Origin: Arthrobacter sp. ERGS1:01
GTDB taxonomy: Bacteria > Actinomycetota > Actinomycetes > Actinomycetales > Micrococcaceae
NCBI RefSeq assembly: GCF_001281315.1
Contig: NZ_CP012479.1
Span: forward strand, 3,720,001-3,784,000
Direction: 5' to 3'
DNA: 64,000 bases
Below, one piece after another: positions 1 through 64,000 of this stretch. How positions within the stretch are numbered: position 1 is the first letter of the stretch; the number at the start of each line of letters is the position of its first letter. The notes beneath the pieces are model-generated. The model searched no databases. It saw only the letters and a program-made list of their open reading frames with translations, and was not told the origin of the DNA. Position numbers and translations under genes: made by a program.

Positions 1-647
1 GCCCTGGACATCGGGTCCGCCCAGAATCCGGGCACCCGCGAATATTCGGCCTCCGTGAAGATGTTCGTCAGCCGCAATCCCACGAACGGAATGCCGCTCC
101 ACGCCGCAAACTGTGCCGCGGCAGCCTCCCCCAGCACCTTGGACAGCGCGTACGTCGAGGAAGGGTGCGGGAAATGGGCCTCGTCGACCGGCGCATAACG
201 CAAGGTCCCGCCGTCGCCCGCAAAAGGCAGGCCAAGCGTGGTCTCGCTCGAGGCCCACACCACGCGCGCCAGCCCCAGCGACTGCGCGGCCAGGAACACG
301 TTGTGGTTCATGGCGGTGTTGCGGTTGAGGGTTTCGGCGGGCGGGAACATGCCGGGCTCGGGAATGTTGGCCATGTGTACGACGGCGTCGGCCCCGCTGA
401 GCGCCTGCACCGCCTGCCCGTAGCTGGTCAGGTCCGCACGCATCGTGGGGCAGCCCAAATCCGAGTTGCGGCCCACCGGCCCGGCAACGTCGCAGGCCAG
501 CACCTCGTAGCCGTGCGTCAAAAGCTCGGCCACGGCGGCCCGGCCGGCCTTGCCGTGTGCGCCCGTCACGGCAACCGTCCTAATGGGGGCCTTGCCGCGG
601 GTCCTGATGGGGGTCTCGGTGCGGGTCTCGGTGGGGCGGGAGGTCAC
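1..647 (-). CDS. NAD-dependent epimerase/dehydratase family protein, C-terminus outside window
   Basis: The gene starts at a GTG (645-647) with GGAG five bases upstream and runs leftward off the window, so only about 215 N-terminal residues are visible. After an unusual Thr/Arg-rich leader of about 20 residues comes TVAVTGAHGKAGRAAV, a Rossmann GxxGxxG nucleotide-binding loop. Further on, a YALSK segment matches the short-chain dehydrogenase YxxxK catalytic pair. A WASSETT stretch supplies the serine region. This pattern is that of extended SDR sugar-nucleotide epimerases and dehydratases, which use NAD(P) in the cytoplasm. The substrate cannot be read from this fragment. The start lies about 100 bp from a divergent AEC transporter, so the two may share a control region. 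Confidence 0.85.
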   Translation of the reverse strand, partial: MTSRPTETRTETPIRTRGKAPIRTVAVTGAHGKAGRAAVAELLTHGYEVLACDVAGPVGRNSDLGCPTMRADLTSYGQAVQALSGADAVVHMANIPEPGMFPPAETLNRNTAMNHNVFLAAQSLGLARVVWASSETTLGLPFAGDGGTLRYAPVDEAHFPHPSSTYALSKVLGEAAAAQFAAWSGIPFVGLRLTNIFTEAEYSRVPGFWADPMSR

Positions 648-745
648 ATTTGCTCCTTTTGATGACGGCCCGGCTGCTGCGGATGCACCTCCCCCGCCTA
701 AGCTTGGGACGTGCCAGCCGTGAATATGCCCAGCCTACCCCCGCC

Positions 746-1675
746 GTGCTAGCGGTCATCGAGGGGTTCTCCGTTGTCTGGATCATCATCCTGGTGGGCT
801 GGTTCGTGGGGCGGCGCAACGTGCTGGGCGAGAATGCGCAGCAGGTGCTCAGCCGGCTGTCCTTCTTCGTGGCAAGCCCGGCACTTCTGGTGGAAACCCT
901 CGGCCGGGCGAACCTCGCTTCGGTGTTCGCCGAGCCCCTCTTGGTGGCCGCAGCCAGCGCCGTGTTTACCGGCGGGGTGTTCCTGCTGGTGGCCAGGTTC
1001 TGGCTGAAACGACCCCTGGCCGAAGCCCTGCTCTCGGCGATGTCCTCCTCCACAGCCAATGCCGCGAACCTCGGCATCCCCATCGCGGCCTATGTGCTGG
1101 GAAATGCGGCGCTCATAGCGCCCGTGCTGATTTTCCAGCTGGCGTTCTACACACCCACCTATCTGTTGCTGCTGGACAGCCTCACGAGTGGTCGCCGGAC
1201 CACCCCCTGGCGGGTTTTCCTGCAGATCTTCCGCAACCCGATGATCCTGGCCACTGTCGCCGGGCTCATCCTGGCCGCGACGGGCTGGCAGCTGCCGAAC
1301 CTGCTGGCTGAACCCATCCATCTGATTGGCGGGGCCGCCATTCCGGCGATCCTCATCGCCTTTGGCATGTCGCTGGCCACGAGCAAGCCGCTCGCCGCCA
1401 CGGACGGCCGGCGAGCGGACACGCTGTTGGCCACGGGCTTCAAGCTGGTGCTGCACCCCCTTGTTGCCTACCTGTTGGGGCACTTTGCGCTGGGAATGGA
1501 CGGCGCGGGACTGTTCGCCGTCGTCGTTGCCGCGTCGCTGCCCACGGCACAAAACGTGTACGTCACGGCGCAGCGCTACCAGGTGGGCCTCGCCGTGGCG
1601 AAGGACACCGTGCTGGCCACCACCATCCTGGCCATTCCGGCCATGTTCGTGGTGGCATTCCTGCTCGGATCGTGA
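746..1675 (+). CDS. AEC (auxin efflux carrier) family transporter
   Basis: This is a hydrophobic protein of about 309 residues with some ten predicted membrane spans. It opens VLAVIEGFSVVWIIILVGWF, and an NAANLGIPIAAYVLG stretch is typical of the AEC/BASS-like fold. Members export or exchange organic acids, amino-acid derivatives or auxin-like molecules across the cytoplasmic membrane, and the substrate is unknown here. The frame is open upstream to 650, but residues before the GTG at 746 are polar and low-complexity. Starting at 746 gives the usual family length. No clear Shine-Dalgarno sequence precedes 746, so either a leaderless transcript or the ATG at 683 remains possible. Confidence 0.8.
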   Translation: MLAVIEGFSVVWIIILVGWFVGRRNVLGENAQQVLSRLSFFVASPALLVETLGRANLASVFAEPLLVAAASAVFTGGVFLLVARFWLKRPLAEALLSAMSSSTANAANLGIPIAAYVLGNAALIAPVLIFQLAFYTPTYLLLLDSLTSGRRTTPWRVFLQIFRNPMILATVAGLILAATGWQLPNLLAEPIHLIGGAAIPAILIAFGMSLATSKPLAATDGRRADTLLATGFKLVLHPLVAYLLGHFALGMDGAGLFAVVVAASLPTAQNVYVTAQRYQVGLAVAKDTVLATTILAIPAMFVVAFLLGS

Positions 1676-1788
1676 CTGCTTACATAGCGAGAATCCGCGG
1701 ATTTCCCGGCTTGTGATGGGAATACATTTACCTGAAAAATCAAATATGGATCATTGACATGCTCTTTATGTTCTAGGAAAATGGAGGT

Positions 1789-3609
1789 ATGAGCAATCGG
1801 GTCGATGACCCCGGGAGCCGGGGTGGCAACACCACAGCGGATGTGGCGGCGATCCTCTCTGCGATTGTCCTTCCCTCGATTGAACGCTTCACCTCAGACA
1901 GTCCGCTTCTGGCCGGCTTGCCGCCCTACACACCCTGCCCCGCACCAACTCCCGAGCCCTTGTCACGCGCCCTGGTGGCCCGCAGCGTGTACGACGACGC
2001 CGTTGCAGCGCTGTCCGCCCTCAAGCGGCTCGAGGATGCCACCGCCGCGTGCGGGGCCTCCCTGATTGACCGGCTCATGAACGCTGCCGCCGTGGAAGGC
2101 ACCGCATTGTCGCTGGACCCCTGGCAGTCCGACATGGCCGAGGTATCGGCCCGGGTGGAGATTGCGACGGTTTTGTGCATCCCCGAAGGCACCGCGGCGA
2201 TCCTGGCCCACCACTCCACCGAACTGCTCGAATCCCACCCGGCGGCCCTCGACGCCTTGTCGGCGGGGGCGTTGTCGTGGCGCCATGCCGGGATCATCGT
2301 CGACGAAACGTCCACGCTCGCCCAGACGCCCGGGATGAGCGCGGAGGATCTGCGGAGTTTCGAGCAACGCCTGCTCAAGGCGGCGCTCCACACCACGCCC
2401 TCCGCCTTCAAGTCCAAGGCCCGGCGCCTGCGGGAAAGCACGCATCCGGAGTCCCTGCCCGTCCGCACCAAGGAGGCATTCCTCAAACGCGACATCCGCA
2501 TGGAACCCGGGCGGGACGGCATGTCATGGCTGACCCTGCACCTCCCGGCCCCGGCGGCCGAGGGCATTTGGGTTCATTGCACCCGCGAGGCCCGCAAGCT
2601 GCAAGGTCCCTCGGAGAACCGGACGCTGATGCAGTTGCGCGCCGACATCGCCGCCGCACTCCTGCTGGGGCAGCAGCTTCCCAGGAACGCCGAATCCGAA
2701 CTGGCGGCAGAAGCGGGAATCGGCGCTGAATCCGATACGGGATTTGGCGGCTGCCACACCCTGTGGGCAGCGGACGGCTACGTGGACGGTCTGGTCGACG
2801 GGGTTGCCGAGGACCCGCTCCGGGAGTACTTGGACCAGCTGGATGCCGTTCGGGACGGCATGGCCGTCGCCGATCCGCCCATGCCGCAGGCCCAGATCCT
2901 CGTCACCGTCCCGGCGCTGGGGCTGCTGGGGAACACCAACCAGCCTGCGAACCTCGTCGGTTACGGGCCGATTCCGGAAACGGTGGCCCGCAAACTCCTC
3001 GCCAGCTCCGACACCTTCCTGCGTATCCTCACCGACCCGGTCAGCGGCGAACCGCTGGACACGGCCCCCGAGCGGTACTGGATCCGGGAGTCCGAAAGGG
3101 CGGTGCTGCGCGCCACGGCGGGGAGCTGCTACTTCCCCAACTGCACCAATCCGGTCCTCGACACGGAAACGGACCACCTCACGCCGTGGGAATACGGTGG
3201 CGCCTCAACCTCGGAAAACCAGCGGCCGGCCTGCAAACGCCACCACCTGCTCAAGCATTTCAAGGATGACAAGGACAAACACGGCCGATACCGGACGGAC
3301 AGGGATCCCGACCGTGCCGGCATCCGGCTCCGCGGCTGGACACCGGTGTCGACCCGGGATGGAGGCGTGGGCTGGCGGTCGCCGTCGGGCAAGTACCACC
3401 CGCCACTGCCCAGGGAGATCCCGCCGTCTGCCTACCCAGCCTGGCTGAAAAGACACATCGACAAAACCCTCAACAACGCCGCCGCCACCGATTTGCGGGA
3501 CACCACGGCCGACGACGCCCCGACGGGACCGGCCACCCCGGCAAACGGCGTAAAAGCGAGCATCTTTGAACAAATACTCGTCGAATACGAGTCTCCGCAC
3601 GCCGCCTGA
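1789..3609 (+). CDS. DUF222 and HNH endonuclease domain protein (13E12-repeat type)
   Basis: A 606-residue protein. Roughly residues 40-400 form the alpha-helical DUF222 domain found in large paralogous families in actinobacteria. Near residues 445-485 is an HNH nuclease signature: CYFPNC, then TETDHLTPWEYGG, then ACKRHHLLKHF, giving the His-Asn-His metal site with a flanking CxxxxC pair. Such proteins are linked to mobile or repeated elements, but their biological role is unsettled. The SD-like GGAGGT abuts the ATG almost directly (1783-1788), an unusually short spacing, so the true start could lie a little downstream. No neighbouring intron, intein or phage gene explains the nuclease. Confidence 0.85.
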   Translation: MSNRVDDPGSRGGNTTADVAAILSAIVLPSIERFTSDSPLLAGLPPYTPCPAPTPEPLSRALVARSVYDDAVAALSALKRLEDATAACGASLIDRLMNAAAVEGTALSLDPWQSDMAEVSARVEIATVLCIPEGTAAILAHHSTELLESHPAALDALSAGALSWRHAGIIVDETSTLAQTPGMSAEDLRSFEQRLLKAALHTTPSAFKSKARRLRESTHPESLPVRTKEAFLKRDIRMEPGRDGMSWLTLHLPAPAAEGIWVHCTREARKLQGPSENRTLMQLRADIAAALLLGQQLPRNAESELAAEAGIGAESDTGFGGCHTLWAADGYVDGLVDGVAEDPLREYLDQLDAVRDGMAVADPPMPQAQILVTVPALGLLGNTNQPANLVGYGPIPETVARKLLASSDTFLRILTDPVSGEPLDTAPERYWIRESERAVLRATAGSCYFPNCTNPVLDTETDHLTPWEYGGASTSENQRPACKRHHLLKHFKDDKDKHGRYRTDRDPDRAGIRLRGWTPVSTRDGGVGWRSPSGKYHPPLPREIPPSAYPAWLKRHIDKTLNNAAATDLRDTTADDAPTGPATPANGVKASIFEQILVEYESPHAA

Positions 3610-3710
3610 ATCCCGGATAAAACGGGTCGGAACCAGCTTTGAGGATCGCCACCGGATTCCCCTTGCCGAAATGCCTGCCATCCGAATGTGACGCACGGTA
3701 CTCTTTCGCT

Positions 3711-5297
3711 ATGGCTACCAAGACTCCAGCAGAGATCATTGCAACCTTCCAGGCCGGCTACACGTTTACCGGCTCGTCCATCGCCCTTGGCGCGGCAATC
3801 GTGGATGGCGCGGTCCATCCGGAGGCGCAGATCGGCCTCCCCCTGGCCATGATGAACCGGCACGGACTCGTGGCGGGCGCCACGGGCACCGGCAAGACCG
3901 TCACGCTGCACATGATGGCCGAACAGCTCTCCACGGCCGGGGTGCCCGTTTTCATGGCGGACATCAAGGGCGACCTCTCCGGCCTGGCTACGGCCGGCGA
4001 AGGCAGCGACAAGCTCACGGCAAGGACCCAGGCCCTGGGCCAGCAGTGGGAATCAAAGGCATTCCCGGTGGAGTTCCTGGCGCTCGGGGGCGCCGGCAAC
4101 GGCGTGCCGGTACGGGCCACGCTCACCTCGTTTGGGCCCATCCTGCTGGCCCGCGTGCTTGGCCTGAACGAAACGCAGGAGTCGAGCCTGCAACTCGTGT
4201 TCCACTACGCCGACACCAAGAGCCTGGAACTGTATGATCTGAAGGACCTGCGCGCCGTCATCCAATTCCTGACCTCCGACGAAGGCAAGGCGGACCTGGA
4301 GGAGCTGGGCGGGCTTTCCAAGGCCACGGCCGGCGTCATACTCCGCAACCTGATCACGCTGGACGCCCAGGGCATGAGCGAATTCTTCGGCATGCCCGAG
4401 TTCGACACCGCCGAACTGCTGCGCACCGCGCCCGACGGCCGCGGCGTCATCAGCTGCCTGGAACTGCCCAGCGTCCAGGACAAGCCGCTGTTGTTCTCCA
4501 CCTTCCTGATGTGGATGCTGGCCGATCTCTTCCGCGACCTCCCCGAGGTGGGCGACGCCGACAAGCCCAAGCTCGTGTTCTTCTTTGACGAGGCGCACCT
4601 GCTGTTCAACGGCGCCAGCAAGGCGTTCCTGAACGCCATCACCCAGACCGTGCGCCTGATCCGTTCCAAGGGTGTGGGCATCTTCTTCGTCACCCAAACC
4701 CCCAAGGACGTCCCCGGCGACATCCTGGCCCAGCTGGCCAACAGGGTCCAACACGCCCTGCGCGCATTCACGCCCGACGACGCCAAGGCGCTCAAGGCCA
4801 CCGTTTCCACCTTCCCGGTCAGCGACTACGAGCTTGAGGAGGTGCTCACCAGCGCCGGCATCGGCGAGGCGGTGGTGACCGTCATGAACGAGAACGGCGC
4901 GCCCACGCCGGTCGCCCTGACGCGCATGCGCGCACCCGGCTCCCTCATGGGCCCCAGCACCGATGCCGCCGTCAAGGCCGTCATCGCCGCCTCAGCCCTC
5001 CTGCCCACGTACGGCACCGCCGTCGACCCCGTCTCCGCCTACGAGAAGCTGCAGGCCCCCGCTGCGGCCCCGACGCCCGCGACGGGTCCGGCCGTGGGCA
5101 CTCCCCTGCCCCCGCCTCCTCCCGTGGCGCTTCCCACCCCCAAGAACGACGGCGGCGGCGTGGCCTCCGAGGTCATGGGCGCCCTGGGCGGGGCCCTGGG
5201 CGGCGGCGTGAAGAGCATGATCCGCTCCATGGGCTCACAGCTGGGCAGGAGCCTGATGCGGGACATGTTCGGCACCGCGCCGCGAAAACGCCGCTAG
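3711..5297 (+). CDS. HerA-like ATPase, DUF853 (helicase HerA-CTD-like) family
   Basis: A 528-residue P-loop ATPase. Walker A is GATGTGKTVTLHMMAEQL (about residues 59-76) and Walker B is KLVFFFDEAHLLF (about residues 286-298), in the order seen in DUF853 proteins of the FtsK/HerA superfamily. A Pro/Ala-rich linker (about residues 445-490) precedes a basic C-terminus ending RKRR. Family members are predicted DNA-translocating ATPases, but few have been studied. The frame is open upstream, but ATG 3711 begins the conserved region and is chosen. It stands alone, and no NurA nuclease partner is nearby. Confidence 0.85.
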   Translation: MATKTPAEIIATFQAGYTFTGSSIALGAAIVDGAVHPEAQIGLPLAMMNRHGLVAGATGTGKTVTLHMMAEQLSTAGVPVFMADIKGDLSGLATAGEGSDKLTARTQALGQQWESKAFPVEFLALGGAGNGVPVRATLTSFGPILLARVLGLNETQESSLQLVFHYADTKSLELYDLKDLRAVIQFLTSDEGKADLEELGGLSKATAGVILRNLITLDAQGMSEFFGMPEFDTAELLRTAPDGRGVISCLELPSVQDKPLLFSTFLMWMLADLFRDLPEVGDADKPKLVFFFDEAHLLFNGASKAFLNAITQTVRLIRSKGVGIFFVTQTPKDVPGDILAQLANRVQHALRAFTPDDAKALKATVSTFPVSDYELEEVLTSAGIGEAVVTVMNENGAPTPVALTRMRAPGSLMGPSTDAAVKAVIAASALLPTYGTAVDPVSAYEKLQAPAAAPTPATGPAVGTPLPPPPPVALPTPKNDGGGVASEVMGALGGALGGGVKSMIRSMGSQLGRSLMRDMFGTAPRKRR

Positions 5298-5356
5298 AAC
5301 CGCGCGCGCCGGGGGCGATTCAGGCCGCCGGCGCGTGAGCCGGTACAGTTGAACGG

Positions 5357-6343
5357 GTGAAGAACGGGACCCAGCTCATCAAGATTGGGGCCGCGTGGCT
5401 GCTGATCCTGATGCTGGCCATCGCCGCCGCCATTGTCACCATCACCATGGTCAATTCGTCGTCGTTCGGGCCGCAGAAGACCGTCCAGAACTACCTGACC
5501 GCCCTCAAGGACGGCAACGGCGCCAAGGCTCTGGGACTTTTACAGGCCCGGGTGCCGGCCGGAAACGCCGCCGTGCTCGACGGCCCCGGGCTGGCCAAGT
5601 CGCAGCAGGCCGTGAAGGACGTCAAGATTGACGACCCCGTCAATGCCGCGAACAACCAGAAGTCCGTCCACGTCAGCTACACGGTGGGCGGAACGTCGCT
5701 GGCCACCGATTTCAAGTTGGCGCCCGGGCCCAAGCATTGGCTGTTCTTTGACAGCTGGACCATGGTCCCCACCACGCTGCCCACGGTCAACGTCTCGGTG
5801 GTCAACGCCAACCAGGCCTCCATCAACGGCGTCGCCGTCAACATGCCCGACGGCAAGAACTCCTTCACGGTGTTCTACCCCGGCTCGTACGAGGTGGAAT
5901 ACCGTTCGGCCCTCTTTGCCGCGCCGCCCGTGACGCGCACCGTCAGCAACCCGCTCACCTCGGTTCCCGCCGTCGCACTGGCCACGGGACCCACCAGCGA
6001 GCTGCTGGCGCAGGTGGACGGCACCATCCACAAATACCTCGACGCCTGTGCCAAGCAGGCCGTGCTGATGCCGTCCAACTGCCCCATGAGCGCCGCCACG
6101 GACAACCGCGTGACCTCGGCCGTCACCTGGACCGTCGTGGAATACCCGGACGTGAACATTTCACCGTACGGCGGCAAATGGGTCCTGGCACCGCTGACCG
6201 TCAAGGCCCAGGTGGCCTACCAGGAACAAGACCTGTTCACCGGGCTCATCTCCGACGTCAAGACCGCCGAGGACTTTGGCTTCACGGCCAAGCTGTCGAT
6301 CGACGGCAGCACCGTGGATGTCACCCCGGTCGTCAGCTACTAA
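5357..6343 (+). CDS. Membrane-anchored extracytoplasmic protein of unknown function
   Basis: A 328-residue protein starting at GTG. One strong hydrophobic segment (about residues 10-33, AAWLLILMLAIAAAIVTITM) follows a short basic N-terminus and looks like a signal anchor. The rest is soluble, beta-rich and probably outside the membrane. The first 60 or so residues after the anchor (KTVQNYLTALKDGNGAKAL) resemble the small NTF2-like repeats found in many actinobacterial cell-envelope proteins, which is inference from pattern only. It lies 59 bp after the HerA-like ATPase on the same strand and could share its transcript. No catalytic motif was recognised. Confidence 0.75.
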   Translation: MKNGTQLIKIGAAWLLILMLAIAAAIVTITMVNSSSFGPQKTVQNYLTALKDGNGAKALGLLQARVPAGNAAVLDGPGLAKSQQAVKDVKIDDPVNAANNQKSVHVSYTVGGTSLATDFKLAPGPKHWLFFDSWTMVPTTLPTVNVSVVNANQASINGVAVNMPDGKNSFTVFYPGSYEVEYRSALFAAPPVTRTVSNPLTSVPAVALATGPTSELLAQVDGTIHKYLDACAKQAVLMPSNCPMSAATDNRVTSAVTWTVVEYPDVNISPYGGKWVLAPLTVKAQVAYQEQDLFTGLISDVKTAEDFGFTAKLSIDGSTVDVTPVVSY

Positions 6344-6344
6344 A

Positions 6345-6392
6345 AACGCCGGCCGCCAAGCCCACAGCGATGTGGGCCTGGCAGCCGGCGTT
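6345..6392. terminator. Bidirectional hairpin terminator
   Basis: A long inverted repeat (AACGCCGGC...GCCGGCGTT, with GCCCACA/TGTGGGC near the loop) starts two bases after the stop of the membrane-anchored protein. It sits between two convergent genes. It is flanked by AAAA on the left and TTCATCTTT on the right, so it could end transcription from both sides. Confidence 0.75.
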
Positions 6393-6427
6393 CATCTTTG
6401 ACCCGATTCTGGGCCGGCAGCTGGGGA

Positions 6428-8359
6428 TCAGTCCATGCCGCGAAGGTCCAGCGCCAGTTCCGTGGCGCCGTCGGCGTCCAACAGCACCGGGATGCCCCAG
6501 TCCTGCTGGTACAGGTGGCAGGCTGCGTGGTCCGGGATCTCGCCGTTGGCGTCCTCGGGGCCGTCGCAGGCGGCCGCGCGGGCCGTAAAGTGCAGCACGC
6601 CCTCGGGGACGTCCGGGGAGAGCCGCAGCGTCCTGGACAGGCCCACCGAGGTGCCCGCGCCGTCGAGCAGCAGTTCCGGCGGGGTGGAGGAGACCTTCAG
6701 CTGGGTGGGGTCGCCCCAGCGGTCGTCCAGCTTTTGTCCCGTGGGCGCCTTGAAGCGGATGGTCAGCGCGAGCTCGCCGGCCGCCACGGGCGTCTTGGGG
6801 CGCTGCGTTTGCACGGCACCCTCGTCCACCTGAAGTGCGTTCTTGGGCAGCGGCAGCCGGATCAGCTGGTGCTTGTTGGCCTCGACCACGATGAGCAGCG
6901 GGACGTCGCCGGATTCGTCGAGCAACACGTCGCTCGGCTCGGCGAGGCCGCGGGCCAGCGTGCTGACCTGCTTCGTAGCGGGGTCGTAGCGGCGCACGGC
7001 ACCGTTGTAGGTGTCGGCGATGGCCACGGAACCGTCGGGAAGCACTGCAACGCCGAGCGGGTGCTGCAGGCGGGCCTGGTCGGCGTCGCCGTCGCGGAAG
7101 CCGAAGTCGAACAGGCCCTCGCCGATCGCCGTCTCCACGGTCACGGAGCCGTCCTGCGCGAACTTGAGCACGCGCAGCGCCGAGGTTTCCGAATCGGCCA
7201 CCCAGATATTGCCCTGGGCGTCCTCGGTCACGCCGGACGACTGTGCGAACCAGGCCTGGTCGGCGGGTCCGTCGAGCAGGCCCTCCAAACCGTTGCCGGC
7301 CACGATCGTGACGGCGCCGGTGGCGGGGTCGAAGCCGAAAATTTGGTGCGTGCCGGCCATGGCGACCACCACGGTTTTCAGCACGGAGGAGTACGCCACG
7401 TCCCACGGCGAGGACAACGCCACGTCGAGGGGCGCGTTGCCCAGGAACGTCTCGGACGCGTTGGCGCCGTCGTCGTTCACGCGGGCGGGGCCGGCGTCCA
7501 GGAGGCGCTGCACGCCGTTGCCGGCCACGGTGCGCACGGCACCCGTGGCCAGGGTGACGCCGCGCAGGCGGTGGTTGACGGAGTCGGCCACGACGACGTC
7601 GTACCCCACTGCCGCCGCCAGCTCGGCCGGGAGCAGGGCCAGGCCCTGGGGCTCGTTGAATTCGGCCTCGGTTGCGGCGCCGTCGGTGAAGCCCTTGGCC
7701 CCGGAACCGATCCGGCGGACAACCGTGGCCAGGTCGGCGGCCATTTCCACGAGGGCGTGGTGGCCGGTGTCGGAGACCAGGAACGTGCCGCCGGGCAGGG
7801 GCAGCACCTTGCCGGGGAAGCGCAGGTCGCGGGACACCGGCTCGGGTGCCACGTAGGGGCCGTCACCGCGATGCAGCGTGCCCTTGGCCTCGTGCTCGGC
7901 GATGATTTCCGGGATCAGTGATGCCAGGCCGGCGGCGTGGCCTTCACCGGAAAGGTGCGCCACGATGTAGCCCTCGGGGTCGACGACCACCAGGGTGGGC
8001 CAGGCGCGGGCGGAGTATGCCTGCCAGGTGAGGAGTTCGGGGTCGTCAAGGACGGGGTGGTGGATGTCGTAACGCTCCACGGCCGCGGCCAGCGCCACGG
8101 GGTCGGCCTCGTGTTCAAACTTCGGCGAGTGCACGCCCACCGTCACCAGAACGTCCTTGTACAGCTCCTCCAGGGGACGCAGTTCGTCGAGGACGTGGAG
8201 GCAGTTAATGCAGCAGAACGTCCAGAAATCCAGCAGCACGATCTTGCCGCGCAGCTTTTCCAGGCCCAGTTCGGCGCCGCCGGTGTTCAACCAGCCGCGG
8301 CCTTCCAGTTCCGAGGCACGCACGCGCACGGTGGATGAGGTTGAAAGTGTGGACTCCAC
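6428..8359 (-). CDS. Thioredoxin-like / NHL-repeat fusion protein (NHLRC2-like)
   Basis: A 643-residue protein. The N-terminal 150 residues are a thioredoxin-like domain (LLDFWTFCCINCLHVLDEL, active-site CINC preceded by an extra Cys at about residue 49), as in TlpA/NHLRC2 proteins. From about residue 185 to 480 there are repeated NHL-type blades (DTGHHALVEM, DSVNHRLRG, DSETSALRVL, DTYNGAVRRYD) forming a beta-propeller. A C-terminal beta domain follows. There is no signal peptide, so a cytoplasmic redox or scaffold role is likely. The GTG start overlaps the stop of the upstream copper/oxidase-assembly gene by one base (TAGTG), indicating translational coupling. Confidence 0.85.
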   Translation of the reverse strand: MESTLSTSSTVRVRASELEGRGWLNTGGAELGLEKLRGKIVLLDFWTFCCINCLHVLDELRPLEELYKDVLVTVGVHSPKFEHEADPVALAAAVERYDIHHPVLDDPELLTWQAYSARAWPTLVVVDPEGYIVAHLSGEGHAAGLASLIPEIIAEHEAKGTLHRGDGPYVAPEPVSRDLRFPGKVLPLPGGTFLVSDTGHHALVEMAADLATVVRRIGSGAKGFTDGAATEAEFNEPQGLALLPAELAAAVGYDVVVADSVNHRLRGVTLATGAVRTVAGNGVQRLLDAGPARVNDDGANASETFLGNAPLDVALSSPWDVAYSSVLKTVVVAMAGTHQIFGFDPATGAVTIVAGNGLEGLLDGPADQAWFAQSSGVTEDAQGNIWVADSETSALRVLKFAQDGSVTVETAIGEGLFDFGFRDGDADQARLQHPLGVAVLPDGSVAIADTYNGAVRRYDPATKQVSTLARGLAEPSDVLLDESGDVPLLIVVEANKHQLIRLPLPKNALQVDEGAVQTQRPKTPVAAGELALTIRFKAPTGQKLDDRWGDPTQLKVSSTPPELLLDGAGTSVGLSRTLRLSPDVPEGVLHFTARAAACDGPEDANGEIPDHAACHLYQQDWGIPVLLDADGATELALDLRGMD

Positions 8360-10596
8360 TAGTGCTTTTCTCCTTGGGTGGCGGCCGGGGCTTCCGGGGC
8401 GGGTGGGGCGGTCTGCTGGCGGGCGCCTTGGCGGGCCGGGTCGATCGTGGCGTCGCGGGCGGCCAGCTGGGCGAACATGTCATTGTAAGCGTTGAGGTCG
8501 GCGTCCTTATTCCTGTCCGCCGCACGGTCCTTGCGCTTGGTCTCGCGGGCGTCCGATCGGGACCACATGTACGCCACGCCCATGGCGATGGCCAGGGTGG
8601 GCACTTCGCCCACGCCCCACGCGATGCCGCCGGCCGTCTGCTGGTCCACGAGCGCCGAGTCGCCCCAGGCCCGGCCCATGTTGCCGAAGTACTCGCCGTT
8701 CAACAGGGAGGTGGCCATCATCAAGGTCACGCCGAAGAAGGCGTGGAAGGCCATGGTGGCCAGCAACAGCACGAGCCGCAGCGGGAACGGCGCCCGGCGC
8801 GGGAGCGGGTCGCTGCCGATCATGCTCATGATGAAGATGTAACCGGTGAGCGTGAAGTGGATGATCATCAGCTCGTGGCCCACGTGGTAACGCATGGCCA
8901 GGTCGAACGCGGGCGAGTAGTAGAACAACACCAGGCTGCCGGCGAAGTTGGCGGCGGCAAACAGCGGGTGGGTGACCACCTGCGAGAACTTGGAGTGGAC
9001 CAGCACCAGGATCCATTCCCGGATGCCGCGGCTGCCGTCCCGCCGGGGCGTCAACGCCTGCAGGGCCAGCGAAACGGGCGATCCCAGGGCAAGGAACAGC
9101 GGGGCAATGACCATCAGGGACATGTGCTCCACCATGTGGGCGCTAAACAGCACGGCGCCGTAGACGGCGGTGCCGCCCGAGGTGATGTAGACAAGGGCCA
9201 GCAAGCCGATGAACCAGGAAATACTGCGCAGCACGGGCCACTTGTCGCCGCGGCGGCGCAGCTTCAAAAGCCCCGAGAGGTATGCGGTGCCGGCCACCAG
9301 GGCAAACGCCACCCACAGCCAGTCCATGCGCCATTCGGTGAACCAGCGGGAGAAGGTCAGTTCGGGGGGCAGTGCGTACCCGGTGAGGGTTTGGGCCGGT
9401 GACAGGGCGGCCTCGACGAGTTCGGTGGACTGCGGCGGGGCCGAGCGGCTCAGGCCCACGGCAAGTCCGCTCGTGATGCCCATGATCAGCAGTTCGCCGA
9501 AGACCAACTGCCACAGGAGGCGGCGGGTGCTCCTCGCCGTCGAGCTCTTCTCGCCGCCGGACAGGCGGGGAATGATCCAGCTGCGGTGCATGTAGCCGAT
9601 CACGCCGAGCACGATGGTCGCGGCGGATTTTGCCAGGATCAGCTGGCCGTAGGTGGAGTAAAAGAGGTCGTGCCAGTTGGTGATGCGGATGGAGGCGTTC
9701 AGGACGCCCGAACCCGACACCCCGACAAACGCAAAGATGGCCAGGGCCGAGAAGCGCTTGAGAGTGGGCGCGGTGAGCTTGCCCAACACGCCGGAGACGA
9801 CCACCAGGACGACGATGCCGCCCAGCCAGAGGGAGACGCTGGTGATGTGCAGGAACAGTGAGTTCACGGCGCCGTCGTGGTCCGCGCTGGAGGCGGAGTG
9901 GCCAATGAGGGCCTGCGGGATGAACGCGAGCAGGGCCAGGACCAGCGGCACTGCCAGCCCGCTGACGGAGCGGATGCCGAACACCATGGTGGTGACCACG
10001 GCCGCGGCGATGACCACCGTCAGCCAGGCCTGGCCCACGGGGAGCTCGGTCATGAAGAAGACCAGCTGGTTGGCGTAGTCGCTCGTGGCGGCCAGCGGAA
10101 GCCCGGAAATGCTTGAATAGGTCAGCACCAGCACGGCAATCGCGGACATGGTCCACACGCAGCCGGCCACGGCGGCCAGGGCCATGACGCGCGTGAAGGC
10201 GGGATGTTCGGGCATCAGCGCCCGTTTTTCCGCCTGGGACTTGTGGTTGCCGCTGTGCGGGCGGCGCGCCTTGAGGTCCTTGGGCAGGATGACGACGGCG
10301 AACACCAGGGCGCCCACCACCGAGGCCAGTGCCATGTTGTGGATGGTGGTGGCCACGGGCAATCCCCACCGGGTGAAGGCGCCCGGATCGGCCAGATCGG
10401 TGACGCCCGCGGCGCCCGTCCACAGCAGGGCGCCCACGACGCCGAGGACCGCGGCGGCAAGGGCCAGCCACCACCAGCGGCTGCGAATTCCGTCCGCGAA
10501 GGTTCCGGGTTTGCCGGGATTCGCCGCGGAGCTGTCCGGGCGTTGGGCTGTGGTGGGGGCTGAGTCTACGGGTGGCACCTCTCCATTGTCTTTCAC
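8359..10596 (-). CDS. CopD / CtaG (caa3-type oxidase assembly) fusion membrane protein
   Basis: A 745-residue polytopic protein. After a polar leader of about 35 residues, the N-terminal half (about 40-390) carries the CopD-like copper-resistance fold with eight or so spans. The C-terminal half (about 410-660) is a cytochrome c oxidase caa3-assembly (CtaG) domain with the metal-ligand-rich stretch SAHMVEHMSLMVIAPLFLALG. A charged tail (about 680-745) is cytoplasmic and of low complexity. The fusion is common in actinobacteria and is thought to supply copper to the aa3/caa3 oxidase. GTG 10596 is the most upstream in-frame start. Co-transcription with a thioredoxin-like protein suits redox handling of Cu sites. 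Confidence 0.85.
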   Translation of the reverse strand: MKDNGEVPPVDSAPTTAQRPDSSAANPGKPGTFADGIRSRWWWLALAAAVLGVVGALLWTGAAGVTDLADPGAFTRWGLPVATTIHNMALASVVGALVFAVVILPKDLKARRPHSGNHKSQAEKRALMPEHPAFTRVMALAAVAGCVWTMSAIAVLVLTYSSISGLPLAATSDYANQLVFFMTELPVGQAWLTVVIAAAVVTTMVFGIRSVSGLAVPLVLALLAFIPQALIGHSASSADHDGAVNSLFLHITSVSLWLGGIVVLVVVSGVLGKLTAPTLKRFSALAIFAFVGVSGSGVLNASIRITNWHDLFYSTYGQLILAKSAATIVLGVIGYMHRSWIIPRLSGGEKSSTARSTRRLLWQLVFGELLIMGITSGLAVGLSRSAPPQSTELVEAALSPAQTLTGYALPPELTFSRWFTEWRMDWLWVAFALVAGTAYLSGLLKLRRRGDKWPVLRSISWFIGLLALVYITSGGTAVYGAVLFSAHMVEHMSLMVIAPLFLALGSPVSLALQALTPRRDGSRGIREWILVLVHSKFSQVVTHPLFAAANFAGSLVLFYYSPAFDLAMRYHVGHELMIIHFTLTGYIFIMSMIGSDPLPRRAPFPLRLVLLLATMAFHAFFGVTLMMATSLLNGEYFGNMGRAWGDSALVDQQTAGGIAWGVGEVPTLAIAMGVAYMWSRSDARETKRKDRAADRNKDADLNAYNDMFAQLAARDATIDPARQGARQQTAPPAPEAPAATQGEKH

Positions 10597-10672
10597 CCGG
10601 ACGGAATAGGGCTAATCAGGGAGTTCTCAGGATTGGCGTCGCGCTTTGAAAGTGGGCCGTTAAATGCGTGAA

Positions 10673-10696
10673 GGCGGCCCGCAACCGCGGACCGCC
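10673..10696 (-). terminator. Candidate hairpin terminator after the HU gene
   Basis: GGCGG-CCGC / GCGG-CCGCC pair around an AACC loop, 24 bp after the HU stop codon on its strand. There is no strong T-run afterwards, so the assignment is tentative. Confidence 0.45.
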
Positions 10697-10719
10697 AACA
10701 CGTGAAGTGTTTGTAAAGA

Positions 10720-11007
10720 CTACTTCTTGGTGGAGACAGCAGCCTTCAGCTTCGAGCCTGCGGACAGCTTGACGCTGTGGCCGGCTGCGATCTGGATGGT
10801 CTCGCCCGTCTGGGGGTTGCGGCCGGTGCGAGCTGCACGGTCGGTGCGCTCGATGGAGAGCCAGCCCGGGATGGTGATCTTTTCGCCGGCTGCAACGGAG
10901 CTCTCGAATACCGAGAAGAGTGCATCCAGAACGCCGTTTACTGCGGTCTGGCTGGTCTCAGCCTTTGCGGCAACTTCGGCAACCAGTTCGCTACGATTTT
11001 TAGCCAT
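10720..11007 (-). CDS. hup: HU-family DNA-binding protein
   Basis: A 95-residue histone-like protein of classical HU length, without the Lys/Ala-rich C-terminal tail of mycobacterial HupB. It begins MAKNRSELVAEVAAKAETSQ. The dimerisation helices are followed by the beta-arm region GWLSIERTDRAARTGRNPQTGE, where the RNPQTGE box contains the conserved proline that intercalates into DNA. The protein is a homodimer that bends and compacts nucleoid DNA. AGGAGG seven bases before the ATG is a strong ribosome site. The gene is the unit downstream of the ribosomal trio, separated from it by a terminator and its own candidate promoter. Confidence 0.95.
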   Translation of the reverse strand: MAKNRSELVAEVAAKAETSQTAVNGVLDALFSVFESSVAAGEKITIPGWLSIERTDRAARTGRNPQTGETIQIAAGHSVKLSAGSKLKAAVSTKK

Positions 11008-11031
11008 GTTTGTCCTCCTGGACGATCAAGA

Positions 11032-11060
11032 AAATTCAATTCCACGCGGTTGCGTGTCAA
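11032..11060 (-). promoter_or_regulatory. Candidate sigma-70-type promoter for HU
   Basis: Reading the minus strand: TTGACA (11055-11060), a 17-bp spacer, then GAATTT (11032-11037), about 25 bp before the HU start codon. The -35 hexamer is perfect and the -10 weak. Confidence 0.5.
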
Positions 11061-11189
11061 CCACTGCTAGGAAACTTACCAGTTATTGCACGGGATTCGG
11101 CGCAAATTTCGCTACTTTCCGGCGTTTTCTGGGCCACTTTTGAGCCTTTTGCCGGTTATTTCGCTCTCAGCCGACGCCGCGGGCAGCAA

Positions 11190-11222
11190 AAAGGGCGGTG
11201 ACCGTAACGGTCACCGCCCTTT
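11190..11222 (-). terminator. Terminator of the L28-L33-S14 operon
   Basis: A perfect 16-bp inverted repeat (AAAGGGCGGTGACCGT and its complement) around a single-base centre. It begins 19 bp after the S14 stop codon on the minus strand. The A/T ends would give a short U-tract, so this is a convincing intrinsic terminator. Confidence 0.85.
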
Positions 11223-11241
11223 CAGTACTGACAATCAGTGA

Positions 11242-11547
11242 TTACCAGCTGGACTTCTTGATACCGGGCAGTTCGCCGGCGTGCGCCATCTTGCGGAAGC
11301 GTACACGGGAGATGCCGAACTTCTGGAGCGTTCCACGCGGACGGCCGTCGATGGCGTCGCGGTTGCGAACGCGCACCGGCGAGGCGTTGCGGGGGAGCTT
11401 CTGCAGGCCCAGGCGGGCTGCTTCGCGCTCTTCGTCGGTGGAGGCCGGGTTAACGAGGGCCTTCTTCAGGGCGAGGCGCTTCTCAGCGTAACGCTCGACG
11501 ATGACCTTGCGCTGCTCGTTCTTCGCGATCATGGACTTCTTAGCCAT
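11242..11547 (-). CDS. rpsN: 30S ribosomal protein S14, zinc-independent form
   Basis: A 101-residue uS14 starting [20 protein letters not shown] and ending in the conserved [21 protein letters not shown]. It has no cysteines, so it is the long zinc-free form and not the 61-residue four-Cys form normally found in the spc operon. It belongs to the 30S head near the decoding region. It follows L33 by four bases and shares its transcript with L28 and L33. In actinobacteria such C-minus paralogues are often induced on zinc starvation, which is known for the family and not demonstrated here. Confidence 0.95.
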
Positions 11548-11551
11548 AGTC

Positions 11552-11719
11552 TTAGCGCTCCTCTCGGAATTCGACGTGCTGACGGATCTTGGGATCGTAC
11601 TTCTTCAGGACCAGACGGTCCGGAGTGTTACGACGGTTCTTGCGGGTAACGTACGTGAAACCGGTACCTGCGGTGCTCTTCAGCTTGATGATCGGACGTA
11701 CGTCCTTGTCTTTTGCCAT
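11552..11719 (-). CDS. rpmG: 50S ribosomal protein L33, zinc-independent form
   Basis: A 55-residue protein beginning [20 protein letters not shown] and ending [12 protein letters not shown], typical of bL33. It has no CxxC pairs, so it is the C-minus form. Its ATG overlaps the stop of L28 by one base (TAATG), giving tight translational coupling. It sits between L28 and S14 in the three-gene unit. Confidence 0.95.
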
Positions 11720-11955
11720 TAGAGCTTCACCCCACGAGCCAGGATCGAGGCAACAACGGAGTCAATACCGCGCACGTCGATGGTCTTGATGCCCTTGGCA
11801 GAAACCTGCAGGGTCACGTTGCGACGCAGGGACGGAACCCAGTAGCGCTTCTTCTGAATGTTCGGGTCGAACCGACGCTTGTTGCGGCGGTGCGAGTGCG
11901 AAATGCTATGTCCAAAGCCCGGCTCGGCTCCGGTCACCTGGCAGTGTGCTGCCAT
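11719..11955 (-). CDS. rpmB: 50S ribosomal protein L28, zinc-independent form
   Basis: A 78-residue bL28 ([20 protein letters not shown], later [17 protein letters not shown]). It has only one cysteine, so it cannot make the four-Cys zinc site of C-plus L28. The ATG at 11955 is chosen over the in-frame GTG at 11961 because AGGAG lies five bases upstream of the ATG and the protein then begins MAAHCQ as in its homologues. It is the first gene of the L28-L33-S14 operon, behind a 5' region with a conspicuous inverted repeat. Confidence 0.95.
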
Positions 11956-12346
11956 GATCACTCCTAGTAAATAAATGGGTACGGTTCACTGATGTAAACC
12001 GTGCGGTTAGGCGGCGTTCGCCCTTGGACAGCATGATTCCACTCGTCTTTTTCAAGATGAATGGGACCAACGGCCGGTCCGGCTAAAACTTCGAAGGCAC
12101 GCAACTTGAGCCCCTAACTACCGGCCCGCGGGAGGGTAATCACCGCAAACCGGAGCAATTGCACACGCTCCGCGCCACCTAGCGCCTACCCAGTCTAGTT
12201 GCAGGGAGCCGTTTAACGCCAATTGGCCCTTTATCACGGCCCCCTTGAACAGGGAAGCAGGGTCCGGGAATTCCTTTCCGCGCCCGTCCCCCACCGGCGG
12301 CGGCCGGCGTCGTACTCTTTAGGGCCGCCTGCTGAGTGCCGCCTGC
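11956..12346. other. Intergenic leader/control region upstream of rpmB
   Basis: 391 bp without a gene. Close to rpmB (11981-12002) is a perfect inverted repeat, ACGGTT-10 bp-AACCGT, ending about 25 bp before the start codon; it could be an operator or a leader hairpin. Further up, a weak minus-strand promoter is possible (TTGGCG at 12217-12222, 19-bp spacer, TAGACT at 12192-12197). No sequence close to a TGAAAATCATTTTCA-type Zur box was found. The part nearest the SGNH gene shows nothing recognisable. Confidence 0.4.
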
Positions 12347-13132
12347 TTAATGCTGTTGCAGCGGGGAGCGCAGTTCCGGCCAGCGGGCGTCGAGGTTGTC
12401 GCCGGAGGACACGCCGCGCAGGCGCCGGCTGATCCACGGACCCACGTATTCCTTGGTCCACGCCGCATTGTCCTTGAGCGTTTCCGCCGTGGTCCGCACC
12501 GGGATGGGCGGCAGTTCGGGCATCGGGATCCGGGCGGATTCGCCGAGGGTTTCCAGGAGGTGGTTGGCCATGTTGATGTGCCCGGGCGTGGACATGTGCA
12601 TCCGGTCGACGCCCCACAACCGCCAGTCGTTGTACTCGCGGAAACGCCAGTAGTCGACGAGTTCGGCGCCGTGGAGCTCGGCGACCTCCCGGACCAGTTC
12701 GTTGTAGACGGCGGTACGGCCGCGGATGCCCGCAAAGACCTTGGAGCTGCTGGCGTCAAAACCGGTGAAGATCAGCACCCGCGCGCCCGTGGCCCGCAAC
12801 TTCCCGATCGCCTCCCCGTAGCCGGCCACCATGGCGTCGATGTCCACCTTGGGGCGCAGGATGTCATTGATGCCCGCGTAACTGGTGACGAGTGTGGGAT
12901 TCATGGCCACGGCGGCATCGACCTGTTCGCTCAGGATTTGCTTCATCTTCTTGCCGCGGATCGCCAGATTGGCGTAACCGAAAGCGCCGGGCCCGTCCGG
13001 GTGGTGCAGTGCCAGCTGCTCTGCGGCCCTGTCCGCCCAGCCGCGCACCTGGTTGGGCAGCGACGCGTCGGTGTCGCCCAGCCCCTCCGTGAACGAGTCG
13101 CCCAATGCCACGTACCGTGCCGAAAATTCCAC
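12347..13132 (-). CDS. SGNH/GDSL-family hydrolase
   Basis: A 261-residue protein with no signal peptide. Block I YVALGDSFTEGLGD holds the nucleophile serine. AGINDILRP supplies the block III Gly-x-Asn-Asp, and DRMHMSTPGH near residue 190 gives the Asp-x-x-His of block V. The enzyme is a cytoplasmic esterase, lipase or thioesterase of unknown substrate. The frame stays open upstream to 13225, but GTG 13132 has AAGGAG eight bases ahead and starts just before the catalytic block, so it is chosen. It is divergent from the MFS transporter at 13237. Confidence 0.85.
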   Translation of the reverse strand: MEFSARYVALGDSFTEGLGDTDASLPNQVRGWADRAAEQLALHHPDGPGAFGYANLAIRGKKMKQILSEQVDAAVAMNPTLVTSYAGINDILRPKVDIDAMVAGYGEAIGKLRATGARVLIFTGFDASSSKVFAGIRGRTAVYNELVREVAELHGAELVDYWRFREYNDWRLWGVDRMHMSTPGHINMANHLLETLGESARIPMPELPPIPVRTTAETLKDNAAWTKEYVGPWISRRLRGVSSGDNLDARWPELRSPLQQH

Positions 13133-13236
13133 GCCTAGTCTCCTTGCCGCCCGTGCGGTGCCGGGCCGTCGCGTCATGGGCGGCCACCGGATTGTCACTA
13201 GGCTAATCCTATGACTGCCATCCACTCCGCCCGCCG

Positions 13237-14676
13237 GTGAGCGCCCCCGTAACCATCTGGAGCGCGCAGTACCGCGGCGCCACGATTGGATTCTTCGGCT
13301 TGGCCTTCATGGTGGCGTATTCCGCGGCCGCCATCACCACCGCAATGCCGGCCGCCGCCGGGGAACTGGACGGCCTGGCCCTCTACGGCCTGGCGTTCGG
13401 CATCACGATGGCCACCTCCGTCGTCTCGATGACGCTGGCGGCCATCTGGATCGATAAGTCCGGACCCCAAAAACCGCTGCTGGCCGGCGTTGCCATCTAC
13501 GTGGTGGGCCTGGCCTGCGCCGCCGCGGCGCCCACCATGGAATGGCTCGTGGCCGCCCGCGCCCTGCAGGGCCTGGGGACCGGGCTCGACGGCGTGGCCC
13601 TGTATGTGGCGATCGCCCGCGTGTTCCCCAACCACCTGCGCCCCAAGATGTTCGGCGCCCTCGCCGCAGCATGGCTGCTGCCCTCGATCGTGGGCCCGGC
13701 CCTGAGCGGGATCATCACCGACCACTTTGGCTGGCGCTGGGTCTTCGCCACCGTGCCCGTGCTGGCCGTCATTGCCGCCGTAATCGTGTACCGGGGCACC
13801 CGGGGCGCGGGCATGAACGAACGCGCAGCGGCCCCGGCCAAGGTGGTCGCGCGCGTCGAGACCGAGCCGGCCTCCACCGGGCACGGGATCTCGACAGGCT
13901 CGATCACCGCTTCGGTGGTCGAGCGCGTCGAGACCGAGCCGCCAATCTGGCGGAGGCCGTTGTGGGCCGTTGCCGCCTCGGCGTCCGTGCTGGCCCTGGG
14001 CGATGCCAGCGCCCGTGCCCAGCCGTGGTGGCCCGTGGAACTGGGGGTCGCCGTCGTACTGCTGTGCGTGTCGGTGAGCAAGCTGCTGCCGCGGGGGACG
14101 TGGCGGATGGTCCGCGGGCTGCCGTCGCTGATCCTGATGCGCGGGCTCATGGGGACCGCGTTCACGATCGCCGATGTATACCTGCCGCTGTATATGATCG
14201 ACCAGCGCGGCCTGCCCGCCTGGCTGGCCGGGTTGTCGCTGACGGTGGGCGGAGTGACCTGGGCCGTGGGCGCCTGGCTGGCGGGCCGCGGCAGGTTGAA
14301 GCCGGCCCGGTCGCTGCGCCTGGGTGCCGCCTTCATGCTGGCCGGCATGCTGGTCTCGGCCTTCGTGCTGGTGCCCGGATCACCCGTGTGGATCGCCTGG
14401 CTTGGCTGGATCGCCGCCGGTTTCGGCATTGGTCTGGCCTACCCCACGCAGTCCGTGCTGGTGCTGGAGACGTCGGCCTTGCACGAACAAGGCACCAACG
14501 CCTCCGCCCTCCAGCTGAGTGAAACGCTGACGACGGCGGCCGCGCTGGGCGTGGTGGGTGCGGTCTTTGCGGCGTTGCTCCTGTTCGGTGAGTCCGGCTA
14601 CGTCATGGCATTTGGCGTGGCACTGCTGCTCGCACTGGCCACTGCGGTCGTGTCCCGGCGGGCCGCGGCGAACTAG
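13237..14676 (+). CDS. MFS transporter with repeat-derived insert in the central loop
   Basis: A 479-residue major facilitator. It opens SAQYRGATIGFFGLAFMVAY and has about 12-14 spans. A motif-A-like DKSGPQK and an ALQGLGTG stretch resemble the drug:H+ antiporter (DHA) branch. Substrate unknown. Oddly, codons about 202-233, in the cytoplasmic loop between the sixth and seventh helices, are made of three copies of the dispersed palindromic repeat (see 13842-13935). They encode VVARVETEP, ISTGSITAS and VVERVETEP without a frameshift. The gene starts with GTG and ends 14 bp from the convergent ABC exporter. Confidence 0.85.
   Translation: MSAPVTIWSAQYRGATIGFFGLAFMVAYSAAAITTAMPAAAGELDGLALYGLAFGITMATSVVSMTLAAIWIDKSGPQKPLLAGVAIYVVGLACAAAAPTMEWLVAARALQGLGTGLDGVALYVAIARVFPNHLRPKMFGALAAAWLLPSIVGPALSGIITDHFGWRWVFATVPVLAVIAAVIVYRGTRGAGMNERAAAPAKVVARVETEPASTGHGISTGSITASVVERVETEPPIWRRPLWAVAASASVLALGDASARAQPWWPVELGVAVVLLCVSVSKLLPRGTWRMVRGLPSLILMRGLMGTAFTIADVYLPLYMIDQRGLPAWLAGLSLTVGGVTWAVGAWLAGRGRLKPARSLRLGAAFMLAGMLVSAFVLVPGSPVWIAWLGWIAAGFGIGLAYPTQSVLVLETSALHEQGTNASALQLSETLTTAAALGVVGAVFAALLLFGESGYVMAFGVALLLALATAVVSRRAAAN
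13842..13935 (+). repeat. Three copies of the dispersed palindromic repeat, in frame within the MFS gene
   Basis: Copies at 13842-13863 (direct), 13887-13908 (inverted) and 13914-13935 (direct) match the core GGTCGAGCCTGTCGAGACC with a few changes each. All are translated as part of the transporter's central loop. The length of the insert keeps the reading frame. Confidence 0.8.
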
Positions 14677-14690
14677 GCAGTGCCAGCTCG

Positions 14691-16583
14691 CTAGACTGCT
14701 GCCGGTTCCTCCTCGCGGGACTCGCGCAGCCGCGCATAGGCGCCGTCCGCGTCCTGCAGCGCGGCGGGCGAGCCCGCCTCCACAATGGTTCCGCCGGCCA
14801 GGACCACGAGCTGTTCGGCCTTCTCCACGGTGGAGAGCCGGTGCGCGATGGTCAGCGTGGTCCGGCCCACGGCGAGCCGGTCAAGAGCCGACTGCACCAG
14901 GGCCTCGGTGGTGTTGTCCAGCGCCGAGGTTGCCTCGTCCAGGACCAGCACCTTCGGGTTGCGCAGGATGGTCCGGGCGATGGCCAGGCGTTGCTGCTCT
15001 CCCCCGGAGAATCGGTGCCCGCGGGCACCCACCATGGTGTCCAGCCCGTCCGGCAGGCCGGCGATCAGGTCGGCGATCTGGGCCGAGGCCAGCGCGCTCC
15101 AGAGTTCGGCGTCGTCCGCGTCGGGCTTGGCGAGGAGCAGGTTTTCCCGGATGGTGTCGTGGATCAGGTACGTTTCCTGGGACACGACCCCAACAATGCG
15201 GGTCAGGTCCTCCGGGGCGATGTCCCGGACGTCCACCCCGTCAATGGTGATCCGCCCGGCGGTGGCGTCGTGCAGGCGGGAGACCAGCGAGCCCATGGTC
15301 GATTTCCCGGAGCCGGTGGGACCCACCACGGCGGTGGTTTCCCCGGCGGGAAGCGCAAGGTCGATGCCGTGCAGGACGTCCGTGCCGTCGTCGTACGCGA
15401 AACGGACACCCTCGAAGCGGACCTCGCCGCGCACCGTGGCCGGGTCCAGCTTGGCCGGATTGGCGGGTGCGGTGATTTCGGGTTTGAGGTCGAGGTATTC
15501 AAAGATGCGGCTGAACAAGGCCATGGCCGTGACCCACTGGACGCCGAGGCTCATCAGGCCCATGATAGGGCGGAAGATGGTGCCCTGCAGCGCCGTGAAC
15601 GCGACCAGGGTGCCGATGGTCATGCCGCCGCTCGTGGCGGGAAGGCCGGCGGCCAGGTAGATGACCGCGGGGATGGCGGAGAAGATGATGCCCATGGCGG
15701 CCATCCGCCAGCGGCCCGCCAGTTGGGAGCGCATTTCCAAATCGATGAGGCGCGCCGAGCTGGTGGTGTAGCGGCTGGCGTCGCGGCCGGTGGTGCCGAG
15801 CGTCTTGGCGAGCCGGACCCCGGAAATGCTCAGCCCCTCCTCGACCTGCGTGTTCATGGTGGCCAGTTCGCTTTGCAGCGTGCTCGTGATGTCGCGACGC
15901 AGCAGGGCCACGCGACGGGTGAACCAGATGGCCGGCGGGAGCACGATCAGCGAGAGCAGCGAAAGTTTGGGGGAAAGCGCCACCATGGCGACGGCCGTGG
16001 CGACCGTGGTGGTGACGTTCGAGGCGATGCCGGTGGCCGTGGATGTGATGACGGTTTGCATGCCGGTGATGTCGTTGTTCAGCCGGGATTGCACCTCGCC
16101 GCCGCGGGTCCGGGTGAAGAAGCCCAGCGACTGCTTTTGCAGGTGCGTGAACAGCTGGGTGCGCAGCTTGTGCATGATGGTTTGGCCCATGCCGGTGGTC
16201 ATCCACGTCTGCAGGACGCCGATCACGGACGTCGCGGCAGCCACGGCAACCAGCCCGCCGGTGAGCCACAGGAGCAGGCGCACGTCCTTGTGCGGCAGTG
16301 CGGTGTCGATGATGTGGCGGACCAAGAATGGCTGGGCCAGGCTGACAATGCTGGACGCGCTGAGCAAAAGCACGACGACGGCGATCGTCACCTTGTGCGG
16401 GGCGAAGAGGGCCGCGACGCGCTTGAGGCTGACGGGCTGCCGCTCCAGTTGCGTGCGGTCCGCCGGGTTGACGCGGCCGAGGCCACGGCCGCCGGCGCGG
16501 TTTCCGGCGCCGGGGCGGTTTGGATTTCCGTTACCGGGAGCGCCGGGCCGGCCGGGATTCTGAGTGAGGATATTCTCCGTCAC
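14691..16583 (-). CDS. ABC exporter, fused permease and ATPase (multidrug/lipid type)
   Basis: A 630-residue half-transporter. A Gly/Pro/Arg-rich leader of about 50 residues precedes six spans (about 70-345, including GVLQTWMTTGMGQTIMHKLR). The ATPase domain follows: Walker A VGPTGSGKSTMG (about 415), signature RFSGGEQQRLAIAR, Walker B VLVLDEATSALD and the H-loop IAHRLST. It probably acts as a homodimer exporting drugs or lipids. GTG 16583 follows GGAGG by eight bases and is chosen over an upstream in-frame start. It is divergent from a MarR gene whose candidate operator overlaps its promoter. Confidence 0.9.
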   Translation of the reverse strand: MTENILTQNPGRPGAPGNGNPNRPGAGNRAGGRGLGRVNPADRTQLERQPVSLKRVAALFAPHKVTIAVVVLLLSASSIVSLAQPFLVRHIIDTALPHKDVRLLLWLTGGLVAVAAATSVIGVLQTWMTTGMGQTIMHKLRTQLFTHLQKQSLGFFTRTRGGEVQSRLNNDITGMQTVITSTATGIASNVTTTVATAVAMVALSPKLSLLSLIVLPPAIWFTRRVALLRRDITSTLQSELATMNTQVEEGLSISGVRLAKTLGTTGRDASRYTTSSARLIDLEMRSQLAGRWRMAAMGIIFSAIPAVIYLAAGLPATSGGMTIGTLVAFTALQGTIFRPIMGLMSLGVQWVTAMALFSRIFEYLDLKPEITAPANPAKLDPATVRGEVRFEGVRFAYDDGTDVLHGIDLALPAGETTAVVGPTGSGKSTMGSLVSRLHDATAGRITIDGVDVRDIAPEDLTRIVGVVSQETYLIHDTIRENLLLAKPDADDAELWSALASAQIADLIAGLPDGLDTMVGARGHRFSGGEQQRLAIARTILRNPKVLVLDEATSALDNTTEALVQSALDRLAVGRTTLTIAHRLSTVEKAEQLVVLAGGTIVEAGSPAALQDADGAYARLRESREEEPAAV

Positions 16584-16636
16584 AAGCACCACCTCCAGTG
16601 GTGTGCGGGGGTGCGGGACTCGCACCAATTAATACA

Positions 16637-16667
16637 GAGGTTACCTCACTATGTGGTTGCCGGTCAA
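16637..16667 (-). promoter_or_regulatory. Candidate promoter and MarR operator for the ABC exporter
   Basis: On the minus strand TTGACC (16662-16667), an 18-bp spacer and TAACCT (16638-16643) form a promoter. The inverted repeat GAGGT-T-ACCTC (16637-16647) overlaps its -10 box, about 40 bp before the divergent MarR gene. Repression of both genes by the MarR protein is inferred from this position. Confidence 0.5.
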
Positions 16668-16684
16668 ATTGCTAGAATGGTGGA

Positions 16685-17149
16685 ATGCGATCCCAGCCAG
16701 CAGACCCGGCCGACCTCGGCGAACTTTTCCATGCCGCTTTCCGCGGGCTGCGCCGCACGTGGGCCGATCAGCTCTCCCCATGGGACCTGACCCCGCACCA
16801 GTGGCGGGCGTTGTCCACGCTGCTGCGCGGGGGCGGCTATTCCGGGGCCTGCTCCGGCAACTTGTCCGACGGCGGCGGACTGCGCCTGAAGGATTTGGCG
16901 GACCGGCTCCGCATTGCCCCGCGCTCCGCCACCGAGGTGGTGGACCAGCTCGAGGCCAAGGGCCTGGTGCGCCGCGAACCGGACCCCACCGACCGGCGCG
17001 CCACCCTGGTGCGGGCCACGGCGGAGGGTGAGGAACTGTTCGCGAAGGCGGGCGCGGAACGGCGCGAGAAGGCCAACGAATACTTTGGCCGGCTCAGCGC
17101 CGACGACCAGGCGGACCTGGCCCGGATCCTGGGACAGCTGGGCCACTGA
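16685..17149 (+). CDS. MarR-family transcriptional regulator
   Basis: A 154-residue winged-helix protein. DLTPHQWRALSTLL, then LRLKDLADRLRIAPRSATEVVDQLEAKGLV (helix-turn-helix), then REPDPTDRRATLVRATAEGEELF (wing), is the standard MarR arrangement. An unusual Gly/Ser-rich insertion (GGGYSGACSGNLSDGGG, about residues 49-65) precedes the HTH. The protein should be a dimer whose DNA binding is relieved by a small ligand. It is divergent from an ABC exporter, the classic context for control of efflux and of itself. Confidence 0.9.
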   Translation: MRSQPADPADLGELFHAAFRGLRRTWADQLSPWDLTPHQWRALSTLLRGGGYSGACSGNLSDGGGLRLKDLADRLRIAPRSATEVVDQLEAKGLVRREPDPTDRRATLVRATAEGEELFAKAGAERREKANEYFGRLSADDQADLARILGQLGH

Positions 17150-17163
17150 TCGAGGAGGGCCCC

Positions 17164-17225
17164 GGTGATCGAGCTTGTCGAGATCCAGGGCCTCGAGATC
17201 CAGGGCCTCGACAAGCTCGACCGAC
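17164..17225. repeat. Dispersed palindromic repeat, inverted pair
   Basis: A direct copy (GGTGATCGAGCTTGTCGAG, from 17164) is followed by CCAGGGCCTCGAGATCCAGG and an inverted copy (CTCGACAAGCTCGACC, ending near 17222). It starts 14 bp after the MarR stop and could fold into a long hairpin that also terminates transcription. Confidence 0.7.
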
Positions 17226-17336
17226 GATCGCCACAAACTTCTTACCGGCCCGCAACACGGGCGCAACATTGCCCCGGCAGACTTGTTTCATGGCCATACG
17301 CGGCCAGGAAATGACGGTCTACCAAGGAGGCACACC

Positions 17337-17570
17337 ATGTCACTGGAAGTTTCAGCCGAATCCGCCCGGGCCACCCGGGTCAGAAGCCTGATGCCGCTGA
17401 TTCGCGGCAACCGGGTGGAGGCACGCGTGCTCGACATGGTGGTGCACCGCGGCTTCGTCGACGACGTGGCACCCGAGGCGCGCGTCTTGTGGATCATCTC
17501 CGAGGACACGGGGCGGCGGAAGCTCATTCCGCTCGACACCTTCAGCCTTTGGCTGGTCCCCGCTGCCTGA
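17337..17570 (+). CDS. Small conserved-looking protein of unknown function
   Basis: A 77-residue protein starting MSLEVSAESARATRVRSLMP, with a strong AAGGAGG seven bases before ATG 17337. It is not hydrophobic. It looks like one compact beta-rich domain (RVEARVLDMVVHRGFVDD, then RVLWIISEDTGRRKLIPLDT). No family recognised. It stands alone between the MarR gene and a convergent amidohydrolase. The good ribosome site and balanced codon pattern argue that it is real. Confidence 0.65.
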   Translation: MSLEVSAESARATRVRSLMPLIRGNRVEARVLDMVVHRGFVDDVAPEARVLWIISEDTGRRKLIPLDTFSLWLVPAA

Positions 17571-17597
17571 GCGCGGGGCCTGCCCGCAGCACCCGGA

Positions 17598-18803
17598 CTA
17601 GGCCACGATGCGGCCGGCCTGGATGACCACGCGCGGGCGGGCCTCGTCCCACAGGACGGCGGAATCGTCGAACGGGTTGCCGTCCAGGATCACCACATCG
17701 GCATGCGCCCCGGCGCCAATTCGGCCGAGCCCGGCGTCCTGGATGATCTCCGCGTTGACGGATGTCATGGACTTCAACGTCTCAAACATGCCCGCCGATT
17801 CACTTTGCAGGCGCACGCCCACCAATTGGTCGTTCTCGAGCTCGCCCATCAAGTCCGAGCCAAAGCCGACCTTGACCCCGGCCGCCAACGCCAGGGCGAT
17901 GGCGGTCTTGCCGGCGGAGAGCACCTCGGCGTTCTTCACCTGCGAAACCGGGTGCAGGCCCAGCGCCTCGCCGCGGCGGTTCATGGCGTCGTAGGCGGCC
18001 AGCGTGGGTACCAGGTAGCTGCCGTGTCGGGCCATGAGTTCGGCGGTTTCCTGATCCATGAGGTTTCCGTGTTCAATGGTCCGCACCCCGTTCTCCACGG
18101 AATGCCTGATGGCCTCGGGCGAGTACGCGTGGGCGGCCACATAGCTGTTGCGGCGGCCCGCCTCCTCCACGACGGCCTGGATTTCGGCGGCCGAATACTG
18201 CGGAACCCGGATGGGATCGGTCAGCGAGACGACGCCGCCGGAGGTCATGATCTTGATGGCGTGGCTGCCGGTGCGGAACCTGTCGCGGACGGCCTTGCGG
18301 AGATCGTCCACACCGTCGATGACGGAGCACATGTGGCCATGGCTGAAGCACAGGTCCAGGTCCTCGGCCCGGGGGTCGCCGTGACCGCCGGTCTGGCTCA
18401 TGGCCGGGCCAGTGAACAGGTAGCGCGGGGATGCGAACACGCCGCCGCGCACCGCCTTGGCCAGGCCGATGTCGCCGCCGGCCACGTCGCGCACCGTGGT
18501 GAAGCCGCGCTTCAGCGCCGACCCCAGGCGTTGCGCACCCACGAGCGCCGCATAGCTCAACGGGCCCTTTTCCACCTCGAAGCCGCCCAGCCCCACGGCG
18601 TAGGCGTGGAAGTGCGCGTCGATGAGCCCGGGAACCACCACTTTCCCGCCGGCGTCGACCACCTCACCCACCGGCGCCACGTCGCCCACGGCCTCGATGA
18701 CGCCGTCGCGCATCACGATCGAGCCCTCCACCAGCTCCGGTGAAGACCCGTCAAAGATCAGCGCGTTGGTGATGGTCAGCGTCCCGGTGGCGGCGTTGGA
18801 CAT
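17598..18803 (-). CDS. Metal-dependent amidohydrolase (imidazolonepropionase/prolidase-like)
   Basis: A 401-residue protein. A beta-sandwich lead-in (ITNALIFDGSSPE) is followed by the metal-binding VVPGLIDAHFHAYAVG (HxH, about residues 63-65). AAHAYSPEAIRHSVENG, TIEHGNLMD and VGFGSDLMGE supply the later His and Asp ligands of the TIM-barrel amidohydrolase superfamily. Relatives hydrolyse Xaa-Pro dipeptides, imidazolone propionate or organophosphates; the substrate here is open. A 17-bp-stem hairpin lies upstream, so it is probably transcribed separately from the VOC gene. Confidence 0.85.
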   Translation of the reverse strand: MSNAATGTLTITNALIFDGSSPELVEGSIVMRDGVIEAVGDVAPVGEVVDAGGKVVVPGLIDAHFHAYAVGLGGFEVEKGPLSYAALVGAQRLGSALKRGFTTVRDVAGGDIGLAKAVRGGVFASPRYLFTGPAMSQTGGHGDPRAEDLDLCFSHGHMCSVIDGVDDLRKAVRDRFRTGSHAIKIMTSGGVVSLTDPIRVPQYSAAEIQAVVEEAGRRNSYVAAHAYSPEAIRHSVENGVRTIEHGNLMDQETAELMARHGSYLVPTLAAYDAMNRRGEALGLHPVSQVKNAEVLSAGKTAIALALAAGVKVGFGSDLMGELENDQLVGVRLQSESAGMFETLKSMTSVNAEIIQDAGLGRIGAGAHADVVILDGNPFDDSAVLWDEARPRVVIQAGRIVA

Positions 18804-18881
18804 GGCGGAATCTCCTGTTTCCCCGGATGGCAGCGTCCGGATTGGGTGGTGGTCATAAGCTGTGGCATTTCCATCTTAACG

Positions 18882-18929
18882 ACGACGGCGGCTGTCACCT
18901 TTCGCGCGAAAAGTGACAGCCGCCGTCGT
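18882..18929 (-). terminator. Long-stem hairpin downstream of the VOC gene
   Basis: A perfect 17-bp stem (18882-18898 with 18913-18929) encloses a 14-base loop that itself holds the palindrome TTCGCGCGAA. It begins six bases after the VOC stop on the minus strand and precedes the amidohydrolase. There is no U-tract, so termination is probable but not certain. Confidence 0.6.
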
Positions 18930-18934
18930 TCGGA

Positions 18935-19354
18935 TCAGCCCTGCGGGGCGCCCGAGATGTTGACCAGCCAGGGGATCCCGTAACCGTCAACGCACATGCC
19001 GAAGGTGTCGCCCCACGGCGCCTTCTCGAGCGGCATGGTGACGGTGCCGCTGGCGGACAGCTTGTCCCAGTAGCCGCGGAGTTCGGCCTCATCCTCGCCG
19101 GTGAGCGAGACCTGGTGGTTGGTGCCGGGGGTGAATTCCATGTGGCTGGGCGTGTCGGAGCCCATCAGCGAAAGGCCGCCATCGGTGAGGAGCGCGCCGT
19201 GCATGATCTGGTCCAGCTCGGCCTCCTCGACGCCGCCGCCGCCGTCGCGGAAGCTGCTGAGCGTCAATTCGCCGCCGAAGACACTCTGGTAAAACTCCAT
19301 GGCGTCCTTTGCGTTGCCGCGAAAGCCAAGGTACGGGTTGAGGCGAGTCGTCAT
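18935..19354 (-). CDS. VOC-superfamily protein (PhnB-like glyoxalase fold)
   Basis: A 139-residue protein. MTTRLNPYLGFRGNAKDAME, then FYQSVFGGELTL, then GTNHQVSLTGEDEAELRGYW and WGDTFGMCVDGYGIPWLVNI match the PhnB/3-demethylubiquinone-methyltransferase-like VOC proteins. Their function is mostly unknown; they are small cytoplasmic dimers. AAGGAG before ATG 19354 fixes the start. Confidence 0.85.
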   Translation of the reverse strand: MTTRLNPYLGFRGNAKDAMEFYQSVFGGELTLSSFRDGGGGVEEAELDQIMHGALLTDGGLSLMGSDTPSHMEFTPGTNHQVSLTGEDEAELRGYWDKLSASGTVTMPLEKAPWGDTFGMCVDGYGIPWLVNISGAPQG

Positions 19355-19411
19355 GCCGGTCTCCTTAGGAAAAGTGTGGATGCACAGCATTATGCCCCGA
19401 ATCATGCCCCC

Positions 19412-19456
19412 TGTCAGGAGGTGCACTGTCAGGAGGTGCAGTATCAGGAGGTGCCG
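19412..19456. repeat. Three tandem 15-bp repeats
   Basis: TGTCAGGAGGTGCAC, TGTCAGGAGGTGCAG and TATCAGGAGGTGCCG follow one another, with a decayed fourth unit running into the 3' end of the siderophore-interacting protein gene. The block lies between that gene and the VOC gene and has no obvious function. Confidence 0.75.
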
Positions 19457-19458
19457 GC

Positions 19459-20445
19459 TCAGGATGCCTGCGCCTTGCCGAGCCGCCAGTAGCCCATGAA
19501 GGCGACGGCGTTGCGGTCCACGCCGACGTCGCGCACCAGGTAGCGGCGCAGCTCCCGGACGGCGGCGGCCTCGCCGGCAATCCAGGCGTAGAAGCCCTCG
19601 CCCGGTTCCATCAGCGGCGTCTCCCACAGGATGTCCGCGTCGATGTCGACGTCGTCGGGCTCCTCGCCGCGGCTGCAGGCCGACGGCGCGATGATCCGGT
19701 GGACGTCGGCGGACATCAGCCCGCCGTGCGCCGCAGCCCCGGCCGAACCCCCGGCGCGTGCCAGCCAGCGCACCTCCACGCCCGATTCCGTGGGCAGGTC
19801 CAGGAAGTCCTCGGCGGCGGGGACCTCCAAAACGGCGTGCCCCGTGACGTGTGCGGGCAGGGTCGCCAGGATGCCGGCGATGGCCGGAACGGCGGTCTCG
19901 TCGCCCACCAGCAGCACCCGGTTCGCCGCGCCAAGATCGAACTCGATGCCCAGGCAGTCGCCGGAGCGCGCGTCGGGGCCGATCAGCACCATGGGGTCCC
20001 CCACCTGCGCTTGGGATGCCCAGAGGGCGGCCGGTCCGGAGCCGCCGTCGAGGTGCATGACGAAGTCGAGGTCCACCTCGGCGGACACGGCGGCACGGCC
20101 GCCCGAGGCCGGGACGGCGGGGCGCAGCGCCCGGACCGTGTACGTGCGCATGTAGCCGCGCGTGTCCGGGTCCATGGCCAGCCAGGTTTGGTACCAGCCG
20201 TCATCCAGGACGCCCTCCACGGCGCCAAAGTCGGGCAGCGGGTGCCCCGGGACCGGGATCATGACCTTGATCCGCAGGTCCAGGGTGTGGCCGTCGGCGT
20301 TCGTGCCGAAGTGCTCAAGCTCGGGTCCCACCACCGTGATCCGGAGGAAATGCGGGGTCAGCTGGCGCACGGCGCCCACGGTTCCGTTGAACACCCGGAT
20401 GGGCCGGATGACCTCGGCGGGCCGTTCAATCGTTGCTGCACTCAT
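19459..20445 (-). CDS. Siderophore-interacting protein (FAD-binding ferric-siderophore reductase)
   Basis: A 328-residue protein of the ViuB/SIP family. The N-terminal ferredoxin-reductase-like FAD domain contains LRITVVGPELEHFG and MRTYTVRALRP (R-x-Y-T FAD-binding motif). The NAD(P)-type domain contains RVLLVGDETAVPAIAGIL, and FYAWIAGEAAAVRELRRYL lies near the end. The protein reduces Fe(III)-siderophores in the cytoplasm to release iron. Its ATG overlaps the stop of the ATPase gene by four bases (ATGA). It is the last gene of the iron operon. Confidence 0.92.
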   Translation of the reverse strand: MSAATIERPAEVIRPIRVFNGTVGAVRQLTPHFLRITVVGPELEHFGTNADGHTLDLRIKVMIPVPGHPLPDFGAVEGVLDDGWYQTWLAMDPDTRGYMRTYTVRALRPAVPASGGRAAVSAEVDLDFVMHLDGGSGPAALWASQAQVGDPMVLIGPDARSGDCLGIEFDLGAANRVLLVGDETAVPAIAGILATLPAHVTGHAVLEVPAAEDFLDLPTESGVEVRWLARAGGSAGAAAHGGLMSADVHRIIAPSACSRGEEPDDVDIDADILWETPLMEPGEGFYAWIAGEAAAVRELRRYLVRDVGVDRNAVAFMGYWRLGKAQAS

Positions 20446-21335
20446 GCCTGCACACCTTCCATCGCGGATATTGCCGAAATTGTGGGAACTGCCGGGTCGC
20501 TCTTTTTTGCGGCCGCCGCGAACGCCGCGGCCCGGCGCCCCACGGGCACCACCATGGGCGAACCCACCACCGGATCCGGCACCACCACCGATTCCAGTCC
20601 GAAAACCTCCTGCACGAGCTCCGCGGTCATGACGGCCGACGGCTCGCCCTGCGCCACGATCCGCCCGGCCTTCATGGCGATCAGGTGGTCCGCGTACCGG
20701 GCGGCAAGGTTCAGATCGTGCAGCACAATGGCCACCGTGATGCCGCGCCGGGCGTTGAGTTCGGACACCACGTCGAGCACCTCCACCTGGTGCGCCAGGT
20801 CCAGGTAGGTGGTGGGCTCGTCGAGCAGCAGGATGTCGGTTTGCTGGGCCAGTGCCATGGCGATCCACACGCGCTGGCGCTGCCCGCCGGAAAGTTCGTC
20901 GATGCTCCGCTCGGCCAGCTCCAGCGTGCCGGTCGCCGTGAGCGCCTCGGCGACGGCGGCGTCGTCGTCGGCGGTCCATTGCCGGAACCAGCCCTGGTGC
21001 GGGCTGCGGCCGCGGCCCACAAGGTCGGCGACGGTGATGCCGTCGGGTGCGGTGGGTGTCTGCGGCAGGATGCCCAGCTCCCGGGCCAGCGTCTTGGTGG
21101 GCATCTTGTGGATGTCGGTGCCGTTGAGCTGGACGACGCCGGCACTTGGCTTGAGCAGGCGGGCCAGGCCGCGCAGCAAGGTGGATTTTCCGCAGGCGTT
21201 CGCGCCGACGATGATGGTCACCCGGCCTGCGGGCAGCTCCACGGACAGTGAATCGACGATCCTGCGGTCGCCGTAGCCGAGGGATACTCCCTCGGCGCCC
21301 AGGGCGGATGCCGGGGTGGAAGTCTTTGCGCTCAT
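20442..21335 (-). CDS. Iron-siderophore ABC transporter ATPase (FepC-like)
   Basis: A 297-residue ATPase. Walker A is VGANACGKSTLLRGLARLLK (about residue 37), the signature ELSGGQRQRVWIAMALAQQ, Walker B DILLLDEPTTYLDLAHQ and the H-loop VLHDLNLAARYADH. The TTYLDLAHQ stretch is typical of FepC/FhuC siderophore and haem importers. It powers the two permeases encoded immediately upstream, with one base between the genes. A tail of about 40 residues after the ATPase core is Ala-rich. Confidence 0.93.
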   Translation of the reverse strand: MSAKTSTPASALGAEGVSLGYGDRRIVDSLSVELPAGRVTIIVGANACGKSTLLRGLARLLKPSAGVVQLNGTDIHKMPTKTLARELGILPQTPTAPDGITVADLVGRGRSPHQGWFRQWTADDDAAVAEALTATGTLELAERSIDELSGGQRQRVWIAMALAQQTDILLLDEPTTYLDLAHQVEVLDVVSELNARRGITVAIVLHDLNLAARYADHLIAMKAGRIVAQGEPSAVMTAELVQEVFGLESVVVPDPVVGSPMVVPVGRRAAAFAAAAKKSDPAVPTISAISAMEGVQA

Positions 21336-21336
21336 G

Positions 21337-22401
21337 TCAGCCTCCTTGGCTGTTGCGGTTGGTCGAGATCAGCAGCCACAGCAGGAACGGCGCGCCCAGC
21401 GCACCGGTCACCACGCCCACCGGCAGGGACGTGCCGGGTATTCCGTTGATGGCCAGGAAGTTGGCGCCCAGCACGATGCCGGCGCCGACCAGGGCGGACA
21501 GGCCCAGGCTTGGCGCTCCCCCGTTGAGGCGTTTGGCGATGGGCCCGGACAGGAAGGCCACGAATGCGATGGGGCCGGCCGCGGCGGTGGGCAGGGCGGC
21601 CAGCAGGACGCCCAGCACCGTCAGCAGGATCCTTGTCCGGGGCACGTTGAAGCCGAGCCCGGCGGCGGTGTCCTCGCCCAGTTGCAGGCCCTGCAGCCCG
21701 CGGGATGCGAAGGCGACAACCGGCAGCAGCACGGCGAGGGCCACGGTCAGCACGATGACCCGCCCCCAGTCGGCCGAGTTCAGCGAGCCCGTCAGCCACA
21801 CCATGGCGTCCTGGGCGTTGTTGATGTCCGCCCGGGCCAGCATGAACGTGACGGCGGCCTGCATGAACGCGGCCGCGCCGATGCCGATCAGGATCAGTCC
21901 GGAACCGCCCCGGCCCCGGGCCAGCACGGTGATGAGCAGGGCCACCACCAGGGCGCCGATCACGGCCGCGAGGGACACGCCCACGCCGCTGATCCCGAAG
22001 ATCACGATCGCGGCGACGGCCGTGGCGCTGGCCCCGTAGCTGATGCCGATGATGTCGGGGCTGGCCAGCGGGTTGCGCAGCATGGACTGGAAGATGGCGC
22101 CGGCCACGCCAAACGACGCCCCCGCCAAAAGCCCCGTCAGGGCCTGCGGCAGCTTGTTGTCCATGACGATGAAGCTGGCGCCGGGGATGTGCGCGCCGGC
22201 CAGCAGCCGGAGGAAGTCGGGGATGGTGACGGTGTAGCTGCCCAGCAGGATATTCACGGCCAGCAGGCCGAACACCAGCAGGGCCAGCGCCGCGGTGACC
22301 AGGCGCCGGCGACGGCGGGGCCGCCCGCGCAGCGCCCGCACCGCCGCGGCGGCGGCGGGTTCGGCTGCGTGCTCAACAGCCTGCGCGATCCCGGCACTCA
22401 C
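21337..22401 (-). CDS. Iron-siderophore ABC permease (FecCD family, FepG-like)
   Basis: A 354-residue membrane protein of the FecCD family with about nine or ten spans. GAIFQSMLRNPLASPDIIGISYGAS and the coupling region PIAFVAFLSGPIAKRL (ATPase contact) are diagnostic. An Arg-rich cytoplasmic leader (RGRPRRRRR) precedes the first span. GTG 22401 is chosen because it overlaps the upstream permease stop by four bases (GTGA). It pairs with the next permease as a heterodimer. Confidence 0.9.
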   Translation of the reverse strand: MSAGIAQAVEHAAEPAAAAAVRALRGRPRRRRRLVTAALALLVFGLLAVNILLGSYTVTIPDFLRLLAGAHIPGASFIVMDNKLPQALTGLLAGASFGVAGAIFQSMLRNPLASPDIIGISYGASATAVAAIVIFGISGVGVSLAAVIGALVVALLITVLARGRGGSGLILIGIGAAAFMQAAVTFMLARADINNAQDAMVWLTGSLNSADWGRVIVLTVALAVLLPVVAFASRGLQGLQLGEDTAAGLGFNVPRTRILLTVLGVLLAALPTAAAGPIAFVAFLSGPIAKRLNGGAPSLGLSALVGAGIVLGANFLAINGIPGTSLPVGVVTGALGAPFLLWLLISTNRNSQGG

Positions 22402-23513
22402 AGTGCCGCCCGCTTTCCGCGGCGCACCACGGCGATGAACACGGGCGCACCCATCAGGGCGGCAACGATCCCGGCAGGTACCTCGCCCGGCAGCAGGATG
22501 ACCCGGCCCACCACGTCGGCGAACAGCAGCACGGCCGGGGCGGCCACCAGGGACAGCGGCAGCAGCCACCGGTAGTCCGGGCCGAAGATTCCGCGCAGCA
22601 TGTGCGGCACCACGAGACCGATGAACCCGATGGGGCCGGCCAACGCCGTGGCGCTGCCGCACAGCAGCACGATCCCGATCGCGGAGACGGCCCGGCCCAG
22701 GCCCGGCCGCACGCCCAGGCCGCGCGCCACGTCGTCGCCCAGTGCCAGGTTGTTCAGCAGCTTTCCGGTGCCGAGCAGGATCACGGCGCCGACGGCCACG
22801 AATGGCAGCACGGCGGTGACGGAATCCCAGGATTTGCCGGCCAGCGCGCCCACCTGCCAGGTCCGGAACAGCTCCAGCGAGGCCTGGCTGGTGACCAGCA
22901 TGGCGCTCATGAGCGATCCCATCCCGGCGGCCATGGCGGCGCCGGCCAGCGCCAGCTTCACCGGGGTGGCGCCGTCACGGCCCAGGCTCGCCACCGAATA
23001 AACGACGACGGCGGCCACGGCGCTGCCCGCGAACGCGAACCACAGGTAGCTGGAGACACTGCTCGCGCCCAGGAAGAAAATGGAGGCCACGACGGCCAGC
23101 GAGGCGCCGGCGTTGATGCCCAGGATCCCGGGATCGGCCAGCGGATTGCGGGCCACCCCCTGCATCGACGTCCCGGCCAGGCCCAGCGAGGCGCCCACCA
23201 CCAGGCCGGCCACGGTGCGGACCAGCCGGGACAGCACCACGGCGTGGTCGCCGTTGGACGGATCGGGGTTGACCAGCGTGTCCAGGACCACCGGCAGCGG
23301 CACGTAACGGGCACCGATGGCCAGCGATGCCAGCACCAATAGGACCAGCACGGCCACGGCAACCACGGTCCAGAGCGCGCGTGAGCGGCCGGAAAACCGG
23401 CCGGCCGTGACTGTGCCGGCCACACTGGGTGCCACACTGGGTGCCGTGATCGCGGCGGCGGGGGCCGCCGTCGTACTTTGTGTTGCCGCCATGGAGGCCG
23501 TCCGGGTCGTCAT
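22398..23513 (-). CDS. Iron-siderophore ABC permease (FecCD family, FepD-like)
   Basis: A 371-residue FecCD permease. After a Thr/Ala-rich leader of about 45 residues come about nine spans, with GTSMQGVARNPLADPGILGINAGAS and GLVVPHMLRGIFGPDYRWLLP (cytoplasmic EAA-like coupling loop). It forms the channel with the partner permease. It sits 12 bp after the binding-protein stop. Confidence 0.9.
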   Translation of the reverse strand: MTTRTASMAATQSTTAAPAAAITAPSVAPSVAGTVTAGRFSGRSRALWTVVAVAVLVLLVLASLAIGARYVPLPVVLDTLVNPDPSNGDHAVVLSRLVRTVAGLVVGASLGLAGTSMQGVARNPLADPGILGINAGASLAVVASIFFLGASSVSSYLWFAFAGSAVAAVVVYSVASLGRDGATPVKLALAGAAMAAGMGSLMSAMLVTSQASLELFRTWQVGALAGKSWDSVTAVLPFVAVGAVILLGTGKLLNNLALGDDVARGLGVRPGLGRAVSAIGIVLLCGSATALAGPIGFIGLVVPHMLRGIFGPDYRWLLPLSLVAAPAVLLFADVVGRVILLPGEVPAGIVAALMGAPVFIAVVRRGKRAAL

Positions 23514-23525
23514 GAGGTGCTTGGC

Positions 23526-24581
23526 TTAGGCCTTGTCGGCCGCGGCGCCCAGCTCGGGCAGGAACGCATCCAGCGCCCAGGGCAGGCTCAGCGGGGAGGA
23601 GGCGGAAATGGCCAGGGTCAAGGTGGTGTCCGGGTCGGCGACGAAGGCCCCGGACTTGACGGCCGGGATCTGGCCGAGCAAGGGGTCGGCGATGATCGCG
23701 GCCTTGGTCTTGTTGTCGGGAACCCAGCTGACGAACACCTGGGAGGCCAGTTCGTTGGCCTTCTCGGCGGACCACGGAATGTAGAAGCCGGTGGCCTTCT
23801 TCTCGGCCGCCACCACCACGGGGGCCTCCACCATGCCGATGCTGGAGAGGAAGCGGGGGCGGTTGTCCTCGGCGGTGTAGACGTTGACGCCGGTGCTCGA
23901 ATCGGGCTCCAGGTTGCCGTAGATGAACGTCTTGCCCTTGATCTGCGGGTACTTGGCGGCCTTCTCGGCGATGGTCTTCTCGGTGGCCGTGATGAGCGCG
24001 GTGGCCTGCGCGGACTTGCCCAGGGCCGCACCGATCATGGTGGTGGAATCCTGCCAGGACGTGCCGTAGGCGACCTTCGGGAAGGCGATGACGGGGGCGA
24101 TCTTGCTGAGCTTGTCGTAGTCCTCCTTACTCAATCCCGAGTAGGCGGCCAGGATGATGTCCGGATTCGCCTTGGCAACTTCGGTGAAGTTCACGCCGTC
24201 GGCCTCGGAGTACTGGACGGGCGCCTTGGCGCTGCCAATCCCGGCGCCGGCCTTGGCCAGGGCGGCGTCCTTCCACGGGGTGGACCCCTGTGCGTTGCCG
24301 CCCCACGCGTGCTTGGGCATGCCCACCGGGATCACGCCGAGGGCGATGGCGACGTCGTCGTTGACCCAGGAGACTGTGGCGATCCGCTGCGGGGCGGACT
24401 TGATGACCGTCGTGCCGTAAGCGTGTTTGACGGTGACGGGGAAGGCGTCCGCCGGCGCCGTGTTTTGGCCCGAAGACTCGGCGCCCACTGCGCCGGTCGA
24501 GCAGCCGGCCAGGGCCACGCCCATGGCCGCCACGGAGACAAACAAGCCCATCTTCAGACCTTCACGACGCGAAAATTCCAC
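23526..24581 (-). CDS. Iron-siderophore binding lipoprotein (FepB/FhuD-like)
   Basis: A 351-residue substrate-binding protein. A basic N-terminus and a hydrophobic segment end in VALAGCSTG, a lipobox that places the mature protein on the outer face of the membrane. The class III binding-protein pattern is clear: TVKHAYGTTVIKSAPQRIAT, then VAKANPDIILAAYSGLSKED. It captures ferric siderophore for the permeases. First gene of the operon; a DtxR-like box lies about 40 bp upstream. Confidence 0.92.
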   Translation of the reverse strand: MEFSRREGLKMGLFVSVAAMGVALAGCSTGAVGAESSGQNTAPADAFPVTVKHAYGTTVIKSAPQRIATVSWVNDDVAIALGVIPVGMPKHAWGGNAQGSTPWKDAALAKAGAGIGSAKAPVQYSEADGVNFTEVAKANPDIILAAYSGLSKEDYDKLSKIAPVIAFPKVAYGTSWQDSTTMIGAALGKSAQATALITATEKTIAEKAAKYPQIKGKTFIYGNLEPDSSTGVNVYTAEDNRPRFLSSIGMVEAPVVVAAEKKATGFYIPWSAEKANELASQVFVSWVPDNKTKAAIIADPLLGQIPAVKSGAFVADPDTTLTLAISASSPLSLPWALDAFLPELGAAADKA

Positions 24582-24621
24582 AATGCTTCCTTACGGTAAC
24601 CCCAGATAACGCTTGCCTTAG

Positions 24622-24640
24622 TTATGCAAGCCTTACCTAC
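24622..24640 (-). promoter_or_regulatory. Candidate DtxR/IdeR iron box
   Basis: On the minus strand GTAGGTAAGGCTTGCATAA matches 14 of 19 positions of the DtxR/IdeR consensus TTAGGTTAGGCTAACCTAA. A second, overlapping inverted repeat (CTTGC...GCAAG, 24612-24630) is adjacent. The position 41-59 bp before the binding-protein ATG fits iron-dependent repression of the operon. Confidence 0.65.
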
Positions 24641-24729
24641 CCTAGCGGATTGAAAACGCAATAGAGAACATTATTGTGAGGTATTTGACACTTTCCGTAA
24701 AAATGTCAGCAACGGCGCCGAAAAATGGT

Positions 24730-24769
24730 GCCCGCAAGGAGTCCCTGAGACTCCCCCTAGGGCGCGGGC
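24730..24769 (-). terminator. Intrinsic terminator of the MarR gene
   Basis: On the minus strand a stem GCCCGC...GCGGGC encloses a second perfect stem GGAGTC-5 nt-GACTCC and is followed by ACCATTTTT. It starts inside the last codons of the MarR gene. Confidence 0.7.
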
Positions 24770-25248
24770 GTGCGCAGGATCCAGTGCCCGGCATCCATGC
24801 CGTGCATGAGCTTGCGGCCGATCCGGGCCAAATCCGCCACGTCCCGCTCATCCAAATGGTCAAAGACCAGGGCGCGCACCGACGCCACGTGCAGTGGCGC
24901 CAACTCCTCGATGAGTTCGACGCCGTCCGCGGTCACGCTGGCCGCGGTCACCCGGGCATCGCCGGCATGGGCGGCGCGTTCCACCAGTCCGCGCGCTCCC
25001 AGTTTCGTCACAACATGGGAGAGCCGGGACAACGAGGCACTGGTCCGGGCGGCCAATTCGCTCATGGGCAGCGTGCGGTCCTCAGCCTCGGAGAGCATCG
25101 CCAGGACGTTGTAGTCGAACAAGGAAAGCTTGGCGGCCTTTTGCAGCGAGGCATCCAAGGCCCCGGGCAGCAGGGTGGTGGTGGACAGCAGGGCAAGCCA
25201 TGCGGCGCGTTCATTGGGCGTCAGCCAGCGCGGCTCCGATTCACTCAT
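24757..25248 (-). CDS. MarR-family transcriptional regulator
   Basis: A 163-residue winged-helix protein. LSLFDYNVLAMLSEAEDRTL, then MSELAARTSASLSRLSHVVTKLGARGLV (HTH), then HAGDARVTAASVTADGVELI (wing). The start is ATG 25248, with GGAAAG nine bases upstream; a second in-frame ATG lies three codons earlier. It is divergent from the F420-type oxidoreductase, and an inverted repeat over that gene's promoter is the likely target. By analogy it may respond to a quinone, electrophile or oxidant. Confidence 0.88.
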   Translation of the reverse strand: MSESEPRWLTPNERAAWLALLSTTTLLPGALDASLQKAAKLSLFDYNVLAMLSEAEDRTLPMSELAARTSASLSRLSHVVTKLGARGLVERAAHAGDARVTAASVTADGVELIEELAPLHVASVRALVFDHLDERDVADLARIGRKLMHGMDAGHWILRTPAP

Positions 25249-25306
25249 GCCCAACATCTTTCCATGTCCGGGATTTAGGCCCCACGCGGGGTAGCCAAAA
25301 TAATGC

Positions 25307-25341
25307 TTGACACGTCAACCAAATGGGTTTACATTTAGTTG
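25307..25341 (+). promoter_or_regulatory. Promoter and MarR operator for the F420-type oxidoreductase
   Basis: TTGACA (25307-25312), a 17-bp spacer and TACATT (25330-25335) form a near-consensus promoter. The imperfect inverted repeat CAACCAAATG-6 bp-CATTTAGTTG (25316-25341, one mismatch) covers the spacer and -10 box. A smaller repeat TTGAC-AC-GTCAA overlaps the -35. This is well placed for repression by the divergent MarR protein. Confidence 0.7.
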
Positions 25342-25388
25342 TAGCTTCAAGTAAAGACTTCCAGCGCCCCAACGAAAGCAGGAACACC

Positions 25389-26024
25389 ATGAGCACCATC
25401 ACCATCATCGGCACCGGCAACATGGCCCGCGGCATCGCCGTTCGCTCGCTCGCCGCCGGCCGCACGGTCGAGCTCCTGAGCCGCGACGAGGCCAAGGCAC
25501 AGGCATTGGCCGCCGAGCTCAACGGCGCCGTGACCACCGGAACCCTGCCCCAGGCCCCCGCCGGCGACATCGTGGTGCTGGCCGTCCCGTTCGACGCCGC
25601 CAAGGAAATCGTCACTGCCTACGGCGCCACCCTGGCCGGCAAGACGGTCGTGGACATCACCAACCCGGTGAACTTTGAAACCTTCGACTCCCTGGTCGTG
25701 GCACCGGGCAGCTCGGCCGCCGAGGAAATCGGCGCCCTGACCCCCGGCAACGTCGTCAAGGCCTTCAACACCACGTTCGCCGGCGCCCTCGTGGCCGGAG
25801 AGACCAGCGGCCAGGCCCTGGACGTGTTCATCGCCGGCGACGACGCCGACTCCACCGCCGCCGTGGCATCCCTGGTGGCCGACGGCGGCATGCGCCCCAT
25901 CGTTGCCGGCGCCCTGAAGCGCTCACGCGAACTTGAGGGCTTCCAGTTCCTCGTCATGACCCTCCAGGCCAACCCGGCCTTCGAGACGTTCAACTGGAAC
26001 ACGGGCCTGAAGATCGTCGACTAG
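25389..26024 (+). CDS. NADPH-dependent F420 reductase family oxidoreductase
   Basis: A 211-residue Rossmann protein. It opens MSTITIIGTGNMARGIAVRS (GxGxxA nucleotide loop), followed by DIVVLAVPFDAAKEIV and VVDITNPVNFETFDSLVV, and ends with KRSRELEGFQFLVM. This matches the NADP-oxidoreductase/F420-dependent family (Fno-like). Many actinobacterial members are annotated as NAD(P)-binding without proof of F420 use. ATG 25389 has AGGA upstream. The divergent MarR gene and well-formed operator suggest an inducible redox response. Confidence 0.85.
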   Translation: MSTITIIGTGNMARGIAVRSLAAGRTVELLSRDEAKAQALAAELNGAVTTGTLPQAPAGDIVVLAVPFDAAKEIVTAYGATLAGKTVVDITNPVNFETFDSLVVAPGSSAAEEIGALTPGNVVKAFNTTFAGALVAGETSGQALDVFIAGDDADSTAAVASLVADGGMRPIVAGALKRSRELEGFQFLVMTLQANPAFETFNWNTGLKIVD

Positions 26025-26065
26025 TCCCCACGCCCTCCCGAACGGCGGCTCGCGAGCGAGCCCCC

Positions 26066-26112
26066 GGTGGTCGAGCCTGTCGAGACCCCCGGTGGTCGAG
26101 CCTGTCGAGACC
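26066..26112. repeat. Two tandem copies of the dispersed palindromic repeat
   Basis: Identical 22-bp copies with core GGTCGAGCCTGTCGAGACC lie at 26066-26087 and 26091-26112 with a 25-bp period, in the gap between two convergent genes. They begin 41 bp after the oxidoreductase stop and end three bp before the MFS stop. Confidence 0.85.
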
Positions 26113-26115
26113 CCG

Positions 26116-27390
26116 TCAACCCCGTGGCTGGTCGTCCTCGACAAACCGGGGCCGTCCGGCCAGCCAGCCAAACACGGCGGCGCCGGAGCCGATCACGAGG
26201 AACATGACCCCGGCCGCGACAAAACCGCCGGTCGCCTGGTGCAGCTGCCCCACCAGCAGCGTGCCCACGGACCCCACACCGTAGCCCACCCCCTGCATCA
26301 TGCCGGAGAGGTGGGCTGCGGTGTGTGAGTCGCGGGTGCGCAGGATGATCGAGGTCAGCGCCAGCGCCGTCAGCGCTCCCTGGCCCAGGCCCAGCAGGCA
26401 GGTCCAGAGCCAGATGCCCTGCAACGGCCCGAAAATGCTCAGCGCAAACCCCAGCCCCGTCATCAGCGCGGCCGCGGCATTCAGCGTGCTCTGCCGGCGC
26501 AGCTTGACCGCGAGCGCGGGTGCCAACAGGGACCCGCCCATCTGCAGCACGATCGAGACGGCCACCATGAGCCCGGCCGTGCCGCCGTCGGTCCCGCGGT
26601 CGCGCAGGATCGGCGCCAGCCAGGCAAACACGCTGAAGGACATCATGGCCTGGAGCACCATGAACGCGGTGATCTGCCAGGCCGTCCGGGACCGCCAGAC
26701 GCTGGGCCCGGAGGCCGCCGTCGCCGGCGGGACGTGCCGTTGCCGGATTGCCACCGGCGCCCAGATCAGCGTCGCGATCACGGCCGGGATCGCCCAGAAG
26801 CCGAGCGCAAACTGCCAGGACCCGGTCGCATCAAATATGGGGTGGGTGAATCCGGCCCCCAGCGCCGCCGCGGCGCAGATGGACATCGTGTAGAGCCCGC
26901 TCATCAGGCCCAGCCGGTGGGCGAAGTCGCGTTTGACGAGGGACGGCAAAAGGACGTTGACGACGGCGATCGCGGCACCCGCGGCGAGCGCACCGGCGAA
27001 CATGGCCGGCAGGCCGCCCAATCCGCGCGCCGTCAGGCCCAGGGTCAGGACCACCATGGCCCCGAGCAGGGTCCGCTCCGCGCCGAAGCGCCGGGCCAGC
27101 CTTGGCGCGAAGGGTGCGAAGATGCCCAGGCAGGTCACGGGGACCGTGGTCATGAGCAGTACGGCCAACCCGGACATGCCGGTGGCCGCGGTGATCTCGG
27201 TCAGCACGGCCGAGAAGCTGGAGTAGACGGTGCGCAGGTTCAGCCCGCACAGGATCAGGGCCACGGCAATGTAGGCCAGGCCGAGGCCCGGGGAAATGCT
27301 GGTGGGTTGCGGGGCGGGGACTTCGTCGATTTCCGCGTCAATCAGGATGTCGGCCCGTTCCCCCGGGTTCGATCGCAAAATCTCAGGCAT
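26116..27390 (-). CDS. MFS transporter, CynX/NimT family
   Basis: A 424-residue transporter with 12 spans. ALILCGLNLRTVYSSFSAVL near the start is the CynX-type first helix (cyanate transporter-like family), and ARRFGAERTLLGAMVVL follows as the motif-A loop. In this family the substrates are small anions, nitroimidazoles or unknown. The first codons overlap the end of the GST-like gene by eight bases, so the two are co-transcribed. Confidence 0.88.
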   Translation of the reverse strand: MPEILRSNPGERADILIDAEIDEVPAPQPTSISPGLGLAYIAVALILCGLNLRTVYSSFSAVLTEITAATGMSGLAVLLMTTVPVTCLGIFAPFAPRLARRFGAERTLLGAMVVLTLGLTARGLGGLPAMFAGALAAGAAIAVVNVLLPSLVKRDFAHRLGLMSGLYTMSICAAAALGAGFTHPIFDATGSWQFALGFWAIPAVIATLIWAPVAIRQRHVPPATAASGPSVWRSRTAWQITAFMVLQAMMSFSVFAWLAPILRDRGTDGGTAGLMVAVSIVLQMGGSLLAPALAVKLRRQSTLNAAAALMTGLGFALSIFGPLQGIWLWTCLLGLGQGALTALALTSIILRTRDSHTAAHLSGMMQGVGYGVGSVGTLLVGQLHQATGGFVAAGVMFLVIGSGAAVFGWLAGRPRFVEDDQPRG

Positions 27391-28402
27391 CGACGTCCCT
27401 TGTGGGTGCCGTGCCGTCGCCGAACGGGCGTCCGCCCAGGGCCTCGCGGCCGTGCGGGGTGACCCAGCCGGAGGCGTCCGGGCCCTTGGGCACGATCCGG
27501 GTGGGGTTCAGGTCCTCGTGCACCACGTAGTAGTGCTTCTTGATCTGCTCGAAGTTCACGGTGTCGCCAAAGCCGGGCGTCTGGAACAGGTCCCGGGCGT
27601 AGGCCCACAGCACGGGCATTTCACTGAGCTTGTTGCGGTTGCACTTGAAGTGGCCGTGGTAGACCGCGTCGAAGCGGACCAGCGTGGTGAACAGCCGGAC
27701 GTCGGCCTCGGTGATGGTGTCCCCCACCAGGTAGCGCTGCGTTGCGAGTCGCTCCTCCAGCCAATCCAGCGCCGTGAACAGGCGGTCGTAGGCGGCGTCG
27801 TAGGCCTCCTGGCTGCCGGCAAAGCCGCACCGGTACACGCCGTTGTTGACCTCGGTGAAGATCCGCTTGGCCACGGTGTCGATTTCCTCGCGCAGGGCTT
27901 CCGGGTACAGATCCGGGGCGCCCGCGCGATGGAATTCCTTCCACTCGGTGGAGAAGTCCAGCGTTATTTGCGGGAAGTTGTTGGTCACGACGGCGCCCGT
28001 CGGGACATCGACGACCGCCGGGACGGTGATGCCGCGCGGATAGTCAGGGGTGCGCTTGAAGTAGGCCTCCTGCAGGCGTTCGATGCCCAGCACGGGGTCA
28101 ACGCCGCCCGGATCGAGGTCAAAGGTCCAGGAGCGGACGTCGTGGGTGGGCCCGCACACGCCGATCGAGATGGCGTCCTCGAGTCCCAGCAGCCGGCGCA
28201 CAATGGTGGAACGGTGCGCCCATGGGCAGGCGCGCGCCACCACCAGGCGGTAGCGGCCGGCCTCCACCGGGTAGCCGTCGGCGCCGTCCCGGGTGATGCG
28301 CGTTTCAATGTAGTGGGTGTCGCGGGTGTACTCATTGCCCGTAACGTAGATGCCCTTGGTGCTGTATTGCTGTGCGTCCTGTGCCGCTGGCTCTGCTTCC
28401 AT
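27383..28402 (-). CDS. Glutathione S-transferase-like (Xi class, hydroquinone reductase-type) protein
   Basis: A 339-residue protein with the thioredoxin-fold active site RLVVARACPWAHRSTIVRRL (CPWAH, Cys about residue 59). A GST C-terminal helical domain contains YLVGDTITEADVRLFTTLVR and FDAVYHGHFKCNRNKL. This is the signature of S-glutathionyl-hydroquinone reductases (ECM4/YqjG). Micrococcales normally make mycothiol and not glutathione, so the thiol partner is probably mycothiol (inference). It shares a transcript with the CynX-like transporter. Confidence 0.88.
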   Translation of the reverse strand: MEAEPAAQDAQQYSTKGIYVTGNEYTRDTHYIETRITRDGADGYPVEAGRYRLVVARACPWAHRSTIVRRLLGLEDAISIGVCGPTHDVRSWTFDLDPGGVDPVLGIERLQEAYFKRTPDYPRGITVPAVVDVPTGAVVTNNFPQITLDFSTEWKEFHRAGAPDLYPEALREEIDTVAKRIFTEVNNGVYRCGFAGSQEAYDAAYDRLFTALDWLEERLATQRYLVGDTITEADVRLFTTLVRFDAVYHGHFKCNRNKLSEMPVLWAYARDLFQTPGFGDTVNFEQIKKHYYVVHEDLNPTRIVPKGPDASGWVTPHGREALGGRPFGDGTAPTRDVDA

Positions 28403-28607
28403 GAATTAAGCGTAGACCCGCCGTTGTGAGGCTTAGAGCGCAATCGGCTTTACAGCCGAAAAATACCCTGCTTATGATCGAGGTCACGAGTTACCTTGGC
28501 TTTCACGGATCCTGCGGGTTCCGCCGTTCCAAAGTTCCACGCAGCACCATTGGGGAAGCAGTCACTGGATGTTCCGCACATATGCCGCCAACAGTAAGGA
28601 AGCATCA

Positions 28608-29801
28608 ATGCTCGGGCCAGAAACTGCAATTACAACTGCCACCGCCACCGGGAATGCGCCGGCCGACGGCGGTGTTCCCGAGCCTGCCATGATCGAGTTC
28701 GCCCAGGTCAGCAAGGTCTACCAGGGGAACCAGCCGGCCGTCGGGAATCTCTCGCTGTCCATCGACAGGGGCAAAATCACCGTCTTCGTCGGCCCGTCGG
28801 GCTGTGGCAAGACCACCTCGCTGCGCATGATCAACCGGATGGTGGAGCCCTCCAGCGGCACCATCACGGTGGACGGCCGCGACATCAGCTCCGTCCCGGC
28901 CCCGGCCCTGCGCCGCTCCATGGGGTACGTCATGCAGTCCGCCGGGCTGCTGCCGCACCGGACCGTGACGGACAATGTGACCACGGTGCTCCGGCTCAAC
29001 CGGGTCCCGCGCGCGCAGGCCCGCCGCCGTGCCGCGGAACTGCTCGACGTCGTCGGCCTCCCGGCCGCCATGGGCCGGCGCTACCCCAACCAGCTTTCCG
29101 GCGGTCAGCAACAGCGCGTCGGCGTGGCCCGCGCACTGGCCGCGGACCCGCCCGTGCTCCTTATGGACGAGCCCTTCAGCGCCGTGGACCCGGTGGTCCG
29201 GGCCGAACTCCAGCAGGAATTGCTGCGGCTCCAACGCGACCTGGCCAAGACCATCGTGTTCGTCACCCACGACATCGACGAGGCCACGCTCCTTGGCGAC
29301 AAGGTGGCCGTCTTCGCCACGGGCGGCCGGGTGGCCCAGTACGCCGCCCCGGAGGAGATCCTGCGGGCGCCCGTGGATGACTTCGTGGCCGCGTTCGTGG
29401 GCCGGGACAGGGGCTTCAGGCACCTCTCCTTCAGCTCCGGCGCGTCCGTGCCCATCCATCCGGCGCCCATCAACCAGCCCGCCGCCGGTCCGGACGGAAC
29501 GGCCGGGCACACCTTGGGCGGCAGCATCCTGGACGGCAGTGCCGGCTGGACGCTGGCCGTCAACGCCGAACACCACCCGCAGGGCTGGATTCCGCCCGGC
29601 CGCGGCGCCGCCATGGTGCCCGGCGGCTCGCTGTTCCACGAGGGCGAGTCGCTGCGCCGAGCCCTGGACGCCGCATTGTCCTCGCCGTCCGGCCTGGGCG
29701 TCACGGTGGACGACGACGGCGTGGTCACGGGAGTGGTCAAGGCCGCCGAGGTGCTGGCCGCCATCGAGGCCGCCCGGCAGGCACGCCAGGACGGCCGCTG
29801 A
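28608..29801 (+). CDS. Osmoprotectant (quaternary amine) ABC transporter ATPase
   Basis: A 397-residue ATPase of the ProV/OpuCA class. Walker A is VGPSGCGKTTSLRMINRMVE, the signature NQLSGGQQQRVGVARALAAD, Walker B VLLMDEPFSAVDPVVR and the H-loop VTHDIDEATLLGDKVAV. A C-terminal stretch (about residues 330-390, LGVTVDDDGVVTGVVKAAEV) looks like one CBS-like half domain. ATG 28608 is chosen for its AAGGA; an in-frame ATG 13 codons upstream is less likely. Its stop overlaps the first permease start (TGATG). Confidence 0.9.
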   Translation: MLGPETAITTATATGNAPADGGVPEPAMIEFAQVSKVYQGNQPAVGNLSLSIDRGKITVFVGPSGCGKTTSLRMINRMVEPSSGTITVDGRDISSVPAPALRRSMGYVMQSAGLLPHRTVTDNVTTVLRLNRVPRAQARRRAAELLDVVGLPAAMGRRYPNQLSGGQQQRVGVARALAADPPVLLMDEPFSAVDPVVRAELQQELLRLQRDLAKTIVFVTHDIDEATLLGDKVAVFATGGRVAQYAAPEEILRAPVDDFVAAFVGRDRGFRHLSFSSGASVPIHPAPINQPAAGPDGTAGHTLGGSILDGSAGWTLAVNAEHHPQGWIPPGRGAAMVPGGSLFHEGESLRRALDAALSSPSGLGVTVDDDGVVTGVVKAAEVLAAIEAARQARQDGR

Positions 29802-30499
29802 TGGACTGGTTCCTGGCGAACTTCCCCATGGTCATGTCGCTGACCGGCTACCACCTGTTCCAGGCGGTGCTCCCGCTGGTGCTCAGCGTCATCATCGCCA
29901 TCCCGCTGGCGCAGCTGGCCCGGCTCAACAAGGGCGTGGCCGCGTTCATCCTGTCGGCCGGTTCGCTGCTGTACACGGTGCCGTCGCTGGCGTTGTTCGT
30001 GATCCTGCCCAGCATTCTCGGCACCAAGATCCTGGACCTCACGAACATCATCGTGGCGCTGACCATCTACGCCGTGGCGCTGCTGGTCCGCTCCACGCTG
30101 GATGCGTTGAACTCCGTGGATGACACCATCCGCCAGGCCGCCGTCGCGATGGGCTACAAACCCGTGCACCGCTTCCTGACGGTCGATCTTCCGCTATCCA
30201 TGCCGGTGCTTTTCGCCGGGCTGCGCGTGATCTCCGTCAGCAACATCTCGCTCGTGACGGTCGGGGCGCTGCTGGGCGTCCCCAGCCTGGGCTTCCTGTT
30301 CACCGACGGCCTGCAACGCGACTTCCCCACCGAGATCGTGATCGGCATCATCGGCACCCTGGTGCTGGCCCTGCTGATGGACACGGCCCTGGTGCTGGCG
30401 CAGCGCTTGCTGACCCCGTGGCTGCGCACGCCCGGCCGCCGCAAAACGTCACAAACGACGACGGCGGCCCCGGTCGCCGCAGTGGGTGAGGCCGCATGA
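29801..30499 (+). CDS. Osmoprotectant ABC transporter permease
   Basis: A 232-residue permease (OpuCB/YehW-like) with about five or six spans. LYTVPSLALFVILPSILGTKI and RQAAVAMGYKPVHRFLTVDLPLSMP (EAA coupling loop) are characteristic of quaternary-amine importers. Translation is coupled to the ATPase (TGATG) and to the second permease (ATGA). Confidence 0.9.
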   Translation: MDWFLANFPMVMSLTGYHLFQAVLPLVLSVIIAIPLAQLARLNKGVAAFILSAGSLLYTVPSLALFVILPSILGTKILDLTNIIVALTIYAVALLVRSTLDALNSVDDTIRQAAVAMGYKPVHRFLTVDLPLSMPVLFAGLRVISVSNISLVTVGALLGVPSLGFLFTDGLQRDFPTEIVIGIIGTLVLALLMDTALVLAQRLLTPWLRTPGRRKTSQTTTAAPVAAVGEAA

Positions 30500-31260
30500 G
30501 CGCCGCCGACTACACCTCCAGCAACCCGTTCGCACAGGGCGTGCAATGGCTCAGCGAACCGGCCAACTGGCAGGGGGCCATGGGCATCCCGGCCAGGGTC
30601 GCCGAACACCTGGGCTATTCGGCGTTGACGCTGCTGATCGCGGCCGCCATCGCCGTGCCAATCGGGCTGTACGTGGGGCACACGGGCAAGGGCCGCGTCG
30701 TCGTCGTCGCCCTCGCCGGCATGCTGCGCGCCCTGCCCACCCTGGGTGTGATGACCCTGTTCGCCCTCATGGCCACCTCGGTGCTCTCGCTCATGCCGGC
30801 CATCTGGGCGCTCGTCATCCTGGCGGTGCCGCCCATCCTGACGGGCACCTACGCCGGCATTTCCTCGGTCAACCGGGAGACGGTGGATGCCGCCCGCGGG
30901 GTGGGCATGACGGAACGGCAAATCCTGTTCCGCGTGGAGGTCCCCAACGGCCTGCCCGTCATGCTGGGCGGGTTCCGGGCCGCGGTGCTGCAGGTCGTGG
31001 CCACGGTGGCCGTGGTCGCATTCATCAGCCTTGGCGGGCTGGGCCGGTTCATCATCGACGGGCTGTCCGTGCAAGACTACGGCCAGGTCCTGGGCGGTGC
31101 CGTGGTGATCGCGGTGCTGGCCATCGGCATCGACGGCATCCTGGCGGCCCTGCAACGGCTCTCCATCTCGCCGGGTTTGAAAGAAAGCCGGCTCAAGCCG
31201 GACGACACACCGACCGGCCGTGAAACCCTCACGGTCGGCGCACAAGGAGGAACCTCATGA
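30496..31260 (+). CDS. Osmoprotectant ABC transporter permease, second subunit
   Basis: A 254-residue permease related to the preceding one. LRALPTLGVMTLFALMATSV and DAARGVGMTERQILFRVEVPNGLP (EAA loop) mark the OpuCD type. It should pair with the 232-residue permease as a heterodimer. Its last bases overlap the binding-protein ATG, and AAGGAGG for that next gene lies inside it. Confidence 0.9.
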   Translation: MSAADYTSSNPFAQGVQWLSEPANWQGAMGIPARVAEHLGYSALTLLIAAAIAVPIGLYVGHTGKGRVVVVALAGMLRALPTLGVMTLFALMATSVLSLMPAIWALVILAVPPILTGTYAGISSVNRETVDAARGVGMTERQILFRVEVPNGLPVMLGGFRAAVLQVVATVAVVAFISLGGLGRFIIDGLSVQDYGQVLGGAVVIAVLAIGIDGILAALQRLSISPGLKESRLKPDDTPTGRETLTVGAQGGTS

Positions 31261-32219
31261 TGAACCATTCGCGCAACCTTTCCCGCACCGCCGTGGTCCG
31301 CCGCTCTTTCCTTGGCGTGGCCGCCGGCGTCTCCGTCCTGCTCGCCGTGAGCGCCTGCGGCAGCAGTTCCCCGCTCAGCAGCGGCTCCAACACCAGCGGC
31401 TCCGCCGGCGGTTCGCTGGTGGTGGGCTCCGCCAACTTCCCCGAAAGCGCCACGGTCGCCGAAATTTACGCCGGCGCCCTGAACGCGGCCGGCATCAAGA
31501 CCACCACCAAGCTGAACATCGGCGCCCGCGAGGTGTACGTCAAGGCCGTCGAGGACGGCTCGATCGACGTGGTTCCCGACTACAGCGGCAACCTGCTCGG
31601 CTACGTCGACCCTAAGAGCACCGCGGTTGACCCGGCGGCAATCATCGCAGCCCTCCCGGCCGCGCTGCCCTCCGGGCTGGGCATCCTGGACGCGGCCAAG
31701 GCCGAGGACAAGGACGCCATGGTGGTCACCTCCGCCACCGCCACCAAGTACAACCTGAAGTCCATCGAGGACCTGGCGAAGGTCTGCGACAAGCTGACCC
31801 TGGCCGCACCGCCGGAGTTCGCCACCCGCCCCGAGGGCCTGCCCGGGCTGAAGGGCAAGTACGGATGCGTGCCGGCCAAGTTCACCCCGATCAACGACGG
31901 CGGCGGCCCCCTCACGGTCAAGGCCCTGTTGAGCAACGAGGTCCAGGTGGCCGACATCTTCACGACCACCCCGGCCATCAAGGACAACAACTTGGTGGTG
32001 CTGACGGACCCGAAGAACAACTGGCTGGCCCAGCAGGTGGTGCCGCTCGTGAAGACCAGCACGGTCAACGACGCCGCCAAGACGGCCTTGAACAACGTCT
32101 CCAAGCTGCTCACCACGGAGGACCTGATCGCCCTCAACGAAGAGGTCAGCGGCTCGGCAAAGATGGATCCGGCCGCCGCCGCGGCGGCCTGGTTGAAGGA
32201 AAAGGGCATCACCAAGTAA
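31257..32219 (+). CDS. Osmoprotectant-binding lipoprotein (OpuCC/OsmF-like)
   Basis: A 320-residue protein with a basic N-terminus, a hydrophobic segment and the lipobox LAVSACGSS. LVVGSANFPESATVAEIYAG and DVVPDYSGNLLGYVDP are standard for the OpuAC/OsmF quaternary-amine-binding domain (glycine betaine, choline or carnitine). The start is one of two adjacent ATGs, 31257 or 31260. Last gene of the ABC operon. Confidence 0.92.
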   Translation: MMNHSRNLSRTAVVRRSFLGVAAGVSVLLAVSACGSSSPLSSGSNTSGSAGGSLVVGSANFPESATVAEIYAGALNAAGIKTTTKLNIGAREVYVKAVEDGSIDVVPDYSGNLLGYVDPKSTAVDPAAIIAALPAALPSGLGILDAAKAEDKDAMVVTSATATKYNLKSIEDLAKVCDKLTLAAPPEFATRPEGLPGLKGKYGCVPAKFTPINDGGGPLTVKALLSNEVQVADIFTTTPAIKDNNLVVLTDPKNNWLAQQVVPLVKTSTVNDAAKTALNNVSKLLTTEDLIALNEEVSGSAKMDPAAAAAAWLKEKGITK

Positions 32220-32230
32220 TCGAGGAATCC

Positions 32231-32527
32231 ATGTACAGGGCAAGCTGGAACGGCACGGTCATCGCGGAATCCGCCAAGACCATCGAGATCGAGGGCAACC
32301 AGTACTTTCCGCCGGACTCGGTGGACCGTACCTTGCTGACGGAGACCCCCACCACGAGCGTGTGCCCGTGGAAGGGTTTGGCCAGTTATTACACGGTCAC
32401 GGCCAACGGGCAAAGCAACCCGGACGCCGCCTGGTACTACCCGGACCCCAAGCCTGCGGCCGCCGAGATCCGGGACTACCTGGCGTTTTGGCGCGGCGTC
32501 GTCGTCGAGAAGGTCCCCGGGGACTGA
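32231..32527 (+). CDS. DUF427 domain protein
   Basis: A 98-residue protein covering one DUF427 domain: YRASWNGTVIAESAKTIEIE, NQYFPPDSVD, then TSVCPWKGLASYYTV and AAWYYPDPKPAAAEIRDYLAF. The family is widespread in actinobacteria and fungi; its role is unknown. It follows the osmoprotectant-binding gene by 11 bp, with GAGGA before the ATG, and lies one base from the reductase gene, so the three may be co-transcribed. Confidence 0.88.
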   Translation: MYRASWNGTVIAESAKTIEIEGNQYFPPDSVDRTLLTETPTTSVCPWKGLASYYTVTANGQSNPDAAWYYPDPKPAAAEIRDYLAFWRGVVVEKVPGD

Positions 32528-32528
32528 G

Positions 32529-33920
32529 GTGGTTCCCGCGATTGAGGTGGTCGACGCGATCGTGGTTGGCATGGGCCCCGGCGGCGAATCCGTCGCCGGG
32601 GAACTGGCCGCCGCCGGGCTCTCCGTGGTGGGGGTGGAGTCCGGGCTGGTGGGCGGGGAATGCCCGTACTTTGGCTGTGTTCCGTCCAAGATGATGATCC
32701 GCGCCGGCAACGCCCTGGCCGAGGCCCGGCGCGTGCCCGGGCTGGCCGGCACCGCAAGCGTGGTCCCCGACTGGGCGCCCGTGGCCGCCCGCATCCGCGA
32801 CGAGGCCACCGACAACTGGGACGACGCAGCCGCGGCGAAACGCTTCACCGACGCCGGCGGGCGGCTGGTGCGCGGCACGGGCCGGCTTACCGGCGTCCGC
32901 CATGTCACCATCACAACGCACGACGGCGGGGAGCTCACCTTCCGCGCCCGCCGCGCCGTGGTGCTCAATCCCGGCACCGACCCGGCCATCCCGTCCGTCC
33001 CCGGCCTGGCCGGCACCCCCTTCTGGACCAACCGGGAGGCGGTGCGGGCCACCCTGGCGCCGGAATCGCTGGCCGTCTGGGGCGCCGGACCCATCGGCAT
33101 GGAGCTGGCGCAGGCGTTCGCCCGCTTCGGCACCAAGGTCACCATGGTGGTTCGCGGCGCGCACCTGGCATCCCGCGAGGAACCGGAGACCGCGGAACTG
33201 CTGGAGCACGTGTTTGCCCGCGAGGGAATCGAGGTGCTGACCAACACCACCATCACCGGCGTGGAGCATTCCGCGGCCGGTTTCACCCTTGCGCTGGACG
33301 GCCCCGGAGCCACCACCCTGGCCGCGGAAAAGTTCCTCGTCGCCACGGGACGCGCCTCCAAACTGGGGAAGCTGGGGCTGGACCAGGCCGGCATCGCCTA
33401 CGACGGCAGGACCCCGCCCGCCGTGGACGACCACCTGCAACTGGGCCACAACCTGTACCTGATCGGCGACGCCGTCGGCGCCGGGGCGTTCACCCACATG
33501 TCGATGTACCACGCGAACATTGTGGCCGGGCACGTGTTGGGCGAGGACCGCGGCACGGCCGAATCCCATGCGGTCCCGCGCGTGACGTTCACGGATCCGG
33601 AGGCGGGCGCCGTCGGATTGACCGAACGCCAGGCCCGAGCCGCCGGTCTCGCGGTCCGCACGGGGTACGTCGAGCTGGCCGATTCCACCCGCGGCTGGAT
33701 CCACAAAAGCGGGAACGACGGCTTCATCAAGGTCATCGAGGACTCCGCCACCGGCGTGCTGGTGGGCGCCACCTCCGTGGGGCCGCACGGCGGGGAAGTG
33801 CTCTCCGCCCTGGCCCTGGCCGTGCACGCCCGCGTCCCTGTGGCCACCCTGAAGACCATGGTCTACGCGTACCCCACCTTCCACCGCGCCATCGAGGCGG
33901 CCGTGCGCGCCATCAAATAA
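32529..33920 (+). CDS. FAD-dependent pyridine nucleotide-disulfide oxidoreductase (Lpd/MerA-like)
   Basis: A 463-residue class I flavoprotein. VVDAIVVGMGPGGESVAGEL is the FAD loop and GGECPYFGCVPSKMM the redox-active CxxxxC. AVWGAGPIGMELAQAFARFG is the NAD(P) loop, and LYLIGDAVGAGAFTHMSMYH the second FAD contact. The C-terminal dimer domain ends YPTFHRAIEAAV and lacks the canonical His-Pro of lipoamide dehydrogenase, so it is probably a relative acting on another disulfide or quinone. The start is uncertain among nearby GTG codons. Confidence 0.88.
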   Translation: MVPAIEVVDAIVVGMGPGGESVAGELAAAGLSVVGVESGLVGGECPYFGCVPSKMMIRAGNALAEARRVPGLAGTASVVPDWAPVAARIRDEATDNWDDAAAAKRFTDAGGRLVRGTGRLTGVRHVTITTHDGGELTFRARRAVVLNPGTDPAIPSVPGLAGTPFWTNREAVRATLAPESLAVWGAGPIGMELAQAFARFGTKVTMVVRGAHLASREEPETAELLEHVFAREGIEVLTNTTITGVEHSAAGFTLALDGPGATTLAAEKFLVATGRASKLGKLGLDQAGIAYDGRTPPAVDDHLQLGHNLYLIGDAVGAGAFTHMSMYHANIVAGHVLGEDRGTAESHAVPRVTFTDPEAGAVGLTERQARAAGLAVRTGYVELADSTRGWIHKSGNDGFIKVIEDSATGVLVGATSVGPHGGEVLSALALAVHARVPVATLKTMVYAYPTFHRAIEAAVRAIK

Positions 33921-33942
33921 CCACAAAGGTACGGGACCTGCC

Positions 33943-34497
33943 ATGGCAAAGTTGATCTACATCGTGAATACCTCACTGGACGGCTATATGGCGGATGAGG
34001 ACGGCCGCATCGACTGGACCAGCCCCAGCGAGGAGGTGTTTCGCTTCATCACCGATCTGGTGCGCCCCGTCGGAACGTACCTGTACGGGCGGCGCCTCTA
34101 CGAAGCCATGGCCGTCTGGGAGACGCTTGACGCCCCGCCCGACTTCCCGCAGGAGCTGGACTTCGCGCAGCTGTGGCGTGGCGCCGACAAGGTGGTCTAC
34201 TCCACCACGCTGGCCGCGGCGGCCACCCCCAGGACCCGGATTGAGCGCACGTTCGACCCCGCCGCCGTCCGGCTAATGAAAGAGGCCACGGGCCCGGACC
34301 TGACGGTGGGCGGCGCGCAGCTGGCGGGCCAGGCCATCGCGGCCGGGCTGGTGGACGAGATCCATCTGGTGGTCACCCCGCATCTGCTGGGCGGCGGAGC
34401 CCCGGCCCTGCCCGCGCACGTCCGCCGCGGGTTGCAGCTGCTGGACCAGCACACCTTCGCCAACGGCACGGTGTATGTCCGCTACGGCATGCTGTGA
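33943..34497 (+). CDS. Dihydrofolate reductase / RibD C-terminal-like protein
   Basis: A 184-residue protein of the RibD_C family: AKLIYIVNTSLDGYMADEDG, LYGRRLYEAMAVWETL, then LTVGGAQLAGQAIAAGLVDE and LVVTPHLLGGGAPAL. It probably binds NADPH; stand-alone members are not true folate enzymes and their substrates are mostly unknown. It follows the flavoprotein by 22 bp on the same strand. Confidence 0.88.
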   Translation: MAKLIYIVNTSLDGYMADEDGRIDWTSPSEEVFRFITDLVRPVGTYLYGRRLYEAMAVWETLDAPPDFPQELDFAQLWRGADKVVYSTTLAAAATPRTRIERTFDPAAVRLMKEATGPDLTVGGAQLAGQAIAAGLVDEIHLVVTPHLLGGGAPALPAHVRRGLQLLDQHTFANGTVYVRYGML

Positions 34498-34530
34498 CCC
34501 TGCGCGGGCAGGTCAGGCGCCGGACTGCTT

Positions 34531-35649
34531 TTAGGCGCCGGCCAGGACCACCCTGCGCACCGCGGCGCTGAGCTGCATGGCCCGGCCTCCCGTGGCGCCT
34601 TCCTCGTTCCAGGCGGGCACGTAGCCAAAGCCGATCCCGTAAAGAGGGTCGGCGAAGCCAAGGGAAGCGTTGGCGCCGTCGTGCCCGAACGCCTCGGCGC
34701 TGCCAAAGTCCATGCGCGGGTTGGGCTTCATGAACGTCAGGGCAAAGGCGCTGGTGTCGCAAAATACCCTGTCCAGGCCCCAGATCTGTTCCTGCGCCAT
34801 GATGGCGATGGTTTCCGGGGTCAGGTAGGCGGGCAGGCCGTCAATGCCCGTGATGGCGCCGGCATAGACGCGGGCCAGGCCGTCTGCAGAGCCCACCCCG
34901 GCGCCGCTGCAACTGCCCGCGGCCCGGACGCTGCGAATGTTGGGCAGCTCCAGCAGCTGGCCGGCCTGGACGTTGCCGGACATGCCGGCGATGGAGCCCG
35001 GATCCACAAAGCCCGCGGCCGGGGAGTCGACGTACTTCACGGGGCGGAAGCGCGGTTCCTCGGATTCGGGCAGGCCCAGGAACATGTCGGCCGCGTACGG
35101 CACCCGGATGCGCCGGTTGTACATGTCCTGCAGCCGCTCCCCCGTGACCCGGCGGCACAGCTCCTCCAGGAACACCCCCATGGTCAGGGCGTGGTAGCCA
35201 AAGGTGCCGCTGCCCGGATGCCACTGCGGCGCCATGTCGGCAAGCCTTTCGGCCACGGCCGGGAGGTCGTTATAGTCCTCCATGGCGAAGCCGCCCTGCA
35301 CGCCCACCAGGCCGGCCTGGTGCGAGAGCAGCTGGCGAACCGTGATGCCACCCTTGCCGTGGCGGGCAAATTCGGGCCAGTACGTTGCCACCGCGGCGTC
35401 GACGTCGATCAGGCCGTCCTGGACCAGCAGGCTGAAGGCGAGCGCCGAGACGCCCTTGGAGCAGGAGAACACGCCCGTCAGGGAGTCGGCGGCCGAGTCC
35501 GGCCCGCCCACCAGGTCCACCACCTTCACGCCGTGGCGGTAAACGGCAAGCTGCGCGCTGTAGCCGGGATCGGCGTCGAGCATGGCGTCGAAGGTCTCGC
35601 GGATGGGGGCGAACTGGGGTGTGGTGAAGCCTGCGGCAAGTGAAGTCAT
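34531..35649 (-). CDS. Serine hydrolase, beta-lactamase class C / EstB-like
   Basis: A 372-residue protein without a signal peptide. GVFSCSKGVSALAFSLLVQD supplies the Ser-x-x-Lys nucleophile motif (about residue 63) and FGYHALTMGVFLEELCRRVT the Tyr of the second motif. Such cytoplasmic EstB-type enzymes are esterases and not antibiotic-resistance beta-lactamases. It is 35 bp after the ABC exporter on the same strand and may belong to the unit starting at GH92. Confidence 0.87.
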   Translation of the reverse strand: MTSLAAGFTTPQFAPIRETFDAMLDADPGYSAQLAVYRHGVKVVDLVGGPDSAADSLTGVFSCSKGVSALAFSLLVQDGLIDVDAAVATYWPEFARHGKGGITVRQLLSHQAGLVGVQGGFAMEDYNDLPAVAERLADMAPQWHPGSGTFGYHALTMGVFLEELCRRVTGERLQDMYNRRIRVPYAADMFLGLPESEEPRFRPVKYVDSPAAGFVDPGSIAGMSGNVQAGQLLELPNIRSVRAAGSCSGAGVGSADGLARVYAGAITGIDGLPAYLTPETIAIMAQEQIWGLDRVFCDTSAFALTFMKPNPRMDFGSAEAFGHDGANASLGFADPLYGIGFGYVPAWNEEGATGGRAMQLSAAVRRVVLAGA

Positions 35650-35684
35650 GACTCCACCCTAAGATCCGCCGGCCCGGGTTCCGT

Positions 35685-37427
35685 TCATGCGGTCAGTTGT
35701 TCGGCAAAGATTTCGCTGAACCGGCCCGAATCGTCCATAAGTTCCTCGTACGATCCCTGCTGGACCACGGCGCCGTCGTCGATCACGTAGATCCTGTCCA
35801 TGCCCTTCAGCGTCCAGGCCCGGTGCGAGACGACGATGGTGATCCTGTCGTGCCGGGTGCGCTGGAGTTCGTTGAAGATCTCCTGTTCGGCCTCGGCGTC
35901 GATGGCCGACGTCGGCTCGTCCAGCACCCAGATGGCGGGGTTGCGCAGGTAGATCCGGGCCAGGGCCAGGCGTTGCCACTGGCCGCCGGAGACACCCAAA
36001 CCGCCCCACTGTTCGCCCAACTGGGTGTCGAGCCCGTCCGGGAACTTCCGCACCAGCTCGGCGGCACGGGCCGATTCCAGGGCGGCCCACACTTCCTCGT
36101 CCGATACATCGGTGCGCGGTGTGCCCAGGCAGATCGATTCACGGACCGTCATCTCGTAACGGCCAAACTCCTGGGTCAGCAGGCCGAAGTGGCCCAACCA
36201 GGCGTCCTCAGACAGTTCGGCCTGGGTCCGGCCGTCAATGGACACCGTGCCGTCGGAGAGTTCGGCAAGTCCCAGCAGCGCGTTCACGGTGGTGGTCTTT
36301 CCGGCGCCGTTGACGCCCACCAGGGCAATGATTTCGCCGTTCCGGGCCTCCACCGTGATACCGCGCAGCGAGTCGTCGTCGGCGCCCGAATAGCGGTGCC
36401 GCAGGTCCCGCCCCATCAGGTGGCCGGCGGTCGGGACAATGACCTGCCGCTGCCTCGCGCGGCTGTCCCCGGCGGCGAAGAACACTCGAACTTCCTCACT
36501 TTGCGGTGAGTTTTGTACAGTGTCTCCCAGGGAGTATGCCGCAGCACCCACCGAGCCCATGGCGGCCATGACGCCGTACACGCCGGCCACGGCGTCGGGG
36601 CCGTAGTCCAGCCCGACCACCACGGCCCCCATGGCACACACCAGCAGCACGGTGGAAATGATGCCGATGATCCAGTCGTGGGCGATCATGGCCTTGGACA
36701 TCTTGTCCCGCACCACAACCACTTCGCGCCATTTCTCCTCCACCATGTCGGCGACGCGATCGCTGGTGCCCAGCCCGGAAAGTTCGGTGGCCGTCTTCTC
36801 CCGCACCAATAAATCGCGCAGGTAGCGTTCCCGGCCAAACAGCTTGCCGAGGCCCTCCCACATGCCAACCTGGACCTTGCCCAGGATTTTCGCGGACACC
36901 AGGGGCGGAACCAAGACCAGGATGACCAGCAGACCCGCCAGCTTGCTGAACGCAAAGAGCGTGATGACCACGCCCACCACGGCCAGCGTCTGCTCCAGGA
37001 CGCCGGCCACCAGCACCTCAAACTGGTAGCTCACCTGCTCGGAAATCGCCCGGTTGTGCTTTTCAATGGCCGTGGTGGTGGCCGGTTTCACGAGCTCCGA
37101 GGGGCGCATGCGGGCAATCCGGCGCGCCAACCGGGTCTGGAGGGCGGCGGACGACCGGGTCATGGCCATGGAACGGATGTTGGCGCAGGAGACCCGCACC
37201 GGCCCGCTCAGACCGACGATGAGCACCACCCACAGCAACGGCACCATGACTTCGCCCAGCCCGTTGGCGCCCGTGAGGGAATTGACCAGTGCGGCAATCG
37301 CCAGCACCTGCGCGGCCGGAATCGCGGCCATGACCAGCGACAGCGCTATGGTGATCACGGTCCGCCCCGGCGACGCCGCATACGTCTGACTGAGAATGAA
37401 CCAGGAACTGCGCAAATACGTTTTCAT
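35685..37427 (-). CDS. ABC exporter, fused permease and ATPase
   Basis: A 580-residue half-exporter. Spans lie at about 25-320. ATPase motifs are VGVNGAGKTTTVNALLGL (Walker A, about 375), VSGGQWQRLALARIYLRNP (signature with Trp in place of the usual Gln/Arg) and WVLDEPTSAIDAEAEQ (Walker B). VNGAGKTT and the weak conservation with the exporter at 14.7-16.6 kb suggest the peptide/lantibiotic-exporter-like branch. Starts at 37427 or 37439; GGGGGA favours 37427. It lies 34 bp downstream of GH92 on the same strand. Confidence 0.85.
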   Translation of the reverse strand: MKTYLRSSWFILSQTYAASPGRTVITIALSLVMAAIPAAQVLAIAALVNSLTGANGLGEVMVPLLWVVLIVGLSGPVRVSCANIRSMAMTRSSAALQTRLARRIARMRPSELVKPATTTAIEKHNRAISEQVSYQFEVLVAGVLEQTLAVVGVVITLFAFSKLAGLLVILVLVPPLVSAKILGKVQVGMWEGLGKLFGRERYLRDLLVREKTATELSGLGTSDRVADMVEEKWREVVVVRDKMSKAMIAHDWIIGIISTVLLVCAMGAVVVGLDYGPDAVAGVYGVMAAMGSVGAAAYSLGDTVQNSPQSEEVRVFFAAGDSRARQRQVIVPTAGHLMGRDLRHRYSGADDDSLRGITVEARNGEIIALVGVNGAGKTTTVNALLGLAELSDGTVSIDGRTQAELSEDAWLGHFGLLTQEFGRYEMTVRESICLGTPRTDVSDEEVWAALESARAAELVRKFPDGLDTQLGEQWGGLGVSGGQWQRLALARIYLRNPAIWVLDEPTSAIDAEAEQEIFNELQRTRHDRITIVVSHRAWTLKGMDRIYVIDDGAVVQQGSYEELMDDSGRFSEIFAEQLTA

Positions 37428-37461
37428 CAAATCCCCCATTGATAGTGCAAAACCAGTGCGT

Positions 37462-40400
37462 TTACAGCCCGGCGAAGAGCTCCAGCTGGTACAGCGTTGC
37501 CGCGCCCGCCACGCGCAGCCGGTAGCTTGCAAAATCAGCGTCGGGCAGCTGGAACGGCCGGGTTTGGCGCTCCCACCGGAACGTTTCGCCGCTGCGTGAA
37601 TCAAGCACGCTCCAGGCGTCGCCGTCGTTGGAGCCCTCCAGGACCCAGTCCGTCAGTTCGGGCCCGGCCGTGACCGTGTACAGGGACACCGCGGTGGGGG
37701 CGTCGAAGGCATAGGCCGCCCAGCCGCCGTCGGGCATCGAAAGGGCGTCGGCGGAGGTGTTGTTGAACAGCAATTCCGCGCCGCTCACGCTCGCACTGAA
37801 GGCGCCGCCCGGGCTGGTGAGGTCCGACGTCGGTGCCCGGCTTGCGCCCGGCGCGTCAAGTGACGGCGGGGCTTCCCCGGGGGCGGATCCCCAGGCGGAC
37901 GGTTCGGCGCCCATGACGAATTCCAGCGTGCCGCCGGCGGCCAGGGTGGCGTGGTCGATGAACGTGCTCTCCCACGGGGCACCGTTGACGCTCAGCGACT
38001 GGATGTAGACGTTCCCGGCGCCGTGGTTCAGCGACTTGATGCCGATCGTGGTGCCCGTGGCGAGCCGGACCGTGGCGGATTCGTAGAGCGGGGAGGTGAT
38101 AATGAAGCCGCCCGAGGCCAGGCTCAGCGGGTAGAAGCCGAGTGCGGCAAAGACGTACCAGGCGGACATTTCGCCGTTGTCCTCATCCCCCGGGTAGCCC
38201 TGGCCGATCTCGCTGCCGGTGAAGAGCCGGGCCACGGATTCGCGGGTGATCGCCTGGAGCTTGTGCGGGGCGTCGGTGAACGCGTACATGAACGGGGCAT
38301 GGTGGGCCGGCTGGTTGGAGATGCCGAACATGCCCATGCGGATGTTGCGGGCCTCGACCATCTCGTGGATGACGTCCCAGTAGGAGCCCTTGAATTCGTG
38401 CCGGGCGGTTTCCGGGGTGCCGAAGTATGCGTCGAGCTTCGCCTCAAGCCCCTTGCGCCCGCCGTACAGTTCGGCCAGGCCGGCACCGTCCTGCGGCACG
38501 CTGAAGGCCATGCCCCAGGCGTTGGTTTCGGTGTAGTCGTGGCCCCACACGCGGGGGTCGAAGGTGTCGGGGGTGTGGCTGAAGGCGCCGGCGCTGTCGC
38601 GGCCCTGGAAGAAGTCCACGGCCGGGTCGAACAGCAGCCGGTAGCCGCGGGCCCGGTTCGCGAAGTAGGCGGCATTGGCGGCGTATTCGGCCCGGCGCGG
38701 ATCAGTCACCGAGGCGCGCTCCAGCAGCAGTTCGGAGTACCGGGCCACGCCGTAGTCGCTGATGGCGTTTTCCAGCGACCAGGACATGGCCTCGTGCGTG
38801 GCGTCGCTGGGGATGTAGCCGGCAAAGATGCCCACGTCCAGGCCCTTGCGGCCCACGGCGGAGGCGTCCGAGGGTACGGTGGCGTTGCGCAGCGCCGAAT
38901 CGTAGGCCTCGGCCAGGTCAAAGTTGCCCACGCCGTTGATGGCGGCGTCGGCAAACACCAGGTCGCTGCTGGTGCCCACCATGCAGTCCGAGTAGCCGGG
39001 GGCCGACCAGCGCGGGGTCCAGCCGCCGTCGCGGTAGTGCTCCACGAATCCGTCCAGCATGTTCCCGGCCTGCTCGGGGTCCAGCAGGCACAAGGCGGGC
39101 CACTCCGTGCGGTAGGTGTCCCAGAAACCGTTGTTCACGTACGTGCTGCCGGGGTTGATCTGTGCCCCCGTGAATTCGCTGCCATGGGCGTCCGCGGGCT
39201 TGAGGAAGCTGGCGTACTGCCATTTCGGCTCCGTTGCCGTGCCGGCGTTTTCGGCTGCGGAATTCGGGTAGAGGAACATTCGGTACAGATTGGAGTACAG
39301 CGTGGTGAGCTGGTCGGCGCTGGCGCCCTGGACCGCAATTACGCCCAACCTGTCATCCCACAGCTGTTGGGCGCGGGCGGAAACCTCGTCCACGGTGTCC
39401 CCGGCCGGGATTTCCAGTTCCAGGCTGTGGCGGGCCTGGGCGATGCCGATGAAGGACGTGGCCGCCCTGACGTTGACCGTCCTGTCCCCGCCGAGGGCGA
39501 ACCGGACCCAGCCGGCAACGTCACCGTGGCCGCCGTTGCGCATGCCGGAGTCCGTCACGGGCCGGTCGGCGGTGGCGTAGAAGTACATGCGCAGGGCCGT
39601 GGAGTTTTCGCTGCCGTCCACGTAGCCGCTGAGCACGGGCAGGCCGTCGCTGGTTGTGGTGATGGTCAGCGAGCCGTTGTTGTCCAACTGGTCCAACAGC
39701 AAGGTGGCGTCCTCGCCGGGGTACTCAAAGCGCAGCGCGACGGCGTGGTCGGTGGGCGCCGCCGTGGCCACAAGGCCGTTGTCGAGGGCCACGCGGTAGC
39801 GGTGCGCCGTGGCTTCCTCGTTCGCGTGCCGGAACGTGAGCGCGCGGGCGGCGGGGTCGGCGTTGGGAGTGCCGGCGGAGCTGCCGGGCATGAACTGCAG
39901 CACGCTGTAGTCGTTCATCCACGGGCTGGGCTGGTGGGAAATGCTCAAGGCCTGCAATGCGCTGACGCCGGGCGCGACGTCGTGCTGGTGGTAGGCGTAC
40001 ACCCACTGGGTGGTGCGGGCGTCCGTGCACGGGGTGAGGAAGTTGAAGCCGTACGGCACGGCGGTGGCGGGCAGGGTGTTGCCGCGCGATACGCCGCCGG
40101 AGGAGTGCGTGCCGCGCGTGGTCAGCACGTGCTCGCTGGGGCGCCGGTGCTCCGGCGGGGCAGCCACGGTGCGCAGTTCGACGTCGTCGAGCCAGCCTTC
40201 CAGCGTGGCGTCCACCAGCTCCGCGGGCAGGTGCACGGCGGCCTCGATGGCGGTCACGGTGCGTCCGGCCAGCGGGGACAGATCGATCGTGCGGATGTTC
40301 CACTGGTCGGGAACCAGCCCCTTGGACTCCCCCTGCGCCCGGGCGGAGGCGCCGAAACCGTATTGATCCGCCAGAGCAGTGTCCGAAAGCCGGGCGCCGT

Positions 40401-40680
40401 CGTCCAGGACGAGGTCGACGGCGGCCGCACAGGCCCCGTAGCCGGCCGCGGGGTGGGAATCGTTTCCGGCAAACGCCGGAAAGATGAAGTAACTGAGAGT
40501 GCTGCCCGGGCCAATCACATGCGATTCCTCGCGCAGGACGGCGCGTTCCACGCGGTCCACCTTGTTCGCGGCCGGATCCGCCGCGGAAACGGCGTACCGC
40601 CAGGGGGTGGAGGTGCGCATGCCCTGGTCCGGGCGGGAGCTGGGGGCAAGGGACGGGCCTGTGTGGGGCAGCAATTCCAT
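37462..40680 (-). CDS. GH92 alpha-mannosidase with C-terminal discoidin-like domain
   Basis: A 1072-residue glycoside hydrolase. The N-terminal beta domain (about 60-290) is followed by the (alpha/alpha)6 catalytic domain with FWDTYRTEWPALCLLDPEQA, DCMVGTSSDLVFADAAING and, near residue 840, GDEDNGEMSAWYVFAALGFY, all hallmarks of GH92. The family makes Ca2+-dependent inverting exo-alpha-mannosidases acting on alpha-1,2/1,3/1,4/1,6 linkages of N-glycans. The last 120 residues resemble an F5/8 type C (CBM32-like) module (WVLEGSNDGDAWSVLDSRSG). No signal peptide, so cytoplasmic. ATG 40680 follows AGGA. Divergent from GH18. Confidence 0.93.
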   Translation of the reverse strand: MELLPHTGPSLAPSSRPDQGMRTSTPWRYAVSAADPAANKVDRVERAVLREESHVIGPGSTLSYFIFPAFAGNDSHPAAGYGACAAAVDLVLDDGARLSDTALADQYGFGASARAQGESKGLVPDQWNIRTIDLSPLAGRTVTAIEAAVHLPAELVDATLEGWLDDVELRTVAAPPEHRRPSEHVLTTRGTHSSGGVSRGNTLPATAVPYGFNFLTPCTDARTTQWVYAYHQHDVAPGVSALQALSISHQPSPWMNDYSVLQFMPGSSAGTPNADPAARALTFRHANEEATAHRYRVALDNGLVATAAPTDHAVALRFEYPGEDATLLLDQLDNNGSLTITTTSDGLPVLSGYVDGSENSTALRMYFYATADRPVTDSGMRNGGHGDVAGWVRFALGGDRTVNVRAATSFIGIAQARHSLELEIPAGDTVDEVSARAQQLWDDRLGVIAVQGASADQLTTLYSNLYRMFLYPNSAAENAGTATEPKWQYASFLKPADAHGSEFTGAQINPGSTYVNNGFWDTYRTEWPALCLLDPEQAGNMLDGFVEHYRDGGWTPRWSAPGYSDCMVGTSSDLVFADAAINGVGNFDLAEAYDSALRNATVPSDASAVGRKGLDVGIFAGYIPSDATHEAMSWSLENAISDYGVARYSELLLERASVTDPRRAEYAANAAYFANRARGYRLLFDPAVDFFQGRDSAGAFSHTPDTFDPRVWGHDYTETNAWGMAFSVPQDGAGLAELYGGRKGLEAKLDAYFGTPETARHEFKGSYWDVIHEMVEARNIRMGMFGISNQPAHHAPFMYAFTDAPHKLQAITRESVARLFTGSEIGQGYPGDEDNGEMSAWYVFAALGFYPLSLASGGFIITSPLYESATVRLATGTTIGIKSLNHGAGNVYIQSLSVNGAPWESTFIDHATLAAGGTLEFVMGAEPSAWGSAPGEAPPSLDAPGASRAPTSDLTSPGGAFSASVSGAELLFNNTSADALSMPDGGWAAYAFDAPTAVSLYTVTAGPELTDWVLEGSNDGDAWSVLDSRSGETFRWERQTRPFQLPDADFASYRLRVAGAATLYQLELFAGL

Positions 40681-40782
40681 GGGATTCCTAGGGGGAGGCA
40701 TGTGCGTCGAAGGTGGCGGGAGGGCGGTGCCGCGTCCCGTCACAACAGTGGGCGCTAAGTGTGATGTGCAACATAAACATCC

Positions 40783-40806
40783 TATACTTAAGCGCATTAG
40801 TTGCGC
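40783..40806 (+). promoter_or_regulatory. Candidate GH18 promoter -10 with LacI-type operator
   Basis: TATACT (40783-40788) is a good -10. The motif CTTAAGCGCATTAG (40787-40800) overlaps its end and differs by one base from the site at the lacI promoter. A further inverted repeat GCGCA-TTAGT-TGCGC spans 40792-40806. The region lies between divergent GH92 and GH18, so one repressor could control both. Confidence 0.6.
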
Positions 40807-40853
40807 ATCCGAAAACCCGGATGACACACCATCTTGCGCAAAGGAATATGCAC

Positions 40854-41726
40854 ATGACAGCTCTGCCCCAGGACCCGGCCGCCCCCGCCCGCGTGGTGGT
40901 CTACTACCAGACACACCATGTTGACGGCACCCTGGTCTCGCCCGTGGAGCTGGTGCGCCGGAGCCCGTCGCTGACGGCGATCATCGTTGGCGCCATCCAC
41001 GTCAATGCCGAGCCCGGGGACATCACGCTCAACGACGATCCCGCGGACCATCCCGGGAACGATTCGATGTGGGCCGAGCTGGCTGCCGTGCAGGAACAGG
41101 GCGTTGCGGTGATCGGCATGCTCGGCGGCGCTGCGATGGGCAGCTTTGAACGGCTGGAGCCGGCAAACTTTGCCACGTATTACCCGCACCTGCGCGAGCT
41201 GGTCACCAAGTACCGCCTCAACGGCCTGGACCTGGACGTCGAGGAGGACATGAGCCTCGAAGGTGCCCAACACCTGATCGAGGCGCTGCGCGCCGACTTT
41301 GGCCCGGACTTCCTGATCACGCTGGCCCCCGTGGCCACGGCCCTGTCAGGCGGCGGCAACCTCTCCGGCTTCGACTACGAGGAGCTGTTCAAGAGCCACG
41401 GGGCGGAAATCGCGTGGATGAACACACAGTTCTACTGCGGCTGGGGCGTCCTCGACGGCACGGGCGAATACGACGCCATCATCTCCCGCGGCGTCTTCCC
41501 GGCGTCGAAGGTGGTTGCCGGCACCACCACGCACCCCATGCACGGCAAGGGATACGTGGAGCCCGCGGTATTGAACGAAACCGTGGCCTCACTGGCCGCC
41601 AAGTACCCCGACTTTGGCGGCATGTCCGCCTGGGAGTACTTCAACTCCGAGCCCGGCGGCGTCGCAGCCCCGTGGGAGTGGGCGCAATCCATGGCTGCGG
41701 CCATGCAGCGCGGCCGCACAGCGTAA
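40854..41726 (+). CDS. GH18 family, endo-beta-N-acetylglucosaminidase-like
   Basis: A 290-residue single-domain TIM barrel. ARVVVYYQTHHVDGTLVSPV is the first strand; KYRLNGLDLDVEEDMSLEGA carries the GH18 DxDxE motif (Asp126, Asp128, catalytic Glu130); AWMNTQFYCGWG holds a substrate-binding Tyr region. The GLDLDVEEDM form and short length resemble ENGases of the EndoS/EndoBT type, which cut the GlcNAc-GlcNAc core of N-glycans, more than chitinases. There is no signal peptide or binding module, so it is cytoplasmic. AAGGA eight bases before ATG 40854 fixes the start. Confidence 0.85.
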   Translation: MTALPQDPAAPARVVVYYQTHHVDGTLVSPVELVRRSPSLTAIIVGAIHVNAEPGDITLNDDPADHPGNDSMWAELAAVQEQGVAVIGMLGGAAMGSFERLEPANFATYYPHLRELVTKYRLNGLDLDVEEDMSLEGAQHLIEALRADFGPDFLITLAPVATALSGGGNLSGFDYEELFKSHGAEIAWMNTQFYCGWGVLDGTGEYDAIISRGVFPASKVVAGTTTHPMHGKGYVEPAVLNETVASLAAKYPDFGGMSAWEYFNSEPGGVAAPWEWAQSMAAAMQRGRTA

Positions 41727-41727
41727 C

Positions 41728-41805
41728 CCGGCGGTCGAACAACCACCGGCGGTCGAGCAACCCCCGGTGGTCGAGCAAGCCCCGGTGGTCGACCTTGTCG
41801 AGACC
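41728..41805. repeat. Tandem degenerate copies of the dispersed repeat
   Basis: Three truncated units (CGGCGGTCGAACAACCA, CGGCGGTCGAGCAACCC, CGGTGGTCGAGCAAGCC), then one more complete copy ending in CTTGTCGAGACC, follow the GH18 stop directly. A broken kinase gene begins 28 bp later. Confidence 0.75.
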
Positions 41806-41832
41806 CGGCCCGCAGCCACCCAAAGGAGAACC

Positions 41833-42352
41833 ATGAACGGCACGCCCGTCGCAATCCTGCTGGCGGGAGTGACCGTTTCGGGAAAGACCACCCTCGCCAA
41901 GGCGCTTGTTGGGCACGGAATGGCCCGGGTCTCGGTCGACGAGGAGGTGTTCCGCGCGCACGGGCGGCCTCAGGGCCTCCTTTACGCCGGACTACAAAAA
42001 ACGCCGGCTCCGTCGCCGCGTGGATTGAGCTTCGTCGGCGGCCGGAAGTTGCACCTAGGTGACGGATCTGGTGTTCCCGGAGGTGACGTAAAGGAGACCG
42101 TAAGGCCGCCCGCGGCCGTCGGTCGGATAGTCACCGAGGGAATGCCGGATCCGTCACCGGGGGTGAGGCGGCCTCCGACCCAGCCGGGCAGCACAACCTC
42201 GAGCGTGTCCAGTACTCGCGGTGACGCCGGAGGCGCTGGGCGACTTCTTTGCACGGTTCGATGTGCCTGCGTCCGATGAGGGTGCCACGGAGTATGCAGG
42301 AGACCCGGCGCAGCTCATTCAACAGATCAACGAGCTGCGCGACAGCGTCTAA
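41833..42352 (+). pseudogene. Broken P-loop kinase / AAA_33-type ATP-binding protein
   Basis: A good start (AAAGGAG, ATG 41833) opens MNGTPVAILLAGVTVSGKTT with Walker A, then SVDEEVFRAHGR. After about residue 45 the frame enters unrelated sequence and stops. From 42221 to the TAA at 42350-42352, in another frame, a typical C-terminus of the same family appears (VTPEALGDFFARFDVP...). About 250 bp of foreign sequence (roughly 41968-42220) replaces the central 100 or so residues. The gene is dead. Confidence 0.75.
42058..42158. repeat. Inverted repeat inside the sequence that disrupts the kinase gene
   Basis: Perfect 11-bp arms GGTGACGGATC (42058-42068) and GATCCGTCACC (42148-42158) flank about 80 bp. 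Other GGTGAC/GTCACC pairs lie nearby. It could be the remnant of a small non-coding element, but no target duplication was found. Confidence 0.5.
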
Positions 42353-42374
42353 CTGGTCCCGGCGGCTGGACTCC

Positions 42375-42420
42375 GGGTCTCGACAGGCTCGACCACCGGT
42401 GGTCGAGCCTGTCGAGACCC
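42375..42420. repeat. Perfect 46-bp palindrome formed by two head-to-head repeat copies
   Basis: Two complete copies of the dispersed repeat meet tail to tail to give a perfect palindrome 23 bp per arm. It lies 22 bp after the broken kinase and 12 bp before the GH125 stop. It could act as a bidirectional terminator. Confidence 0.9.
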
Positions 42421-42432
42421 CCGAAAGCCTCG

Positions 42433-43743
42433 CTACGCCGTTTCGCAGTAGTCCAGCAGCAGCTCGCAGAACATGGAGTTTGCCCAGGAAAACCAGGGCC
42501 GGGTGAACTGTGAAGGGTCGTCCGGGAGGAATCCCTCGTGCATGAATCCGGTCCCGCCGTCGGTGTCCCGGAGCATTTGGAGGATCCGCCACTTTTCCTT
42601 CCGCGTGTCCGCCGTCAGGCCCTGGACGGCGAGCGCAATGTGCCAAATGTAGCCGGGCGGGGTGTGCGGGCTGCCGATCCCTTCGGCGTGGGTGCCGCGG
42701 TGGAAGAACGGGTTGCCCTCGCTGAGGATGAACTTCCGGGTTGTCTGGTACAGCGGATCCGCAAGGTCCACGCCACCGGTCAGCGGCAGGGACAGCAGGC
42801 TGGGCATGTTGGCGTCGTCCATCAGCAGGGCGTTGCCCAGTCCGTCCACCTCGTAGGCGTAGATGAAACCAAATTCGGGGTGGTTGACCACGCCGTGCGT
42901 GGCGATGCCGGCAGCGATCTCGGCGGCCAGGGCCAGTGCGCCGGCCTCCAGCTCCGGGTCGGCGTACACCTCGCGGGCGATCTCGGCCACCTGCAGCAGC
43001 GCCGCCTTGGCGAAGTGGTTGCCCGGCACGTTGTAGCTGTAGACGCAGGCGTCATCGCTGGGCCGGAAGCCGGCCCACGTCATGCCCGTGACGGCGGTTG
43101 CCGGGCCCAGGCCGTCGCGGGAGAGCGTCTCGCTGGCCAGCGTGGTGTTGCGGACAAAGCGGTATGCGGAGTTGGCCTCGTGGTCCTGCTCCAGCCGCCA
43201 CTGGGCCACGACGGTCTTGAGTGCCTCGTGGACGGGGCCCGTGAAGATGTCGACGCGGTTGCTGCGGCGCCAGAGCTGGTGTGCCAGCTGGATGGGGAAC
43301 GCGAGCGAGTCGATCTCGTACTTCCGCTCCCAGATCCAGGGATCCTCGCAGGCATCCTCGGGGTCATAGGAGGCGCCGTTGGGCTCCTGGTTGAAGGCGT
43401 TCGCATAGGAATCCTGCGCGATGCAGCCAAACTGGCGCCGGACAAGCCCGGCAAGCACGTCGTAAAGTTCGCCATCGGGCTCCACGAACCTCAGGAACGG
43501 GAGCATCTGGGCCGAGGAGTCCCGCAGCCACATGGCGGGGATGTCGCCGGTGATGACGAACGTGGTGCCGTCCGGCTCCCGGGTGAGTGTCGTGTCCAGG
43601 GTGTTGCGCATGCAGGCGACGAACATTTCCGACAACTTTTCATCGCCCGTGACCTCGCGAATGGCCGCTGCGCTGCGCAGCAACTCCGCCTCGAGGAAGC
43701 CCGCGGCGGACCCCACTTTTTCCTGCAAACCGTTGGACGTCAC
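42433..43743 (-). CDS. GH125 exo-alpha-1,6-mannosidase
   Basis: A 436-residue (alpha/alpha)6 hydrolase. FVITGDIPAMWLRDSSAQML (about residues 63-82), WIWERKYEIDSLAFPIQLAH and GSPHTPPGYIWHIALAVQGL are clear GH125 signatures. The family cuts alpha-1,6-mannose from N-glycan cores in inverting fashion and needs alpha-1,2/1,3 branches removed first. No signal peptide. GTG 43743 is preferred because GGAGGT lies seven bases upstream; an in-frame GTG at 43758 is possible. Divergent from the ROK regulator. Confidence 0.92.
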   Translation of the reverse strand: MTSNGLQEKVGSAAGFLEAELLRSAAAIREVTGDEKLSEMFVACMRNTLDTTLTREPDGTTFVITGDIPAMWLRDSSAQMLPFLRFVEPDGELYDVLAGLVRRQFGCIAQDSYANAFNQEPNGASYDPEDACEDPWIWERKYEIDSLAFPIQLAHQLWRRSNRVDIFTGPVHEALKTVVAQWRLEQDHEANSAYRFVRNTTLASETLSRDGLGPATAVTGMTWAGFRPSDDACVYSYNVPGNHFAKAALLQVAEIAREVYADPELEAGALALAAEIAAGIATHGVVNHPEFGFIYAYEVDGLGNALLMDDANMPSLLSLPLTGGVDLADPLYQTTRKFILSEGNPFFHRGTHAEGIGSPHTPPGYIWHIALAVQGLTADTRKEKWRILQMLRDTDGGTGFMHEGFLPDDPSQFTRPWFSWANSMFCELLLDYCETA

Positions 43744-43789
43744 AACGCCCACCTCCACTTCGTCGTTGGAACCTTTTAAGGAATATCAG

Positions 43790-43825
43790 CACGATCGAAT
43801 AAAGATCGTGAACTTTCAGCGGCAA
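43790..43825 (-). promoter_or_regulatory. Candidate GH125 promoter with inverted-repeat operator
   Basis: On the minus strand TTGCCG (43820-43825), a 17-bp spacer and TTATTC (43797-43802). The -10 lies exactly in the 7-bp centre of a perfect inverted repeat CACGATC-7 bp-GATCGTG (43790-43810), an ideal operator position for the divergent ROK protein. The match is positional inference. Confidence 0.5.
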
Positions 43826-43838
43826 TTTGAAACTTATT

Positions 43839-43868
43839 TTGACTCATGCCGTAAACGGATCGTAATGA
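43839..43868 (+). promoter_or_regulatory. Candidate promoter of the ROK gene
   Basis: TTGACT (43839-43844), 18-bp spacer, TAATGA (43863-43868). About 55 bp further on, CTTCA-AA-TGAAG (43926-43937) within ACTTC...GAAGT is another short inverted repeat that could bind a regulator. Confidence 0.4.
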
Positions 43869-43978
43869 GGGCCAAAAACCATGGACTTTCACAGCTACTG
43901 CCCAGTATTCTAGAGATGAAACTTCCTTCAAATGAAGTGCCATCCGTTCTTATACAAAGTCATCCAAGGAGCTCCACC

Positions 43979-45211
43979 ATGGACGTCGACCACATCCCGT
44001 TCGCCAGACCCGGCAACCGCGGCGCAGCAGCCCCGGTCCAGCAATCCGTCAGCGACCCCGCGTTGGAGCTGCTGGCACTTGTCGCCACCGAATCCGCCGT
44101 TTCGCGCGCCGAGCTGGCCCGCGTGCTGAAGGTGGCGCCGTCCACCGTGTCCCTGCGCGTGAATGAACTCCTCAGCGCCGGGTTGCTGGTGGAAACCGGA
44201 GACGGAAACTCCACGGGTGGTCGGAAGCCGCGAAGCCTGCAGTTGAACCACTCGGCCGGGCACGTGCTGGTGGCCGACCTCGGCGCGCACCACGTCCGTG
44301 TGGGTGTCATGGACCTCTCCGGGGCATTGCTCGCCTCCGACGCCATTGAACTTGACGTTGCCCAGGGCCCGGAAAAATCCCTGGCCGTCATCGCCGGCCT
44401 GTTCGATGAACTGGCCGCCGGCATCAGCTCCAGCACGCTGCGTGGCGTGGGCATCGCCCTTCCCGGGCCCGTGGACTACGACGCCGGCTGCGTCGACTCC
44501 CCCGCCCGCATGCCCGGCTGGCACCGTTTCCCCATCAGGGACTGGCTGGCCGGACATTACAACGTCCCCGTCTTTTGCGACAACGACGCCAACATGATGG
44601 CCCTGGCCGAACACACGCTGCGCCAAACCTCCGCCGACCACGCCAAGAAGCCGCGCAACACCTTGTTCATCAAGGCCGGCGCCGCGATCGGCTGCGGGCT
44701 GATCGCGGACGGCCTCGTGTACCGCGGCTCCACCGGAACGGCCGGCGACATCACGCACGTGCGGGTCCGCGCGGCGGGCGAGCGGGCCTGCAGCTGCGGA
44801 AACCTCGGCTGCCTCGAGACGGTCGCCAGCGGTTCGGCAATCGTTGCCGACCTGGTGGCCGCGGGCGTGGACGTGGCGGACCTGAGCGCCGTGGTGGAGT
44901 TGGCGAACAACGCCGACGCCGTGGCCACGACGCAGATCCGCGGGGCCGGGCGCCTGCTGGGCGAAATGCTGTGCAGCATCGTCAACTTCGTAAATCCTGA
45001 CTATGTGGTGCTGGGTGGGGCGCTGGCCCAGGTCGAGCCGTACGTGGCCGCGATCAGGAGCCAGCTCTACGAGGGCTGCCACCCCCTGGCCACGAAGAAC
45101 CTGACCATTGAAAAGTCCCTGGCCGGCCCCCACGCCGGCATGATCGGCATTGGCGTGCTGAGCCTGCGCGAGGTGCTGCGGACCAGCACGCTGGTGCCCT
45201 CGGGGATCTAG
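43979..45211 (+). CDS. ROK-family transcriptional regulator
   Basis: A 410-residue NagC/XylR-type repressor. Residues about 28-75 are a winged HTH (SRAELARVLKVAPSTVSLRV). The ROK sugar-kinase-like domain follows, with the zinc motif CSCGNLGC (Cys271, 273, 278) and LETVASG. The effector is usually a sugar or amino-sugar phosphate. Start ATG 43979 follows AAGGAG; the open frame upstream is non-coding promoter. Its place between GH125 and the transporter implies control by mannose- or GlcNAc-derived signals. Confidence 0.93.
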   Translation: MDVDHIPFARPGNRGAAAPVQQSVSDPALELLALVATESAVSRAELARVLKVAPSTVSLRVNELLSAGLLVETGDGNSTGGRKPRSLQLNHSAGHVLVADLGAHHVRVGVMDLSGALLASDAIELDVAQGPEKSLAVIAGLFDELAAGISSSTLRGVGIALPGPVDYDAGCVDSPARMPGWHRFPIRDWLAGHYNVPVFCDNDANMMALAEHTLRQTSADHAKKPRNTLFIKAGAAIGCGLIADGLVYRGSTGTAGDITHVRVRAAGERACSCGNLGCLETVASGSAIVADLVAAGVDVADLSAVVELANNADAVATTQIRGAGRLLGEMLCSIVNFVNPDYVVLGGALAQVEPYVAAIRSQLYEGCHPLATKNLTIEKSLAGPHAGMIGIGVLSLREVLRTSTLVPSGI

Positions 45212-45234
45212 CCCCTCGGGAAAGGTACCTGACT

Positions 45235-45272
45235 ACTTGGGATGGCGGCCCGCACGGGCCGCCACCCCAAGT
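45235..45272. terminator. Bidirectional terminator between ROK and the binding-protein genes
   Basis: ACTTGGGATGGCGGCCCG pairs with its complement (one mismatch) around a CAC loop and is followed by CCTCTTGG. It lies 23 bp after the ROK stop and 14 bp from the convergent binding-protein stop. Confidence 0.8.
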
Positions 45273-45286
45273 CCTCTTGGTGCTTG

Positions 45287-46942
45287 TTACGCCGCCTTGA
45301 GCGCCGTCGTCGTCATGGCGACGTTGTTGTAGCCGCCAATGCTCGAACGGTAGTCGAATGCGTCATCCTTCATGGTCGGGAATCCCGTGAAGTTCTTCGT
45401 GGTCCACATCTCCCCGGATCCGCCACTCATGTAGGCCAGGTACGGGGCACCCTCGGCAACGGCCTTTTGGATGATCTGCAACTGCGCGGTGATCTCCGCG
45501 GTGCTCGACCGGGGCAATGCCTGCAACGCCGCCAACGCGTCGTTGCCGGCCTTGGGCATCTTCCACAGGCCCTGGTTGCCGTAGCCGTTCTTTTGCGGAC
45601 CAGGCTCCAGGTTCTTCCAGCTGTAACCCTGGAAGGCGTTGTAGGCGGAGCCGTTGAGGTTGGCCGTCCACACCATCATTTCGTAGTCGTGGATCTTGGC
45701 CTGGAACACGGTGTCCGGAGTGGGCATGTACGCCACGTCCACCCCCAGGTTCTTCTTCCACTGGGCGATGATCATGGGCGCCACCACGATGTCGGTGGGC
45801 TGGTCCAGGTTCACGAACAGGCGGACGGGGTAGGACTTGCCGTCCTTGCTCAGGTTCCCGCCTTCCACACTCCAGCCGGCCGATGCCAGATCGGCCTTGG
45901 CCTGCTCCACGTTCGGCGTCAGGGGCTTGGCGTACTCGGGAAGCAGGGCGTCCTTGTACAGCTCAAGATTCAGGCCGGTGACCGATGGCACCGTATAGCC
46001 GGTACCCACGGCCTTCGTGGCCGCCGTCAGGTCCACCGAATCGCGGAACGCCCGGCGCACCGCCGCATCCGTGAAGGGCGGGTAGGTGCAGCCAAACAGC
46101 ACGCCGCGGGAGGAGCCGTCCGGGAAGTACTCGTAGTGGTTGTCCTTGCCCATGCCCAGGAACTGGGTCAGGACCCCCGCCCCGCCGCCGTCGGCCCAGT
46201 CGACCTTGCCGGAGGAAATCGAGGACTGGATGTTGCCCACGGTACCGCTGGGAATGATGTGGACCTCCTTGACACCCTTGGCCTTGCCGCCCCAGTAATC
46301 ATCACGCAAGGTGATCTGGACCTGCTGGCCGGAGAAGGACTTGAGCACGCCCGGGCCGGTGCCCACCGGCTTCTTGTCCACGTACTTGTCGTGGTCGCCC
46401 TGGGCTTCGTAGATGTGCTTCGGGTAGACCGGGTAGTACATGGACATGTTGGTGTCCTGCTGGTACTTCGGCAGGTTGTAGTTGACCTGCACCGTGTACT
46501 CATCGAGGGCCTTGACGGGCTCCCTGACCAACCCGTCCGGGCTGGGATCGCCGAGCACAAAGTTGTACGTGTAGACGACGTCGTCGGCCGTGAACGGCTT
46601 GCCGTCGCTCCAGGTGACGCCCTTGCGGAGGGTGTAGGTGGCCGTGCGGCCTCCGTTCGTGTACACGACCTTTTCGGCCAACGCCGGCTCGAGCTTGCCG
46701 CCGTCGCGGGTGGAAACCCGGAACAACGTCTCGTAGAAGAAGCCGATCCCCGGCCCGCCCGTGCCGCCGCCGTTGGCATTGAAGTTCTCCGGGAACTGGT
46801 TCGAGGCGCCGGCGTCGGCCCCCAGGGTCAGGACCCCGCTGCCGGCGTCGCCGCCGCCCACCGCACCCTTGCAACCCACCATGGTCAGCGCCGAACCGGC
46901 AATGATCGCGCCCAGGAAACCCCTGCGGCCAAAATCCCCCAT
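45287..46942 (-). CDS. ABC substrate-binding lipoprotein, family 5 (copy 2)
   Basis: A 551-residue extracytoplasmic binding protein. FGRRGFLGAIIAGSALTMVGCKG is a twin-arginine signal with a lipobox Cys. The SBP_bac_5 fold is shown by LEPALAEKVVYTNGGRTATY, LRKGVTWSDGKPFTADDVVY and YPVYPKHIYEA. Family-5 proteins carry peptides and also manno- and other oligosaccharides. It has the same length as its upstream neighbour and is clearly a tandem duplicate. It follows that gene by nine bases. Last gene of the transporter operon. Confidence 0.92.
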   Translation of the reverse strand: MGDFGRRGFLGAIIAGSALTMVGCKGAVGGGDAGSGVLTLGADAGASNQFPENFNANGGGTGGPGIGFFYETLFRVSTRDGGKLEPALAEKVVYTNGGRTATYTLRKGVTWSDGKPFTADDVVYTYNFVLGDPSPDGLVREPVKALDEYTVQVNYNLPKYQQDTNMSMYYPVYPKHIYEAQGDHDKYVDKKPVGTGPGVLKSFSGQQVQITLRDDYWGGKAKGVKEVHIIPSGTVGNIQSSISSGKVDWADGGGAGVLTQFLGMGKDNHYEYFPDGSSRGVLFGCTYPPFTDAAVRRAFRDSVDLTAATKAVGTGYTVPSVTGLNLELYKDALLPEYAKPLTPNVEQAKADLASAGWSVEGGNLSKDGKSYPVRLFVNLDQPTDIVVAPMIIAQWKKNLGVDVAYMPTPDTVFQAKIHDYEMMVWTANLNGSAYNAFQGYSWKNLEPGPQKNGYGNQGLWKMPKAGNDALAALQALPRSSTAEITAQLQIIQKAVAEGAPYLAYMSGGSGEMWTTKNFTGFPTMKDDAFDYRSSIGGYNNVAMTTTALKAA

Positions 46943-46951
46943 GCCGGTCCC

Positions 46952-48607
46952 CTACGCCTTGGTCAGGTTGACGGTGGTGAGGCTGACGTTGTTGTAGCCG
47001 CCAATGCTGGAGCGGTAGTTGAACTCCGCATCCGCCATGGTGGGGAAGCCCTTCCAGTTCTTGGTGGTCCACATTTCGCCCGAACCGCCGCTCATGTACG
47101 ACATGTACGGAGCGTCGTTCGCGACGGCGGCCTGGATGACCTGCAGGAGCTTGTTGATCTGGGCGGTCTGCTCCATGGGGACGCTGGAGAGCTCGATGAG
47201 CGCATCGTTGGCGGCCTTGGGCATCTTCCACAGGCCCTGGTTGCCGGCGCCGTTCTTCTGCGCCTTCTCGCTCATGTTGGACCAGCTGTAGCCCTGGTAC
47301 GCGTTGTAGGCGGAGCCGTTGAGGTTGGTGGTCCAGACCATCATTTCGTAGTCGTGGATCTTGGCCTGGAACACGGTGTCCGGGGTGGGCATGTACGCCA
47401 CGTCGATGCCGAGGTTCTTCTTCCACTGGTCGATGATCATGGGAGCGACCACGATGTCGGTGGCCTGGCCCAGGTTCACGAACAGTCGCAGCGGGTACGA
47501 CTTGCCGGCCTTGGTCAGGTTGCCGCCGACGACGGTGAAACCGGCCGCGGCCAGGTCCGCCTTGGCCTGCTCCACGTTCGGGGTGAGGGGCTTGGCGTAC
47601 TCGGGAAGCAGGGCGTCCTTGTACAGTTCCATGTTCAGGCCGGTGATCGAGGGCACCGTGTAGCCAATGCCCACGGCCTTGGTGGCGGCGGTCAAATCCA
47701 CCGAGTCGCGCAGGGCGCGACGGACCGCGGGGTCGTTCAGCGGCGCATAGTTGCAGCCGAACATGACGCCGCGGGAGGAGCCGTCGGGGAAGTATTCGTA
47801 GTTGTTGTCCTTGTTCATGCCCAGGAACTGGGTCAGGACGCCGGCACCGCCGCCGTCGGCCCAGTCAACCTTTCCGGAGGAGATCGAGGACTGGATGTTG
47901 CCCACGGTTCCGGTGGGGATGATGTGGACCTCCTTGACACCCTTGGCCTTGCCGCCCCAGTAGTCCTCGCGCAGCGTGATCTGGACCTGCTGGCCGGAGA
48001 AGGACTTGAGCACGCCCGGGCCGGTGCCAACGGGCTTCTTGTCGACGTACTTGCCGTAGTCCGCCTGCTGCCCGTAGATGTGCTTGGGGTACACGGGGTA
48101 GTACATGGACATGTTGGTGTCCTGCTGGTAATTCGGGCTCGTGTAGTTCACCTGAACGGTCAGCGGGTCAAGGGCCTTGACGGGCTCCTTGATGAACTGG
48201 TCGGGCCCGGGGGTGCCGAACACGAAGTTGTAGGTGAAGGCGACGTCGTCGGCCGTGAACGGCTTGCCGTCGCTCCAGGTGACGCCCTTGCGGAGGGTGT
48301 AGGTGGCCGTGGCTCCGCCGTTGGAGTACACGACCTTCTCGGCCAGTGCCGGCTCGAGCTTGCCGCCGTTGCGGGTGGAAACCCGGAACAGCGTCTCGTA
48401 GAAGAAGCCGATGCCCGGGCCGCCGTCGCCGCCGCCGTTGGCATTGAAGTTTTCCGGGAACTGGTTCGAGGCGCCGGCGTCGGCCCCCAGGGTCAGGACA
48501 CCGTTGCCGGCATCGCCGCCGCCCACCGCACCCTTGCAGCCAACCATGGTCAATGCCGAACCGGCAATGATCGCGCCCAGAAAATTCCTGCGTCCAAAGT
48601 CCTTCAT
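46952..48607 (-). CDS. ABC substrate-binding lipoprotein, family 5 (copy 1)
   Basis: A 551-residue paralogue of the next gene with the same Tat-type lipoprotein signal (KDFGRRNFLGAIIAG, lipobox MVGC). ATG 48607 has AAGGA upstream; a longer in-frame start adds five unneeded residues. The two copies are nearly identical in the first 40 residues and differ mainly in the middle (for example LSSVPMEQTAQINKLLQ versus LPRSSTAEITAQLQ), so they may bind related but distinct ligands. It lies 52 bp after the OppF-like ATPase. Confidence 0.92.
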   Translation of the reverse strand: MKDFGRRNFLGAIIAGSALTMVGCKGAVGGGDAGNGVLTLGADAGASNQFPENFNANGGGDGGPGIGFFYETLFRVSTRNGGKLEPALAEKVVYSNGGATATYTLRKGVTWSDGKPFTADDVAFTYNFVFGTPGPDQFIKEPVKALDPLTVQVNYTSPNYQQDTNMSMYYPVYPKHIYGQQADYGKYVDKKPVGTGPGVLKSFSGQQVQITLREDYWGGKAKGVKEVHIIPTGTVGNIQSSISSGKVDWADGGGAGVLTQFLGMNKDNNYEYFPDGSSRGVMFGCNYAPLNDPAVRRALRDSVDLTAATKAVGIGYTVPSITGLNMELYKDALLPEYAKPLTPNVEQAKADLAAAGFTVVGGNLTKAGKSYPLRLFVNLGQATDIVVAPMIIDQWKKNLGIDVAYMPTPDTVFQAKIHDYEMMVWTTNLNGSAYNAYQGYSWSNMSEKAQKNGAGNQGLWKMPKAANDALIELSSVPMEQTAQINKLLQVIQAAVANDAPYMSYMSGGSGEMWTTKNWKGFPTMADAEFNYRSSIGGYNNVSLTTVNLTKA

Positions 48608-48659
48608 GGGTATTCCTTCCAAAGTGATTTTGTTGAAGTGGTTGAAAAGCTAAAAACGT

Positions 48660-49683
<1,024 letters not shown>

Positions 49684-49691
<8 letters not shown>

Positions 49692-50739
49692 GGAGTTCCT
49701 CCTTGATGACTGACAGGGTTTCCGGGGTGACGAGGTGGCAGGCAGCGCGGCCGCCGGGGATGTCGAGCAGGACCGGGATTTCGCTTTCGCAACGGGCAAT
49801 CTTCTGCGGGCACCGCGGCGCAAACGCACAGCCCTGGGGCAGGTTCAGCAGGTTGGGCGGCGAACCGGGAATGCCCGTGAGCTTGCGGACGGGTTCGGTC
49901 AGCGGGGGGAACGCGTTGCGCAGGCCCTGCGTGTAGGGGTGCCGGGGCGCCTCGTACAGCTGCGCCGCCGTGCCGACCTCCACGATCTTTCCGCCGTACA
50001 TGATGGCGATCCGGTCGGAGATTTCCAGGAGCAGGGACAGATCGTGGGTGACGAAGGCGATCGCGAAGCCCAGCTTTTCCTGCAGTTCCAGGACCTTGGA
50101 GAGGATCTGGCGTTGCATGACGACGTCGACGGCGGTGGTCGGCTCATCCATCAACACCAGTTCCGGGTCGCAGGCCAGGGACAGCGCGATGAGTGCGCGC
50201 TGCTGCATGCCGCCGGAGAGTTCGTGCGGGAAGGCGTTGATGCGGTGTGAGGGGATCCCCACCATTTGCAGCAGTTCCTCGGCGCGGGTCGTGGCGGAGG
50301 CCTTGGTCAGTTCGCGGTCGTGGGCCAGCAGGACGTCCAGGAACTGTGCCTTCAACCGGCTGACCGGGTTCAGGCACGCCATGGCGCTCTGCATCACGAT
50401 CGAGATGCCGCTCCAGCGGTAGTCCACGAGCTGCTCTTCGGAAAGCTTCGTCAGGTCGACGGGGGCCTTGCCCTTGGCGTGGAAGACCACTTGCCCGGCG
50501 CTGGTCACCGCGGGTGCCCGCTGCAGCCGGCCCAGGGCCGCCAGCAGGGTGGACTTTCCGGAAGCGGATTCGCCGGCGATGCCGAGGATTTCGCCACGGT
50601 GCAAGGTGATGTTGATGTCGTCGCAGGCGCGGAGGTTTCCGACTTCCGTCACATAGTCGACGCACAAGCCCTTTGCCTCCAGCAGCGGCGGTGAGGTGGC
50701 GATGCGCTCGGCAATCTCGGCTACGGTTTCCAGTTTCAT
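49684..50739 (-). CDS. Oligopeptide/oligosaccharide ABC transporter ATPase (OppD-like)
   Basis: A 351-residue partner ATPase. Walker A is GIAGESASGKSTLLAALGRL, the signature ELSGGMQQRALIALSLACD and Walker B LVLMDEPTTAVDVVMQ. The C-terminal GCAFAPRCPQKIARCESEIP is again a four-Cys motif. ATG 50739 overlaps the permease stop by four bases. It forms a heterodimer with the OppF-like protein. Confidence 0.93.
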
Positions 50740-51662
50740 ACCAGTGCTCCAATCTTGGCCTGCTCTGCGGCATCCTGGCGTGACTTTTGCTTGAGGAACC
50801 TGCGCATCAGGGTCATGCGCTTGGAGCTCAGGGTCGGGTTGGTGACTTCGTCCAGGCCGAAGTTGATCATGGTGGTGGCGAAGCCGATCAACGCCAGGCA
50901 GAGCCCGGGAGGCGCGAACCACCACCACTGTCCGTTGAACAGGGCGTTCTGGGTGGTGGCGTAGTTGATCATCAGGCCCCAGCTGGGCTGGGCGGCGCTG
51001 CCAATGCCGAGGAAGGCGAGGGAGGCCTGCATGCCGACGCCGGCGGCGATCAGGCGCAGGAACATGGGGGATATGATGCCCGAGAGGTGCGGGAGCACCT
51101 CGACCATGATGACCCGCAGCGGGTGTTCGCCGATGGTGCGCAGGGCTGCGGTGAAGTCGCGGCCGCGCAGCGACATGGCCTGGGCGCGGATGGCGCGTGC
51201 GCCGCCCGTCCATTCCAGCCCGCCGATGATGATGGAGACGAGCAGCACGTTGGCGTTCTGCAACAGCCCGGCAATCATGAACAGGATCGCGAACGACGGG
51301 ATGTTCTGGACCACCAGGATGACGCCGTTGAGGAACCTGTCCACGGCGCCGCCGGAGAAACCGGCAATCGTGCCGATGACCACCGAGAGGGCGGTGCCGA
51401 TGACGGCGGACATCAGGCCCACCAGCATGGAGCTGCGGGCTCCGTACAGCAGCCAGGACAGCGCATCCTGGCCGGAGCTCGTGGTGCCCATCCAATGTTG
51501 GGCGGACGGTGCCTGGCCCATGGCGTTTTCGTCAAACATGTAGGGGGTCCAGCCGAGCACGTGCTCGCTGAACGGCTGGCCGAAGGCTGCGGCGAGCAGG
51601 AAGACGGCCATGATGACCAGGCCGATCTGGACCTTGCGCAGTGACATGAATCTGGCGAACAT
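50736..51662 (-). CDS. Oligopeptide/oligosaccharide ABC permease (OppC-like)
   Basis: A 308-residue permease with six spans. HWMGTTSSGQDALSWLLYGA and RGRDFTAALRTIGEHPLRVI (coupling loop) place it in the DppC/OppC family. Its start is three bases after the OppB-like stop. Confidence 0.92.
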   Translation of the reverse strand: MFARFMSLRKVQIGLVIMAVFLLAAAFGQPFSEHVLGWTPYMFDENAMGQAPSAQHWMGTTSSGQDALSWLLYGARSSMLVGLMSAVIGTALSVVIGTIAGFSGGAVDRFLNGVILVVQNIPSFAILFMIAGLLQNANVLLVSIIIGGLEWTGGARAIRAQAMSLRGRDFTAALRTIGEHPLRVIMVEVLPHLSGIISPMFLRLIAAGVGMQASLAFLGIGSAAQPSWGLMINYATTQNALFNGQWWWFAPPGLCLALIGFATTMINFGLDEVTNPTLSSKRMTLMRRFLKQKSRQDAAEQAKIGALV

Positions 51663-51665
51663 GGC

Positions 51666-52769
51666 TTATTTCTCCTTGGTCCGCGGATCGAGCAGTACGT
51701 AAACGGAGTCGGCGATGAAGTTGAAGACCAGGCTGACCAGGATGATGAGCAACATGATGCCCTGCATGACGGGGTAGTCGCGGGTGCCCTGGGCGGCGAA
51801 GAGCAGGGAGCCCACGCCGGGGTAGATGAACACGCTCTCGGCCAGGATCACCGCCGTCAGCGATGCGCCGATGGACTGGGCCAGGCCGGTGAAGTTGGGC
51901 AGCAGGGCGTTGCGGGCGGCGTAGTTTTTCAGCACCTTGTTCGGCTTCAGGCCCTTTGCGCGGGCCAGCTGGACGTAGTCCTCGTTGACCGTGGTGATCA
52001 TCATGTTGCGCATGGTGAACATCCAGTTGGCGAAACCCACCAGAACCAGGGTGGCCATGGGCAGGATGGAATAGATCGCCACGCTGGCCAGGAAGGTCGG
52101 ATCAAGGAGGTTGATCGGCAGGCTTTCGTTGTACGCGCCCTGCGGCGGCAGCCAGCCGTGCTTGTAGCTGATGAACCAGACCAGCAGCAGGCCCAGCCAG
52201 AAGGCCGGGATGGAGCTGAAGAACATGGCGATCGGGGTGATGATCGAATCAAGTTTGCGGCCCGGCTTCCAGCCAAGCTTGGCGCCGGCCCAGGTGCCGA
52301 TGATCCAGCCGATGATGGTGGAGAAGATGGCAAGGTACAGCGTCCACGGCAGGGCCCGGCCAATAAGGTCGGCCACCGGGACCGGGTAGTACTGGATGGA
52401 CAAGCCCAGGTCGCCCGAGAGGGTCTGGACCAGGTAGTGCCAGAACGCCACGAACACGTTTTGGTTCGGATCACCGTAGCGGGCGTAAATCTGTGCCAGC
52501 GCGTAGGGGCTGGGCATGTTGCCGGTCTTGGCGACGATGCTTTGGATCATCTGGTCGGCGGGATTGCCGGGCATGAACCGGGGCAGCATGAAGTTTGCCA
52601 CCAGCGAGATCAGGGCCACGATCAGGTATGTGAGAAGCCGCTTGCCCAGGTACCGCAGTCCCTGGATGCGGGACCGGTAGGAGAAGCGGGGCCGCTTCCG
52701 GACACGCGAGTCCGCTCCGGCCCCCTCCCCCTTATCCAAGGGCGGACGATCTTGTACATCAACGGACAC
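51666..52769 (-). CDS. Oligopeptide/oligosaccharide ABC permease (OppB-like)
   Basis: A 367-residue permease. A charged N-terminus of about 35 residues (KGEGAGADSRVRKRPRFSYR) precedes the first span. QSIGASLTAVILAESVFIYP and the loop NEDYVQLARAKGLKPNKVLK are typical of DppB/OppB. The start is a GTG with GGAGGT four bases upstream. First gene of the six-gene transporter operon, divergent from GH38. Confidence 0.92.
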   Translation of the reverse strand: MSVDVQDRPPLDKGEGAGADSRVRKRPRFSYRSRIQGLRYLGKRLLTYLIVALISLVANFMLPRFMPGNPADQMIQSIVAKTGNMPSPYALAQIYARYGDPNQNVFVAFWHYLVQTLSGDLGLSIQYYPVPVADLIGRALPWTLYLAIFSTIIGWIIGTWAGAKLGWKPGRKLDSIITPIAMFFSSIPAFWLGLLLVWFISYKHGWLPPQGAYNESLPINLLDPTFLASVAIYSILPMATLVLVGFANWMFTMRNMMITTVNEDYVQLARAKGLKPNKVLKNYAARNALLPNFTGLAQSIGASLTAVILAESVFIYPGVGSLLFAAQGTRDYPVMQGIMLLIILVSLVFNFIADSVYVLLDPRTKEK

Positions 52770-52835
52770 ATTTACCTCCCAAGTAATCGCAAACTGTGAG
52801 CCACGCTACATTAGATTTCAAATAAACAACAGCTA

Positions 52836-52889
52836 CTTCGTTCGATTGATTAAACATGAAGACACTCTTTAGACGAAAATCGAATGAAG
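52836..52889. promoter_or_regulatory. Inverted repeat in the OppB/GH38 control region
   Basis: CTTCGTTCGATT (52836-52847) and AATCGAATGAAG (52878-52889) are inverted copies with one mismatch, separated by 30 bp. The ATCGAAT element also occurs at the operator upstream of GH125 (43794-43800), so this may be a second ROK target. Confidence 0.4.
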
Positions 52890-52944
52890 TTCTGCCTTTG
52901 CGCTGGCATACGAAGCAAAAAAGTGGTTGCATTGATGATGCTAG

Positions 52945-52958
52945 CTTAAGCGCCTAAG
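52945..52958. promoter_or_regulatory. LacI-type operator upstream of the GH38 operon
   Basis: CTTAAGCGCCTAAG is an imperfect palindrome about one base from TTAAGCGCTTAA. It lies 85 bp before the GH38 ATG, within the 273-bp region shared with the divergent transporter operon. A weak promoter (TTGATG 52932-52937, 17 bp, TAAGTG 52955-52960) would be overlapped. Confidence 0.55.
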
Positions 52959-53042
52959 TGATGTTGCCCACCAACACATATGCTTCTTCTAGATGAAGAG
53001 AACATCCCGGAGACGAAGATCCCGCCCGAAAGGTGAGCCCCC

Positions 53043-56000
53043 ATGCATGACAACCACAGCTTGATCGAGAACCGGTTACAGCGAGTCCTGAAGGAACGGA
53101 TCATTCCGTCCATCTACACCCACCTGGCCGATCTTGAGATGACGGCGTGGCACGTCGAGGGCGGCCTGGGCGAACCCGTTGACCCCGCAGTGGCACTGCC
53201 CGGCGGAGACGCCGCCGTCAAGAGCACAGCGGGCGTGGACTACCAGCCGTTCGCCGTCGGCCAGGAGTGGGGACCGGCCTGGGGCACGAGCTGGATCCAC
53301 GTGACCGGCGTCGTACCGGCACAGGCGGCCGGCAAGGCCGTGGAAATGGTCATCGACTTAGGCTGGGACCGCCACTCCCCCGGATTCCAGGCCGAAGGTC
53401 TGGCGTACAACCCGGACGGCAGCGTCATCAAGGCGCTGAACCCCTTCAACTCCTGGCTTCCCGTCACCAAGGACGCCAAGGGGGGCGAGCAGATCGACTT
53501 CTACCTTGAGGCGGCCGCCAACCCGCTGATCCTTGACCACAACCCGTTTGCGCCCACCGAGCTCGGCGAAAAGTCCACGGCCGGCGACAAGCCCCGGTAC
53601 AAGGTGGCCCGCGCCGACATCAATGTCTTCAACCAGGGCGTCTGGGAACTGGTCCAGGACCTCGAGGTGCTGTACCAGCTCCAGCACGAGCTTGACCTGG
53701 GCGACCCCCGCCGCTGGGACATCCTGTACGCGATCGAACGCGCCCTGGACGCCGTGGTCCTGAAGGACATTTCCGGCACCGCCGCGGCCGGCCGCGAGAA
53801 GCTGGAAAAGGTCCTGGCCCAGCCGGCCAACGCCAGCGCCCACCAGCTCACCGCGATCGGCCACGCCCACATCGACTCGGCCTGGCTCTGGCCCGTGCGG
53901 GAAACCGTCCGCAAGGTGGCCCGCACCAGCTCCAACATGGTGAACCTGCTGGCCGAATATCCCGACATGCAGTTCGCCATGTCCTCCGCCCAGCAGTACG
54001 AATGGATCAAGGAACAGCGCCCCGAGGTCTTCGCCAAGGTCAAGGAGGCCGTGGCCGGCGGCCGCTTCATCCCCGTGGGCGGCATGTGGGTGGAATCCGA
54101 CACCAACATGGTGGGCTCGGAAGCCATGGCCCGCCAGTTCACCTTCGGGCAACGGTTCTTCACCGAGAACTTCGGCATCCAGTGCGAGGAAGTCTGGCTG
54201 CCCGACTCCTTCGGCTACTCGGCCGCGCTGCCGCAAATCGTGAAGCTGGCCGGCGCCAAGTGGTTCCTGACCCAGAAGATCTCCTGGAACACCGTCAACA
54301 AGTTCCCGCACCACACCTTTAACTGGGAGGGCATCGACGGCACCCGCGTCTTCACCCACTTCCCGCCCGTCGACACCTACAACTCCGACCTTTCAGGCGG
54401 CCAGCTGGCCCACGCCGTGCGCAACTTTCGCGACAAGGGGGCCTCCAACCACTCGCTGGCACCGTTTGGCTGGGGCGACGGCGGTGGCGGACCCACGCGT
54501 GAGCAGATCGCCCACGCCCGCCGCACCAAGAACCTCGAAGGCTCGGCCCAGGTCACCATCCAAACCCCGAAGGAGTTCTTCACGGCGGCCGAGGCGGAAT
54601 ACTCCAACGCCCCCGTCTGGAAGGGAGAGCTGTACCTTGAACTGCACCGCGGCACCTACACCTCGCAGGCGCTGACCAAGCAGGGCAACCGCCGCAACGA
54701 ACACCTGCTGCGCGAGGCCGAGCTATGGAGCGCCACGGCCGCCGCCCGCGGCCGGATCGAGTACCCGTACGAGGAACTGGACCGGATCTGGAAGCTGGTC
54801 CTACTGCACCAGTTCCACGACATCCTGCCCGGCTCCTCCATCGCCTGGGTGCACCGCGAAGCGGCCGAACGCCACGCGGAAATGACCGCGGACTTGAACG
54901 TGATCATCGCCCGCGCCCAGGAGGCACTCGCGGCATCGGTGACCGAGCCTGTCGAGGTCTCGGCAAGCTCGACCACCGCGAACCTCGTGTTCAACGGCTC
55001 CCCGTTTGCCCGCAACGGCGTGGCGGCGTTCTCGGCCGGCGTTGCGGCAGCAGCCAAGGCCCCCGTGACGGTGGAGCGGGACGGCTCCGACGTCGTCGTC
55101 GGCAACGGCCTGATCACCGTCCGCTTCGACGCCGACGGCGTGACCACCTCCATGGTGGACGTGGCCGCGGACCGCGACGTGGTGCCGGCCGGCCAGGGCG
55201 CCAACCTGCTCCAGCTGCACGCCGACTTCCCGAACATGTGGGACGCCTGGGACATCGACGAGTTCTACAAGAACACCGTCACCGATGTGCGCGAACTCGA
55301 TTCCCTGGAAACCGCCACGGAAGCCGACGGCACCGTTGTGGTCTCGATCAAGCGCTCCTTCCGCAACTCGGTGGTGCGCCAGCAGGTGCGGATCGCCCCG
55401 GATTCGAAGACCGTCACGGTGGCCAACGACATCGACTGGCACGAACAGGAGACGCTGCTCAAGGCCGCGTTCCCCATCGACGTGCACGCCGATTCGGCCC
55501 GCTTCGAGACCCAGTACGGCCACATCCAGCGCCCCACGCACGAGAACACGTCCTGGGACAGCGCCCGCTTTGAGGTGTGCGCGCACCGCTGGGTCCACGT
55601 CAGCGAGCCCGGTTTCGGTGCCGCGGTCATCAACGATTCCACCTACGGCCACGACGTCTCCCGCCATCTGGGCGGGGACGGCTCCTCCTTCACCACCGTC
55701 CGGCTGTCCCTGTTGCGCGGCCCGAAGTTCCCGGACCCCGAGACCGACCAGGGCAACCACACCTTCAACTACGCCTTCGTGGTGGGCGCGGACGTGGCCG
55801 ACGCCGTGGCCGCCGGTTACGCCCTGAACCTGCCCGAGCGCGCCCTCACCGGCGCCCCGGTGGCGCCCTTGGTCACCACGAGTTCCGCGGCCGCGTTGGT
55901 TGAGGCCGTCAAGCTGGCCGATGACCGCAGCGGTGATGTGATCGTGCGCCTGTACGAGCCTCTGGGCGCCCGCGCCAAGGTCACGCTCAACGCCTCCTTC

Positions 56001-56141
56001 GAGGTGGTCTCCGCCGCGGAGAACAACCTGCTGGAGCAGCCGCACGACGGCGGTTCGCTCACCTTTGCCGACGGTGTCGCCACCGTGGTGCTCCGCCCGT
56101 TCCAGATCGTCACCCTCCGTCTCAAGAAAGGCAACAAATGA
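53043..56141 (+). CDS. GH38 alpha-mannosidase
   Basis: A 1032-residue retaining alpha-mannosidase. Zinc-site residues lie in IGHAHIDSAWLWP (His276, Asp278) and the nucleophile Asp388 in WLPDSFGYSAALPQI. LLHQFHDILPGSSIAWVHRE (about 595) adds the late zinc His. The C-terminal half is the GH38 beta-sandwich. No signal peptide. Codons 632-645 come from an inverted pair of the dispersed repeat, encoding TEPVEVSASSTT in the linker before the beta domain. First gene of a four-gene operon; the stop overlaps the next ATG by four bases. Confidence 0.95.
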   Translation: MHDNHSLIENRLQRVLKERIIPSIYTHLADLEMTAWHVEGGLGEPVDPAVALPGGDAAVKSTAGVDYQPFAVGQEWGPAWGTSWIHVTGVVPAQAAGKAVEMVIDLGWDRHSPGFQAEGLAYNPDGSVIKALNPFNSWLPVTKDAKGGEQIDFYLEAAANPLILDHNPFAPTELGEKSTAGDKPRYKVARADINVFNQGVWELVQDLEVLYQLQHELDLGDPRRWDILYAIERALDAVVLKDISGTAAAGREKLEKVLAQPANASAHQLTAIGHAHIDSAWLWPVRETVRKVARTSSNMVNLLAEYPDMQFAMSSAQQYEWIKEQRPEVFAKVKEAVAGGRFIPVGGMWVESDTNMVGSEAMARQFTFGQRFFTENFGIQCEEVWLPDSFGYSAALPQIVKLAGAKWFLTQKISWNTVNKFPHHTFNWEGIDGTRVFTHFPPVDTYNSDLSGGQLAHAVRNFRDKGASNHSLAPFGWGDGGGGPTREQIAHARRTKNLEGSAQVTIQTPKEFFTAAEAEYSNAPVWKGELYLELHRGTYTSQALTKQGNRRNEHLLREAELWSATAAARGRIEYPYEELDRIWKLVLLHQFHDILPGSSIAWVHREAAERHAEMTADLNVIIARAQEALAASVTEPVEVSASSTTANLVFNGSPFARNGVAAFSAGVAAAAKAPVTVERDGSDVVVGNGLITVRFDADGVTTSMVDVAADRDVVPAGQGANLLQLHADFPNMWDAWDIDEFYKNTVTDVRELDSLETATEADGTVVVSIKRSFRNSVVRQQVRIAPDSKTVTVANDIDWHEQETLLKAAFPIDVHADSARFETQYGHIQRPTHENTSWDSARFEVCAHRWVHVSEPGFGAAVINDSTYGHDVSRHLGGDGSSFTTVRLSLLRGPKFPDPETDQGNHTFNYAFVVGADVADAVAAGYALNLPERALTGAPVAPLVTTSSAAALVEAVKLADDRSGDVIVRLYEPLGARAKVTLNASFEVVSAAENNLLEQPHDGGSLTFADGVATVVLRPFQIVTLRLKKGNK
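54938..54977 (+). repeat. Inverted pair of the dispersed repeat, in frame in GH38
   Basis: A 40-bp block made of a direct copy (GGTGACCGAGCCTGTCGAG) and an inverted copy (CTCGGCAAGCTCGACCACC). It is translated within the mannosidase linker and keeps the frame. Confidence 0.8.
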
Positions 56142-57481
56142 GCTCCGCTCCCACAGCTCGCACGGCGCCGCTGCGCTGGGGTGTCAACTACACCCCCAGC
56201 GAGAGCTGGTTCCACTCCTGGCAGGACTTCAACATTGACGCCGTCAAGGCCGATCTGGAGTCGATCGCCTCGATCGGCCTCGACCACGTGCGGATCTTCC
56301 CGCTGTGGCCGTTGCTGCAACCCAACCGCACCCTGATCCGCCCGGCGGGCATTGCCGACGTGGGCAAGGTGGTGGACGCCGCCGCCGAGTTCGGCCTGGA
56401 CGTCTCCGTGGACGGGCTGCAGGGGCACCTCTCCAGCTACGATTACCTGCCGTCCTGGGTGACCAGCTGGCACCGCCGGAACATCTTCACCGACCCGGAC
56501 GTCATTGCCGCCCAGGCCGAACTCGTCACGGCCCTCGCCACCGAGGTCACTGCGCGACCCAACGTGCTGGGCATGACCCTGGGCAACGAGACCAACCAGT
56601 TCGCGGTGGCCCGCCACCCCGAAAAGCATGAAACGACTCCGGCCCAGATGGGCGAGTGGATCAACACCCTCATCGACACGGTTAAGAAGGTGTGGCCTCA
56701 GGGCATGCACCAGCACAGCTTCGACGACAACGTGTGGTTCATCGACTCCTCCCCCGTGACCCCGCGCCATGCGGCGTCGCTGGGCGATGCGACCACCGTG
56801 CACTCGTGGGTCTTCACTTCGGTGTCCAGGCTGTTCCCGGCCGGCCACCCGGCCAGGACGTTGTTTGCCGACTACCTGGTGCAGCTGGCCGATTCGTGGG
56901 CCGAAACCCCCACCCGCCCCATCTGGCTGCAGGAAATCGGCGCGCCGTACCCGGCCGTGCCGAAGGAGCAGGCCGCGGACTTCCTGGAGGCGAGCCTGCG
57001 CCCGCTCATGGATACGCCGAACCTGTGGGGCACCACCTGGTGGTGCTCGCACGACGTCAGCCGCAAGCTGGCCGACTTCCCGGAACTGGAATACACGCTG
57101 GGCCTGCTGGACTCGGACCGGAAGGTCAAACCCGCCGGCCGGCGCCTCGCCGAGATGATCCAGGAAGAAAAGCGCAACCCCACCGCTCCGGTGCAGCGCG
57201 GCACGGCGCTGTCCTTCGACTCCGGCGACGAGGCAACGGGCGTTGGCCGCTCCGTGACCGATCCCTCCGGCGAAGTCTTCGCGGCCTGGCTGGAACTTGC
57301 CGCCCGCGGCGAGAAGCCCACCCTGGTGCGCGAAGCCAAGCTGGCCGACGCCGGCTACCTCGCCGCCCGCGGCATCAACAACGTCGTCACGGCTGAGGCG
57401 GTTGGCGCCCGGCCCGCCGGGGTGGGCGATGTCCCCGTGGTCAGCGAAGCAAACATTTGGGCGGAAACGGTGGAAGCATGA
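56138..57481 (+). CDS. GH5_18-like beta-mannosidase
   Basis: A 447-residue TIM-barrel enzyme. LRWGVNYTPSESWFHSWQDF is typical of subfamily GH5_18. The acid/base is Glu151 in GMTLGNETNQF and the nucleophile Glu266 in IWLQEIGAP. SWVFTSVSRLF and GTTWWCSHDVSRKL line the active site. Known GH5_18 enzymes from bifidobacteria cleave Man-beta-1,4-GlcNAc from the N-glycan core. No signal peptide. Overlaps by four bases with GH38 and with GH20, so it is fully embedded in the operon. Confidence 0.87.
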   Translation: MSSAPTARTAPLRWGVNYTPSESWFHSWQDFNIDAVKADLESIASIGLDHVRIFPLWPLLQPNRTLIRPAGIADVGKVVDAAAEFGLDVSVDGLQGHLSSYDYLPSWVTSWHRRNIFTDPDVIAAQAELVTALATEVTARPNVLGMTLGNETNQFAVARHPEKHETTPAQMGEWINTLIDTVKKVWPQGMHQHSFDDNVWFIDSSPVTPRHAASLGDATTVHSWVFTSVSRLFPAGHPARTLFADYLVQLADSWAETPTRPIWLQEIGAPYPAVPKEQAADFLEASLRPLMDTPNLWGTTWWCSHDVSRKLADFPELEYTLGLLDSDRKVKPAGRRLAEMIQEEKRNPTAPVQRGTALSFDSGDEATGVGRSVTDPSGEVFAAWLELAARGEKPTLVREAKLADAGYLAARGINNVVTAEAVGARPAGVGDVPVVSEANIWAETVEA

Positions 57482-59061
57482 GCGCATTGAACCTGGTCCC
57501 GGCACCCACATCGGTGACCGAGCACCACGGCTGGACGGCCGTCCCCGAGGCGTTTGGCATCGAATCCTTCATCCCCGTGGGCGGCTGGCTGCTGCGCTCC
57601 CTGGAGGATTGGCTCGACGCTCGCATCCAGCCCGTATCCACCACCGGCGAGGCGTGGCTGCGCATCACCGAGGACGCCGCCCTTCCGGCCGGCGCCTACC
57701 GCCTGGGCATCAACCCCACCGGCATCACGGTGTCCGCCGCCGGCGTGGAGGGTGTCATCAACGCGGCCCAGACACTGCGCCAGCTGGTCGGCTCCCGGGG
57801 GTTCGCGCCCGCACCGGTGAGGGGCGCCGGCGTCGAACTTCCCAACGTGAGCATCGAGGACGCGCCGTCGTTCGCGTTCCGCGGCGTGCACTTGGACGTG
57901 TCACGGCACTTCGTGCCCCAGGACGAGCTGCTGCGGTTCATCGACCTGGCCGCCGCGCACAAGCTCAACGCGCTGCACCTGCACCTGACCGACGACCAGG
58001 GCTGGCGCATGGAGATCCCCGCGTTCCCGCGGCTGGCCGAGGTTTCCTCCTGGCGCAAGGACACCATGGAGGTGTACACGGAGGACGGCCGGTTCATGAA
58101 GGGCCGCCCGCACGGCGGATGCTATTCGCTGGACGAGCTGCGCGAGGCCGTTGCGTATGCGAAGGACCGCGGCGTGGTGATCATTCCCGAGATCGACCTG
58201 CCCGGGCACTCCGTGGCGGCCATTGCCGCGTACCCGCAGCTGGGCGTCGGGGCACCCGAAGTGGAGGTGTGGACGGGGTGGGGCGTGAACGATTGCATCC
58301 TGGACCCCTCCGATTACACGCTGGACTTCTTCCGCACCGTGCTCGACACCGTGATGGACGTTTTTGACGCCCCCGTCATCCACCTGGGCGGCGACGAGGT
58401 CCCGTACGAGCGCTGGCACGCCTCCGAAACCGTGCGGCAGCGCGCCGCCGATCTGGGCCTGGAGTCCGTGGAACTGCTGCACGGCTGGTTCCTGGGCCAG
58501 CTCGCCGCGCATTTGGAGAGCCGGGGACGCCGGGCCGGGGTGTGGCATGAGGCCGTCAGCTCCACGATGCCCACGACCGCCGTCGTCAACGCCTGGGGCG
58601 GGCTGGACACCGTGGTGCACAGCCTGGCCGCCGGCTACGACACCACCATTTCCTGCTGCTCGCACCTGTACCTGGATTTCCGGGAGAACGACAATCCCCG
58701 CGAACCCAGCGGTTGCAGCCCCCTGCTGTCCACGGAAAAGCTGTACAACTTTGAGCCGCTGGAGCCGAGGGTGCTGGCCGCCGCCGAATCCACGGGGGCT
58801 GCCATCACCGGCATCCAGGCCCAGGTTTGGACGGAATACCTGGACACGCGCGAGATCCGGGACTACAACACGTACCCGCGGTTGAGCGCGTTTGCCGAGC
58901 TGGCCTGGAGCGAGGACCGCGATTATGCGGACTTCCTGGAGCGCCTGGCGGACGGGCACCTTGACCGGCTTTCGGCCGCCGGGGTGGACTTCCGTCCGCT
59001 CGACGGGCCGCATGCCTGGCAGGAGCGCCCGGACATCGCGGCGAAGGCGGGCCGCAGCTAG
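57478..59061 (+). CDS. GH20 beta-N-acetylhexosaminidase (first copy)
   Basis: A 527-residue enzyme. The N-terminal GH20b-like domain ends in ITVSAAGVEGVINAAQTLRQ. The barrel begins FRGVHLDVSRHFVPQDELLR, and the catalytic Asp306-Glu307 pair lies in IHLGGDEVPYERW. VWTEYLDTREIRDYNTYPRL forms the GlcNAc pocket. It removes terminal beta-GlcNAc by substrate assistance. ATG 57478 overlaps the GH5 stop; the longer in-frame start is not needed. Confidence 0.94.
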   Translation: MSALNLVPAPTSVTEHHGWTAVPEAFGIESFIPVGGWLLRSLEDWLDARIQPVSTTGEAWLRITEDAALPAGAYRLGINPTGITVSAAGVEGVINAAQTLRQLVGSRGFAPAPVRGAGVELPNVSIEDAPSFAFRGVHLDVSRHFVPQDELLRFIDLAAAHKLNALHLHLTDDQGWRMEIPAFPRLAEVSSWRKDTMEVYTEDGRFMKGRPHGGCYSLDELREAVAYAKDRGVVIIPEIDLPGHSVAAIAAYPQLGVGAPEVEVWTGWGVNDCILDPSDYTLDFFRTVLDTVMDVFDAPVIHLGGDEVPYERWHASETVRQRAADLGLESVELLHGWFLGQLAAHLESRGRRAGVWHEAVSSTMPTTAVVNAWGGLDTVVHSLAAGYDTTISCCSHLYLDFRENDNPREPSGCSPLLSTEKLYNFEPLEPRVLAAAESTGAAITGIQAQVWTEYLDTREIRDYNTYPRLSAFAELAWSEDRDYADFLERLADGHLDRLSAAGVDFRPLDGPHAWQERPDIAAKAGRS

Positions 59062-59063
59062 TT

Positions 59064-60542
59064 ATGGGATTGCAAACCGTGCCTGCCGTGCAGCATTGGA
59101 ACGACGACGCCGGCCCCGCCTGGGTGCCGACGCCCGGGACCCGTGTGGTGCTGCAGGCACGGGATGCGCTCCCGTTGGGGGAACTGGCTGCGCGCCTGGC
59201 CGGCGAGCTGGGCATCCGGTGGTCGAGCTTGGGGCCCCGGTGGTCGAGCTTGTCGAGACCAGGCGACATCGAGCTCCGGCTCGAGCCGCTGGCCGCGCAG
59301 TCAGCCGAGGCTTATCGGCTGACTGCCGGCGCGGTGCTCACCATCACCGCACCCACCGAGGCCGGGCTGTACTACGGCACCCGCACCCTGTTGCAGTGGC
59401 TGCGCACCGGCAAGCCCGTCCGCGGCACCGTGACCGACTGGCCCAACTACGCCCAGCGCGGGGTCATGGTGGATGTGGGCCGCAAGTATTTTTCCCCGCA
59501 GTGGCTCGCCCGGTTCATTGAAAACATGGGCTGGTTCAAGCTGAACCACCTGCATTTACACCTGAACGACAACGTCGGCGTGGGCCTTGAATGCGCCAGC
59601 CACCCGGAAATCGTCAGTGAAAAACACCTGTCCTATGCGGAGCTTGACGGCATCCTGGCCGTCGCCGCAGCCCATCACGTCACGGTGGTCCCGGAATTCG
59701 ACACCCCCTCGCATGCGGCCGCCATCGTGGCCGCCCACCCGGACCTTGCCATCACCGACCGGCACGGGACCGTCGAGAACGACAAGCTCGACGTGGCCCG
59801 CAGCGAGGCACAGGACTTGGTGGCCGACGTGGTCCTGGAATGGGCGCAGCGTTTCCCCGGACCGTATTTCCACCTGGGCGGCGACGAGTTCTTTGCCGCA
59901 CCGTGGGAGCCGGAGGACCACCGGCACCCGCTGCGCTACCCCAGCCTGACCCGCTTTGCGGAGGCCGCGACGGGCGCCCCGGCCACGCCGCTGGACGGCT
60001 ACGTGCTGTACCTGAACCGGCTCAATGCGCTGCTCCGGGTGCAGGGGAAGCGGGCGCGGGTCTGGAACGACCACATCCATCCGGGAATCGGGGTGGCGCT
60101 GGACCTCGACGTCGACGTCGAGGTGTGGATCCGCTGGAACACCTCCTACCCCAGCGCCCGGGACCTCCACGACGCCGGCTACACGCTGGTGAACCGCAAC
60201 GGCGACCACCTGTACTTCGTACTCTCCAGCGATTCGGTACCGGCCGCGTCGGGGCGGAAATCCGCGCAGGGCATCTACGAACTGTGGCATCCGCACCGCT
60301 TTATGGGGGCCGCCGGCGGTGCGGCGGACCTCGACCTGGACCCGTCCGTGCCCGTGGCCGGGGCCGTCATGTCCATCTGGTGCGACCACCCGCCGGCCAT
60401 GAGCGAGGAACAGGTGGCCGGGCAAACCCTCGACTGGATCCGATCCCTGAGCCAGCAGCTGTGGGGCTCACCCAAGCCGGCGGCAAGCTACGCGGAATTC
60501 AGCACGCTGTTCGGCCCGGTGGGCCTGCCGCCGGCCGCCTAG
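59064..60542 (+). CDS. GH20 beta-N-acetylhexosaminidase (second copy)
   Basis: A 492-residue GH20 enzyme, clearly divergent from its neighbour. YAQRGVMVDVGRKYFSPQWL is the barrel entry, HLHLHLNDNVGVG strand 2 and FHLGGDEFFAAPW the catalytic Asp274-Glu275 pair. Residues about 52-66 (RWSSLGPRWSSLSRPGD) come from two repeat copies in the N-terminal domain. Two GH20 types suggest different linkages, for example GlcNAc from chitobiose versus antennae. Two bases after the first GH20. Its stop overlaps that of lacI on the other strand. Confidence 0.92.
   Translation: MGLQTVPAVQHWNDDAGPAWVPTPGTRVVLQARDALPLGELAARLAGELGIRWSSLGPRWSSLSRPGDIELRLEPLAAQSAEAYRLTAGAVLTITAPTEAGLYYGTRTLLQWLRTGKPVRGTVTDWPNYAQRGVMVDVGRKYFSPQWLARFIENMGWFKLNHLHLHLNDNVGVGLECASHPEIVSEKHLSYAELDGILAVAAAHHVTVVPEFDTPSHAAAIVAAHPDLAITDRHGTVENDKLDVARSEAQDLVADVVLEWAQRFPGPYFHLGGDEFFAAPWEPEDHRHPLRYPSLTRFAEAATGAPATPLDGYVLYLNRLNALLRVQGKRARVWNDHIHPGIGVALDLDVDVEVWIRWNTSYPSARDLHDAGYTLVNRNGDHLYFVLSSDSVPAASGRKSAQGIYELWHPHRFMGAAGGAADLDLDPSVPVAGAVMSIWCDHPPAMSEEQVAGQTLDWIRSLSQQLWGSPKPAASYAEFSTLFGPVGLPPAA
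59218..59260 (+). repeat. Two direct copies of the dispersed repeat, in frame in GH20
   Basis: A partial copy (GGTGGTCGAGCTTGG, from 59218) and a complete copy (59239-59260) lie head to tail and encode RWSSLGPRWSSLSRP. They use a different reading frame from that used by the copies in the MFS and GH38 genes. Confidence 0.8.
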
Positions 60543-61567
60543 CGGGCTTGCTTCGAGGTTGCCCCGAGCACTGTTGAATCGCGCACCACGAGTTCCGGCG
60601 TCGGCATTTGGACGTCGGCGGGCACGTTGCCGGCGATGAGTTCCAGCAGGCTGTGGGCGGACCTGGCACCCAGCACAGCCGGGTCGCGGCGCAGGGCCGT
60701 GAGCTGCGGACGGACGGCCGTCCAGATGATGTTGTCCTCCCAGGCCACCACGGCCATGTCGCGCGGGACCACCACGCCGTGTTCGTTGAACGTGGCCAGC
60801 CCGGCCAGCGCCAGGACCTCGTTGTCGTAGATGACGGCCGTGGGGCGGTCGGCGAGCGCCAGGATCTCCTCGGTGGCCTCGATGCCCGAGTGCTGGGAGT
60901 AGTCAGTCAGGTAGCTGCTGTGCGCGCGCATCCCCAGGTCCTTGGACACGCGGGCGAAGGCCTCCACCCGGCGGCGGGTGTGCAGGAGGTCGTTGATGCC
61001 GGCCACGTGGGCAATGTGCGTGTGGCCCTGCCCGGACAGGTGTTCAACGATCAGGCCCATGGCGGCGCCGTCGTCAATGCTCACGCCCGGCAGGCCCATT
61101 TCGGAACAGGCCCCGATGAAAATGGCCGGCAGTCCCAGGGCGCCCAACTGGGCGGGGCGGGGATCATCCACGCGCGGGTCGACCACGAACACGCCGTCCA
61201 CGCGGCGTTCGGACCACCAGCGCTGGTACGTTTCCTGCTCCTCCTGGATGGTTTCGACGATCTGCAGCACCAGGGCCTGGGACTCGGCGTTGATGACCGA
61301 TTCAATGCCGGCGATGAGCCGCAGGAAGAAGGAGTCGTTGCCCAGGCCTTCGTTGCTGCGCGCCAGCACCAGGCCGACGGCGCCGGCCTTGGCCCCGGAC
61401 AAGGCGGCCGCGGCCACGTTGCGGCGCCAGCCCAGCTTTTCGGCGGCCTCGTGGACGCGCCGCACGGTGGCCGGTGACACCCCGGCCTTCCCGTTCAGGG
61501 CAAAGGAGACGGCGGCCTCGGACAGTCCCGTGACTTCGGCGATTTGGCGCATGGTGGGCCGGGGCAT
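60539..61567 (-). CDS. LacI-family transcriptional regulator
   Basis: A 342-residue repressor. The N-terminal HTH and hinge (PTMRQIAEVTGLSEAAVSFALN, then VSPATVRRVHEAAEKLGWRR) are followed by a periplasmic-binding-like effector domain (AGAVGLVLARSN, DGVFVVDPRV, THIAHVAGINDLLHTRRRVE). ATG 61567 has AAGGA. It lies convergent with the GH20 gene, with overlapping stop codons. A palindrome in its own promoter spacer recurs upstream of GH18/GH92 and GH38, so it most likely represses the N-glycan locus and itself. Confidence 0.92.
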   Translation of the reverse strand: MPRPTMRQIAEVTGLSEAAVSFALNGKAGVSPATVRRVHEAAEKLGWRRNVAAAALSGAKAGAVGLVLARSNEGLGNDSFFLRLIAGIESVINAESQALVLQIVETIQEEQETYQRWWSERRVDGVFVVDPRVDDPRPAQLGALGLPAIFIGACSEMGLPGVSIDDGAAMGLIVEHLSGQGHTHIAHVAGINDLLHTRRRVEAFARVSKDLGMRAHSSYLTDYSQHSGIEATEEILALADRPTAVIYDNEVLALAGLATFNEHGVVVPRDMAVVAWEDNIIWTAVRPQLTALRRDPAVLGARSAHSLLELIAGNVPADVQMPTPELVVRDSTVLGATSKQAR

Positions 61568-61624
61568 GGTGTCCTTCGATGGGGTTGAAAGCGGCAACGA
61601 TTTTGCGGATCTTCAGCTCCCCAT

Positions 61625-61645
61625 TTTATAGGGTAAAGCGCTTAA
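61625..61645 (-). promoter_or_regulatory. lacI promoter -10 and operator
   Basis: On the minus strand TATAAA (61625-61630) is the -10. The 12-bp near-palindrome TTAAGCGCTTTA (61634-61645) lies in the spacer just upstream, an arrangement expected for LacI autoregulation. The -35 is weak. Confidence 0.65.
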
Positions 61646-61681
61646 TGTGGACATCGTTACGCCCCTTGAAGGCCTGCCGGG

Positions 61682-62344
61682 TCACTCTCCGGGCACGCCG
61701 ATGCCCAGATACCTCGCCGTGGCCTCGCTTCCCTCCACGGTCAACAGCCAATCGGGCCGCTTGAACGTCTCCGGGGTGACGCGCACGTACTGGACCTCCG
61801 TCATTTCATGGGGCTTCCAGGCATGCCGGAATACGCCGTTGGGTTCGTAGCCCAGGGACCGGGATACGCCCAGCGATGCCTCGTTCCAGGCGGCCGCCTC
61901 GGATTCGGCCACCTCCGCCTTCAGCCAGTCGAACGCGTAGAGGAGCACGGCCGCCCGCATCTCCTTGCCGAACCCCTTACCCTGGGCGCTTTGCCGCAGC
62001 CAGGAACCCGTGGTGATGGTCTTGAGGTTGGCAAAGCCCGCGGCGCCGAAGTCCTGGCAGCCGATCAATTCATCGCCGTGCCAGACACCCAGTTGCAGCG
62101 ACCACTTGTCCCTGCCGGCCTCGGCCCGGGTCCGCCAGATGTGCTGCGCCGAATTGGCCGGGAGGTCCTCGGGACTCGCCTGCGTCCAGGGGTGCGAGAA
62201 GGGCATCACCTCGGGTGGATGGATTCCGCTCAACACCGAGGCGACGACCGCCGGAATGTCCTCGTCACGGATGGGGCGCAGGGTCAGCCGCGGCGTCACT
62301 AGGGTCAGGGCGAAAGGGGGCCAAAACTGGGCGGGACTGGTCAT
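61682..62344 (-). CDS. GNAT-family N-acetyltransferase (RimJ/RimL-like)
   Basis: A 220-residue protein. LTLVTPRLTLRPIRDEDIPA is the RimJ/RimL opening. TGSWLRQSAQGKGFGKEMRA carries the acetyl-CoA motif Q-x-x-G-x-G, and WNEASLGVSRSLGYEPNGVF closes the fold. It transfers acetyl from acetyl-CoA to an amine, possibly a protein N-terminus. ATG 62344 begins the conserved region; upstream open sequence belongs to the next intergenic region. Confidence 0.87.
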   Translation of the reverse strand: MTSPAQFWPPFALTLVTPRLTLRPIRDEDIPAVVASVLSGIHPPEVMPFSHPWTQASPEDLPANSAQHIWRTRAEAGRDKWSLQLGVWHGDELIGCQDFGAAGFANLKTITTGSWLRQSAQGKGFGKEMRAAVLLYAFDWLKAEVAESEAAAWNEASLGVSRSLGYEPNGVFRHAWKPHEMTEVQYVRVTPETFKRPDWLLTVEGSEATARYLGIGVPGE

Positions 62345-62361
62345 CCTGCAGTCTAACGAAA

Positions 62362-62841
62362 CTACGCCCAGGGTGCGCGAACCACCAGCGGGCGGGCCAT
62401 GTAGACGCTGTGCGGGTCGAGGACGTAGTCGGCAAACGGGGCGCACTCAATGAAGCCGTGCCGGTCATACAGCCGCCGCGCCGGCGCGAAAAACTCGTCG
62501 CTTCCCGTTTCGAGCCACAGCCGGCCGTAGTGCCGCCGTCGTGCCTCCTCAACAATGTGGGTGAGCACAAGGGTGGCGACACCCCTGCCACGCGCCGTGG
62601 GGGTGGTGCGCATGGACTTGATCTCGCCGTCGTGCGGCTCGAGTTCCTTCAGCGCACCGCATCCCAGGAGCAGCCCGTCCTCGCGGGCCGTCCAGAACGT
62701 GATGTCCGGCCCGGACAGCGCATCATGGTCCAGCGCGTGCACGCTCTCGGCGGGCGAGGTGCCCAACATGTCCGCCAAATGCTCGCTCAGCAATTGGCGG
62801 ACATCGTCCCGGGCGGGGTCGTCGATCTCAATGCGAATCAT
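62362..62841 (-). CDS. GNAT-family N-acetyltransferase
   Basis: A 159-residue GNAT protein: FWTAREDGLLLGCGALKEL, GEIKSMRTTPTARGRGVATL (R-G-R-G-V-A acetyl-CoA loop), then FFAPARRLYDRHGFIECAPF. It resembles the YsnE/phosphinothricin-like group. It is 17 bp upstream of the other GNAT gene on the same strand, so the two are likely co-transcribed. Confidence 0.88.
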   Translation of the reverse strand: MIRIEIDDPARDDVRQLLSEHLADMLGTSPAESVHALDHDALSGPDITFWTAREDGLLLGCGALKELEPHDGEIKSMRTTPTARGRGVATLVLTHIVEEARRRHYGRLWLETGSDEFFAPARRLYDRHGFIECAPFADYVLDPHSVYMARPLVVRAPWA

Positions 62842-62999
62842 GGAATCGAATTTACTCGATCCGGTGAAGCTGTGGCAGCCGTGCGCAACCCCTAGCCGCC
62901 ACCGCTACCGGCGGGTAGCATCAAGTCATCACGGGGTTTCACATCCACTGCCGGCCATGAAAACTGTTCGTTGACGCTGCCGGCGGAAACGAGGCAGTC

Positions 63000-64000
63000 A
63001 TGGTCACCAATCTCTCCGGTCCCGAATCCGGCGCGGCTCCCCATACGGCGAATGTCACCGCGCAGGACGCCCGCGATGCCGCCGAGGCCGCCCGGGAAAC
63101 CACTTGGGAGCGGCCCAGCTTCGCCAAGGGCCTGTACCTGGGCGACTTTGATTTGGGCCTCATCCACCCGCACCCGGAATCCTCCGCCGCGGACACCGCC
63201 CGCGGAGACGCCTTCCTGGCCGAGGTCGAGGCCTACGCACGCACCATGGACGGCGCCAGGATCGAACGGGACGCGAAAATCCCCGACGAGTACCTGGCCG
63301 GGCTGGCCAAGCTGGGCGTCTTCGGCATGAAGATTCCTGAGGAGTACGGCGGCCTGGGCCTGAACCTGACGTACTACGGACGGGCGCTGGCCATCCTGGG
63401 CAGCGTGCACCCGGCCTTTGGCGCGCTGGTCTCGGCCCACCAATCCATCGGCGTGCCGGAGCCGGTGAAGGTGTTTGGCACGGCCGAGCAAAAGCAGAAG
63501 TACCTGCCCCGGTGCGCCGCCGGTGCGGTCACGGCGTTCCTGCTCACCGAGCCCGACGTCGGCTCCGACCCCGCGCGCATGGCCTGTGCCGCCGTGCCCA
63601 GCGAGGACGGCAGCGAGTACATCCTGGACGGCGTGAAGCTGTGGACCACCAACGGCGTCATTGCCGAATTGGTGGTGGTCATGGCCCTGGTGCCCTCGCG
63701 CGGGCTCGACGCCCAGGGCCGGAAGACCGGCGGCATCACGGCGTTCGTGGTGGAGGCCGACTCCCCCGGCATAACCGTGGAGCACCGCAACAAGTTCATG
63801 GGTCTGCGCGGCATTGAGAACGGCGTCACCCGTTTCCACCAGGTGCGGGTCCCGGCGGAAAACCGGCTGGGACGCGAGGGGCAGGGGCTGAAGATCGCGC
63901 TGACCACGCTGAACACGGGGCGGCTCTCCATCCCGGCCATGGCGGCCGGAGCGGCCAAGTGGTCGCTGAAGATCGCCCGGGAATGGTCCGCCGCCCGCAC
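63000..64000 (+). CDS. Acyl-CoA dehydrogenase family protein, C-terminus outside window
   Basis: The visible 333 residues start at ATG 63000 (GAGG six bases upstream). An N-terminal extension of about 80 residues precedes the usual fold. [20 protein letters not shown], then [16 protein letters not shown] (FAD-contact motif) and [20 protein letters not shown] are the classic ACAD blocks. [20 protein letters not shown] gives the middle of the C-terminal domain. It catalyses alpha,beta-dehydrogenation of acyl-CoA in beta-oxidation or amino-acid breakdown. The catalytic base is beyond the window edge. Confidence 0.9.

Follow-up and report, generated by a model that had tools for sequence, protein, structure and literature searches.

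Loci for the utilisation of N-glycans are already known from several bacteria. NGD locus 1 of Cutibacterium acnes 266 is described as containing adjacent GH38, GH5_18 and GH20 genes, an Endo-T-like GH18 endo-beta-N-acetylglucosaminidase (ENGase) reported without secretion signal and linked ABC importer genes, one of them ATP-binding, while a GH125 gene is located in a second locus (PMC6160142). For a C. acnes type I-1a region with a chitinase-like enzyme, the importer was assigned to the dipeptide/oligopeptide/nickel subfamily (PMC3124536, region 8); from the descriptions in the papers we infer that region 8 (PAZ_c15380-15460) is the same as AEE72696-AEE72704, on the basis of nine tags each, the same strain and the gene content. 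The CPL of Streptococcus pneumoniae, as described in PMC5215778, brings together GH92, GH38, GH125, GH20 and a ROK regulator, and its listed set holds neither GH5_18 nor GH18; the glycan is freed by the GH85 enzyme EndoD, GH92 is modelled as acting before release, and the genes of the N-glycan importer NgtS-P1-P2 lie at another site, where no neighbouring ATPase is listed. Moreover, a GH38/GH5_18 pair was noted in Bifidobacterium breve and B. longum (PMC6160142). In actinomycete loci of Streptomyces, Lentzea and Micrococcaceae relatives, LacI, GH5_18, GH38 and often a GH18 or GH85 ENGase with signal peptide are combined with a CUT1-type importer with a family-1 substrate-binding protein (SBP).

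In the soil bacterium Arthrobacter sp. ERGS1:01, a 24 kb cluster at positions 37462-61567 of the analysed 64,000-nucleotide stretch (the window) encodes GH92, Endo-T-like GH18, GH125, GH38, GH5_18 and two GH20 enzymes and, besides these hydrolases, a ROK and a LacI regulator and an ABC importer of the Opp type whose two SBPs are encoded in tandem. With the described NGD locus 1 it has the clustered GH38, GH5_18 and GH20 genes, the GH18 and the linked importer in common, but unlike that locus it includes GH92, GH125 and a second GH20; the five gene types named for the CPL are all present, as are the LacI, GH5_18, GH38 and GH18 genes of the CUT1-type loci. From these CUT1-type loci, the Arthrobacter version of this known kind of locus differs in importer type and in its leaderless ENGase. 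The S. pneumoniae CPL and NGD locus 1 of C. acnes are closer parallels than Bacteroides, which the first-pass annotation had named. We propose, at a probability of roughly 0.55, a LacI-controlled 'swallow, then cut' N-glycan utilisation locus.

Enzymes, gene starts and signal peptides

Families were assigned by Pfam and PDB sequence matches (Table 1), by which all families named in the first-pass annotation were recovered and the hydrolases were not placed mostly outside families of N-glycan use. Likely starts shorter than the longest open reading frames were chosen for GH92 (40680), GH18 (40854), ROK (43979) and LacI (61567). The layout suggests the transcription units GH92; GH18; GH125; ROK; P1-P2-ATP1-ATP2-SBPa-SBPb; GH38-GH5_18-GH20a-GH20b; and LacI. 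A 1142-aa plus-strand open reading frame at 45242-48670, which matches no family and lies opposite the two SBP_bac_5 genes, was rejected as a gene.

Table 1. Features of the Arthrobacter locus in window coordinates, with E-values of Pfam and PDB matches
Feature	Position	Strand	Evidence
GH92 exo-alpha-1,2-mannosidase (predicted), 1072 aa	37462..40680	-	PF07971 2.4e-132; no signal peptide found
Putative LacI operator CTTAAGCGCATTAG	40787..40800	+	GH92/GH18 divergent promoter; kept in A. silviterrae
GH18 Endo-T-like endo-beta-N-acetylglucosaminidase (predicted), 290 aa	40854..41726	+	no signal peptide
GH125 exo-alpha-1,6-mannosidase (predicted)	42433..43758	-	PF06824 2.8e-147; 2nvp/6rqk 5.9e-137
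ROK-family regulator (NagC/Mlc type)	43979..45211	+	PF00480 5.6e-48, HTH matches
SBPb, SBP_bac_5	45287..46942	-	PF00496 3.2e-55; Tat-like lipoprotein signal (read by eye)
SBPa, SBP_bac_5	46952..48607	-	PF00496 2.2e-55; Tat-like lipoprotein signal (read by eye)
Opp-type ATPase 2	48660..49691	-	PF00005, PF08352
Opp-type ATPase 1	49684..50739	-	PF00005, PF08352
Permease 2	50736..51662	-	PF00528 2.1e-15
Permease 1	51666..52769	-	PF00528 1.3e-40
Putative LacI operator CTTAAGCGCCTAAG	52945..52958	+	importer/GH38 divergent promoter; unbroken block common with A. silviterrae
GH38 alpha-mannosidase (predicted)	53043..56141	+	PF01074 9.1e-97; 7ufs 6e-262
GH5_18 exo-beta-1,4-mannosidase on Man-GlcNAc (predicted)	56138..57481	+	7lr7 2.2e-150; C. 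acnes 6gvb 3.7e-127
GH20a beta-N-acetylhexosaminidase (predicted)	57478..59061	+	PF00728 2.2e-93; 3rcn 3.3e-135
GH20b	59064..60542	+	PF00728 5.8e-40; 8hvb 1.3e-57
LacI-family regulator	60539..61567	-	PF00356, PF13377
Putative LacI operator ATTAAGCGCTTTAC	61633..61646	-	upstream of lacI

The best PDB match of GH92 is NnGH92 (7nsn, 1.4e-283), and alignments to 7nsn and 2wzs revealed that the catalytic Glu/Asp and the Trp/His-Glu +1 triad are kept, the alpha-1,2 specificity residues being taken as named in PMC10167667. For GH18 a narrow Pfam match was obtained (5e-7; 30.1 bits against a cut-off of 29.6), the motif reads DLDVE, and PDB matches are the putative Aspergillus fumigatus class III chitinase 2y8v (1.1e-78) and Endo T (4ac1, 7.4e-75), which is reported to cleave high-mannose N-glycans (PMC3408457). 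GH5_18 gave no Pfam match over the cut-off and owes its family membership to solved GH5_18 enzymes, with matches up to the value in Table 1; both catalytic Glu motifs are present, and hydrolysis of Man-GlcNAc is predicted. The closest solved relatives of GH20b are lacto-N-biosidases, yet its motif is HLGGDE. Solved Bifidobacterium GH5_18 enzymes (BlMan5B 6mp2, BlGH5_18 7lqx) and the GH38 structures 7ufr-7ufu, which we take to be bifidobacterial, are among the closest matches to the Arthrobacter enzymes.

A hydrophobicity scan (not SignalP) detected no convincing signal peptide in any of the seven locus hydrolases. The cytoplasmic N-glycan catabolic locus of the first-pass annotation is the best reading. 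As in the C. acnes locus, the clustered GH38, GH5_18 and GH20 enzymes and the GH18 are leaderless, the uniform signal rule used for comparison between genomes disagreeing for the window copy of GH18, which it called 'SP' starting from a far-upstream GTG. This call was overruled by comparison with the start in Arthrobacter silviterrae, where ribosome binding site and start are kept and the frame closes three codons upstream. The window GH18 therewith probably acts inside the cell; the GH18 enzymes of both Arthrobacter were placed among relatives that carry signals, and bacterial enzymes of the ENGase kind are commonly extracellular according to a 2023 review (PMC10154615).

The presence of GH5_18 and an Endo-T-like ENGase points to the N-glycan core as the target, and the locus is probably one for high-mannose N-glycans. 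That it is mainly directed at the mannan and mannoprotein glycans of fungi or yeasts, with the core enzymes as accessories, is improbable: GH5_18, Endo-T-like GH18 and GH20 enzymes have no known role in alpha-mannan use. GH92, GH125 and GH38 do act on alpha-mannosides, and the work on NnGH92 dealt with alpha-mannan from yeast (PMC10167667), but no endo-alpha-mannanase was recognised among the locus genes, the hydrolases bear no convincing signal peptides, and the GH38-GH5_18 pair is the part of the locus most widely conserved across genera.

Importer, regulators and conservation

The importer has SBP_bac_5 proteins and two Opp ATPases, in contrast to the family-1 SBP and missing dedicated ATPase by which CUT1 importers are recognised. 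SBPb is a tandem paralogue of SBPa (83% identity). With the SBP family profile, chitooligosaccharide SBPs (3.5e-66 to 1.8e-69) and Thermotoga mannoside SBPs (6.3e-58 to 5.7e-55) were matched much better than the peptide binders AppA (3.3e-35) and OppA (1.7e-32); with SBPa alone as query, sugar binders were ahead narrowly and 9pl3, a chain named peptide-binding, ranked among them. The best profile matches are Cluster C-IV SBPs as described in PMC8449061 (VhCBP, TmMnBP). Of the C-IV site given there (Trp363, Asp365 and Trp513 in VhCBP numbering), the Asp is conserved in the aligned window SBPs, but Ala/Pro and Ser stand at the positions of the two sandwiching Trp, and the proteins are therefore termed C-IV-like and not classed as C-IV members. 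The predicted SBP structure had a mean pLDDT of 44 and was not used for a fold search. The closeness to sugar-binding members speaks against uptake of N-glycopeptides or glycosyl-asparagines, as does the failure to find a glycosylasparaginase-type gene (PF01112) in the genome, in a search whose control gave a signal in 5 of 14 genomes; the Opp class and a cytosolic ENGase would fit such substrates, for which no PNGase is needed, but we consider them the least probable of the alternatives.

Regulation may be exerted by LacI. Of the four copies of TTAAGCGCNTNA in the 4.94-Mb genome, three lie at locus promoters, and related palindromes were found upstream of 32 of 63 LacI homologues versus 5 of 3033 control stretches. 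The conserved LacI operator offers a cheap genomic marker for actinobacterial N-glycan regulons. LacI would repress the locus promoters until a glycan-derived inducer is present. The best NCBIfam match of the ROK regulator is NagC, at a score under the NagC cut-off. A candidate ROK operator at two promoters, ACTTCNTTYRA, is not significant (6 matches against 3.19 expected, with 6 reached in 10 of 100 shuffles); its sites are only partly conserved in A. silviterrae, and it is kept as no more than a lead.

A second copy of the locus was recovered only in A. silviterrae, where the gene order is kept to the contig limit at 69-95% amino-acid identity (ROK 76%, ATP2 92%). Because this order is kept and one operator recurs at the lacI promoter and at two of the three divergent promoters, the cluster is more than a chance assembly. 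The first-pass annotation regarded the set as unusual for Micrococcaceae, which holds for the GH18 ENGase without signal peptide and for the Opp-type twin-SBP importer, found in 2 of the 16 genomes sampled from the genus (this one included), but not for the grouping of GH92 with GH38, GH5_18 and GH18, which recurs in two further Micrococcaceae (G182 and G074). GH5_18 itself is present in 15 of the 16 sampled genomes of the genus.

In the proposed 'swallow, then cut' mechanism, the two Tat-type lipoprotein SBPs would catch free, probably high-mannose N-glycans with the GlcNAc2 core still attached, and the Opp-type importer would carry these chitobiose-bearing glycans into the cell. There, the Endo-T-like GH18 would cleave the chitobiose, GH92 would remove alpha-1,2-mannoses and GH125 and GH38 alpha-1,6- and alpha-1,3-mannoses, GH5_18 would split Man-beta-1,4-GlcNAc and the GH20 enzymes would free the remaining GlcNAc. 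Alternatively, the glycan may be cut outside by a different organism or by some further secreted enzyme, so that it enters as Man(n)GlcNAc for the same pathway and only a minor fraction that still contains chitobiose is left to the leaderless GH18. For S. pneumoniae, the imported glycans are described as Man3/5GlcNAc that EndoD has set free (PMC5215778), and in a member of another genus (G008) a related Opp importer (SBP identity 40-42%) adjoins an EndoS-like ENGase that is secreted. This version is nevertheless rather unlikely, as GH18 and importer have the same kind of operator, GH18 is kept in A. silviterrae, and profile searches of the own genome detected neither a GH85 (PF03644; control signal in 1 of 14) nor an EndoS-type ENGase (control signal in 3 of 14). 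The PF00704 profile matched nowhere in this genome and missed even the window GH18, so that further ENGases could escape it, and in the search with PF09113 (PNGase F) no control gave a signal.

Importer class and location of the ENGase

Across the compared loci, importer class mostly tracks the predicted location of the ENGase. By the uniform rule, the ENGase carries a signal peptide in 27 of 28 loci with CUT1 importer, and lacks one in 4 of 6 loci with Opp-type importer (5 of 6 after inspection), the locus in G008 with its secreted ENGase being a clear exception by which the rule is not strict. L069, a fragment, was dropped from the 28, L112, with stops interrupting its GH85, was excluded for lack of a recognisable importer, and G182 and G074 were counted as CUT1 although a distant Opp-type operon (25-38% identity) lies near GH92. 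In G074, a formyltransferase gene is located between this operon and GH92. The leaderless ENGases of the Opp-type loci fall in two unrelated families, and just two of the sampled lineages contribute Opp loci with such enzymes. N-glycans as cargo of such importers are supported by the Opp importers that adjoin GH5_18 in one Nonomuraea and in three Streptomyces, and by the importer relative next to the ENGase in G008. The two papers on C. acnes together suggest that this species fits the pattern too (PMC6160142, PMC3124536). No statement of the link was found in titles or abstract openings of the open-licence literature.

A GH29 gene was present in 4 of 5 loci with an Opp importer, in 1 of 47 with a CUT1 importer and in 3 of 20 with neither, a count biased by the queries, which were taken from Opp loci; the A. 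silviterrae locus has none. Enzymes of this family could take core fucose off the inner GlcNAc.

As a tentative generalisation, Actinobacteria may follow either 'cut, then import', with CUT1 importer and secreted ENGase, or 'import, then cut', with Opp-type sugar importer and cytosolic ENGase. The second strategy would have evolved repeatedly on the basis of unrelated ENGases, namely a GH18 in Arthrobacter, a GH85 in Streptomyces and, probably, a GH18 in C. acnes, keeping the whole core including the inner GlcNAc private to the cell. If this is true, it would be understandable why the ENGase of NGD locus 1 was reported without a signal (PMC6160142). Importer class would then predict the site of bacterial N-glycan cutting, and thus also whether neighbours obtain a share of the glycan and whether the cell takes up the inner GlcNAc, which is sometimes core-fucosylated.

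Gene content and predicted activities

Fifteen genes were recognised in 24 kb: GH92, GH18, GH125, ROK, SBPb, SBPa, two Opp ATPases, two permeases, GH38, GH5_18, GH20a, GH20b and LacI. All seven hydrolases, both regulators and the Opp-type importer named by the first-pass annotation were thereby recovered, and its claim of an N-glycan catabolic locus is genuine and well supported by homology. The GC content is fairly even across the locus (0.62-0.69).

GH92 aligned to NnGH92 (7nsn, 1.4e-283) and Bt3990 with the catalytic Glu and Asp present, as well as the His-Glu and Trp residues that PMC10167667 reports for alpha-1,2 specificity. GH125 matched 2nvp/6rqk (alpha-1,6-mannosidase, 5.9e-137), GH38 matched 7ufs (6e-262), and GH5_18 matched ScGH5_18 (7lr7, 2.2e-150) and 6gvb (3.7e-127), the C. 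acnes exo-beta-1,4-mannosidase of PMC6160142. GH18 contains a DLDVE motif and matched Endo T (7.4e-75), which according to PMC3408457 cuts high-mannose glycans and belongs to a cluster whose bacterial members are described from actinomycetes, including C. acnes. The top GH18 match was the putative class III chitinase 2y8v (1.1e-78), so that, judged by sequence alone, the enzyme may act like a chitinase. GH20a matched 3rcn; the nearest relatives of GH20b are lacto-N-biosidases, yet it carries an HLGGDE motif.

Features in the window and in other fetched stretches
Feature	Stretch	Position	Strand	Remark
tRNA-Ile (ARAGORN)	window	38900-38982	plus	within GH92 coding region; probably a false positive
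ORF between GH18 and GH125	window	41614-42279		P-loop matches below cut-off (AAA_33 0.0013, Zeta_toxin family 0.0015); spurious or decayed
ACTTCNTTYRA repeats	window	43921-43938		GH125/ROK promoter
ACTTCNTTYRA repeats	window	52835-52845, 52880-52890		importer/GH38 promoter
LacI operator-like TTAAGCGC	window			GH92/GH18 promoter, importer/GH38 promoter, upstream of lacI
Opp importer, plasmid	L098 (Tsukamurella)	5801-14297		SBP identity 33%; adjacent to two GH29-related genes, one clear and one weak
Opp importer, window-related	L094 (G008)	8699-15678		divergent, beside secreted EndoS-like enzyme
Genes after GH92	L117 (G182)	3066-5447		BadF/BcrA-type ATPase (possibly GlcNAc kinase) and mannose-6-phosphate isomerase, covering the steps that follow for GlcNAc and mannose
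GH85 interrupted by stops	L112 (G115)	5789-9878		neighbouring GH38 match begins only at query residue 338; a decaying N-glycan locus

Importer class and location of the endoglycosidase

The importer operon ends with two tandem SBP_bac_5 genes, whose products are 83% identical and diverge most in the final quarter (residues 400-551: 73% and 77%). Since orthologues in the window and A. silviterrae share 88-91% identity and paralogues 83-87%, the duplication seems older than the split between the two. A Tat-like lipoprotein signal was read by eye in both window proteins.

A profile of the SBP family, taking in Streptomyces and Nonomuraea proteins, ranked at the top the proteins that bind chitooligosaccharides (3.5e-66 to 1.8e-69) and those of Thermotoga that bind mannosides (6.3e-58 to 5.7e-55), followed by a far weaker group (cellooligosaccharide binder 6e-38, Lmo0135 3.5e-37, AppA 3.3e-35, OppA 1.7e-32); with SBPa alone as query the same groups led, but narrowly. 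Several matched chains carry the PDB label 'peptide'; their ligands follow PMC8449061 where it names them and are otherwise presumed. The sandwiching Trp pair of C-IV binders is missing from the window proteins. PF01112 had no match in the organism's own genome, which counts against glycosyl-asparagine as the main substrate. Not all Opp relatives are predicted N-glycan importers, since one lies beside GH32 on a Streptomyces plasmid and another beside GH29 on a Tsukamurella plasmid.

Fetched flanks of up to 10 kb around 72 GH5_18 loci contained a CUT1 importer in 47 cases, an Opp-type importer in five (A. silviterrae, three Streptomyces, one Nonomuraea) and neither in 20. No locus hydrolase had a convincing signal peptide in a hydrophobicity scan, and the most hydrophobic stretch of GH18 (2.02) arises from starts internal to the protein. 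Endo-beta-N-acetylglucosaminidases (ENGases) were searched for in 99 stretches, and signal peptides were called by one uniform rule. Of the 29 found with CUT1 importers, one is a fragment; a signal was called in 27 of the other 28, the last (L108) being slightly under the threshold and Tat-like by eye. Four of six Opp-associated ENGases have none (A. silviterrae GH18 and the Streptomyces GH85 of L026, L032 and L072). The rule assigned a signal to the EndoS-like enzyme of G008, a genuine exception, and to the window GH18. The latter call was rejected: the GTG from which the rule had started lies far ahead of the likely start, in A. silviterrae the frame closes three codons before the ATG, both this ATG and the ribosome site are conserved between the two, and a LacI operator sits within the supposed leader. 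By the uniform rule, Opp and CUT1 cases differ with Fisher p = 0.0015, which overstates independence because the loci are related and the leaderless Opp cases represent two lineages. Seven CUT1 cases added after the pattern was first noticed (L095, L096, L102-L104, L106, L108) agree, L108 by eye only. Four GH85 without a recognised importer were divided equally, two with and two without a signal. In G008, a secreted GH85 is also encoded at a CUT1 locus (L106).

A midpoint-rooted tree built from the GH18 copies (12 of 13, without L055) groups the two leaderless ones together, next to G074 (87/86). The GH18 of L075, labelled Nocardia sp. NRRL S-836, was placed among Lentzea, and its label is doubtful.

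Candidate operators

Allowing up to two mismatches, CTTAAGCGCNTNAG had seven matches in the window versus 1.97 expected (1 of 100 shuffles reached seven), five at the three locus promoters and two elsewhere; TTAAGCGCNTNA occurred four times genome-wide, three of them at the locus, and its reversed pattern six times. Because the motif was derived from the locus sites themselves, these counts are descriptive. Independent support comes from A. silviterrae, in which both divergent-promoter operators are kept, and from the LacI homologues. A CTTAAGCGCTTAAG-like 14-mer (at least 11 of 14 matching and near-palindromic, a threshold chosen after a first look at the data) lies upstream of 32 of 63 LacI homologues versus 5 of 3033 other stretches of the same loci. 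The 31 homologues without it include 13 from Micrococcaceae and 12 from Lentzea, all 12 of which have ATAAACCGGTTTAG. No such LacI site was found at the GH125/ROK promoter. The ACTTCNTTYRA repeats are possibly ROK sites; their count is not significant.

Distribution and relation to known loci

The survey comprised 245 family genomes (own included), among them 16 congeners, and 394 class genomes. GH5_18 was present in 29 family genomes (15 of the congeners), GH92 in 20, GH18 in five, and an SBPa-like protein in three (two of the congeners); at E 1e-60, SBPa was found among the class genomes in its own only. The proposed search for the same gene order in other Micrococcaceae recovered the locus in one genome, A. 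silviterrae DSM 27180 (G221, L007), with 14 of 15 genes seen, all but lacI; the contig stops inside or just past GH20b. The arrangement bla-GH38-GH5_18, with order and orientation unchanged, recurs in seven other Arthrobacter-type loci (L008-L014), four of which carry GH125 in between, and we infer that the window locus expanded by insertions into this older cluster. One of them, L009, is labelled Sporosarcina beigongshangi (77% identity, 66% GC); the assembly is likely misnamed or contaminated.

For C. acnes, PMC6160142 gives GH18 AEE72704 no secretion signal and includes an ABC ATP-binding gene in its locus. AEE72696-AEE72704 spans nine numbers, as does region 8 in PMC3124536, and from the published tags and descriptions we infer that they are one region.

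This is a genuine N-glycan locus of an already known kind, its pathway well supported by homology, and its variant importer together with the leaderless ENGase suggests that the glycan would be taken up before it is cut.
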